From an uncultured Bacteroides sp. (GTDB lineage: Bacteria > Bacteroidota > Bacteroidia > Bacteroidales > Bacteroidaceae): DNA of 37,869 bases. Below are positions 1-37,869 of this stretch, piece by piece; position 1 is the first letter of the stretch, and the number at the start of each line of letters is the position of its first letter. Below the pieces are notes generated by a model. That model saw only the letters and a program-made list of their open reading frames with translations, made no database searches and was not told the origin of the DNA. The position numbers and the translations under genes were made by a program. The stretch spans positions 1 to 37,869 of the forward strand of contig CALUGY010000010.1 of the NCBI GenBank assembly GCA_944320295.1. The letters are read 5' to 3'.

Positions 1-1637
1 TTCTGCTGTATGCTATAACCCATTGCCTCGTCTTCCCGATGCGTGATATACGAGTCTTCCCCTGTTACCGGGTCTTTTCCAAGATATTGCTTTATGCCAA
101 AGTTCTTATAACGCAAAGCTTTGTTGGCATGGTAAAAGTCGAAAGAGAAACGCCCTTTTATCGACAAGCCCTTTGTCACCAAGCGGGACAAGTCCCATGT
201 CAGCCCGGCCGTGGACTGGATAGTGGTCAAATGCTCATCCGAATAGCCGGTCTGCGTGGCCTGGCCCCATGGATTGGAACCGATGTAGGTAGGCAAGCCC
301 GAAATACTGCCGTCCGGGTTCGTCACGGGAAATGCGATAGGTCCGGTGTCCCTTAGCCCGTTGAAGATTCCTGCGGCACCGGCTCCCGGATAGTTACGGT
401 CGTCTATTACGCCGCCCACACCCAACTCTACCACCAAATCCCTCGTCAAATTAATATCAACGTTAGAACGGTAGTTGTATTTTGACACTTTGGCATTCGT
501 ATTGTGGGGGTTGTTCGGATCCGTTTTATAAATACCGTTTTGCATGGAATAACCCAGATTCACGTAATAACGTACTATCTCATTACCTCCGGTCACACTC
601 AAATTGTTTATGGTTTGGTAGGAGTTCTTGTTAAGAACCTCGTCTATCCAGTCGACGTTCGGATACAGATAAGGGTCGGAACCCGTGCGGAATTTCTCCA
701 GTTCCTCGGCAGTCCACCGATCCGGTTTGCCCACGTTCCTGAGGCCTTCGTTCATCAAGGAGGCGTATTCATACCCGTTGATGTAATTCCGCTCAGCCAA
801 ACTGGTAAGGATAGCCGACTCCGTACGGAACGATATTTGTGGTTTACCCTGTTTGCCTCGCTTCGTATTGATAAGGATAACGCCATTGGCTCCCTTCACA
901 CCATAAACGGCCGTGGCAGAGGCATCTTTAAGAACTGAAAGGCTCTCCACTTCATCCGGATTTACAGAACCTATGGAACGTTCTATTCCGTCCACTAAGA
1001 CCAAAGGGGCCTTTTGTCCCCAGGTGGCAATACCGCGAATGTAGATAGAAGCCGCATCAAACCCCGGCTCACCGGATGTTTGTCGCGTGATGATTCCCGG
1101 CACCCGTCCGGAAAGAGCGTTAGGTAACGACGTGGTAGCCGTCTGCTTGATGGATTTGGGCGCAACATTGGAAATGGAACCAACCACGCTCACTTTCTTT
1201 TGGACGCCATACCCCACGACCACAACTTCTTCCAACTTCGTATCGCCTTCCTTCATGACAATAATGAAACTGTCTTTCCCATCAATCGGTTGCTCCAGAT
1301 TGCCGAAACCCACATAAGTGAACAACAGTACACCATCGGCCGGTGCTTCCAATGTGAATCTTCCGTCCAAATCGGTAACAGCACCGATAATGGTTCCTTT
1401 CACTACAACATTCACCCCCGGAAGGGTCATGCCGCTTTCATCTTTTACAACACCGCTTACTTGGATCCTTCTGGAAGAAGGAGTTTGAAGAACGCTTTCC
1501 ACATTTGGAAATGCCGTCTCTCCCAATACACTCATAGGCAATATCAGTCCACCAACCAAGGTACACACTTTGATATGCTCCCAAAAAGCCTTTTGAAACT
1601 TAGCAAGGCTTTCTTTAGTTCTCTTTCTAGTTTTCAT
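1..1637 (-). CDS. SusC/RagA-family TonB-dependent outer membrane transporter (N-terminal part, cut by window edge)
   Basis: This is the first ~545 residues of an outer-membrane porin that imports glycans or oligosaccharides using TonB energy. It opens with MKTRKRTKESLAKF, followed by a long basic N-region and a hydrophobic signal segment (about residues 24-40). A carboxypeptidase-regulatory-like beta-sandwich follows (about 58-130), with VSGVVKDESG and LPGVNVVVKG. Then come the TonB-box region EEVVVVGYG and the plug domain, including LSGRVPGIITRQTSGEPG, IRGI and VLKDASATAVYGVKGANGVI. The frame is open to the left edge, where the rest of the barrel and probably a SusD gene should lie. The start codon is at 1637. 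The gene is visibly AT-richer than the housekeeping genes further right. It is last in a minus-strand run with ADP-ribosylglycohydrolase, ribokinase and permease genes, so it probably imports a ribose-containing ligand. The family call is sure; the substrate is inferred. Confidence 0.95.
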   Translation of the reverse strand, partial: MKTRKRTKESLAKFQKAFWEHIKVCTLVGGLILPMSVLGETAFPNVESVLQTPSSRRIQVSGVVKDESGMTLPGVNVVVKGTIIGAVTDLDGRFTLEAPADGVLLFTYVGFGNLEQPIDGKDSFIIVMKEGDTKLEEVVVVGYGVQKKVSVVGSISNVAPKSIKQTATTSLPNALSGRVPGIITRQTSGEPGFDAASIYIRGIATWGQKAPLVLVDGIERSIGSVNPDEVESLSVLKDASATAVYGVKGANGVILINTKRGKQGKPQISFRTESAILTSLAERNYINGYEYASLMNEGLRNVGKPDRWTAEELEKFRTGSDPYLYPNVDWIDEVLNKNSYQTINNLSVTGGNEIVRYYVNLGYSMQNGIYKTDPNNPHNTNAKVSKYNYRSNVDINLTRDLVVELGVGGVIDDRNYPGAGAAGIFNGLRDTGPIAFPVTNPDGSISGLPTYIGSNPWGQATQTGYSDEHLTTIQSTAGLTWDLSRLVTKGLSIKGRFSFDFYHANKALRYKNFGIKQYLGKDPVTGEDSYITHREDEAMGYSIQQ

Positions 1638-1761
1638 GGATTAATTATATTATGTAGTTTAACAAAAGTTGGGGTTCTGTTTATATCATACTCCCACGTC
1701 TACCCATACCAATGGCTTTCCGCCTACAGATATACTGGACAGAATAGACATAGCCATCACG

Positions 1762-1786
1762 TGCACGGCTCCAAAAGAGCCGTGCA
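1762..1786 (-). other. Perfect 10-bp stem-loop between ADP-ribosylglycohydrolase and susC genes
   Basis: Arms TGCACGGCTC and GAGCCGTGCA flank a 5-nt loop. The element lies 39-63 nt past the stop codon of the ADP-ribosylglycohydrolase gene and 125 nt before the susC start. Neither strand has a following T-run, so it is not a classical intrinsic terminator. It could be an attenuator, an mRNA 3'-end stabiliser or a processing site that lets susC be expressed at a different level from the upstream genes. Confidence 0.5.
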
Positions 1787-1824
1787 AACGAGCCACGCAA
1801 CAAAATTATACGAAGGGTTTTACA

Positions 1825-3348
1825 TCATTTATCACTCGTGTACACAATGTAATCCCACGAACGCATTAAGGCATTTTCTGAGTGCTTATCGACAACAACT
1901 TTAATATTGTGTTTCCCCTCCTGTAGTTGATAATTCCAAAAGAGTTCCAAACGACGGTCATGAAAGTTGGCCGGAAACTCCGCTTCCTCTACAAAGCTAT
2001 CGTCTATATACAGCTTTGCCTTCAGCACACCACCAGGCCGCGAGTTGTCCCTACACACCGTTTCACCGCGAAGGACAAAGCCAGTACCCTCTATATCAAA
2101 GGACAATGTATCGATGTCCCCGCAATACAGGTTCGTCTTTGAAACCGGACGCAAGCCTTCAAAACTCTGTTCCAACCTTACCGGCTCAGGAGTTTCAAAG
2201 GGCAAAGTCACGTGTTCTTCCGAAACGCTGCCTCCATTTTGTTCTATCATCGCCAAAGCATGCTTAAAACTAATCTGGTACAGTTCGTTCAAGGACAAGG
2301 AAGTATATTTGAAGTCTTTATCTTCCGCTCCTTTCAAGCCTTTCAGCCAATATTCAGGAATGCCGCTATAGCCCTTCAATACTCCCAAGATACCGCCCGC
2401 AGATGATGGATTGCAATCCGAATCCTGCCCGGCACGAGTCGATATCTCCATTGTCTTCGTGAAGTCTCCATCTCCATACAACAGTCCGAGCACTATGTAA
2501 GCCGCATTCACCTTTGCATCTATATTGAAAGGAGCATATACCCCGTCCGGACAACCTATTTCTTCGGCCCAGTTCCTTTGTATCTCGAACCATGTCTGTT
2601 TCCAATCATCGGGATATTCTTTGTGCCACCTTATCACGTCCGCAATACATTGGTAGAAGGTGCTTTCTACCGGAATTGCCTTCAAGGCTTCTTTCACCAC
2701 ATAGTGCACATCGTCGGAAACAAAAGCCAAGGCATACATGGCACCTACATAGATACCTCCATACCAACCATCCCCATAGCACATGATATGGCCTATCTTG
2801 TCACTGATTTCAGATGCGGAATTAGGCATGCCGGGGTTCATCAATCCCGCGAAGTCCGCCTCAATCTGGTAGTCAATATCATCGGCGTGAGGATTCGTCA
2901 TCCAATGTCCGGATTCTTTCACTCCATGCAAGATATTGTAACGTGCAGCTTGATTGGCATGCCACAAGTTATAGTCCGCCGTGGCAAAAGCCATAGCAAA
3001 CGAATCGACCGGAGCATCCATGCCCACGCGCTCCAACACATCCACGAACGTCAAGTCCATGTAAATGTCATCATACAAATCCGGCCAAGAATCCATCAAT
3101 TCACCCACATAGCCTTCATGCCACTCTATCTCCTGATAATCTTGGATGAAAGTCCCCTGATACTTGAACTCGGTATGACTCCCGAAACTCACCCCGATAG
3201 CTTGTCCTGCCCATCCACCTTTTATCTTGTCAAACAATTGGGATTTCGACAGCGATGTATTTACTGAAGGGGAATCTGTTTTGCAAGATTGCAAAATACT
3301 TCCCGACAAAAAGGAAAACAACAATACCAACAAAGAACATCTACTCAT
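1825..3348 (-). CDS. Lipoprotein ADP-ribosylglycohydrolase-family (DraG/ARH-like) enzyme
   Basis: A 507-residue exported protein. The N-terminus has a hydrophobic stretch ending in a lipobox LQSC (Cys22), so it is predicted to be a lipoprotein. The catalytic domain (about 35-370) shows the ADP-ribosylglycohydrolase signatures: GGWAGQAIG (44-52), the acidic metal motif YDDIYMD (Asp93/94) and the late motif GQDSDCNPSSAGG with Asp309 and Asp311. These residues bind the two Mg ions that activate water to cleave ADP-ribose linkages in the family. The C-terminal ~120 residues look like an added beta-sandwich, perhaps a binding module. The gene lies 24 bp behind ribokinase, consistent with release of ribose or ADP-ribose that is then imported and phosphorylated. 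The exact substrate (ADP-ribosyl protein, nucleoside or other ribosyl glycoside) is not determinable. Base composition is AT-richer than genes to the right. Confidence 0.88.
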   Translation of the reverse strand: MSRCSLLVLLFSFLSGSILQSCKTDSPSVNTSLSKSQLFDKIKGGWAGQAIGVSFGSHTEFKYQGTFIQDYQEIEWHEGYVGELMDSWPDLYDDIYMDLTFVDVLERVGMDAPVDSFAMAFATADYNLWHANQAARYNILHGVKESGHWMTNPHADDIDYQIEADFAGLMNPGMPNSASEISDKIGHIMCYGDGWYGGIYVGAMYALAFVSDDVHYVVKEALKAIPVESTFYQCIADVIRWHKEYPDDWKQTWFEIQRNWAEEIGCPDGVYAPFNIDAKVNAAYIVLGLLYGDGDFTKTMEISTRAGQDSDCNPSSAGGILGVLKGYSGIPEYWLKGLKGAEDKDFKYTSLSLNELYQISFKHALAMIEQNGGSVSEEHVTLPFETPEPVRLEQSFEGLRPVSKTNLYCGDIDTLSFDIEGTGFVLRGETVCRDNSRPGGVLKAKLYIDDSFVEEAEFPANFHDRRLELFWNYQLQEGKHNIKVVVDKHSENALMRSWDYIVYTSDK

Positions 3349-3372
3349 AATCGCATTTTTTATAGTTACACT

Positions 3373-4299
3373 TCATTTCTCATTGCTCACAAATTCCAAG
3401 ACCTCTTCTTTTGAAGGGATGGAAGGTTGCGCTCCAGCTCTGGTGACAGATAGTGCCGCAGCAGCCGTTGCAAAACGAACCGAAGCAAGCACATCACTCC
3501 CCTCCATCCATCTTGCCACGAAAGCGCCGCAAAACGTATCGCCAGCCCCAGTCGTGTCAACAGCCTTCACTTTATAAGAAGGGATACTTTCCGCCAAGCC
3601 CTTGCCTGCCACGACCGAACCTTTCTTCCCCAAGGTCAGGATTACCGTCTGAACCCCTTCCCCGCACAAGTACTGCGCCATGTCCATAGCTTCTGCTTCC
3701 TGAAAAGATTTGTCTGTGATGAAAGCCGCCTCTGTTTCGTTCAGGATAAGGACATCCACCTGCCTCAACAAGTCGAGAGGTATTTTCTTGGCCGGGGCAG
3801 GATTGAGCACGACCTTTGTCCCGACGGAATGTGCATATTCCACCAATGCCGTTACCGTGGGGAAAGGTATCTCCAACTGCAAAACCAGCACGCCAGCCCG
3901 CTCTATCAAGGGAAACAACTCGCGCACGCCGTCACCCTGCAACAAGCCGTTGGCACCGGGGGCTACCGCGATGCAGTTTTCCCCTGCCTCCGACACGAAG
4001 ATAAGCGCCACTCCCGTCGATACCCCACGCAGTTTGCGGATGTATTCCGTGTTTATCCCCGCCTCTTTAAACGAAGCGAGCAGCGCATCGGCATACACAT
4101 CCTCGCCCAGGTAAGACACGAACGTCACGCGTCCTCCCGCCTTGGCTGCCGCCACCGCCTGATTGGCACCTTTACCGCCATAGGCCACGCTATATTCCGC
4201 CTCACCTATCGTTTCACCGGGAAGCGGCAGATGGGCCACACGCGCCACCATGTCCACGTTCGTGCTGCCCACCACAACTATTTCCGTACTCTTTTCCAT
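3373..4299 (-). CDS. rbsK: Ribokinase (PfkB family)
   Basis: A 308-residue cytoplasmic kinase expected to convert D-ribose and ATP to ribose-5-phosphate. The N-terminal motif GSTNVDMVARVAHLPLPGET carries the Asp that contacts ribose, and GGKGANQ (41-47) is the first PfkB signature. LNPAPA (165-170) and NETE (187-190) are typical of ribokinase, and DTTGAGDTF contains the catalytic base Asp254 in the anion-hole motif. Length is normal for the family. It sits between a GRP-type sugar permease (91 bp upstream) and an ADP-ribosylglycohydrolase (24 bp downstream) on the same strand, so the three are probably co-transcribed and form an uptake-and-phosphorylation route for ribose. Ribose-5-phosphate could feed PRPP, which apt further along the window uses. 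Other PfkB sugar kinases are possible, but context favours ribose. Confidence 0.92.
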   Translation of the reverse strand: MEKSTEIVVVGSTNVDMVARVAHLPLPGETIGEAEYSVAYGGKGANQAVAAAKAGGRVTFVSYLGEDVYADALLASFKEAGINTEYIRKLRGVSTGVALIFVSEAGENCIAVAPGANGLLQGDGVRELFPLIERAGVLVLQLEIPFPTVTALVEYAHSVGTKVVLNPAPAKKIPLDLLRQVDVLILNETEAAFITDKSFQEAEAMDMAQYLCGEGVQTVILTLGKKGSVVAGKGLAESIPSYKVKAVDTTGAGDTFCGAFVARWMEGSDVLASVRFATAAAALSVTRAGAQPSIPSKEEVLEFVSNEK

Positions 4300-4352
4300 A
4301 TTCCGAGATTATTTTCCAACCATCATTCTTTCATAAGACAAAGCAAGAGCCT

Positions 4353-4381
4353 ACATAGGAGGGATACATCCATCCCTATGT
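4353..4381 (-). other. Imperfect hairpin in the permease-ribokinase gap
   Basis: ACATA and GGGAT on one side pair with ATCCC and TATGT on the other, with a 3-nt bulge and a 6-nt loop. It lies in the 91-bp gap between the permease stop and the ribokinase start. There is no T-run in the direction of transcription, so it may be an intra-operon processing or stabilising structure rather than a terminator. Confidence 0.3.
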
Positions 4382-4390
4382 CACGAGCCG

Positions 4391-5395
4391 TCACATGCCG
4401 GCATAGATAATCAGCCCTATGCCAGAGAGGAAGAAGATGAACATGCACGCCAGCAGCCAGTTGTTGAAGCGCGGACCGCCCTTGAACTCCTTCCAGATAA
4501 ATACGCCCCAAAAGGCCGCCACCATGGTGGCTCCTTGCCCCAGACCGTAGGATATGGCCGTGCCGGCTTTCTCCGAAGCCAACAGGCTGAACAAGTTGCC
4601 TATGCCCCAGATGATACCGCCCAATATACCCACCGCGTGCAGCTTCATGTCGCCTGCAAAGTAGTCCTTATAGGCCACCGGAGTCCCCACGAAAGGCTTC
4701 TTCATGGCTATGGTATTGAAGAGCAAGTTGCTGACAAAGATGCCCAGGGCAAAGATGAACATGGCCGTGTACGGCGTCATTTTGCCTGCCTGGGGCGATT
4801 CGAAGTTGCTCACGTCCATAGACGCGGCGATAAAGCGGAAGAAGAAAGACATCATGACGCCCGCCAAGATGGCTATCACAATTCCCTTGGTCTGTTGCGT
4901 CTTGCCCTTGGAACCCATGTTCTTATAGGCCCAAGCATTCAAGACAATGGCTACGATGACCAGCAGCACCCCGATGAACAAGAAGTAGGGATTGCCTTGG
5001 GGCGTAGTGAAGTAATTGATGAACACGCCAAGCACCAAAGCCAAACCTACCCCCAAGGGGAAAGCCACCGACATGCCGGCAATGGACGTGGATGCGGAAA
5101 GCAGGATGTTGGACAGATTGAATATCACTCCGCCGATGAACGCGGAAAGCATGTTGCCCGCCTCGGCCTGCCGCAAATCGTCCACAAAGCCGCGTCCCGA
5201 CTCGCCTATGCTGCCCATGGTGAACGCCGCAAGCAGCGAAAGAAGCAAGACGCCTATCACATAGTCCCAATAATACAACTCATAACGCCACACACGGCTG
5301 CCCGCCAGCTTCTGGGTGTTGCCCCACGAGCCCCAGCACAGCATGGTGACAAAGCAGAACACGACTGCCAACGAATAACTTTCTATGATAAACAT
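4391..5395 (-). CDS. GRP-type (glucose/ribose porter, DMT superfamily) inner-membrane sugar permease
   Basis: A 334-residue, very hydrophobic protein with about ten predicted membrane helices, beginning MFIIESYSLAVVFCFVTML. The early motif CWGSWGNTQKLAG and repeated glycine-rich helices (AFPLGVGLALVLGVFINYF; GGIIWGIGNLFSLLASEKAG) fit the GRP sugar transporter branch of the drug/metabolite transporter superfamily. Related Bacteroides permeases sit in ribose-utilisation loci. Its likely job is to carry free ribose, or a related pentose or nucleoside product, from periplasm to cytoplasm for the adjacent ribokinase. The gene starts 23 bp after the GH2 stop and precedes ribokinase by 91 bp on the same strand, so it is probably in the same operon. 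Substrate assignment rests on context; the transporter class is well supported. Confidence 0.85.
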   Translation of the reverse strand: MFIIESYSLAVVFCFVTMLCWGSWGNTQKLAGSRVWRYELYYWDYVIGVLLLSLLAAFTMGSIGESGRGFVDDLRQAEAGNMLSAFIGGVIFNLSNILLSASTSIAGMSVAFPLGVGLALVLGVFINYFTTPQGNPYFLFIGVLLVIVAIVLNAWAYKNMGSKGKTQQTKGIVIAILAGVMMSFFFRFIAASMDVSNFESPQAGKMTPYTAMFIFALGIFVSNLLFNTIAMKKPFVGTPVAYKDYFAGDMKLHAVGILGGIIWGIGNLFSLLASEKAGTAISYGLGQGATMVAAFWGVFIWKEFKGGPRFNNWLLACMFIFFLSGIGLIIYAGM

Positions 5396-5418
5396 GGTAC
5401 AAGATTTTAAGATGTTAC

Positions 5419-7236
5419 TTATTTCAACGAATTACATATCTCCGAGTTTATCTGCCTCAACGCGGCTTCGTCCAGTTTGATTACCTTGCGGTCGTAAGTC
5501 AACAGGCCGTTCACTTCTATCTCCACATCGGTGGTCTGCGTGTACACGGCGGCCGAGAAGCCTTGCGCTATCATGTCCTTCAGCAGCTTGGCAAACTTCA
5601 GGTATTCCTTTGTCGCGTCTTCCGACGTGCTGAACTGCACATAACCCCAGTTGCGGTCGGGCTCCCACAGGTGACCTTTCAAGACGAGGCCTATGCCCCC
5701 GTACTCGCCGAGCACCGTGGCTCTTTGGGCATCGTACAGATACATTTCGGGGTTGGGATAGTTATGCAGGTCGAGCATGTCGCCACAGGTGTAGTGGTTG
5801 CCGCCGCTGGCCGGGTTCACCAGCCGGGTGGGGTCGTACTGTTTGGTCCATTCGGCTATCTCGCGGGTCTTAAACTGTCCCCATGCCTCGTTGAAGGGCA
5901 CCCACGTGCCTATGCAAGGGTAGGAATAGAGGCAGTCGATAATTTCCTTCCACTCTTTGCGGTAGTTGGCCTCCGATTCGGGGGAGCGTGTCAGTTCCGT
6001 CCCTTCGAAATACTTGCGGTTTTGCCACTCGGGATTACGGTCGCCGCTGGGCATGTCCTGCCAGACGATGATGCCCAGGCGGTCGCAATGCGTGTACCAA
6101 CGGGCGGGCTCCACTTTGATGTGCTTGCGTATCATGTTGAACCCGAAGTCCTTCGTCTTCTCAATGTCATAACGCAGGGCTTCGTCGGTGGGCGCGGTGT
6201 AAAGGCCGTCGGGCCACCATCCCTGATCGAGCGGGCCAAACTGGAAGAGGTCTTTGTTGTTCAACTGCAAGCGCACGATGCCTTTATCGTCCCTCTTCGT
6301 GGAATATTTGCGCATGGCGGCGTAGCTCTGCACCTGGTCTTGCACCTTGCCGCCCGAGCAGAGGGAGACTTCCATGCGGTAGAGGAAGGGAGAGTCGGGC
6401 GACCACAGTTTGGCATCTTCCGGCATGGCCACTTCCACCGGCTGGCCGTTTATGGCGGCCGCCGTGGCCACGAGGCGCTCGCCGTCGAACACCCGGACTT
6501 CCACCTTGTCGCCCGCGGCGGGGGCATCGATGGCGGCCTGCACCGTCAGCTTGTACCCGTCAATGTCAGGCGTCGTCTTCAACGAAGATATGTAGCGTTG
6601 CGGCACCGGCTCGAGCCACACGGTCTGCCAAATGCCGCTCACGGGCGTGTACCAGATGCCTTCGGGCGACGACACTTGCTTGCCGCGCGGCTGGTAGCTC
6701 TTGTCCGTGGGGTCCCACACCTTCACCGTCAGCCGGTTCGAGCCTTTCTGCAAGGCAGCGGTGATGTCGAAAGAGAAGGGCGCGAATCCACCCGTGTGCG
6801 TCCCCACCTTGATACCGTTCACCCACACGTCGGCCTTCCAGTCCACGGCGCCGAAGTGCAGGAGCACCCGCTTGCCGCTCCACTTGCCGGGCACGCTGAA
6901 GTCGCGTTGGTACCACAGTTCGTTTTCCGCGCCCAGCGTCCGTCCCACGCCGGAGAGGCTCGACTCGATGGCAAAGGGTACCAGAATCTGGCCGTCGAAC
7001 GAAGCCGGACTGGCCTTGCCGCACGGCTGCACGGCGTAGCTCCACAGGCCGTTCAGGTTCATCCAGTCCTGACGTTCCATGATGGGACGCGGGTATTCGG
7101 GCAACACGTTGTCCACGTCGATTTCTTGGGCCCACTTGGTCTTGATTTTGTCCCCGGCCGGTTTCCATTGGCCATATGCAGGGAGAGAAAAGAGTGCCAG
7201 ACATGCCAGCACGGAAGAGATGCACAATTTTTTCAT
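5419..7236 (-). CDS. Secreted glycoside hydrolase family 2 enzyme (beta-galactosidase/glucuronidase-like)
   Basis: A 605-residue protein with a signal peptide (MKKLCISSVLACLALFSLPAYGQ, cleavage about residue 22), so it is periplasmic or exported. Domain order is a jelly-roll sugar-binding domain (about 50-210, with WYQRDF, FGAVDWKADVWVNG and PEGIWYTPVSGIWQTVWLE), an Ig-like domain (about 212-310) and a TIM barrel. The catalytic pair of the family is visible: acid/base Glu450 in WVPFNEAW and nucleophile Glu511 in VLGEYGG. The linkage specificity within GH2 (galactoside, glucuronide, mannoside, arabinoside) cannot be read from the sequence. The length is on the short side for GH2, as in many Bacteroides PUL enzymes. 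It heads the run of permease, ribokinase and ADP-ribosylglycohydrolase genes and probably strips a sugar from the same substrate. A possible promoter of its own lies at 7276-7283. Confidence 0.9.
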   Translation of the reverse strand: MKKLCISSVLACLALFSLPAYGQWKPAGDKIKTKWAQEIDVDNVLPEYPRPIMERQDWMNLNGLWSYAVQPCGKASPASFDGQILVPFAIESSLSGVGRTLGAENELWYQRDFSVPGKWSGKRVLLHFGAVDWKADVWVNGIKVGTHTGGFAPFSFDITAALQKGSNRLTVKVWDPTDKSYQPRGKQVSSPEGIWYTPVSGIWQTVWLEPVPQRYISSLKTTPDIDGYKLTVQAAIDAPAAGDKVEVRVFDGERLVATAAAINGQPVEVAMPEDAKLWSPDSPFLYRMEVSLCSGGKVQDQVQSYAAMRKYSTKRDDKGIVRLQLNNKDLFQFGPLDQGWWPDGLYTAPTDEALRYDIEKTKDFGFNMIRKHIKVEPARWYTHCDRLGIIVWQDMPSGDRNPEWQNRKYFEGTELTRSPESEANYRKEWKEIIDCLYSYPCIGTWVPFNEAWGQFKTREIAEWTKQYDPTRLVNPASGGNHYTCGDMLDLHNYPNPEMYLYDAQRATVLGEYGGIGLVLKGHLWEPDRNWGYVQFSTSEDATKEYLKFAKLLKDMIAQGFSAAVYTQTTDVEIEVNGLLTYDRKVIKLDEAALRQINSEICNSLK

Positions 7237-7275
7237 GATATCACAATCGTTTGTTTATGCGTGTTTCGGTATTCG

Positions 7276-7283
7276 CAAAATTA
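7276..7283 (-). promoter_or_regulatory. Candidate -7 element TAATTTTG upstream of the GH2 gene
   Basis: Read on the minus strand, this matches the Bacteroidetes -7 consensus TAnnTTTG exactly and lies 40 bp before the GH2 start. A TTTG box sits further upstream at a looser spacing than the usual 19-20 nt (7307-7310), so the -33 element is uncertain. If real, the GH2-permease-ribokinase-ADPRGH run can be transcribed separately from the GH38/regulator genes. Confidence 0.45.
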
Positions 7284-7393
7284 GTGTCTAACAGGCGCAC
7301 AATATACAAAAAATCTCTCAATAAATAATAGAAAAATCCCATTGGGACGGAATCTTCACCCCAAATGGACGATATTGGGAGTTTCCTGCCGTA

Positions 7394-7430
7394 CCAAACC
7401 GCCTTTTCCGCCAACATAAAGGCGGTTTGG
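7394..7430. other. 13-bp perfect inverted repeat in the GH38-GH2 intergenic region
   Basis: Arms CCAAACCGCCTTT (7394-7406) and AAAGGCGGTTTGG (7418-7430) flank an 11-nt loop. The hairpin directly abuts the 22-bp repeat array that starts at 7434. On the minus strand it would form in the transcript after the GH38 stop and before the GH2 start, but no T-run follows on that strand. It may be a 3' stabilising hairpin, a transcription-factor operator or part of the repeat element. Confidence 0.55.
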
Positions 7431-7433
7431 ACG

Positions 7434-7510
7434 GAACATGTTGCGGGCGCGCCCGCAACATGTTCGGAGCACGGCCGCAACACGTTGGAAGCACGGCCGC
7501 AACGCGTTGC
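7434..7510 (+). repeat. Array A of the 22-bp palindromic repeat family (4 units)
   Basis: Four 8-bp cores begin at 7435, 7457, 7479 and 7501, exactly 22 bp apart: AACATGTT, AACATGTT, AACACGTT and AACGCGTT. They are joined by 14-bp GC-rich linkers such as CGGAGCACGGCCGC. The first two cores and their linker form a perfect 32-bp palindrome (7434-7465). The array lies between the GH38-like and GH2 genes. It is one of five such arrays in the window, all in the same orientation. There are no variable spacers, so it is not a CRISPR array. Function unknown. Confidence 0.9.
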
Positions 7511-7540
7511 GAGGAAACGGCTTGTCCGTACAGAATTATC

Positions 7541-7749
7541 TTATTGATTACGAGAAAGTTGTACATAGTCCAACCCCGCCAGCAGGCCGACGGTTTTTTC
7601 ATTCTTCTCCAACAAGACGAACTCCAGTTTGCCGGTCTCCTCGTCCTCATGTACAATACGTCCAAATCAAGCATTTCTTTGCCAACCACCGTGCGGCAAG
7701 TATCCTCCTCACTCACAAAAACGCCCCCGGAAAATGGGGTGGCAACGCT
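7541..7749 (-). pseudogene. Possible remnant of a small frameshifted gene after the GH38-like gene
   Basis: Two stretches look coding by composition but lie in different frames. Directly after, and in frame with, the GH38-like stop comes a segment containing TPFSGGVFVSEEDTCRT followed by VVGKEMLDLDV. A second frame then takes over near 7654, with VHEDEETGKLEFVLLEKNEK and TVGLLAGLDYVQLSRNQ ending at a TAA (7541-7543). Together they give about 69 residues of plausible, charged, globular protein interrupted by one frame change. I do not recognise the family and see no good start codon. It may be a decayed small ORF, or chance. The block ends just before repeat array A. Confidence 0.35.
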
Positions 7750-10302
7750 TCAGTCGTTCGACAAAAGGTGGTGGGGAGTATTCAGGTACTTATGGACTAC
7801 GGGATTCTCAACGGCCTCGGGCGTATTCACCACAGGCATCGGCATGTAATACGAATCGACCAAATCGGTCACCTGCTCCACGGAAGACTGCCCTTTGTCG
7901 AATGTCAGGTCGAACTCGAAGGTCATCTCGCCCGGCGAGTCTACGCAGAAGTTCACCACCCAAAGGTTATTGTAAAGCATGGCATACAGCTCGTTCACAT
8001 TTTCCGGGGCCTCTTGCAGGCGCATGCCCATGTTATGGCCTCCGCAGCTCACGATGGGCACGTCGCCCGACGACCATATGCGCGAGCCGTCGCCACCGTC
8101 GTACCTCACCCAGCTGTCTACCACAAAGAAGTCTTTGCACGAGTTGGGCAATTGGTCTTCATACAATTCGAACGGAACCCCGCCATTGGTGGCCAAGGGG
8201 CGACGGCAGTCTTCGGGGAAGGGGAACTTGACATAGAACACCTCCGGGGCAATGGACGAAGTCCTGTCGAAGAATATGCTGACCTTGGCCCTGGGAATCT
8301 CCTTGAACAGCTCCACTTGCCTGTTCAGGCTCTTCAGCCTCGGATGCGCCATGTCCTGCGAGATAATCCAGGAATAGGGCGTTTCCCTCACGCTGGCTTT
8401 CCCCGCAGGTCGGGCCCAATCGGTCTTGGTAATGCCCGCAAATTTCTGTATGCGCTGCGAGTCGGGCATGTGCATATACACGTCGCCTTGCGACCAACGG
8501 TCCATGTCATCATAATGCACCACCATGAAGTCGGCTATCCTCTCCGTAAACAGGGGCTTCTCCATGCCCGGCCATTGCGCAGAAGCAATCCAGCCGTCTT
8601 TGTCGAACACCAGTTCCGGCAAGTCGGCATGTCCGGCAGGCTGCGGAGCCTCATCCGTTTCAAGGGAAAAGCGGGTGAACGAATTGGCCGGCATGTCCGA
8701 CACCCAGAACCAAGCCTCCGTGCCGCCCGGCACAGCCTCCCTGGTGGTATTGAGATGCTCGTCCACCACCCAACGCCACACGTAGTCGCCCTCCTTGAAG
8801 AGAGGATAGGTTTGCCCGGTCTGCACGTTTTTCACCGACTGGTAATTCACTTCCCTGAAGCCGGTGACATCCAGCTTGACCCATCCCGTATAAGGCACGT
8901 TAGCCGCGTTGACCACATACAGTCCGGCCGGCTCCGTTGCAAACTTGTTGCGGGCCAATTGCGCCAAAAGATACTTTCCACGCTCCCACGGACGGAAGGC
9001 GTAGCTGTTCTTCTCGTTCAGCTGTCCCAACGTGTACAGGCTATAAGGGGCTTCCGACGTTTCATTCGACCCGTATGTGTGTTCAAAATAACGGCACAAC
9101 AGGCGGTTGATGTCTTTCAATTCCTCTTTTGTCCCTTCATTCGGCGTTCCCCATACTGGCGATTCTATGGCTTTCGTGTGATACACAGCCTTGCGGGCCA
9201 CTTCCATTTCGCGCGGCATGGCCGCCCCGCCAAAGGCCCACCAGTCCTGCCATTCTCCCTCGAAAGTCTGTAAGCGGTCGCCCACTTCCTTCTCTATATT
9301 TTCCATGGCTTCAGCGGCAGTTTTCATCCGCAATACCGGCTTCAGCCCCATTTCATTCCACTTCTCGATGAATGCAAGCAGCTGGGGCATCGGGCCGTCG
9401 TTGTCGCACCTCCATTCGTTGGTAAACGTCAGCGTGAGGAAAGGATAGTCATAGCCCTTGTCTCTCAGGTCTTGCAGGCGCTTCATACACACCGCGTGGG
9501 CCTTGCGCATGGATGCCGTATCCGTAGGCAATATGTTTCCAGTCCGAGGCCACGAGGTTTCCGTATTGGCATATTCGCGCTGTTGCAGCCTCCACTCGCG
9601 CTCGGCAAAGAAAAGGTATCCTTGCCAATAGGGATAGCCTGACCAAACCAGCACCTTGCGGTCATCGGGCATCTTCCACCAAAACGCGCTTGGCTGTTCT
9701 ACTGGTGACCCTCCCCAATGAGGATTGATTCCCGTCCATATGTAACGCACACCCCTGTCTAACAAACGCATGGCTGCCGCCCTCGGAAAACCGTTCACAT
9801 CGTGCTGCATGCCTATTTCGATATCCAGCTTGTCCCACAAGCCTTCCGGAATCCATTCGAACATAGCCTCCCATTGTTCTGCATTGGCATAAGGGTGGAT
9901 ATGGAAGGGCATCGCGTTAATGCCCATCTGCTTGGCCTCGATCATGTCGAGCATGTCTCTACGCCGTGTGTCCGAAGCCGACTTCCACCATAGTTCAAAC
10001 GGGTCAAGAGCCTCCACCGTCCACACAAACCGGTTCTCAGGCACTTCGTTACGGGTTTGCAAGGCCAAGTCCAAAGCCACATCAATAAACCGCTTGTGCA
10101 GGTCTACCGCAACGAGCGCATGGTCCGTATAGCCGTAATCGGTATGAGTCACATGCACCACGTCTATGTACTTATACCCAAGCGTGTCTTTTCCCTCTAC
10201 ATTACCCGCAGACATCTTGCCCCTCTCTCCTGCGCAACCGCAAAGCAGCATACAAGCCAACAAAAAACAGGCTACAAACAAATTACTAATAACATTCTTC
10301 AT
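7750..10302 (-). CDS. Lipoprotein glycoside hydrolase family 38-like (alpha-mannosidase fold) enzyme
   Basis: An 850-residue protein with a lipoprotein signal (LCGC, Cys23), so it is predicted to be anchored in the cell envelope. The N-terminal catalytic region resembles GH38 retaining alpha-mannosidases. VVHVTHTDYGYTDH places the metal-ligand pair His53-x-Asp55, and IGMQHDVNGFPRA puts Asp168 where GH38 has its nucleophile and metal ligand. RFVWTVEALDPFELWW and MGINAMPFHIHPY follow the family's strand order. The first motif departs from the canonical HxHxD GW pattern (one His is replaced), so this belongs to a divergent Bacteroides branch close to DUF5054 proteins and its linkage specificity is unknown. 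The C-terminal ~450 residues are beta-rich, as in GH38. It starts 35 bp after the regulator gene and is followed by array A and the GH2 gene. Confidence 0.8.
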   Translation of the reverse strand: MKNVISNLFVACFLLACMLLCGCAGERGKMSAGNVEGKDTLGYKYIDVVHVTHTDYGYTDHALVAVDLHKRFIDVALDLALQTRNEVPENRFVWTVEALDPFELWWKSASDTRRRDMLDMIEAKQMGINAMPFHIHPYANAEQWEAMFEWIPEGLWDKLDIEIGMQHDVNGFPRAAAMRLLDRGVRYIWTGINPHWGGSPVEQPSAFWWKMPDDRKVLVWSGYPYWQGYLFFAEREWRLQQREYANTETSWPRTGNILPTDTASMRKAHAVCMKRLQDLRDKGYDYPFLTLTFTNEWRCDNDGPMPQLLAFIEKWNEMGLKPVLRMKTAAEAMENIEKEVGDRLQTFEGEWQDWWAFGGAAMPREMEVARKAVYHTKAIESPVWGTPNEGTKEELKDINRLLCRYFEHTYGSNETSEAPYSLYTLGQLNEKNSYAFRPWERGKYLLAQLARNKFATEPAGLYVVNAANVPYTGWVKLDVTGFREVNYQSVKNVQTGQTYPLFKEGDYVWRWVVDEHLNTTREAVPGGTEAWFWVSDMPANSFTRFSLETDEAPQPAGHADLPELVFDKDGWIASAQWPGMEKPLFTERIADFMVVHYDDMDRWSQGDVYMHMPDSQRIQKFAGITKTDWARPAGKASVRETPYSWIISQDMAHPRLKSLNRQVELFKEIPRAKVSIFFDRTSSIAPEVFYVKFPFPEDCRRPLATNGGVPFELYEDQLPNSCKDFFVVDSWVRYDGGDGSRIWSSGDVPIVSCGGHNMGMRLQEAPENVNELYAMLYNNLWVVNFCVDSPGEMTFEFDLTFDKGQSSVEQVTDLVDSYYMPMPVVNTPEAVENPVVHKYLNTPHHLLSND

Positions 10303-10337
10303 GATAGTTCATATTAAAGGTTCTACATCAGCCTTTC

Positions 10338-13300
10338 CTATGTTTTGTCCGTGTCATCTCTGTTCCCGAAGTCTTTGGGCAAAACACCGAACTGCTTCAA
10401 AAAGCACTTGGAGAAATAAGACGGGGAATTGAATCCCACCATATAACATATCTCTGTAACACGGTTCTTCCCTTCACTCAACAGTTGTGCCGCACGCTTC
10501 AGACGTTCAATGCGCAGATATTCATTGGGAGTCAGGTCAAGCACGCCTTTCATCTTGCGATAGAAATTAGAGCGGCTCATGTTCAACATCTCCGCCATGT
10601 TCTCCATGGAAAACTCCGGATTGTGCAGGTTGGAAAGGATCACATCGTTCAATCGCCTGATGAACTCCTCGTCCGACTTTGTCAACGCCATCGTATTTGC
10701 CGCGACAAACGGCGATTGGGCAAATGTTTGGCGAAGCTGTTCCCTGTTCCTTATCAAATTGGATACGGTTGCCCGGAGATATTCCAACGAGAACGGCTTC
10801 TCAATGTACGCATCAGCTCCCTGTTCCAATCCTTCTATCTTAGACTGCACATTGGTCTTTGCCGTCAACAGTACTATCGGAATATGGCTATAGTCCAACT
10901 GGGATTTCACGACCTGACATAGTTCAAAGCCATCCATAACAGGCATCACCACATCACTCACTATAAGATTGACAACGTGCTTATCCAATATATGTAAAGC
11001 TTCCGCACCATTCGCAGCGGTCAATACCACATATTCCTCGGACAAATGATGGGCAATAAATGAAAGCATCCCCGCATGATCATCCACTACCAATATGGTA
11101 TACTTCCTCCCAGTCTTTCCATTCGCTTTTTCATTCTTTAAAAGAACATTCTCCGCTACTCCGGAAGGAACGTATTCAGAGTCCATGACAATGGCATTCT
11201 GCTGGACAAGCGGCAATGACAGGCAAAACACATTATCCGTGCCTTTCTCCATCATCAGGCTTCCGCGATGGAGTTCCGCCAACGAACGTGAGAGAGCCAA
11301 TCCAATGCCTGTTCCGGCTACGACCTTGGCATCTCCCCTATCAAAACGCATAAAAGGCCTAAAGATGTCCTCTTTCATCGCATCAGGAACCACAGGGCCA
11401 TCATTTACTGTACGCACATAAAAGCATTCGCCGGGCGGAACATCAACGTCCAAGCTTATCGACAACCGGGTATCGGCATATTTCACACCGTTACTCAACA
11501 GATTACTCAGTATCTTGGTAAACGCTTCTTTATTGACATGCGCATGTAACTCGTCAGGTGGCAAGTGCAATGTAAAATCCAGCCCTTTCTGCTTGGCAAG
11601 GGAAGTAAACCTTAAATAGGTGCTCCTTACTATTTCTGTTACATTGCATTCTGTAAAGTTTAAGTTATAAACTTTGCTTTCAGCCCTATGGAAATCCAAC
11701 AGTTGGTTTGTCAATGTCAGCAGCCGTTCCGTGTTCTGTTTCATGATATTCAAATCCTCCCGCGTCTCAGCATCGACGTCCCTACGCAAGATTATGTTCT
11801 CCAACGGCCCCTTTATCAATGTCAAGGGAGTGCGTATCTCGTGTGCCACATTGATGAAAAAGTCGAACTTAGCATCGTAAACCTCCTTCTCTTTCTCTTG
11901 CTCGAATTTCTCATGTTGACGCTGCCGCTTCTTGCGACTTCTATTTCTCACATACAAATACAAGCAGAGAGAAAAAGAAACAAATAAAATGGCATAGAGG
12001 CCGTAAGCCCATGCCGAGAAATAGAATGGTGGCAAAATACATATCTCAAGGCGCACATCGCCCGGCCCTTCTGCCTTGTTTTCATCAGAAGCCTTCAGAT
12101 GGAACACGTATTCTCCGTGAGGCAGATTGGAATAAGACACCAAAGGGTTCTCGCCTACCGCGTGCCAACCCGAGTCAAAACCTTCCAGCTTGTATTTCAG
12201 CTTGTTTGATTTGGAAGTCTGGTAGTCTAACGACGCAACACGGAATGCAAACGAATGTTGCTCCGATGTTAGCAGAATCCTCTTGGTGCAAGTGATGCTT
12301 TCCTGCAAAGGTGAATTGTCTTTCCCCGGGCGCATCGCTTCATTAAAAAGCAAGAAATCGGTAATGACGGCGCAAGGGACATGGGTGTCTTCAGAAAACG
12401 TAGCGGGGTTAAAGGCAATGAAACCGTCTATGCTTCCAAAATAAATAGTGCCATCCCGTTCCTTAAAACCTGAACGGTAATTAAACTGGTTACTCAACAA
12501 GCCATCGTCCATGGTATAGACCTTCACGACCTTCTCCCCTACAGGGTCGAAGTGAACCAATCCACTATTCGTAGTCATCCAGAACAGCCCTTCCGCATCT
12601 TCTACAATCTGATAAACCACATCATTCGGCAGTCCGCAACGAGTGTCATAACGGGTAAAGTCCAAACTGTCGGGGTGGTAACGGCACACGCCCCCGCCTT
12701 GGGTCGTCAGCCAGACATTCTTACGGGAATCTTCAAAGATGCTCAAAACCTTATTTGCCGACAAGCTACGGGCATCGGAGTCTATATAGCGGAAATTTTT
12801 CCACTTCTTCTGTACGACATCGTAACGGAAGGCGCCATCCACATAAGTGGCCAGCCACAAATTGCCTCCTGCGTCTTCTTTGATGTCGTAAACGAACTTG
12901 CCTGCCAGTTCGGGCACATTGATAAAACTGTCGGTGCTCTTGTCATAATGCTGCAGGCCGGCACTAGTCCCTACGAACACCTCACCCGCACGCGTTTTGA
13001 ATATGGCAAATACATTGTTATCGTTCAATCCCCTGGAGGCTGCATCATAACCGTATGAACGTATCAGCCTTTTGGTGCGGGGGTCGATGACTTTCAGCCC
13101 CTTGGTGAATGTGCCCACCCACAGTTCGTTACCTACCATGCAGAGCCCGTGCACATTGGTAAAGGCAAGACTGGGAGTGAAGAAGTCTATCCGCCCGGTC
13201 CGCATATCAAAGCAATTCAAACCACCGTCTTCCGTACCTATCCACAGGTTGCCCATACCGTCCGGACAAAACTCGCGTACCCGGCGACCATGCAGGCTGC

Positions 13301-14381
13301 TTTCATCGGACTTAGGGTAATATTTCTCGAAACAGGCATAAGAGCGCGGATAATAGTTCACGCCACCGAAGTAAGTGCCTATCCAAACACCCTTTTCCGA
13401 GTCTTTGTAAAGGGAATAGATTGCATTGTCCGATAAGGAATAAGGGTCATAAGCCGAGCTTTCCTGATGCACGAATTCCCTTGTACGCAAGTTATAAATA
13501 TAAAGCCCGGATTCCGTGCCTATCCACAGTTCGTTGTCGGAGAAAGAGAGCAGTTCGCGGCTCCAAATGCGCTCGCCATGCTCGTCCACGAGCAACAAGT
13601 CGTGTGCCCGTCCCGATGCCAGGTCGAGTTCTTTCACGCCATTGCCCACAGAGGCCACGTAAAGGCAATTGTAGGCTCCCATCGCCATCTCGGCAATGAT
13701 GTCGTTGGCAAAAGGCTCGCGGCCGTCCGCAGCCACATACGGATGAAGCGTCTTGAAACCGTCGTCCGTGTAGAACAGCCCGTTGCCGTAAGTGCCCACC
13801 CACAAGCGGCCTCCGTTGTCGTGCACGAGGCACGTCACGGTGGCGCGGATAAAGGGAAATTCCTCCAGCGTATAGTTCTTGAGCGAACCGTCCTTGGAGT
13901 TGTAACAAAAGACGCCTTGGCGTTCCACGGCTATCCATACATGCCCGTCCTTGTCTTTCTTTATCAGGGGAACCGCATTGATTATCCTTGTCTTCTCACG
14001 GCTGATTTGCTGGAAGTATTCAAAGGTTTCCATCTGCGGGTCATAGATGTAAAGCCCCATGTCCGTGCCCACCCAGATGTTGCCCTCATCGTCCTCGCAC
14101 AAGGCCATGACATAGTTGCATCCCAGGCTGTGCGGGTCGGAAGCATCGTGCTTGAACTTCCGGAAGGAGGAGCCGTCGTAGCGGTTCAGCCCGTCTTTCG
14201 TGCCGAACCACATGAAGCCCGTCTTGTCCTGCAAAATGGCATACACCGTGTTTTGCGACAGTCCGTCTTTCACGTCCAACCCCTCGAAATAATAGTAGTT
14301 CCCTCTTTTCCCGTAACAGCAGAGGGAAAAGAAGAAAAGTGCCACTACCCATATGACGTGTTTCATCACTATGCGTTTCAT
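10338..14381 (-). CDS. Hybrid two-component system regulator (HTCS): periplasmic sensor, histidine kinase, receiver, AraC output
   Basis: About 1347 residues from the Met at 14381, or 1342 from 14366. A signal/anchor segment (VIWVVALFFFSLCC) precedes a two-bladed beta-propeller sensor made of repeats such as GLSQNTVYAILQDKTGFMWFGT, then a Y_Y_Y domain and one membrane helix (SAWAYGLYAILFVSFSLCLYL). Inside the cell are the kinase dimerisation domain with phospho-acceptor His847 (NVAHEIRTPL), an ATPase domain (GTGIGLALS), a receiver with Asp1143 (LIVSDVVMP) and a C-terminal AraC helix-turn-helix. Such proteins sense a glycan breakdown product in the periplasm and switch on their own PUL. An upstream ATG at 14414 is unlikely as start, because it would lie at the transcription start expected from the -7 box at 14419-14426. 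All genes of the locus lie downstream on the same strand. Most of the gene is AT-richer than its neighbours on the right. Confidence 0.95.
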   Translation of the reverse strand: MKRIVMKHVIWVVALFFFSLCCYGKRGNYYYFEGLDVKDGLSQNTVYAILQDKTGFMWFGTKDGLNRYDGSSFRKFKHDASDPHSLGCNYVMALCEDDEGNIWVGTDMGLYIYDPQMETFEYFQQISREKTRIINAVPLIKKDKDGHVWIAVERQGVFCYNSKDGSLKNYTLEEFPFIRATVTCLVHDNGGRLWVGTYGNGLFYTDDGFKTLHPYVAADGREPFANDIIAEMAMGAYNCLYVASVGNGVKELDLASGRAHDLLLVDEHGERIWSRELLSFSDNELWIGTESGLYIYNLRTREFVHQESSAYDPYSLSDNAIYSLYKDSEKGVWIGTYFGGVNYYPRSYACFEKYYPKSDESSLHGRRVREFCPDGMGNLWIGTEDGGLNCFDMRTGRIDFFTPSLAFTNVHGLCMVGNELWVGTFTKGLKVIDPRTKRLIRSYGYDAASRGLNDNNVFAIFKTRAGEVFVGTSAGLQHYDKSTDSFINVPELAGKFVYDIKEDAGGNLWLATYVDGAFRYDVVQKKWKNFRYIDSDARSLSANKVLSIFEDSRKNVWLTTQGGGVCRYHPDSLDFTRYDTRCGLPNDVVYQIVEDAEGLFWMTTNSGLVHFDPVGEKVVKVYTMDDGLLSNQFNYRSGFKERDGTIYFGSIDGFIAFNPATFSEDTHVPCAVITDFLLFNEAMRPGKDNSPLQESITCTKRILLTSEQHSFAFRVASLDYQTSKSNKLKYKLEGFDSGWHAVGENPLVSYSNLPHGEYVFHLKASDENKAEGPGDVRLEICILPPFYFSAWAYGLYAILFVSFSLCLYLYVRNRSRKKRQRQHEKFEQEKEKEVYDAKFDFFINVAHEIRTPLTLIKGPLENIILRRDVDAETREDLNIMKQNTERLLTLTNQLLDFHRAESKVYNLNFTECNVTEIVRSTYLRFTSLAKQKGLDFTLHLPPDELHAHVNKEAFTKILSNLLSNGVKYADTRLSISLDVDVPPGECFYVRTVNDGPVVPDAMKEDIFRPFMRFDRGDAKVVAGTGIGLALSRSLAELHRGSLMMEKGTDNVFCLSLPLVQQNAIVMDSEYVPSGVAENVLLKNEKANGKTGRKYTILVVDDHAGMLSFIAHHLSEEYVVLTAANGAEALHILDKHVVNLIVSDVVMPVMDGFELCQVVKSQLDYSHIPIVLLTAKTNVQSKIEGLEQGADAYIEKPFSLEYLRATVSNLIRNREQLRQTFAQSPFVAANTMALTKSDEEFIRRLNDVILSNLHNPEFSMENMAEMLNMSRSNFYRKMKGVLDLTPNEYLRIERLKRAAQLLSEGKNRVTEICYMVGFNSPSYFSKCFLKQFGVLPKDFGNRDDTDKT

Positions 14382-14418
14382 GGTTCCAAGCGTTAGCAAG
14401 CATTGCCTTGTCATGTTG

Positions 14419-14447
14419 CAAAAATAGCCAATTTACAAGACATGCAA
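14419..14447 (-). promoter_or_regulatory. Candidate promoter of the HTCS gene
   Basis: On the minus strand, TTG (14445-14447) is followed after 18 nt by TATTTTTG (14419-14426), which matches the Bacteroidetes -33/-7 pattern. Transcription would begin near 14412, leaving a leader of about 30 nt before the ATG at 14381 and excluding the ATG at 14414. Confidence 0.5.
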
Positions 14448-14518
14448 GAGGGAAATGCGTCCCAATGAATGTAAAAAACGTCCAAACGCACGGCCGGCAC
14501 AAGCGGCCCGCGCCTCCG

Positions 14519-15373
14519 TCAATGCCTGAAGCCCGGCACGTCGGGCATGATGGTGGGACCGCCACGGCGATGGTCGTCCTTCTGGATAAGCCCGCGAATC
14601 ACCTCGTAAATGATGGGGCCGACGTCTATCTGGAGCTTGAAATGGTCGAAGTTATAGTAAGGAGCCACGATGGGGCGCGTTTCCCAGCGGCCCATGGCGG
14701 GATTGTAGTATCGCTCCACACCCAACTCCATGCCGAACCGGTCGGTCACGTCGAAACCCATGGTGCCGCCATAGCTGTACGAGGTGAAGCCGCCGAAGTT
14801 GCCGTAGTCCACCGAGCCGAAAGCGCGGAAGTAGAGCCGGTCTTGCGCCTGGTAGTACAGCATGCCCGACGTGCCGAACGACTGCCCGGTGAAGTGTGCG
14901 GCGTTCATCTTGATGGCGCCCACGGTGAGCGACAGGTGGAGCCGTTCGTTGAGTTGGCGCTGGTAGCCCACCTCGGCCACGTTGTAGCGGCCGATGCCGG
15001 GCACGGTAGTCTGCGCCCCCGAAGCCGTGAAGTATCCGCCGCCCACGCGGCCTATCACGCCGCCGGTGCTGTAGTCGCCGCGGAACATGGGCGAGGGGTT
15101 GACGGCATAGGGCAAGGCCATGGCGTTGCGCAACAGGAAGCTCGGCGGGGGTAGCTGTCTGGAAGGCATGGGAAGCGCAGGCAGCTCCGCGCTTGGGGGA
15201 GCAAGCAGGGCGGGCGCCTGGAGCGGCTGCGACGGTTGCGGGAAGAACACGTCAAGCGGTTGCACGCGCAGGCTGTCTTCCTGTTGTGCAAGTGCCGCCG
15301 GCCCGGCCAGGAGCATCGCCGCAAGGCACCACAGGCGGAACGGCGGGAAACGGCGTATCTTCATCTCTCCCAT
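14519..15373 (-). CDS. Secreted, probably outer-membrane beta-barrel protein of unknown function
   Basis: About 284 residues from ATG 15373, or 281 from ATG 15364. A signal peptide (FRLWCLAAMLLAGPAALAQ) is followed by a proline-rich stretch (about 35-80) with many PxxPxxP patterns. A glycine- and aromatic-rich region of alternating short strands follows (GGVIGRVGGGYFTASG, YRQLNERLHLSLTVGAIK-like, RLYFRAFGSVDYGNFGGF, GGTMGFDVTDRFGMELGVERYY), as expected of a small outer-membrane barrel. I do not recognise a named family. An in-frame extension to 15643 is rejected because it would translate straight through repeat array B. It follows no operon: the HTCS gene lies downstream with its own promoter, and mnmG is divergent. 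A degenerate -7 (TATCTTCG at 15378-15385) may serve it and would favour the 15364 start. Confidence 0.7.
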   Translation of the reverse strand: MGEMKIRRFPPFRLWCLAAMLLAGPAALAQQEDSLRVQPLDVFFPQPSQPLQAPALLAPPSAELPALPMPSRQLPPPSFLLRNAMALPYAVNPSPMFRGDYSTGGVIGRVGGGYFTASGAQTTVPGIGRYNVAEVGYQRQLNERLHLSLTVGAIKMNAAHFTGQSFGTSGMLYYQAQDRLYFRAFGSVDYGNFGGFTSYSYGGTMGFDVTDRFGMELGVERYYNPAMGRWETRPIVAPYYNFDHFKLQIDVGPIIYEVIRGLIQKDDHRRGGPTIMPDVPGFRH

Positions 15374-15487
15374 ACCGCGAAGATAGGAAAAATATACGAA
15401 TCGTTTCCGCGAAGAAAACGAAATACTCTCCCTTGAAAAACATGCTCTGCAACATAAAAACCTCCAGCCTATCCGGCAAACAAGCGC

Positions 15488-15561
15488 GACATGTTGCGGG
15501 CGCGGACGCAACATGTTCCGAGCACGCTCGCAACGCGTTGCGGACACGCTCCGTACACGTT
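15488..15561 (+). repeat. Array B of the 22-bp palindromic repeat family (4 units)
   Basis: Cores GACATGTT, AACATGTT, AACGCGTT and TACACGTT begin at 15488, 15510, 15532 and 15554, exactly 22 bp apart. Linkers include CCGAGCACGCTCGC. The first two cores and their linker form a near-palindrome resembling the perfect one in array A. Unlike the other four arrays, this one lies between two divergent genes. Confidence 0.9.
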
Positions 15562-15660
15562 GCGCCCAAAAGCCGTATACACAGGGTGCCTGGAAGGGGA
15601 AAACGGCGGAAACCCTTCCTGTTTCAACAAAAGAAAGGTTCAATCTGTTTCTGACATTTT

Positions 15661-15761
15661 GTAAGCATTTAGAGAGGAAACATCAAGAAAACAAGCCATA
15701 AAAGAGGAACAGAAGCTACATAAAAGAGAAACAAGTAGCAAGAATCCAAACAAATGCTTAC
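15661..15761. repeat. Spaced inverted repeat GTAAGCATTT / AAATGCTTAC
   Basis: Perfect 10-bp arms at 15661-15670 and 15752-15761 are 81 bp apart and both abut an ATTTTG or CATTTTG-like tail. The 13-mer GCTTACATTTTGA at the right arm (15757-15769) recurs at 26607-26619 upstream of the DUF3836 gene. Possible regulator sites; chance is not excluded. Confidence 0.35.
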
Positions 15762-15923
15762 ATTTTGATTCCGGACAAACGGCAAATCCTCGCGATTTTC
15801 CGTCGCGCCCCGCCCGTTGTGCGCGAAAATCGCAAGCAAATGGCATCAGGAAGAAGGCTTTCACCCGCAAAACCCGCCTTTTCCTTTCCTGTGAAAAAAA
15901 TCCGCGAACTCGTGCGTTTTTAG

Positions 15924-15931
15924 TAACTTTG
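15924..15931 (+). promoter_or_regulatory. -7 element TAACTTTG of mnmG
   Basis: An exact match to TAnnTTTG, 27 bp before the ATG at 15959. It overlaps the upstream in-frame ATG at 15929, so that codon would lie inside the promoter. This decides the mnmG start in favour of 15959. No clear -33 TTTG is seen at 19-20 nt. Confidence 0.6.
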
Positions 15932-15958
15932 CACGCAGTAACACAACTTCATGCAAGA

Positions 15959-17833
15959 ATGACATTCAAGTACGACGTAATCGTTATCGGCGCGGGGCAC
16001 GCGGGATGCGAGGCCGCCGCGGCCTCGGCCAACCTGGGCTCGTCCACCTGCCTCATCACGATGGACATGAACAAGATTGCCCAAATGAGCTGCAACCCCG
16101 CCATAGGTGGCATAGCCAAGGGTCAAATAGTCCGCGAGATAGACGCGCTGGGCGGCTACACGGGCATCGTGACCGACCGCACCGCCATCCAGTTCCGCCT
16201 GCTCAACCGCTCCAAAGGCCCGGCCATGTGGAGCCCGCGCGCGCAATGCGACCGCGGAAAGTTCATCTGGGCTTGGCGCGAAATACTGGAAAACACGCCG
16301 AACTTGCACATCTGGCAAGACACCGTGCGCCGCATCCTCGTGGACGACGGCGAAATCCGCGGCGTGGAGACGGTGTGGGGCGTGACGTTCCTTGCCCGGT
16401 GCGTGGTGCTCACGGCCGGCACGTTCCTCAACGGGCTGATGCACATAGGCCGCGTGATGCTTCCGGGCGGACGCATGGCCGAACCGGCGTCGTACGAGCT
16501 TACGGAATCAATTGCCGCACAAGGCATTACGTTCGGACGCATGAAGACCGGCACGCCCGTCCGCATCGATGGGCGTAGCGTCCACTACGAGGACATGGAG
16601 GTGCAGCAAGGAGAGTGCGACTTCCACAAGTTCTCGTTCCTCGACAACGGCGTCCGCCACCTGCGCCAGCTTCCATGCTGGACGTGCTTCACCAACGACG
16701 AGGTGCACGAAGTGTTGCGGCAGGGTCTGCCCGACTCTCCCCTGTTCAACGGGCAAATACAGAGCATAGGGCCGCGCTACTGTCCCAGCATCGAGACGAA
16801 AATCGTCACCTTCCCCGACAAACCGCAGCACCAGCTCTTCTTGGAGCCGGAGGGCGAAACCACGCGCGAGCTTTACCTCAACGGGTTCTCCTCCTCGCTG
16901 CCCATGGAAATCCAGATAGAGGCGCTGAAAAAGATTCCGGCGTTCCGCGACCTGGTGGTCTACCGTCCGGGCTACGCCATCGAATACGACTACTTCGACC
17001 CCACGCAACTCAAGCACACGCTGGAGAGCAAGCTCGTTCGAAATCTGTTCTTCGCCGGACAGGTGAACGGCACCACCGGCTACGAAGAGGCGGCAGGCCA
17101 GGGCATCGTGGCGGGCATCAACGCGCACATCAACTGCCACGGTGGCGAGCCGTTCACATTGGGTCGCAACGAAGCCTACATTGGCGTGCTCATCGACGAC
17201 CTGGTCACGAAAGGCGTGGACGAACCCTACCGCATGTTTACCTCGCGCGCGGAATACCGCATCCTGCTGCGCATGGACGATGCCGACGTGCGCCTTACCG
17301 AAAAATCGTGGAAGCTGGGCCTTGCCACCTCCGAACGCTACGAGCTGCTGAAGCGCAAGCGCGAAGCCATAGACCGCATCCTGTCGTTCACACGCGGCTA
17401 TTCCATGAAGCCCGCGCTGATAAACGATGTGCTGGAAGCTCTCGGTACCACCCCGCTCCGGCAGGGATGCAAGCTGGCCGAACTGATAAACCGTCCGCAA
17501 GTCACCTTGCTGCAAATGGCCGAACATGTGCCAGCCCTCAAACGCGAGCTCGACACGATTACCGACCGCAAGGAGGAGACCATCGAAGCGGCCGAGATAC
17601 TCATCAAGTACGAGGGCTACATAGGCCGCGAGCGCATCATCGCCGATAAGCTGGCGCGGCTGGAGGCCATCAAGATTAAAGGCCGCTTCGACTACAACAG
17701 CCTTCAGTCGCTGTCTACCGAAGCCCGCCAGAAGCTGACGAAGATAGACCCGGAGACCATTGCCCAAGCCAGCCGCATACCCGGTGTTTCGCCCAGCGAC
17801 ATCAACGTCCTGCTGGTGCTATGCGGCAGATAA
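15959..17833 (+). CDS. mnmG: tRNA uridine-5-carboxymethylaminomethyl modification enzyme MnmG (GidA)
   Basis: A 624-residue FAD-dependent enzyme that, with MnmE, installs the carboxymethylaminomethyl group on the wobble uridine of certain tRNAs. The N-terminal Rossmann motif GAGHAGCEAA (11-20) binds FAD. SCNPAIGGIAKGQIVREIDA is the conserved GidA signature with its catalytic Cys, and GRMKTGTPVRIDGRS and GQVNGTTGYEEAAGQG are further hallmarks. The C-terminal helical tail ends with ASRIPGVSPSDINVLLV, the MnmE/tRNA-contact region. Length is normal. The start at 15959 (MTFKYDVIVIG) is chosen because an upstream ATG lies within the promoter. A parS-like site follows 7 bp after the stop. The order mnmG-apt-uvrC-dtd-pyrophosphohydrolase-deoC is compact and all on the plus strand. 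Confidence 0.98.
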   Translation: MTFKYDVIVIGAGHAGCEAAAASANLGSSTCLITMDMNKIAQMSCNPAIGGIAKGQIVREIDALGGYTGIVTDRTAIQFRLLNRSKGPAMWSPRAQCDRGKFIWAWREILENTPNLHIWQDTVRRILVDDGEIRGVETVWGVTFLARCVVLTAGTFLNGLMHIGRVMLPGGRMAEPASYELTESIAAQGITFGRMKTGTPVRIDGRSVHYEDMEVQQGECDFHKFSFLDNGVRHLRQLPCWTCFTNDEVHEVLRQGLPDSPLFNGQIQSIGPRYCPSIETKIVTFPDKPQHQLFLEPEGETTRELYLNGFSSSLPMEIQIEALKKIPAFRDLVVYRPGYAIEYDYFDPTQLKHTLESKLVRNLFFAGQVNGTTGYEEAAGQGIVAGINAHINCHGGEPFTLGRNEAYIGVLIDDLVTKGVDEPYRMFTSRAEYRILLRMDDADVRLTEKSWKLGLATSERYELLKRKREAIDRILSFTRGYSMKPALINDVLEALGTTPLRQGCKLAELINRPQVTLLQMAEHVPALKRELDTITDRKEETIEAAEILIKYEGYIGRERIIADKLARLEAIKIKGRFDYNSLQSLSTEARQKLTKIDPETIAQASRIPGVSPSDINVLLVLCGR

Positions 17834-17839
17834 CTCCGT

Positions 17840-17855
17840 CGTTCCACGTGAAACA
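17840..17855. promoter_or_regulatory. parS: parS-like ParB-binding site
   Basis: The 16-mer CGTTCCACGTGAAACA matches the bacterial parS consensus TGTTYCACGTGRAACA at 15 of 16 positions, and the inner 14-mer GTTYCACGTGRAAC completely. It lies in the 55-bp gap between mnmG and apt, outside coding sequence. ParB loads at such sites and spreads, recruiting SMC and segregating newly replicated origins. Chromosomal parS sites cluster near oriC, so the window is probably origin-proximal. Other CACGTG hexamers in the window lack the flanking GTT/AAC. Confidence 0.8.
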
Positions 17856-17888
17856 AACGCTTGAATAACGTAAATAAATCTATTAAGT

Positions 17889-18413
17889 ATGAACAAGAAA
17901 GAACTAACAGAAAGCATCCGTACCGTCAAGGACTACCCCATCCCTGGGATACTGTTCTACGACGTGACCACACTATTCAAGAAGCCCGAAGCCTTGCAGT
18001 CACTAGCCGACATGATGTATGACATGTACAAGGACAAAGGCATCACCAAGGTGGTAGGCATCGAGTCGCGCGGATTCATCATGGGGCCAATATTGGCCAC
18101 GCGACTGGGCGCGGGATTCGTCCCCATCCGCAAGCCAGGAAAGCTGCCAGCTGAAACCATCGAGGAGAGCTACGAAAAAGAATACGGCAAAGACACCGTA
18201 CAGATGCACAAGGATGCCATAGACAAGGACGACGTAGTGCTACTACACGACGACCTGCTGGCTACTGGCGGAACCATGCAAGCTGCCTGCAAGCTGGTGA
18301 AGCAACTCTGCCCGAAAAAGGTGTACGTGAACTTCATCATCGAGCTGGAGGCCCTGCACGGCAGGGAAGTATTCGGCGACGATGTGGAAGTAGCGTCCGT
18401 ATTGACCCTCTGA
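17889..18413 (+). CDS. apt: Adenine phosphoribosyltransferase
   Basis: A 174-residue cytoplasmic enzyme that makes AMP from adenine and PRPP in purine salvage. It carries the type I phosphoribosyltransferase PRPP loop HDDLLATGGTM (120-130), the N-terminal DYPIPGILFYDVTTL typical of APRT, and GIESRGFIMGPILATRLGAGFVPIRKPGKLP around the flexible loop. Length is standard. It is 55 bp downstream of mnmG, with the parS-like site in the gap, and is followed by uvrC. It would use PRPP that can derive from ribose-5-phosphate, the product of the ribokinase in the left-hand locus, though the two are not co-regulated on sequence evidence. Confidence 0.97.
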   Translation: MNKKELTESIRTVKDYPIPGILFYDVTTLFKKPEALQSLADMMYDMYKDKGITKVVGIESRGFIMGPILATRLGAGFVPIRKPGKLPAETIEESYEKEYGKDTVQMHKDAIDKDDVVLLHDDLLATGGTMQAACKLVKQLCPKKVYVNFIIELEALHGREVFGDDVEVASVLTL

Positions 18414-18449
18414 AACATTTAAAAAGGACTCCATACACAAACAAGGAAA

Positions 18450-18518
18450 CCTGGAAAGAGCCAGGAGAAAAGAGCCTGGCAACCCTCCGGAAGATGCCGG
18501 ACGAACGCCGCTCTTTTC
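18450..18518 (+). other. Structured segment with mutually exclusive stems between apt and uvrC
   Basis: Several stems share bases: CCTGG (18450-18454) with CCAGG (18461-18465); GCCAGG (18460-18465) with CCTGGC (18475-18480); and GAAAAGAG (18467-18474) with CTCTTTTC (18511-18518), which encloses TCCGG/CCGGA (18486-18490 and 18497-18501). Competing helices just upstream of the uvrC start could form a switch or attenuator. No T-run follows, and I recognise no known riboswitch class. Confidence 0.35.
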
Positions 18519-18547
18519 CCCTGCCCCTCCGCAGCAAACACTCCACT

Positions 18548-20407
18548 ATGGAAGAACTCAAGACCAACGAATACTTGAGAGGCATCGTGCTCAACCTGCC
18601 TGAAAGCCCCGGCATCTACCAGTACCTGAACAACGAAGGCACCATCATCTACGTGGGCAAGGCGAAGAACCTGAAACGCCGTGTCTCGTCCTACTTCAAC
18701 AGGGAACACGAACCGGGGAAGACGCGTGTGCTGGTAAGCAAGATAGCCGACATACGCTACATCGTTGTAAACACGGAGGAGGACGCGCTGCTGCTGGAGA
18801 ACAACCTGATAAAGAAGTACAAACCCCGCTACAACGTACAGCTGAAGGACGATAAGACGTACCCTTCCATCTGCGTGTGCAACGAATATTTCCCCCGTGT
18901 GTTCCGCACACGGAAGATAGTGCGTGACGGCTCCACTTACTATGGGCCGTATAGCCACATACCGGCCATGTACGCCCTGCTCGACCTCATCAAACATCTT
19001 TTCCCGCTACGCACATGCTCGCACAGCCTGTCGCCGGAGAACATACGGGCCGGCAAATACAAGGTCTGCCTGGAGTATCACATCAAAAACTGTGCAGGTC
19101 CCTGCGTGGGCAAGCAGACACACGAGGAGTACATGCAAAACATAGCCCGCATAAAGGAGATACTGAAGGGAAACACCAAGGACACCACCCAGATGTTGTA
19201 CCGGCAGATGCAGGAACTGGCTGCAGAACTTCGTTTTGAAGAGGCGCAGAAGGTAAAAGAGAAATACCAACTGATAGAGAGCTACCGCGCCAAGTCGGAG
19301 GTGGTGAGCAGCATGCTGCACAACATCGACGTGTTCTCCATAGAGGAAGACAACGAGGGGCATTCGGCCTACATCAACTACCTGCACATCACGAACGGGG
19401 CCATCAACCAGGCCTTCACCTTCGAGTACAAGAAGCGCCTCAACGAAAGCAAGGAAGAACTGCTGGCACTCGGCATAGCCGAGATGCGCGAACGCTACAA
19501 AAGCCGTTCCTGCGAAATCATCGTCCCCTTCGAACCGGACGTGGAGTTAAGCGGAGTGACCTTCACCGTGCCGCAACGCGGGGACAAGAAGAAGCTACTC
19601 AACCTCTCGCTACTCAACGTGAAGCAGTACAAGGCCGACCGCCTGAAGCAAAGCGACAAGCTGAACCCCGGTCAACGGGCCATGCGCCTGCTCAAGGAGA
19701 TACAGGAGATGCTGCACCTGGACAAACCGCCAATACGCATAGAGTGCTTCGACAACTCGAACACGCAAGGCTCCGACCCCGTGGCGGGGTGCGTGGTGTT
19801 CGTAAAGGGCAAACCTTCGAAGAAAGACTACCGAAAATACAACATCAAGACGGTGGAAGGCCCGGACGACTACGCCTCCATGCAAGAGGTTGTGCGCCGC
19901 CGCTACCAGCGGGCCATGGAAGAAGGCTCGCCCCTGCCCGACCTCATCATCACCGACGGCGGCAAAGGGCAGATGGGCAGCGTAAAGGAAGTGCTGGACG
20001 AACTGCACCTGCACATCCCCATCGCCGGACTGGCCAAGGACGGACATCACCGCACCTCCGAACTGCTGTGCGGCTTTCCCCCGCAAACCATCGGCATGAA
20101 ACAGGGCACGCCGCTCTTCCTGCTCATGACGCGCATACAAGACGAGGTGCACCGCTACGCCATCAGCTTCCACCGCGACAAGCGCAGCAAGCGGCAGATA
20201 GCCTCCGAACTGGACGAGGTGAAAGGCATCGGCCAAAAAAGCAAGGCCGCCCTGCTGAAAGCCTTCAAGAGCGTGAAACGCATACGCGAGGCAAGCACCG
20301 ACGAACTGGCCGCCGTGGTAGGGACTGCCAAAGCACAGGCCCTGAAAACGCACTTCGCCCAACAGCCAGACATCCAAGAAGAAACAACAGAATCTGCAGG
20401 CTTATAA
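18548..20407 (+). CDS. uvrC: Excinuclease ABC subunit C
   Basis: A 619-residue nucleotide-excision-repair nuclease that makes both incisions around a UvrB-bound lesion. Domain order is an N-terminal GIY-YIG nuclease (PESPGIYQYLNNEGTIIYVGKAKNLKRR), the Cys-containing segment around YHIKNCAGPCVG, a UVR motif (LYRQMQELAAELRFEEAQKVKEKY) that contacts UvrB, the RNase H-like 3' nuclease domain (IECFDNSNTQGSDPVAGCVVF, ITDGGKGQ) and a C-terminal helix-hairpin-helix (LDEVKGIGQKSKAALLKAF). The start is set at 18548 (MEELKTNEYL), where similarity begins. An in-frame ATG at 18494 would add 18 residues lying within the structured segment. Repeat array C follows 50 bp after the stop. Confidence 0.97.
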   Translation: MEELKTNEYLRGIVLNLPESPGIYQYLNNEGTIIYVGKAKNLKRRVSSYFNREHEPGKTRVLVSKIADIRYIVVNTEEDALLLENNLIKKYKPRYNVQLKDDKTYPSICVCNEYFPRVFRTRKIVRDGSTYYGPYSHIPAMYALLDLIKHLFPLRTCSHSLSPENIRAGKYKVCLEYHIKNCAGPCVGKQTHEEYMQNIARIKEILKGNTKDTTQMLYRQMQELAAELRFEEAQKVKEKYQLIESYRAKSEVVSSMLHNIDVFSIEEDNEGHSAYINYLHITNGAINQAFTFEYKKRLNESKEELLALGIAEMRERYKSRSCEIIVPFEPDVELSGVTFTVPQRGDKKKLLNLSLLNVKQYKADRLKQSDKLNPGQRAMRLLKEIQEMLHLDKPPIRIECFDNSNTQGSDPVAGCVVFVKGKPSKKDYRKYNIKTVEGPDDYASMQEVVRRRYQRAMEEGSPLPDLIITDGGKGQMGSVKEVLDELHLHIPIAGLAKDGHHRTSELLCGFPPQTIGMKQGTPLFLLMTRIQDEVHRYAISFHRDKRSKRQIASELDEVKGIGQKSKAALLKAFKSVKRIREASTDELAAVVGTAKAQALKTHFAQQPDIQEETTESAGL

Positions 20408-20456
20408 CATACTGTATATCTGATAGTTACTTTGAACATTACAGGCAAACGGCCGC

Positions 20457-20552
20457 AACGTGTCCGAAGCGCGGGCGCAACACGTTCGGAGCAAGGACGC
20501 GACACGTTGCGAGCAAACGCGCAACATGTACGGAGCAAACGCGCAATATATA
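20457..20552 (+). repeat. Array C of the 22-bp palindromic repeat family (5 units)
   Basis: Cores AACGTGTC, AACACGTT, GACACGTT, AACATGTA and the degenerate AATATATA begin at 20457, 20479, 20501, 20523 and 20545, all 22 bp apart. Linkers read CGGAGCAAGGACGC, GCGAGCAAACGCGC and similar. The last unit keeps spacing but has lost the C and G of the core, as if decaying at the array edge. It lies 50 bp past the uvrC stop. Confidence 0.88.
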
Positions 20553-20653
20553 CGCCCACAAACCACCACAAAGAACCACGAAATGCAACGCCCGGGAAAA
20601 GCGAACTTCCCTTAAATCAGAACAAAAAGGCTGGACAGATGCAAATTTATTCG

Positions 20654-20661
20654 TAACTTTG
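20654..20661 (+). promoter_or_regulatory. Candidate -7 element TAACTTTG of the dtd operon
   Basis: An exact TAnnTTTG match downstream of array C. Transcription would start near 20668 and leave a leader of about 113 nt before the dtd ATG. This places array C upstream of the promoter, outside the dtd transcript. Confidence 0.55.
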
Positions 20662-20780
20662 CAGCGCGAAACGGGGAAAAGGCCATTCCCCCGCCCCGCC
20701 CGGCTGCAAGCCTCCGCGCACGGCACATGCAGGCACGGGCACAACAGGGTAAAAAGAGAAGCAGACAAAAGGATAACATT

Positions 20781-21233
20781 ATGAGAGTTGTAATACAACG
20801 TACCGCGCACGCCTCCGTCACCATCGACGGACACCTGAAAGCCGCCATCGGCCAAGGACTCCTGGTGCTGGTGGGCATCGAAGAAGGCGAAGGCAACGAA
20901 GACATCGGCTGGCTGTGCAAGAAGATTGCCGCCCTGCGCATCTTCGACGACGAAAACGGCGTGATGAACCGCTCCGTCACCGACATTGGCGGGGAAGTGC
21001 TCGTGGTGAGCCAATTCACCCTGCACGCCTCCACCAAGAAAGGCAACCGCCCCTCGTACATCCGCGCGGCCCGGCCCGAAACGGCCATCCCCCTCTACGA
21101 AGAATTCTGCCGCGCCCTAAGCACGGAACTGGGCCGCGAAGTGGCCACAGGCCGGTTCGGCGCGGACATGAAAGTGGAACTGCTCAACGACGGCCCCGTA
21201 ACCATCTGCATTGACACCAAAAACAAAGAATAA
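20781..21233 (+). CDS. dtd: D-aminoacyl-tRNA deacylase
   Basis: A 150-residue editing enzyme that hydrolyses D-amino acids wrongly attached to tRNA. The two family active-site motifs are present: SQFTL (77-81) and NDGPVT (136-141), whose Gly-cisPro from the partner subunit rejects L-amino acids. Length is typical. The start at 20781 (MRVVIQRTAHASV) gives the standard family N-terminus; an in-frame ATG at 20727 would add 18 unrelated residues. Its stop codon overlaps the next gene's start by one base (TAATG), implying translational coupling with the pyrophosphohydrolase. Confidence 0.97.
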   Translation: MRVVIQRTAHASVTIDGHLKAAIGQGLLVLVGIEEGEGNEDIGWLCKKIAALRIFDDENGVMNRSVTDIGGEVLVVSQFTLHASTKKGNRPSYIRAARPETAIPLYEEFCRALSTELGREVATGRFGADMKVELLNDGPVTICIDTKNKE

Positions 21234-21592
21234 TGACACTCGAACAAGCACAAACCCAAGTGGACCTTTGGATTCAAAAGTACGGAGTGCGCTACTTCAG
21301 CGAACTCACCAACATGGCCATCCTCACCGAAGAGGTGGGAGAACTGGCACGCATCATGGCACGCCGCTACGGCGACCAGTCATTCAAGGAAGGTGAAAAG
21401 GATAACCTCGACGACGAAATTGCAGACGTGCTCTGGGTACTTATCTGCATAGCCAACCAAACGGGCGTGGACCTGACAGAAGCATTCGCCCGCAACCTGC
21501 AGAAAAAAACCGCAAGAGACTGCGAACGACATATCAACAACCAAAAACTAAAAGAACATGGAGACGAACACACCGACCCGGAGCAAGTATGA
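21233..21592 (+). CDS. MazG-like nucleotide pyrophosphohydrolase
   Basis: A 119-residue all-alpha NTP pyrophosphohydrolase of the MazG/dUTPase superfamily, expected to remove pyrophosphate from non-canonical or excess nucleoside triphosphates. The metal-binding signatures are EEVGEL (about 33-38) and DDEIADVLW (about 60-68). It starts on the last base of the dtd stop codon. Its last ~12 codons overlap deoC in another frame, and the tail (HGDEHTDPEQV) looks like read-through past the usual family end. It is a single-domain MazG, so its precise substrate is unknown. Confidence 0.88.
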   Translation: MTLEQAQTQVDLWIQKYGVRYFSELTNMAILTEEVGELARIMARRYGDQSFKEGEKDNLDDEIADVLWVLICIANQTGVDLTEAFARNLQKKTARDCERHINNQKLKEHGDEHTDPEQV

Positions 21593-22460
21593 CGAGGCGC
21601 TCGCCAAGTATGACACTTGCCTGAACGATGCCGAAGTGGCAGCCGCCACAGCCGCCCTGATAGAGGGCAAGGCAGCGGAAAACAACACGCCCGACGTGAA
21701 GAAATTCCTCTTCAACTGCATCGACCTCACCACGCTCAACACCACCGACAGCGACGAGAGCGTGATGCGTTTCACCCAAAGCGTGAACCGCTTCGACGAG
21801 GAGTATCCCGACATGAAGAACGTGGCCGCCATCTGCGTCTACCCCAACTTCGCGGAGATTGTGAAAGACACGCTCGAAGTGGAGGACGTGAAGATAGCCT
21901 GCGTGTCCGGAGGCTTCCCCTCGTCGCAGACGTTCAACGAGATAAAGGTGGCCGAAACCGCCATGGCCCTGCTCGACGGGGCCGACGAGATAGACGTCGT
22001 GATATCCGTAGGCAAGTTCCTATCGGGCGACTACGAAGCCATGTGCGACGAGATACAAGAGCTGAAGGACACCTGCAAGGAACGCCACTTGAAGGTGATT
22101 CTCGAAACCGGAGCCCTGAAGACGGCTTCCAACATCAAGAAAGCGGCATTGCTGGCCATGTACTCCGGAGCGGATTTCGTCAAGACATCCACCGGCAAGC
22201 AGCAGCCCGCCGCCACGCCCGAAGCGGCCTACGTCATGTGCCAGGCCATCAAGGAATACTACGAGCAGACAGGAAACAAGGTGGGCTTCAAACCAGCCGG
22301 AGGCATAAACACCGTGGCCGATGCCGTGAACTACTACACCATCGTGAAGGAAGTATTGGGCGAGGAATGGCTCAACAATAGCCTGTTCCGTCTGGGCACC
22401 AGCCGCTTGGCCAACCTGCTGCTGTCGGACATACTGGGTAAGGAGACCAAGTTCTTCTGA
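21558..22460 (+). CDS. deoC: Deoxyribose-phosphate aldolase
   Basis: A 300-residue class I aldolase that cleaves 2-deoxyribose-5-phosphate to acetaldehyde and glyceraldehyde-3-phosphate in deoxynucleoside catabolism. Schiff-base Lys209 is in DFVKTSTG, the second active-site lysine Lys245 is in VGFKPAGGI, and the proton-relay region reads GADEIDVVISVGKFLSGDYE. It is the longer DeoC form seen in Bacteroidales. The start overlaps the preceding pyrophosphohydrolase by 35 bp. A strong bidirectional terminator follows at 22488-22529. Functionally it complements the ribose locus on the left, but it belongs to a different transcription unit. Confidence 0.96.
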   Translation: METNTPTRSKYDEALAKYDTCLNDAEVAAATAALIEGKAAENNTPDVKKFLFNCIDLTTLNTTDSDESVMRFTQSVNRFDEEYPDMKNVAAICVYPNFAEIVKDTLEVEDVKIACVSGGFPSSQTFNEIKVAETAMALLDGADEIDVVISVGKFLSGDYEAMCDEIQELKDTCKERHLKVILETGALKTASNIKKAALLAMYSGADFVKTSTGKQQPAATPEAAYVMCQAIKEYYEQTGNKVGFKPAGGINTVADAVNYYTIVKEVLGEEWLNNSLFRLGTSRLANLLLSDILGKETKFF

Positions 22461-22487
22461 GACACATCTGCCCGGAAAGGCAAACAA

Positions 22488-22529
22488 AAAGCCCGTCAGG
22501 AGCACACGCATCTGCTCCTGACGGGCTTT
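22488..22529. terminator. Bidirectional terminator between deoC and the polyprenyl synthase gene
   Basis: A perfect 17-bp inverted repeat (22488-22504 with 22513-22529, arms containing GCCCGTCAGGAGCA) with an 8-nt loop. It begins with AAA and ends with TTT, plus an A-run before it, so it works for convergent deoC (plus) and the polyprenyl synthase (minus). Confidence 0.93.
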
Positions 22530-22547
22530 CGCTTTCATATAATCACG

Positions 22548-23525
22548 TTACTTGTCGCGCTTCATCACGTAGTCCAAATAAGCGGTAAGGGCAACCTTCA
22601 CCTCGTCGCTTCCGGGCATGGAACGTAGCAAATCCAATGCCTTTTCCCGGAAGTCCTCCATCGTGCGGAAGGCGTATTCTATGCCTCCATGTTCCTTGGT
22701 AAAGGCTATCAAGCGGGCGATTTCCGCAGGTGTGGCCTGCCCTTTCTTCACTTTCAGGGCCATCGCGCAAGCTTCGGGGTCGCAGGTGGCATTGAGTACA
22801 TACAGCACCGGCAACGTAAGTTTCCCCTCGGCCATGTCGTTTCCTGTGGGTTTCCCCACCTCCTTGCTGTCGTAATAGTCGAAGATGTCGTCCCTTATCT
22901 GGAAGCACAGGCCGATGTATTCGCCGAACAGGCGCAACTGCTCCGCCCTCTCCTCGTCTGCCCCGGCAGACAAAGCCCCTGCCTTGGTGCAAGTGGCAAA
23001 CAACACGGCCGTCTTCTTGCGTATCACGTCGAAATATACTGCTTCGCTGAACTGCTGGTTGTCCACACTCAGCAATTGCAGCAACTCGCCGTCCGCCAGT
23101 TCCTGCCCCAGCACGGCCACAAGGTCTATAATGCGTTGGTCGCACGTGCGGCACACCTGCATCAGCGAAGTGGCAAGCAAGTAGTCACCAGCCAACACGG
23201 CCACCTTGTTGTTGAACACGGCATTCACGGAGAGTTGTCCGCGGCGCTCGGCACTTTCGTCCACCACATCGTCGTGCACCAGGCTGGCGTTGTGCAACAG
23301 TTCCAGCGACACGGCGGCATGAAGCGTGGCGTTCGATACACGGCCCAACAGCTTGGCCGCCAAAAGCACCAGCATTGGACGCATCATTTTCCCGCTCTTC
23401 TTCCGAATGTGTGCGATGACCTCATTCAACAAGAAGTTGGAGCTGGAAAGCGAGGTATCAAACAGATTCCTAAAGTCTTCCAGTTCCGCTTCAATCGGTA
23501 ATTGTATAAGTGATGATGTATCCAT
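22548..23525 (-). CDS. ispB: Long-chain polyprenyl diphosphate synthase (IspB family)
   Basis: A 325-residue all-helical trans-prenyltransferase that extends farnesyl diphosphate with isopentenyl diphosphate to give the side chain of menaquinone. The two Mg-binding aspartate motifs are LVHDDVVDESAERRG (first Asp at 85) and FQIRDDIFDYYDSKE (Asp212-213). The fifth residue before the first motif is Ala80; small residues there are known to permit long products. GKMMRPMLVLLAAKL precedes the first motif as usual. Transcribed divergently from polA, with a -7 element at 23543-23550 just 18 bp before the ATG. The exact chain length cannot be read from the sequence. Confidence 0.93.
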   Translation of the reverse strand: MDTSSLIQLPIEAELEDFRNLFDTSLSSSNFLLNEVIAHIRKKSGKMMRPMLVLLAAKLLGRVSNATLHAAVSLELLHNASLVHDDVVDESAERRGQLSVNAVFNNKVAVLAGDYLLATSLMQVCRTCDQRIIDLVAVLGQELADGELLQLLSVDNQQFSEAVYFDVIRKKTAVLFATCTKAGALSAGADEERAEQLRLFGEYIGLCFQIRDDIFDYYDSKEVGKPTGNDMAEGKLTLPVLYVLNATCDPEACAMALKVKKGQATPAEIARLIAFTKEHGGIEYAFRTMEDFREKALDLLRSMPGSDEVKVALTAYLDYVMKRDK

Positions 23526-23542
23526 GAAACGCTATTTGCGCA

Positions 23543-23550
23543 CAAAAGTA
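23543..23550 (-). promoter_or_regulatory. -7 element TACTTTTG of the polyprenyl synthase gene
   Basis: On the minus strand this matches TAnnTTTG exactly and gives a leader of about 10 nt. The divergent polA start is 86 bp away; a weaker plus-strand element TACTTTTA (23583-23590) may serve polA. Confidence 0.5.
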
Positions 23551-23611
23551 GTAATAAAACGTCGAATACCGTATTTTCTTCGTACTTTTACCATGAAAAA
23601 ACGATGAATAT

Positions 23612-26452
23612 ATGGATTCTACAGACAAACTGTTTCTGCTCGACGCCTACGCGCTGATCTACCGGGCTTACTACGCTTTCATGAAAAACCCGCGCATCAA
23701 TTCCAAGGGCTTCAACACCTCTGCCATCATGGGCTTTGTCAACACCCTGGAAGAAGTGCTGAAGAAGGAAAATCCCTCGCACATAGGCGTGGCATTCGAC
23801 CCGGCGGGCCCCACCTTCCGGCACGAAGCCTACGAACAATACAAGGCACAGCGTGAAGAAACACCCGAAACCATCCGCCTGTCCGTACCCATCATAAAAG
23901 ACATCATCCGCGCCTATCGCATCCCCATACTCGAAGTGCCCGGCTACGAAGCCGACGACGTGATAGGAACCCTGGCCACCGAAGCCGGACGAAAGGGCAT
24001 CACCACCTATATGATGACACCAGACAAAGACTACGGCCAACTGGTATCTGCCAACGTCTTCATGTATCGCCCCAAGCATAGTGGCGGGTTCGAAGTTATG
24101 GGCCCGGCAGAAGTCAAGGCGAAGTTCGACATACAAAGCACCACCCAAGTCATCGACATGCTCGGATTAATGGGTGATACCTCCGACAATATCCCCGGAT
24201 GCCCCGGCGTAGGCGAAAAGACCGCACAGAAGCTGATAGCCCAGTTTGGCAGCATCGAGAACCTGCTGGACAACACGCACGAACTGAAGGGCGCGCTCAA
24301 GGTCAAGGTGGAGGCCAACAAGGAACAGATACGCTTCTCAAAATTTCTTGCTACCATAAAGACCGATGTCCCCATAGCCCTCGACATGGAGTCGCTTGTG
24401 CGAAAGGAACCGGACGCCGAAGCTTTGCGCAAGATTTTCGAAGAGCTGGAATTCCGCACGCTCATAGACCGCGTGCTGAAGAAAAGCCCCAATGCCCCGG
24501 CCTCCGCAAACGACCTGTTTGCCGGCCCACTCTTCGCGCAAGCTCCTACCGACAAGTCTGGCGACAAACAGGCACCCATCCAAGGCGATTTGTTTGCGAA
24601 TTTTGCAGGCGATGGCACAGGCAACGCGGAAAATTCGATTCTCGATAGCTTAGAATCGCTCACCGTATCATACCAATTAGCTGATACAAAAGAGAAAAGG
24701 GCGGAAATGCTTCAAAAGTTACTTACAACGGACATCCTCTCGATAGACACCGAAACCACAAGCACCGAGCCTATGGACGCGGAATTGGTGGGAATGAGCT
24801 TCAGCAATGCCGAAAACACGGCATACTACGTGTCCGTGCCTGCCAACCGCGAGGAAGCGTGCCGCATCGTGGAAGAACTCCGCCCGCTCTACGAAAATCC
24901 CGCATCGCTCAAGGTGGGACAGAACATAAAGTACGACATCATCGTGCTGGGCAACTACGGAGCACGGGTGCAAGGCCCGCTGTTTGACACCATGCTGGCG
25001 CACTACGTGCTGCAGCCCGAGCTAAGACACAACATGGACTACCTGGCCGAAATCTACTTGCACTACCGCACCATACACATCGACCAGCTCATTGGCCCGA
25101 AGGGCAAGAAACAAAAATCCATGAGAGACCTCAACCCGGAAGAGGTTTACCGCTACGCTTGCGAGGATGCCGATGTAACCCTGAAGCTAAAAGGCGTGCT
25201 GGAAAAAGAACTCGAACAGAAAGGCGCCATCCATCTGTTCCGCGACATAGAGATGCCCCTCGTGCCGGTGCTGGCCAACATGGAGAGCAACGGCGTGCGG
25301 CTCGACACGGAAGCCTTGCGCTTATCTTCGGAACACTTCGCGGCACGGCTGGACGAGATAGAGCGGCAGATTTACAGTCTGGCAGGAGAGCGCTTCAACA
25401 TCGGTTCGCCCAAGCAAGTGGGGGAATTGCTGTTCGACAAACTGAAAATCGCAGCAAAGGCCAAGAAAACCAAGACGGGGCAGTACGTCACCTCGGAGGA
25501 GGTGCTTGAAAGCCTGCGTGGCAAACACGAAGTAGTGGGCAAGATACTGGAGCACCGCGGCCTGAAGAAACTGCTCAGCACCTACATAGATGCCCTCCCC
25601 TTGCTCATCAATCCCCGCACGGGACATGTACACACTTCGTTCAACCAGGCAGTCACCGCCACGGGACGGCTCAGTTCGAGCAACCCGAACCTGCAAAACA
25701 TACCCATCCGCGACGAAGACGGCAAAGAGATACGCCGGGCCTTCATCCCCGACGAAGGCTGCGAGTTCTTCTCCGCCGACTATTCACAAATAGAGTTGCG
25801 CATCATGGCACACCTAAGCGGCGACAAGAACATGATAGAGGCATTTTGCAGCGGCCACGACATCCATGCGGCCACGGCAGCGAAAATCTACAAGACCGAT
25901 ATAAGCGAGGTGACGGCAGACATGCGGCGCAAGGCCAAGACTGCCAACTTCGGCATCATATATGGCATATCGGTGTTCGGGCTGGCCGAGCGCATGAGTG
26001 TCTCCCGCCAGGAAGCGAAGGAGCTTATCGACGGCTACTTCGCCACCTACCCCCAGGTGAAAGCCTACATGGACAAGAGCATAGAGACGGCACGCGAACT
26101 GGGCTACGTGGAAACCATCTTCGGACGCAAACGCTTCCTGCCCGACATCAATTCGCGGAACGCCGTGGTGCGCGGCTATGCAGAACGCAATGCCATCAAC
26201 GCCCCCATACAAGGCAGCGCGGCAGACATCATCAAGGTGGCCATGACACGCATACTCCGGCGCTTCGACAATAACAATCTGAAAGCAAAGATGATTTTGC
26301 AGGTGCACGATGAGCTCAATTTCAGCGTCCCGACGGAAGAAAAAGCCATCGTGCAACAAATCGTAATCGAGGAGATGGAGAACGCATACCCCATGCAGGT
26401 GCCCCTGAAAGCCGATTTCGGATGGGGAAAAAACTGGCTGGAAGCACACTAA
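23612..26452 (+). CDS. polA: DNA polymerase I
   Basis: A 946-residue repair and Okazaki-fragment polymerase with all three activities. The N-terminal 5'-3' flap nuclease (about 1-300) has LFLLDAYALIYRAYYAF, YEADDVIGTLA and GDTSDNIPGCPGVGEKTA. After a linker, the 3'-5' exonuclease domain keeps its catalytic Asp and Glu in LSIDTETTSTEPM and CEDADVTLKL, so proofreading looks intact. The polymerase domain has FFSADYSQIELRIMAHLSGD (motif A), RRKAKTANFGIIYGISVFGL (motif B) and LQVHDELNFSV (motif C), providing both metal-binding aspartates. Length is typical for Bacteroidetes. A terminator follows at 26529-26563. Confidence 0.98.
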   Translation: MDSTDKLFLLDAYALIYRAYYAFMKNPRINSKGFNTSAIMGFVNTLEEVLKKENPSHIGVAFDPAGPTFRHEAYEQYKAQREETPETIRLSVPIIKDIIRAYRIPILEVPGYEADDVIGTLATEAGRKGITTYMMTPDKDYGQLVSANVFMYRPKHSGGFEVMGPAEVKAKFDIQSTTQVIDMLGLMGDTSDNIPGCPGVGEKTAQKLIAQFGSIENLLDNTHELKGALKVKVEANKEQIRFSKFLATIKTDVPIALDMESLVRKEPDAEALRKIFEELEFRTLIDRVLKKSPNAPASANDLFAGPLFAQAPTDKSGDKQAPIQGDLFANFAGDGTGNAENSILDSLESLTVSYQLADTKEKRAEMLQKLLTTDILSIDTETTSTEPMDAELVGMSFSNAENTAYYVSVPANREEACRIVEELRPLYENPASLKVGQNIKYDIIVLGNYGARVQGPLFDTMLAHYVLQPELRHNMDYLAEIYLHYRTIHIDQLIGPKGKKQKSMRDLNPEEVYRYACEDADVTLKLKGVLEKELEQKGAIHLFRDIEMPLVPVLANMESNGVRLDTEALRLSSEHFAARLDEIERQIYSLAGERFNIGSPKQVGELLFDKLKIAAKAKKTKTGQYVTSEEVLESLRGKHEVVGKILEHRGLKKLLSTYIDALPLLINPRTGHVHTSFNQAVTATGRLSSSNPNLQNIPIRDEDGKEIRRAFIPDEGCEFFSADYSQIELRIMAHLSGDKNMIEAFCSGHDIHAATAAKIYKTDISEVTADMRRKAKTANFGIIYGISVFGLAERMSVSRQEAKELIDGYFATYPQVKAYMDKSIETARELGYVETIFGRKRFLPDINSRNAVVRGYAERNAINAPIQGSAADIIKVAMTRILRRFDNNNLKAKMILQVHDELNFSVPTEEKAIVQQIVIEEMENAYPMQVPLKADFGWGKNWLEAH

Positions 26453-26528
26453 AAGCGGAAACAACATTATTTAACTTACAATCAGAAAGCCACTCCGCAA
26501 AGCCGCCGCACAGGCACTTTGCATCGTG

Positions 26529-26563
26529 AAATATCCGGCGAAGCAACCGCCGGATATTTTTTT
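26529..26563 (+). terminator. Intrinsic terminator of polA
   Basis: A 12-bp perfect stem (AAATATCCGGCG, 26529-26540, with 26548-26559) around a 7-nt loop, followed by a T-run to 26563. Confidence 0.9.
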
Positions 26564-26662
26564 GGCGCAAAAGCAGCCAAAAGGAAAGGGGCACACGATA
26601 GTCATAGCTTACATTTTGACAATAAATAACCATACTTTAACACATATTCCCCGGTTACAGCG

Positions 26663-26670
26663 TACATTTG
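26663..26670 (+). promoter_or_regulatory. Candidate -7 element TACATTTG of the DUF3836 gene
   Basis: An exact TAnnTTTG match 63 bp before the ATG at 26734. A further TACATTTTG-like stretch lies at 26610-26618 and includes the 13-mer shared with 15757-15769. No well-spaced -33 TTTG is seen. Confidence 0.45.
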
Positions 26671-26733
26671 CTGCCAATCAAGCAAACAAACAGTAGAAAA
26701 TAGTAAGTACAACTCTAAAAACATATTTGTCCT

Positions 26734-27126
26734 ATGAAAAGAAACATTTCTGTAAAAGCAGCACTTCTTTCGGCACTCTTCGTGGTTTGCGGCATGAGTG
26801 CTTCCGCAGAGCACAGAAGCAATCTCATTTACAATTCAGAAGAAGCCAACGGACTGAAGGTGGCTGAAACCATCTACAAGTCGGAGGGCAACACGCTGGC
26901 CAAGTACATGAAGTACAACTACACCTACGACGCGCAACGCCGCATGACGCAAAGCGAGGGACTGAAGTGGAACGACCGCAAAGGGAAGTGGGAGAAGGAC
27001 ATCTGCCTGCGCTATGCCTATAATGGCAAAAGCGTGACTACCACCTATTATAAATGGAATCAGAAGAAAGGCGCATACGAGCTGTTGCCCGACATGACCG
27101 TAACCATGGACGCCACGAACCTGTAA
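26734..27126 (+). CDS. DUF3836 secreted protein
   Basis: A 130-residue protein with a clear signal peptide (MKRNISVKAALLSALFVVCG, cleavage near SASA-EH). The mature part has repeating YNYTYDAQRRMTQSEGLKWN and LRYAYNGKSVTTTYYKWNQK segments, rich in Tyr, Lys and Trp and typical of Bacteroides DUF3836 proteins. The repeats resemble short YD-type beta-hairpins. No catalytic residues are evident and the function is unknown. It is monocistronic: the polA terminator is upstream and its own terminator follows at 27201-27236. Confidence 0.75.
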   Translation: MKRNISVKAALLSALFVVCGMSASAEHRSNLIYNSEEANGLKVAETIYKSEGNTLAKYMKYNYTYDAQRRMTQSEGLKWNDRKGKWEKDICLRYAYNGKSVTTTYYKWNQKKGAYELLPDMTVTMDATNL

Positions 27127-27200
27127 CCCGCGGCACGCTCCCTTAAAGTATTGCAAGACTACTGACCTGAACCAAATACTCTTTTTATAACATGAACCGG

Positions 27201-27236
27201 GGCCGGAGTGCGTGATGCATCCCGGCCTTCTTTTTA
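27201..27236 (+). terminator. Intrinsic terminator of the DUF3836 gene
   Basis: A GGCCGG stem (27201-27206) pairs with CCGGCC (27222-27227) around a partly paired 15-nt loop and is followed by TTCTTTTT. Confidence 0.75.
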
Positions 27237-27331
27237 TACATCCGCCACAGAATCTCCACGGAAAACCTGGAAAAATGCAACGAATTAACTATTTTTAGTG
27301 ACTATGTGATGTAAGACCGTTAAAAATGGCT

Positions 27332-27339
27332 TATATTTG
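27332..27339 (+). promoter_or_regulatory. Candidate -7 element TATATTTG of the DUF805 gene
   Basis: An exact TAnnTTTG match, which would give a leader of about 113 nt before the ATG at 27459. No -33 box is clear. Confidence 0.4.
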
Positions 27340-27458
27340 CGAAAAACGAATCAGCACATTACCGCCTATGATGCACAACAAAGCACAGCACGACGGATAT
27401 GCTAATACGTAATGAGAAAACACTTATCTTTTTGTTCAATTTAAAAACACTTCTAACC

Positions 27459-27839
27459 ATGAATGATTTTATTCAAGCCCTGAAGAAATGGAAAGACTTC
27501 TCCACTCGGGCACGGAGACGCGAGTACTGGATGTATGTACTGTTCTTGATTCTTACGCTCATCGTGGCCATGATACTGGACACGATAATATTCGGCTTCC
27601 CTGTGGCCCTCTTCTACGGTTTGGTCTGCCTGCTCGCCATCGTGCCCAGCATCGCAGTCTGCGTGCGTCGTCTGCACGACACCGGCCGCAGCGGGTGGTG
27701 GTACTTCATCCAGCTCGTGCCCTTCATCGGCGGCATCTGGCTCTTCATCCTGATGTTGCTCGACAGCCAGCCGGGCACCAACCAGTACGGCCCGAACCCC
27801 AAAGGCATCGAAGGCCCGATGAACTATCAACAGCAATAA
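27459..27839 (+). CDS. DUF805 inner-membrane protein
   Basis: A 126-residue membrane protein starting MNDFIQALKKWKDFSTRARRREYW, the conserved N-terminus of DUF805. About four hydrophobic segments follow (MYVLFLILTLIVAMILDTIIFG; VALFYGLVCLLAIVPSIAVCV; WWYFIQLVPFIGGIWLFILMLL) with the family motif VRRLHDTGRSGWWY between the second and third. The C-terminus has the usual PGTNQYGPNPK. The function of the family is not established. The start at 27459 is chosen over 27399 because family similarity begins there. A strong terminator follows within 15 bp. Confidence 0.85.
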   Translation: MNDFIQALKKWKDFSTRARRREYWMYVLFLILTLIVAMILDTIIFGFPVALFYGLVCLLAIVPSIAVCVRRLHDTGRSGWWYFIQLVPFIGGIWLFILMLLDSQPGTNQYGPNPKGIEGPMNYQQQ

Positions 27840-27853
27840 AAAAAACGCACAAT

Positions 27854-27879
27854 GCCCCGGCCCGCCGCCGGGGCTTTTT
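27854..27879 (+). terminator. Intrinsic terminator of the DUF805 gene
   Basis: GCCCCGGC (27854-27861) pairs with GCCGGGGC (27867-27874) around a 5-nt loop, followed by five Ts. Repeat array D begins 38 bp later. Confidence 0.92.
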
Positions 27880-27916
27880 CATGCCTGTACACGCCATGTA
27901 TGACGGGCAAACGCGC

Positions 27917-27990
27917 AACATGTTGCAAGCGCAAGCGCAACGCACACGGAGCACGGGCGCAATGCGTTCGGAGCGCGGACGCAACGCGTT
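27917..27990 (+). repeat. Array D of the 22-bp palindromic repeat family (4 units)
   Basis: Cores AACATGTT, AACGCACA, AATGCGTT and AACGCGTT begin at 27917, 27939, 27961 and 27983, each 22 bp apart. Linkers include CGGAGCACGGGCGC and CGGAGCGCGGACGC. It lies after the DUF805 terminator and before the ychF promoter, so it is probably untranscribed or weakly transcribed. Confidence 0.88.
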
Positions 27991-28077
27991 GCGGGCAAAA
28001 GCGGGAAAAGCAGGGGAAGTTCATGCCTCAAAATCAAATCTCTACGCAAACATGCCCCGTATTAGGCGGGATTTTGC

Positions 28078-28085
28078 TACTTTTG
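28078..28085 (+). promoter_or_regulatory. Candidate -7 element TACTTTTG of ychF
   Basis: An exact TAnnTTTG match 53 bp before the ychF ATG. No -33 TTTG is evident at the usual spacing. Confidence 0.5.
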
Positions 28086-28138
28086 CAGGCTGAATAAGAA
28101 CCAAACAAGAACGATACAAAAATAATCTTACAACGACT

Positions 28139-29242
<1,104 letters not shown>

Positions 29243-29254
29243 GGAAAGGATATT

Positions 29255-29848
29255 ATGCTGCCAACACTCATCATCCAAGAGAAGATACACATCATACGCG
29301 GCGAGAAAGTAATGCTTGACTATGACTTAGCCGAAATGTATGGAATGGAAACCAGAACGCTGAAACAAGCAGTAAGAAGAAATATAAATCGTTTCCCTTC
29401 CGATTTCATGTTCGAGCTAACCAAGGAAGAACATGTATCTTTAAGATCACAATTTGTGACCTTAAAGACCGGACGGGGTCAGCATTCCAAGTATCTTCCT
29501 TTCGCCTTCACCGAGCAAGGTGTTGCCATGCTTTCTTCCATCCTGAACAGCGAGACCGCCATCGAAGTGAACATCGCCATCATGCGCACCTTCGTGGCCG
29601 TACGGCGGTTGGTGATGGGCGGCACAGCTCTGCCCTCCTCGCCTGCCGAGCGCATCGAGAAGCTGGAACATGACGTACAGGCATTGAAGGAATACATGGA
29701 AGAAGTGTTCCGTGACCAAAACGATATAAATGAAGACACCCGCACGCAGGTGGAGCTTATCAACCAAGCCTTGGCGGAACTGCAAGTCGCAAAGCAACGT
29801 GCAGAGAAACCCCGCAACCCCATAGGCTTCATCAAACCCGGACAATAG
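29255..29848 (+). CDS. ORF6N-domain DNA-binding protein
   Basis: A 197-residue protein. The N-terminal ~110 residues are an ORF6N domain (LIIQEKIHIIRGEKVMLDYD, LAEMYGMETRTLKQAVRRN, RFPSDFMFELT, PFAFTEQGVAMLSSIL, VNIAIMRTFVAVRRL), best known from phage antirepressors and from abundant chromosomal Bacteroides copies. The C-terminal part has a coiled coil (about 130-185, SPAERIEKLEHDVQALKEYM). It presumably binds DNA; targets are unknown. The purine-rich AAGGAAAGGA just upstream is a strong ribosome-binding site. The first half is AT-richer than ychF, suggesting a separate origin. It sits 12 bp after ychF, probably read from the ychF promoter. Confidence 0.88.
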   Translation: MLPTLIIQEKIHIIRGEKVMLDYDLAEMYGMETRTLKQAVRRNINRFPSDFMFELTKEEHVSLRSQFVTLKTGRGQHSKYLPFAFTEQGVAMLSSILNSETAIEVNIAIMRTFVAVRRLVMGGTALPSSPAERIEKLEHDVQALKEYMEEVFRDQNDINEDTRTQVELINQALAELQVAKQRAEKPRNPIGFIKPGQ

Positions 29849-29914
29849 CCATGGGGCAAAACAGCCTATGTGCCATACTATAAAAGGAAGAAGCAAACAA
29901 CTACCACCCCGGAT

Positions 29915-29945
29915 TTTGTGCTTTGAAAAATAAAAGCTACATTTG
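29915..29945 (+). promoter_or_regulatory. Promoter of lgt (TTTG-N19-TACATTTG)
   Basis: TTTG at 29915-29918 and TACATTTG at 29938-29945 are separated by 19 nt, an excellent match to the Bacteroidetes vegetative promoter. Transcription should begin near 29952, giving a leader of about 70 nt. Confidence 0.75.
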
Positions 29946-30022
29946 GCACCGCGAACAGGGAAACACGTCAAGCCCCGCCCGCAAACCGACATACAAAAAC
30001 TGCAAAACAAACCGGAAACATC

Positions 30023-30928
30023 ATGCTACCACTACTCGACATTCATTGGAACCCCGACCCTGAGCTGTTCAAGCTCTTCGGCACCATCTCCATACGCTAC
30101 TACGGACTGCTATGGCTCATAGGACTGGCCTTGGCCTTCTTCATCGTGAAGAAGCAGTATGCCGACCGGCGCATAGGCAGCGACAAGTTCGACCCGCTGT
30201 TCTTCTACTGTTTCTTCGGCATCCTGATAGGCGCACGCCTGGGCCACTGTCTGTTCTATGAACCGGAGTACTACTTCTCCGGATGGAAGCCCTTCCTTGA
30301 GATGTTCCTCCCCATCAGGTTCGGGGAAGGCTGGGGATGGACGTTCACCGGCTACCGGGGGCTGGCCAGCCACGGCGGAACACTCGGCCTCATCATCGCC
30401 CTGTGGCTCTACTGTCGCAAGACAAAGGTGCACTACATGGACGTGTTGGACATGATTGCCGTGGCCACGCCCATCACCGCCTGCTGCATACGCCTGGCCA
30501 ATTTGATGAACTCAGAGATCATAGGCCGTCCCACCACGGTGCCCTGGGCCTTCGTGTTCGAACAGGAGGACATGCTACCGCGTCATCCGGCACAACTCTA
30601 CGAAGCCATAGCCTACTTCGTGTTCTTCCTCATCATGGTGTGGTTGTACAGGAGGAAAAAGCAACCTATGGAGCAAAAGCCCCGCACAGACTTCAGCAAG
30701 GGAAGCAAGACAGCTGTACAACCCCTGTCTTCCGGCTACCACAGAGGCTTCTACTTCGGCCTGTGCCTGACGGAGATATTCGCCTTCCGCTTCTTCGTCG
30801 AGTTCCTGAAGGAGAACCAAGTGGACTTCGAGGAGGGCATGGCACTCAACATGGGGCAATGGCTCAGCATCCCCTTCATGCTCATAGGGCTGTACTTCAT
30901 GTTCTTCTACGATAGGAAGAAAGCTTGA
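30023..30928 (+). CDS. lgt: Prolipoprotein diacylglyceryl transferase
   Basis: A 301-residue inner-membrane enzyme that transfers diacylglycerol from phosphatidylglycerol to the lipobox cysteine of prolipoproteins, the first step of lipoprotein maturation. Seven or so membrane helices are visible. [14 protein letters not shown] contains the family's essential His, [17 protein letters not shown] corresponds to the Lgt signature (usually GRxGNFxN), and [10 protein letters not shown] carries the conserved Arg/His/Tyr. A basic insert (about 210-245) is longer than in E. coli Lgt. Several envelope enzymes in this window carry lipoboxes and would be its substrates. No terminator is seen before the SGNH gene 72 bp downstream. 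Confidence 0.96.
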
Positions 30929-31000
30929 AACGGCATTGCCAGTCTCCCCGCTCCCCGATTGTATCAATCCGAATGACATAACCTGTAAAACCAGAGAACC

Positions 31001-31705
31001 ATGACAAAGAAAGCATTACTCGCCGTAGCATGCCTGCTGTTCCTCCTCGCCGGAACGGCCACGGCACAGAACAATGCCCACGAATGGGCCAACTTCAAAC
31101 GTTATGCCGAACAGAACGCACAGCTCAAGGCCGACGGCTCCGCCGCCGGAAAGGTGGTGTTCATGGGCAACTCCATCACCGAGGGATGGGTGAACCAACA
31201 CCCGGACTTCTTCACGAAGAACGGATACATAGGCCGGGGCATCAGCGGACAGACTTCGTACCAATACCTGCTGCGCTTCCGGCAAGACGTGGTGGAACTG
31301 GCACCGCGCATCGTGGTCATCAACGCCGGCACCAACGACATTGCCGAGAACACGGGAGCCTACAACGAAGACTACACCTTCGGCAACATCGTCTCGATGG
31401 TGGAAATGGCGCAGGCCAACGGAATCAAGGTGATACTGACCAGTACGCTGCCCACCAAGACCTTCGGTTGGAGGCCCGAAATCACCGACGCCCCGCAGAA
31501 GATAACCGCGCTGAACAAGCGCGTGAAAGCCTATGCCGACGCACACGGCATCCCGTACGTGGACTACTACTCCCGCTTCGTAGACCCTGCCACACAGGGA
31601 CAGCAGGAGCAATATACGCTGGACGGCGTGCACCCCAACTCCAAGGGATATGACGTGATGGAGGCGCTGATACAGCCTGCCATCGAGGCCGCAAGCCGCA
31701 AATAA
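31001..31705 (+). CDS. Secreted SGNH/GDSL-family hydrolase (carbohydrate esterase-like)
   Basis: A 234-residue protein with a signal peptide (MTKKALLAVACLLFLLAGTA, cleavage after TAQ). The four SGNH blocks are present: GNSITEGW with nucleophile Ser58, GRGISGQT with the oxyanion Gly, NAGTNDIAENTG with Asn112, and LDGVHPNSKGY with Asp208 and His211 completing the triad. Members act as acyl esterases or lipases. Here the following GH76 and GH125 genes suggest removal of acyl decorations from a mannose-rich glycan, which is inference. It is followed by the GH76 gene after 27 bp, so the two are likely co-transcribed. Confidence 0.92.
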   Translation: MTKKALLAVACLLFLLAGTATAQNNAHEWANFKRYAEQNAQLKADGSAAGKVVFMGNSITEGWVNQHPDFFTKNGYIGRGISGQTSYQYLLRFRQDVVELAPRIVVINAGTNDIAENTGAYNEDYTFGNIVSMVEMAQANGIKVILTSTLPTKTFGWRPEITDAPQKITALNKRVKAYADAHGIPYVDYYSRFVDPATQGQQEQYTLDGVHPNSKGYDVMEALIQPAIEAASRK

Positions 31706-31732
31706 TCCGAACCAAACACATACAAGACAAAC

Positions 31733-32926
31733 ATGAAAAGGACATCTGCCATGCTGTTGGGCGGCCTGTTGCTGGCCGCCTGCTCCGGCGCGACGAAACA
31801 AACGGCCGACCCCGTCAGCCTGACGCGCGCCACCGAAACGCTCGATTCGCTCTACGCACACTATGGCGTGGAGGGAGCCTTCCTGCTCCGCGAGAACTTC
31901 CCCTTCGAGGGAGACTACAAAGCCACCTATCTGGCCACGGAACAAACGGAACAAAACCAACCCAACCCTTACTCTTACCTCTGGCCATACTCAGGCACGT
32001 TTACCGCCGTGAATTGCCTCTACGAGGCCACCGGCAACGAGAAGTACAAGACGCTGCTCGAACAGCGCGTGCTGCCCGGCCTGAAGGAATACTTCGACAG
32101 CGAGCGGCAACCCGCCGCATATGCCTCATACCTGCGCATCACTCCCCTGCCCGACCGTTTCTACGACGACAACATCTGGCTCGGCATCGACTACACCGAC
32201 CTTTATGGCATGACGGGAGACAAGCGCTACCTGCAAGAGGCGGAAGACATATGGAAGTTCATCGAGAGTGGCACGGACAGCGTGCTGGGCGGAGGCATCT
32301 ACTGGTGCGAGCAGCGGAGGGATTCCAAAAACACCTGCTCCAACGCGCCCGGCAGCGTGCTGGCCCTGAAACTGTTCCGCGCCACGGCCGACAGCAGCTA
32401 CCTGCGGCAAGGCAAGGCGCTCTACGACTGGACGCGCCAGTTGCAGGACAGCACCGACGGACTGTACTTCGACCACATCCGGCTGGACGGCACCATAAGC
32501 CGGCCCAAATACGCCTACAACAGCGGGCAGATGATGCAGGCTGCCACGCTGCTTTACCACCTGACGGGTGAGGAACGCTACTTGCACGAGGCGCAGCACA
32601 TAGCACGCGGCTGCTACGTGCACTTTTTCGAAGAATACGCCCCCGAAGGGAAACCCTCCTTCCGCCTGCTGCGCAAGGGCGAGACGTGGTGCACCGCCGT
32701 GATGCTGCGTGGATTCATCGAACTGGCGCTCGCAGACGGCGACATGCGCTACATCGACGCGTTCAAGCAAAGCTTAGACTATGCGTGGACCCATGCCCGC
32801 GACGAGAACGGCCTGTTCTCGCAAGACTTCAGCGGACGCAACCCCGACCAACGGAAGTGGCTGCTCACGCAAGCGGCCATGGTGGAGATGTACGCACGCC
32901 TCGCCGCCTTCCCCGCAAGGAAATAA
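31733..32926 (+). CDS. Lipoprotein glycoside hydrolase family 76 (endo-alpha-1,6-mannanase)
   Basis: A 397-residue protein with a lipobox LAAC (Cys17), so it is probably surface or periplasmic lipid-anchored. It has an (alpha/alpha)6 barrel pattern, and the two consecutive catalytic aspartates of GH76 lie in RFYDDNIWLGIDYTDLY (Asp145-146). Further family stretches are GGIYWCEQRRDSKNTCSNAP and YAYNSGQMMQAATLLY. GH76 enzymes cut the alpha-1,6-mannan backbone of fungal mannan and some bacterial mannosides. The GH125 gene downstream would trim the released oligosaccharides. Between them lies 231 bp carrying repeat array E, so whether the two are on one transcript is open. Confidence 0.9.
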   Translation: MKRTSAMLLGGLLLAACSGATKQTADPVSLTRATETLDSLYAHYGVEGAFLLRENFPFEGDYKATYLATEQTEQNQPNPYSYLWPYSGTFTAVNCLYEATGNEKYKTLLEQRVLPGLKEYFDSERQPAAYASYLRITPLPDRFYDDNIWLGIDYTDLYGMTGDKRYLQEAEDIWKFIESGTDSVLGGGIYWCEQRRDSKNTCSNAPGSVLALKLFRATADSSYLRQGKALYDWTRQLQDSTDGLYFDHIRLDGTISRPKYAYNSGQMMQAATLLYHLTGEERYLHEAQHIARGCYVHFFEEYAPEGKPSFRLLRKGETWCTAVMLRGFIELALADGDMRYIDAFKQSLDYAWTHARDENGLFSQDFSGRNPDQRKWLLTQAAMVEMYARLAAFPARK

Positions 32927-32976
32927 AACAGCCATGCGGAGGCCCGGAATGCCGCACTCGTACGCTCGTCGGGCGC

Positions 32977-33050
32977 GACATGTTCCGAGCGCAAGCGCAA
33001 CATGTTGCGAGCACGGCCGCAACACGTTCGGAGCAAACGCGCAACACGTT
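32977..33050 (+). repeat. Array E of the 22-bp palindromic repeat family (4 units, perhaps a decayed fifth)
   Basis: Cores GACATGTT, AACATGTT, AACACGTT and AACACGTT begin at 32977, 32999, 33021 and 33043, each 22 bp apart. A degenerate AATACACG sits in register at 33065. Linkers include GCGAGCACGGCCGC and CGGAGCAAACGCGC. The array separates two functionally linked mannan-degrading genes on the same strand. Confidence 0.9.
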
Positions 33051-33157
33051 GCGGGCAAAGGCCCAATACACGGCCATCGGTTCCGGAACATACCCCATTG
33101 AAATACAACGCAATAACGGATAATACCCACAAACTATAGAACAACCATACAGAAAGC

Positions 33158-34624
33158 ATGAGAACAGAAAACTTCATCCTCGGCATGGCCGCCCTGATGG
33201 CCCTGCCCGCCGCAGCCCAGGCTGCCGAACCTGCATTGCCCGCCGACAACACGCGGATAGTGAACCACGCCCTCACGCGCGAGGCATACAAGACAAACCG
33301 CCCGGCCAAGAAAGACCGCCTCTTCACCTCACAGGCCGTGGAGGCGGAGATAGCCCGTGTGAAGCAATTGCTCACCAACCCCAAGCTGGCCTGGATGTTC
33401 GAAAACTGTTTCCCTAACACGCTCGACACCACCGTGCACCCGCGCAAACTCGACGGCAAGCCGGATACCTTTGTCTATACTGGCGACATACACGCCATGT
33501 GGCTGCGCGACTCCGGGGCGCAAGTGTGGCCCTACGTGCAGCTGGCCAACAAAGACCCGGAACTGCGCGAGATGCTCGAAGGGGTGATACGCCGGCAGTT
33601 CCTCTGCATCAACATCGACCCCTACGCCAATGCCTTCAACGACGGCCCCACGGGCGGCGAATGGATGACCGACCGCACCGACATGAAGCCCGAACTGCAC
33701 GAGCGCAAGTGGGAGATAGACTCGCTGTGCTACCCCCTGCGACTGGCCTACCACTACTGGAAGGTGACGGGCGACGCCTCCATATTCGACGGAGAATGGC
33801 TGAAAGCCATAGCCAACATACTGGCCACCTTCAAGGAACAACAACGCAAGGACGGCACAGGCCCTTACAAGTTCCAGCGCAAGACGGAACGTGCGCTCGA
33901 CACGCTCAACAACGACGGCCTCGGCGCACCTGTCAATCCTGTCGGCCTGATTGTATCGAGTTTCCGTCCATCGGACGACGCCACCACGCTCCAGTTCCTC
34001 GTGCCGTCCAACTTCTTCGCTGTAAGTTCGCTCCGCAAAGCCGCCGAAATCCTCACCGAGGTGAACCATGAAACGGCCCTGGCTGCCGAGTGCATCGCCC
34101 TGGCCGACGAGGTGGAGACGGCCTTGAAGAAGTACGCCACCTACAACCACCCTGAGTTCGGCACCATCTACGCCTTCGAGGTGGACGGCTTCGGCAACCA
34201 CCTGCTCATGGACGATGCCAACGTGCCCAGCCTGCTGGCCATGCCCTATCTGGGCGACGTGGACGTGAACGACCCCATCTACCAGAACACCCGCCGCTTC
34301 GTATGGAGCGAGAGCAACCCCTACTTCTTCAAAGGTACGGCCGGCGAGGGCATCGGCGGACCGCACATAGGCTACGACATGATTTGGCCTATGAGCATCA
34401 TGATGAAGGCGTTCACCAGCCAGGACGACGCGGAAATAAAGTGGTGCATCCGCACGCTGATGGACACCGACGCGGGCACCGGCTTCATGCACGAGTCGTT
34501 CCACAAGGACAACCCCGCCAAGTTCACCCGCGCCTGGTTCGCATGGCAGAACACCCTGTTCGGCGAACTTATCCTGAAACTGGTGAACGAGGGCAAGGTA
34601 GATTTGCTGAACAGCATAGAGTAG
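33158..34624 (+). CDS. Secreted glycoside hydrolase family 125 (exo-alpha-1,6-mannosidase)
   Basis: A 488-residue protein with a signal peptide (ENFILGMAALMALPAAAQA). The metal-independent inverting exo-alpha-1,6-mannosidase family GH125 is recognised by TGDIHAMWLRDSGAQVWPY (Asp110, Arg117, Asp118 in the substrate pocket), NAFNDGPTGGEWMTDRTDMK, WEIDSLCYPLRLAYHYWK and the late GFMHESFHKDNP with the probable base Glu446. Length is typical. It would remove terminal alpha-1,6-mannose from oligosaccharides made by the GH76 enzyme encoded upstream. The GH38-like enzyme of the left-hand locus is another alpha-mannosidase-fold protein. A terminator follows at 34649-34689. Confidence 0.95.
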   Translation: MRTENFILGMAALMALPAAAQAAEPALPADNTRIVNHALTREAYKTNRPAKKDRLFTSQAVEAEIARVKQLLTNPKLAWMFENCFPNTLDTTVHPRKLDGKPDTFVYTGDIHAMWLRDSGAQVWPYVQLANKDPELREMLEGVIRRQFLCINIDPYANAFNDGPTGGEWMTDRTDMKPELHERKWEIDSLCYPLRLAYHYWKVTGDASIFDGEWLKAIANILATFKEQQRKDGTGPYKFQRKTERALDTLNNDGLGAPVNPVGLIVSSFRPSDDATTLQFLVPSNFFAVSSLRKAAEILTEVNHETALAAECIALADEVETALKKYATYNHPEFGTIYAFEVDGFGNHLLMDDANVPSLLAMPYLGDVDVNDPIYQNTRRFVWSESNPYFFKGTAGEGIGGPHIGYDMIWPMSIMMKAFTSQDDAEIKWCIRTLMDTDAGTGFMHESFHKDNPAKFTRAWFAWQNTLFGELILKLVNEGKVDLLNSIE

Positions 34625-34648
34625 ATTCCACGCCTCGACGAAAAACAG

Positions 34649-34689
34649 GCAAGCCGCCAACCCGGTACCGGGATGACGGCTTGCTTTTT
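34649..34689 (+). terminator. Intrinsic terminator of the GH125 gene (shared with convergent mutS)
   Basis: GCAAGCCG (34649-34656) pairs with CGGCTTGC (34677-34684). An inner palindrome CCCGGTACCGGG (34661-34672) extends the hairpin. Five Ts follow. Confidence 0.88.
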
Positions 34690-34720
34690 ACTTGCCATAC
34701 ACGAAAAGGGGGAGTGAAGG

Positions 34721-37345
34721 CTACTTCCCCTTCAGTATCTTCTTGATGTCGTTCAGTTTGTTGAGGGCTTCGAGCGGGGTCAGGTTGTTCACGTCGAGGT
34801 TCAGCAGCTCGTCGCGAATCTGGCAGAGTACCGGGTCGTCCAGTTGGAAGAAGCTCAGCTGCATCCCTCCCGCCGAGTTGGCCCCCTCGGTGATGGTCTT
34901 TCCACTAATGGTCCCGGTTTGCCGGTTCTCCGCTTCCAGCTGCTTCAGGATTTCGTCCGCGCGGCGCACGATACTTTTCGGCATGCCTGCCATACGCGCC
35001 ACGTGTATGCCGAAAGAGTGCTCGCTGCCTCCCCGCTCCAACTTCCGCAGGAATATCACCTTGTTGTCCACTTCCTTCACGGCCACGTTGTAGTTCTTTA
35101 TGCGGCGGAAGTTCTTCTCCATCTCGTTCAGCTCGTGGTAGTGCGTGGCAAAGAGCGTACGCGCCTTGGCCTTCGGGTGCTCATGTATGTACTCCACTAT
35201 GGCCCATGCTATGGAGATGCCGTCATAGGTAGACGTCCCTCGTCCCAACTCGTCGAACAAGACAAGGCTGCGCGGTGAAAGGTTGTTCAGGATATCCGCC
35301 GCCTCGTTCATCTCCACCATGAAAGTGGACTCGCCTACCGATATGTTGTCGCTGGCACCCACCCGGGTGAATATCTTGTCCACCAAGCCGATGTGCGCGC
35401 TTTCTGCCGGCACGAAACAGCCCATCTGCGCCATGAGCGTGATGAGTGCGGTCTGGCGGAGCAGGGCGGACTTTCCGGCCATGTTCGGACCAGTAATGAT
35501 GATGATTTGCTGCGTGTCGCTGTCCAGCCGCACGTCGTTGGCAATGTACGCCTCGCCTACTGGAAGTTGCTTCTCGATGACCGGGTGACGGCCTTGGTGT
35601 ATCTCCAGCACATCGTCGTCCACTATGACAGGACGGATGTAGTGGTTCTCGGCAGAAGCCGTGGCAAAAGCCAACAGGCAGTCCAAACGGGCTATCTGCG
35701 CAGCGTCCACCTGCAACAAGGGGATGAACTCTACCAACGACTGTACCAACTCGGCATACAGCCGGGTTTCCAGCTGCAGTATCTTGTCTTCCGCGCCGAG
35801 TATCTTCTCCTCGTACTCCTTGAGTTCCTGGGTTATGTAGCGTTCGGCGTTGGCCAACGTCTGCTTCCTTATCCATTCCTGCGGAACCTTGTCCTTGTGG
35901 GTGTTGCGCACCTCGATGTAGTAGCCGAAGACGTTGTTGTAGCCGATTTTAAGGCTCGGGATGCCCGTCTGCTCGCTCTCGCGCTGTTGTATCTGTAGCA
36001 GATAGTCCTTGCCCGAATAGGCTATGCGGCGCAGTTCGTCCAGCTCCTCGTTGACACCGGAACGGATGACGCCGCCCTTGTTGACCAGCAGGGGCGGGTC
36101 GTTGTTTATCTCGCGGGCTATGCGGTCGCGCATGGCGGGACAGGGATTCAGCTGTTCGCCTATGCGGTTCAGGCTGGCATTGTCAGCTTCCATGCAGGCT
36201 GCTTTAATAGGCTCCATGGCCGTCAAGGCCACTTTCAGGGCCACCACTTCGCGGGGCGTGGCCCTTCCCACCGCCACCTTGGAGAGTATGCGCTCCAAGT
36301 CGCCCACAAGGTGGAGTTGCTCGCCGAGCAACTGGCGGAAGTCGGGATGGCGGAAGAAGTACTCCACCACGTCGAGCCGGTCGTTGATGGGACGCACGTC
36401 CTTCAGGGGGAAGAGCAGCCAGCGCTTCAGCAGGCGTGCGCCCATGGGGCTGATGGTGCGGTCGAGCACGCTGAGCAGGGAACTGCCGCCGTCGTTCATC
36501 GACCCGATGAGTTCGAGGCTGCGGACGGTGAACTTGTCGAGCCGCACATACTTCTCCTCCTCTATCCGTGCCAGCGAGGTGATGTGCGAGGTCTGCGTGT
36601 GCTGGGTCATGACAAGGTATTGCAAAATGGCGCCCGAAGCCACGATGCCGTGCCTGAGGTGCTCCACCCCGAACCCTTTGAGACTCTTGACATCGAAGTG
36701 TTTGAGCAAGCGTTCGCGGGCGGTGCTTTCGGTGAACACCCAGTCGTCCAGCTCGAACGTAAAGAACTTGTTGCCGAAGTCGGCCTCGAACACCGGGCGT
36801 TTGCCCCGCTCGAACAGCACCTCCTTCGGCGCGAAGTTGTTCAGCAGCTTGTCTACGTAGTCCACCGGGCCTTCGGCGGTGAGGAACTCGCCGGTGGATA
36901 TGTCGAGAAAGGCCACCCCGCACACGCCCTTGCCGAAGTGTACGGCCGCGAGGAAATTGTTCTCCTTATAGTTCAGTATATTGTCGTTGATGGAAACGCC
37001 GGGCGTGACAAGCTCCGTGATGCCGCGCTTCACCAGCTTCTTGGCCAGCTTGGGGTCTTCCAGCTGGTCGCAGATGGCCACACGCTTGCCCGCCCGGATA
37101 AGCTTGGGCAGGTACGTGTCCAGCGCGTGGTAGGGGAAGCCCGCCATCTCCAGCGTCTGCCCGCCCTTGCCGTTGTTGCGCTTGGTCAGGGTGATGCCCA
37201 GAATCTCGGCTGCCACCACGGCGTCCGTGGAATACGTCTCGTAGAAGTCCCCGCAGCGGAACAGCATCACGGCGTCGGGATGCTTCGCCTTGAGGTCGAG
37301 AAACTGCTTCATCATGGGGGTAAGGACAATGTCTTCTGTCTTCAT
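34721..37345 (-). CDS. mutS: DNA mismatch repair protein MutS
   Basis: An 874-residue mismatch-recognition ATPase (MutS1 type). The N-terminal mismatch-binding domain carries the Phe-x-Glu motif in [14 protein letters not shown], which stacks on the mispaired base. Connector, lever and clamp domains follow. The C-terminal ATPase has Walker [14 protein letters not shown] (about residues 613-625), ERSTFMVEM-like [16 protein letters not shown], Walker [18 protein letters not shown] and the switch [10 protein letters not shown]. The last ~70 residues include the helix-turn-helix dimer interface. Full length, so mismatch repair looks intact. A -7 element TATCTTTG lies at 37379-37386. Confidence 0.98.
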
Positions 37346-37378
37346 GTTGCCGGAATGCTTTTACAGGGATTTACCCGG

Positions 37379-37386
37379 CAAAGATA
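37379..37386 (-). promoter_or_regulatory. -7 element TATCTTTG of mutS
   Basis: On the minus strand, an exact TAnnTTTG match placed for transcription to begin near 37372, about 27 nt before the mutS ATG. No clear -33 TTTG. Confidence 0.55.
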
Positions 37387-37513
37387 GGGATAAAAAAGAG
37401 AAATGAAAAGCAGAAAGAACAAGGGCAAAGGCAGTAGAGAAGCCCCCGAATCCTTAAAAAGTTGCCTAAATCCTTTAAAGCATGTTATAAAACACACTTT
37501 TTTCCTTGGATAA

Positions 37514-37544
37514 TTTGCAAATTGTTCCAACCGCCGTACCTTTG
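37514..37544 (+). promoter_or_regulatory. Strong promoter (TTTG-N19-TACCTTTG) ahead of the LytTR gene
   Basis: TTTG at 37514-37517 and TACCTTTG at 37537-37544, with exactly 19 nt between, match the Bacteroidetes consensus at every position. The upstream 50 bp is AT-rich. Transcription should start near 37551. Confidence 0.8.
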
Positions 37545-37550
37545 CAATGT

Positions 37551-37610
37551 GTTTTTCATAGTATTAGATTTAAGGTTAACAAAGGTTGGGCTCAGCGGAG
37601 CCCTTTTTTT
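37551..37610 (+). ncRNA. Candidate ~60-nt leader RNA or small RNA ending at an intrinsic terminator
   Basis: From the predicted start near 37551 to the T-run at 37610, the transcript has no good ORF and ends in a textbook terminator. It contains ATTAGATTTAAGGTTAACAA just before the hairpin. It is either a short independent RNA or an attenuator leader for the LytTR regulator whose ATG lies about 105 nt beyond. Another small hairpin (GGCGA/TCGCC, 37620-37636) follows. From memory, similar leaders occur in other Bacteroides genomes; this is unverified. Confidence 0.55.
37588..37610 (+). terminator. Intrinsic terminator/attenuator within the LytTR gene leader
   Basis: GGGCTC (37588-37593) pairs with GAGCCC (37598-37603) around an AGCG tetraloop and is followed by seven Ts. 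It lies about 40 nt after the predicted transcription start and before the LytTR gene, so read-through would be needed for expression. Confidence 0.88.
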
Positions 37611-37715
37611 ATGCCCGTAGGCGAGGCGGCATCGCCGAACAAAAAGCGGGAAAAAATTGGATATGTCGCGGAAAATGATGAATATTGCGTTTGAAAAACA
37701 AGCATCTTCAGAACC

Positions 37716-37869
37716 ATGGCAGACACGGACAACCACACGACAACCTCACAGCTTTTGTTCAACACCCGGGACGAATTCACCCGGGTAGACCTGCGGCACG
37801 TGGCCTACTTCGAGGCGGACGGCAACTACACGCAGGTGATGTTCTCCAACGGGTGCAAGGTGATGCTGC
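37716..37869 (+). CDS. LytTR-domain DNA-binding response regulator (N-terminal part, cut by window edge)
   Basis: The first 51 residues of a protein beginning MADTDNHTTTSQLLFNTRDE and continuing VDLRHVAYFEADGNYTQVMF. The latter is the characteristic opening of a LytTR DNA-binding domain (IxYxEAxGNYT). No receiver domain precedes it, so it is a stand-alone LytTR regulator, a common Bacteroidetes form. It is preceded by a strong promoter and a leader ending in a terminator, implying control by attenuation or read-through. An alternative small ORF of 27 codons (37611-37694, MPVGEAASPNKKREKIG...) ends just upstream and could be a leader peptide. The C-terminal half is outside the window. Confidence 0.85.
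   Translation, partial: MADTDNHTTTSQLLFNTRDEFTRVDLRHVAYFEADGNYTQVMFSNGCKVML

Follow-up and report, generated by a model that had tools for sequence, protein, structure and literature searches.

The chromosome of the uncultured Bacteroides sp. studied here carries a 22.0-bp lattice in its sequence, which is strong at four consecutive intergenic sites and fades outward from them. Five arrays of such sites lie in the window, the stretch of 37,869 nucleotides that was analyzed, and these are the visible peaks of the larger lattice. The main point, absent from the first-pass annotation of this DNA, is a register common to arrays thousands of bases apart and to the coding DNA between them. The assembly of the source genome is fragmented (116 contigs) and 81.5% complete; the array census covers 769.5 kb of it, with an earlier subset consisting of the first 378 kb. 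Genes in the array and lattice tests were called with a codon-bias script, not taken from annotation.

The five arrays first reported, with starts at 7435, 15488, 20457, 27917, and 32977, are real, and the distance from core to core is 22 bp in all of them. Listed on the plus strand, the four-site arrays span positions 7435 to 7508 (lattice phase 21, the start taken modulo 22), 15488 to 15561 (phase 0), 20457 to 20530 (phase 19), 27917 to 27990 (phase 21), and 32977 to 33050 (phase 21). The strict two-unit pattern AACRYGTT-N14-AACRYGTT occurs six times in the window and in none of 100 dinucleotide shuffles. The count of clear units had been given as 21 and is corrected to 20 (5 × 4), with imperfect units such as GACATGTT, AACGTGTC, TACACGTT, and AACGCACA among the cores. 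The last of these is the weak second unit of the fourth array, which was missed by the automatic chain search for this reason. A possible extra unit proposed at position 33065 (AATACACG), beside the fifth array, fits the degenerate outer sites in a logo of 42 arrays and is not counted as clear; the site at position 20545 (AATATATA), beside the third array, fits them likewise. With the arrays masked and genes included, a weak, unstranded 22-bp GC lattice keeps one phase from position 5001 to 35000, where 12 consecutive 2.5-kb bins show phases from 19 to 0 modulo 22 and fits of r 0.24 to 0.82 with a template trained on other contigs. The window analyzed on its own also gives evidence of this lattice.

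The census of 769.5 kb yields 109 arrays, 93 of them with exactly four units. None lies within a called gene, no intergenic gap contains more than one, and about half of the gaps no shorter than 150 bp (100 of 216) contain one, which bears out the earlier proposal of a chromosome-wide intergenic element. The central purine-pyrimidine pair, described as constant in the window, is conserved in 437 of 438 cores. The period is specific: the first 378 kb contain 52 chains at 22 bp and none at the 16 remaining periods in the range of 14 to 30 bp, with 11 and 4 chains at 33 and 44 bp, which have multiples in common with 22. For the 769.5 kb, the numbers are 109 chains at 22 bp compared to a total of 2 for eight periods other than 22 in the range of 18 to 26 bp. 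The repeat unit is dyad symmetric, with two palindrome centers 11 bp apart, the AACRYGTT core and a G+C-rich CRYG center in the linker, and a symmetric, damped 11-bp modulation of G+C content extends to ∼115 bp from the array centers. Dyad-symmetric ACRYGT-type sites spaced by two turns on one face of the DNA, as first suggested, are supported; the likeness to AflIII-like recognition of ACRYGT we take to be a coincidence of motif only.

The 36 distances of less than 5 kb between neighboring arrays all deviate from a multiple of 22 by no more than 4 bp. A scan of periods from 5 to 60 bp over the 223 array pairs less than 20 kb apart peaks at 22.002 bp with a power of 48.1, followed by 12.8 at 11.002 bp. 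On contigs outside the discovery set, all five array distances below 5 kb are within 3 bp of a multiple of 22, and the register is not significant at distances of 5 to 10 kb (n = 7). The register in the source genome is weaker past 5 kb, with R at about 0.5 for 5 to 10 kb and at 0.4 or less farther out.

The 22-bp pattern, with its dyad symmetry and in phase with the arrays, also runs through the DNA between them, genes included. Coding DNA folded on the array phase gives chi-square values (21 degrees of freedom) of 333 at 100 to 600 bp, 251 at 600 to 1,500 bp, and 150 at 1,500 to 3,000 bp, compared to 15 to 25 for three sets of random anchors, and its dyad symmetry reaches r values of 0.96, 0.87, and 0.94 at these distances. 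With arrays masked, the phase of 2.5-kb bins lies within 2 bp of that of the nearest array in 86 of 105 bins at 0 to 1.25 kb (expected, 23.9), 46 of 78 at 1.25 to 2.5 kb (17.7), and 36 of 74 at 2.5 to 5 kb (16.8); beyond 5 kb, the match is lost (9 of 33, with 7.5 expected). Masking also leaves a motif-free Fourier line of GC content at 11.00 bp (z 15), and the lattice phase is then seen in genes as well as between them. Sites repeated periodically and kept in register across kilobases, as looked for in a nucleoid-protein lattice, are present in this genome. The signal in genes is weak, with harmonic amplitudes of ∼2% GC near the arrays. AACRYGTT sites that stand alone more than 1 kb away from arrays show hardly any register (chi-square values of 28 and 34), strict ACRYGT pairs outside arrays are too sparse to show the lattice by their distances, and start and stop codons have no phase relative to it.

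A weaker form of the lattice is found in two rumen Bacteroidaceae metagenome-assembled genomes (MAGs). For two MAGs besides the source genome, a 22.0-bp GC line appears with z values of 5.2 to 7.4 in segments of 4.2 and 8.4 kb, and core autocorrelation reaches z values of 9.2 and 10.3. In 60-kb samples of RGIG2783 and RGIG8159 there is little lattice signal, and their A-minus-T tracks have no line at 22 bp. No register from array to array (G148 and G149) emerged from the 28 distances in RGIG2783 or the 44 in RGIG8159, and no lattice was found in 56 kb of the array-bearing MAG RGIG9746. The signal is equivocal in genome G021 and absent with random anchors, in the other bacteria tested, and in the array-less genome G064.

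A nucleoprotein lattice locked in register, with a dimer on every 22 bp of DNA and the four-site arrays as its anchors, is a reasonably probable source of this pattern. Here, an abundant dimeric DNA-binding protein would coat or wrap a large part of the chromosome and contact it once per 22 bp, or two helical turns of 11.0 bp each, and the intergenic arrays would serve as high-affinity nucleation sites and phase-setting anchors. Insertions and deletions that break the register would be disfavored or compensated because neighboring anchors must fit one continuous lattice, and the bases between anchors would drift toward the lattice pattern. The usual helical repeat of DNA is ∼10.5 bp per turn, so that at 11.0 bp per turn ∼4.5% negative twist would be stored; one likely role of the lattice would therefore be to constrain supercoils and set chromatin domains between transcription units. 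The complete form of this reading, a sequence-registered bacterial chromatin with protein every 22 bp at 11.0 bp per turn, phase-setting anchors, and selection that keeps the lengths of genes and spacers between anchors at multiples of 22, which would make the genome a crystal-like grid, is proposed more tentatively, at slightly less than even confidence.

Occupancy without selection offers an unlikely alternative, in which a periodic protein phased by the arrays patterns mutation or repair and genes gain the 22-bp pattern passively. For nucleosomes, an imprint of this type has been reported. The pattern in genes is weak, fades away from the arrays, and peaks at third codon positions, all as an imprint would have it, and the orientation of the linkers suggests that mutation bias probably shapes the arrays. 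The five window arrays had been described as pointing the same way, which is roughly true of the window (a linker model gives plus, ambiguous, plus, and plus for four arrays, with the remaining array below the detection threshold) and fails genome-wide, where both orientations and many mixed arrays occur. Nor is a replichore-oriented element supported as proposed: of 103 arrays, 73 are oriented against the GC skew around them (P = 2.7e-5), there is no relation to the strand of most neighboring genes (54 of the 103 agree), and the strand bias of orientation is only statistical. Orientation follows local AT skew as well, and the forward linker in its consensus form has up to three A's but lacks T, so that a strand bias of mutation gives the simpler explanation. 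An imprint alone, however, would not force independent anchors kilobases apart onto multiples of 22 bp, and codon positions 1 and 2 show the pattern as well.

Quite improbable is the proposal that the arrays with their 11-bp-phased arms wrap gyrase or bend the tips of supercoils, once per intergenic region. There is a resemblance: the gyrase motif of Escherichia coli spans 130 bp with G+C arms of 10.75-bp periodicity, some intergenic BIME-2 (REP) repeats are gyrase sites, and wrapping has been proposed for these symmetric, helically phased elements, as described in the available part of that work (PMC6379681). The arrays likewise show symmetric, helically phased G+C arms, with a period of 11.0 bp and ∼230 bp in all, compared to the about 130 bp looked for. 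The E. coli motif is described as degenerate, however, and the excerpts of that source mention neither a common register nor a lattice in genes (PMC6379681). Gyrase sites would not predict a kilobase-long common register or a lattice within genes, and array size ranges from 3 to 10 units in other genomes with the lattice.

Selfish spread of ordinary dispersed repeats of the REP/BIME or MITE type is very unlikely, in spite of hundreds of intergenic copies, species-specific linkers, a patchy distribution among relatives, and MITE-like three-unit elements with conserved ends in some of these. The Y1 transposase (PF01797) of REP/RAYT systems has no match in the 82%-complete source genome, with 5 of 14 control genomes positive. 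Flanking target-site duplications, named at first as evidence of a transposable element, were not found at the arrays: 35,840 tests of the boundaries of 92 arrays, some of them possibly undefined, gave a z of 3.8 at best. Between the 15 array pairs less than 3.5 kb apart, no transposase was recognized from the first 60 residues of the genes. Slippage of tandem repeats is not supported in the source genome, where linkers of one array do not resemble each other more than those of different arrays (unit likeness of 0.66 and 0.63 within compared to 0.67 between); likeness is higher within arrays in G148 (0.64 and 0.72 compared to 0.52) and slightly so in G149 (0.62 and 0.58 compared to 0.56). Dispersed repeats predict neither a copy-to-copy register nor a lattice in genes and are contradicted for the source genome by the register.

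Operator arrays for one global transcription factor are still less probable. The accessible part of a paper on a mycobacterial TetR-type regulator contains AACACGTT/AACGTGTT many times (PMC1995591), and the arrays in tandem gene pairs lie at a median of 178 bp upstream of the next start. Against this, arrays are about as frequent in gaps of 150 bp or longer between convergent genes (8 of 19) as in such gaps between tandem (63 of 136) or divergent ones (29 of 61), and positions are not common to orthologues across genera beyond chance in the few pairs comparable (30 and 10). An apparent avoidance of convergent pairs in the first 378 kb (2 arrays in 23 gaps of at least 30 bp) vanished with the full 769.5 kb. 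An artifact of the fragmented assembly, of gene calling, or of protein repeats (a 22-residue repeat gives a 66-bp period, a multiple of 22, beyond the 6 to 45 bp spanned by the Fourier listing) is hardly credible, given that 33 bp is not among the strongest lines listed for the source genome, the phase survives masking of the arrays, both within and between genes, and is seen in other MAGs, random anchors and G064 lack the signal, and the register also links intergenic arrays.

Intrinsic terminators are not supported for the source genome, as none of its 108 arrays examined has a T5 in the 24 bp that follow the last core (12 of 54 in G149 and 3 of 30 in G148). Nor is a structured RNA supported: pairing is below expectation in six of seven linker dyads (e.g., 0.38 compared to 0.52) and slightly above in one (0.79 compared to 0.77), and the mean fold z of −2.6 in 60 arrays is what palindromes would give.

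Several known systems share features with the proposed anchored lattice. H-NS has high-affinity nucleation sites and weaker flanking sites, like the proposed anchors and weaker lattice, to our knowledge without a fixed 22-bp sequence register. In phased nucleosome arrays of eukaryotes and archaea, strong positioning sites give sequence-encoded phasing, with a repeat of tens to hundreds of base pairs in contrast to 22 bp here. Histone chromatin is not supported, as no histone-fold gene (PF00808) was found in seven genomes, with 3 of 14 control genomes positive; HU-family counts, the other part of this two-family packaging search, are unremarkable. Iteron and centromere arrays, such as the 20-bp repeats of parC, are tandem dimer sites with two-turn spacing at one or few loci, unlike the roughly 350 loci extrapolated here, with neighbors in register. 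Bacterial nucleoids are usually pictured as dynamic, without fixed long-distance positioning of proteins on the sequence. A base-pair-exact lattice through genes, if true, would amount to a chromatin code in bacteria, which would newly limit indels and the choice of codons and give direct access to twist storage in the chromosome. The 10- to 11-bp dinucleotide and A-tract periodicity of bacterial DNA is, in the available parts of these sources, a helical-period bias present in genes too and argued to be under selection (PMC516772, PMC3431218, PMC7537859), with compensatory indels predicted (PMC7537859). The lattice shares the helical-period bias within genes. According to the same partial sources, that periodicity is fitted by a damped sine with a species-specific period (11.07 bp in E. 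coli); in contrast, the lattice has a line at 22 and 11 bp, phase coherence over kilobases, a defined dyad motif, and discrete anchors. The old question of its purpose would become directly testable. Among the matches listed from the full-text literature (preprints excluded), there is no description of a 22-bp genomic register or an AACRYGTT repeat, and no paper matching a 22-bp genomic period was found there.

Arrays occur in 6 of 148 genomes in a survey of relatives (model R1) and in 3 of 393 in an insensitive order-level survey that scored 12 candidates per genome (model R2), the source genome included in both. The sister MAGs RGIG2783 and RGIG8159 both have arrays at all three locatable intervals (3 of 30 arrays were locatable); 20 gaps are strictly orthologous, of which 2 contain an array in each of the two MAGs and the other 18 lack one in both. 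On the 5′ side of orthologues, two arrays are shared, four occur in one genome only, and 25 positions have none (P = 0.07), compared to five shared, one in one genome only, and 25 in neither on the 3′ side (P = 3.5e-5).

The five arrays lie in the window at the positions reported by the first-pass annotation, and the 22-bp spacing described there is exact. In the genome of the window (G000; 116 contigs, 2.53 Mb, 81.5% complete), the strict two-unit pattern occurs 185 times on the forward and 136 times on the reverse strand; as the cores are palindromes, some places enter both counts. A search of 60 relatives for this pattern, 36 of them congeneric, gave no match. PolA matches occur in 115 of 119 genomes, with 71 to 84% full-length identity to the window PolA. 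A survey of 769.5 kb of G000, comprising the window and further fetched stretches, shows 109 arrays, of which 93 have four units, 9 have five, and 7 have three. None of these arrays lies within a called gene, and no intergenic region of at least 150 bp carries two. Among intergenic regions of at least this length, arrays are borne by 63 of 136 tandem, 29 of 61 divergent, and 8 of 19 convergent regions.

The arrays of G000 share a common 22-bp phase, or register. All 36 distances between neighboring arrays less than 5 kb apart deviate by at most 4 bp from a multiple of 22 (standard deviation, 1.8 bp), and a scan of periods from 5 to 60 bp over all 223 pairs less than 20 kb apart peaks at 22.002 bp (power, 48.1), followed by 11.002 bp (12.8). 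The coherence R of array pairs is 0.88 at 3 to 5 kb and drops to 0.56 at 5 to 7.5 kb, 0.53 at 7.5 to 10 kb, 0.40 at 10 to 15 kb, and 0.2 to 0.4 farther away. The window arrays take positions 21, 0, 19, 21, and 21 modulo 22. On contigs outside the register analysis, 5 of 5 neighboring distances below 5 kb agree within 3 bp, and the seven distances of 5 to 10 kb give no significant result. Solitary AACRYGTT sites of G000 scarcely keep to the register (chi-square, 28 and 34), and its start and stop codons show none at all. No array-to-array register was found in the sister rumen Bacteroidaceae MAGs RGIG2783 and RGIG8159, perhaps owing to the wider separation of their arrays.

The register extends as a weak lattice into the DNA between arrays, genes included. 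Core-likeness plotted by offset from the arrays of these two rumen MAGs places the best eight of 206 offsets at exactly 22, 44, and so on to 176 bp; the top offset in G000 is 15, followed by 22, 88, 29, and 110. In 110-bp bins up to 882 bp away, phase 0 is the top-ranked of the 22 phases in seven of eight bins in G000 and in the first five of the eight in the rumen MAGs; for coding DNA alone, the counts are eight and five of eight. At distances above 1 kb from any array, coding DNA shows raised autocorrelation at multiples of 22, with Stouffer z values of 11.2 in G000, 6.5 in RGIG2783, and 7.3 in RGIG8159; other periods from 15 to 39 stay below 2, except for 33, which has multiples in common with 22. 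Coding GC of G000 folded on the array phase gives chi-square values (21 df) of 333, 251, and 150 at 100 to 600, 600 to 1,500, and 1,500 to 3,000 bp, with dyad symmetries of 0.96, 0.87, and 0.94, compared to 15 to 25 for three random sets of 109 anchors. The corresponding chi-square values are 61, 33, and 56 in RGIG2783 and 94, 37, and 29 in RGIG8159. The modulation is ∼2-fold stronger at codon position 3 and is also present at positions 1 and 2.

With the arrays masked, a Fourier line stands out sharply at 11.00 bp in the GC track of G000 (power, 2.71 versus 0.98; z of 15 in 8.4-kb windows), accompanied by a second one at 7.333 bp, and the A-minus-T track is concordant. RGIG2783 and RGIG8159 show a GC line at 22.0 bp (z of 5.2 and 7.4 in 8.4-kb windows) with no A-minus-T line at that period; neither G021 nor the array-less relative G064 has a Fourier line. 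In the window alone, period 22 reaches z values of 8.7 (core) and 7.7 (GC), and no other period exceeds 2.0 and 1.7, respectively. Masked 2.5-kb bins compared with a template built on other contigs take phases 20, 21, 21, 0, 21, 20, 21, 21, 21, 20, 19, and 20 in 12 successive bins from 5 to 35 kb of the window; the two preceding bins are at 9 and 11 and the following one is at 3. Across the fetched G000 contigs, bin phase lies within 2 bp of the nearest array in 86 of 105, 46 of 78, and 36 of 74 bins at distances up to 5 kb, where chance predicts 23.9, 17.7, and 16.8. Beyond 5 kb, the agreement is gone (9 of 33 and 3 of 15).

The lattice is absent from 200 kb of G064, from 27 loci of other bacteria, and from the polA loci of 11 congeners and 26 kb of G158; none of these congener loci has a chain of cores at one fixed period, and the array search left out four of the congeners, G158 included. 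The status of G021 is equivocal (3.0 at period 22 versus 3.8 at period 23, and 2.6 in a 60-kb part), and the signal of G015 is weak (3.7 core, 1.5 GC). Pooling five loci from four further rumen MAGs yields a z of 5.0; taken singly, they are mixed (5.0, 4.0, 2.0, and 0.2 in 5 to 16 kb). Samples of 60 kb from RGIG2783 and RGIG8159 taken alone show little signal (3.5 and 1.8). RGIG9746 carries arrays and lacks the lattice in 56 kb; arrays and lattice are therefore separable.

In the sequence logo built from 42 four-unit arrays, the AACRYGTT cores are separated by G+C-rich linkers, the center of which forms a second dyad 11 bp off, and weaker ATATA-like sites stand one period beyond the array. The central dinucleotide is purine-pyrimidine in 437 of 438 cores, and base pairing across linker dyads is lower than expected in six of seven dyads. 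Alignment of 92 arrays on their centers reveals a damped, symmetric 11-bp wave of G+C and A+T reaching ∼115 bp on each side, with a left-right correlation of 0.88. At 47 to 102 bp from the outer core, the 216 arms of G000 are phase coherent at period 11 (nR2, 21.9), compared to 0.0 for 178 control arms taken in intergenic regions that lack arrays; the 42 arms falling in genes reach only 2.8. RGIG2783 and RGIG8159 show no such wave past the near arm. Linker orientation, callable in 103 of the 109 arrays, is opposed to local GC skew in 73 and matches intergenic AT skew in 76, and is independent of gene strand.

Any explanation has to cover the fixed 22-bp step, the dyad symmetry, the helical phasing that fades outward, and the kilobase register through genes. 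A putative lattice of protein dimers placed every 22 bp, for which the four strong sites would serve as anchors, could account for all of these features together. The bases between anchors may be under selection or may be imprinted passively. That the arrays keep register with one another speaks for a degree of selection on length, which has been put forward in general terms for bacterial periodicity (PMC7537859).

Among the matches listed, the named rumen Bacteroidaceae MAGs with arrays share core and period with G000 and differ in their linkers. Three orthologous arrays of RGIG2783 and RGIG8159 have unlike unit numbers (5/4, 5/7, and 4/5); the cores are kept, and the linkers are largely changed in two of the three, once mostly reversed. 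A ten-unit array at G148:C68:240924 (in locus L208; RGIG2783) has two alternating linker types, i.e., it would be an expansion by 44-bp dimers. The RGIG9746 arrays (G153; L129, L139, L147, and L152) are flanked by inverted TTGTTGCACC / GGTGCAACAA-like ends. Model hits occur in five congeners, four of which have looser 22-bp families, while the fifth, G087, is without a chain. Congener G100 (L100, L106, L109, L113, L117, L121, and L124) contains dispersed arrays of 6 to 11 units of a different 22-bp repeat, approximately AACGCCTTGGGAAAGAAGTCCC, and several of them have a flank with TTTGCTTAGGGGGAACG in common. G079 and G084 (L099, L102, L110, L111, L114, L115, L118, L119, and L122) and G063 (L268 and L270) show mostly three-unit 22-bp elements, most with one or both ends conserved (aacttcAACGTGTTGA ... 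AACAAACCCCTCTCAGAAGGCCTGTAG); in appearance they come closer to a mobile mini-element than the window arrays do.

In two congeners, the PolA match is split in two parts ∼390 bp apart (G034:C2:266678-269839 and G102:C5:20628-23789) within long open frames of 1,069 and 1,095 amino acids, a pattern that points to an in-frame insertion separating the exonuclease part from the polymerase part. In G000, short repeats that can be read in more than one frame as PRVGY sit immediately upstream (L303:253-540) of the HU gene, which is otherwise ordinary.
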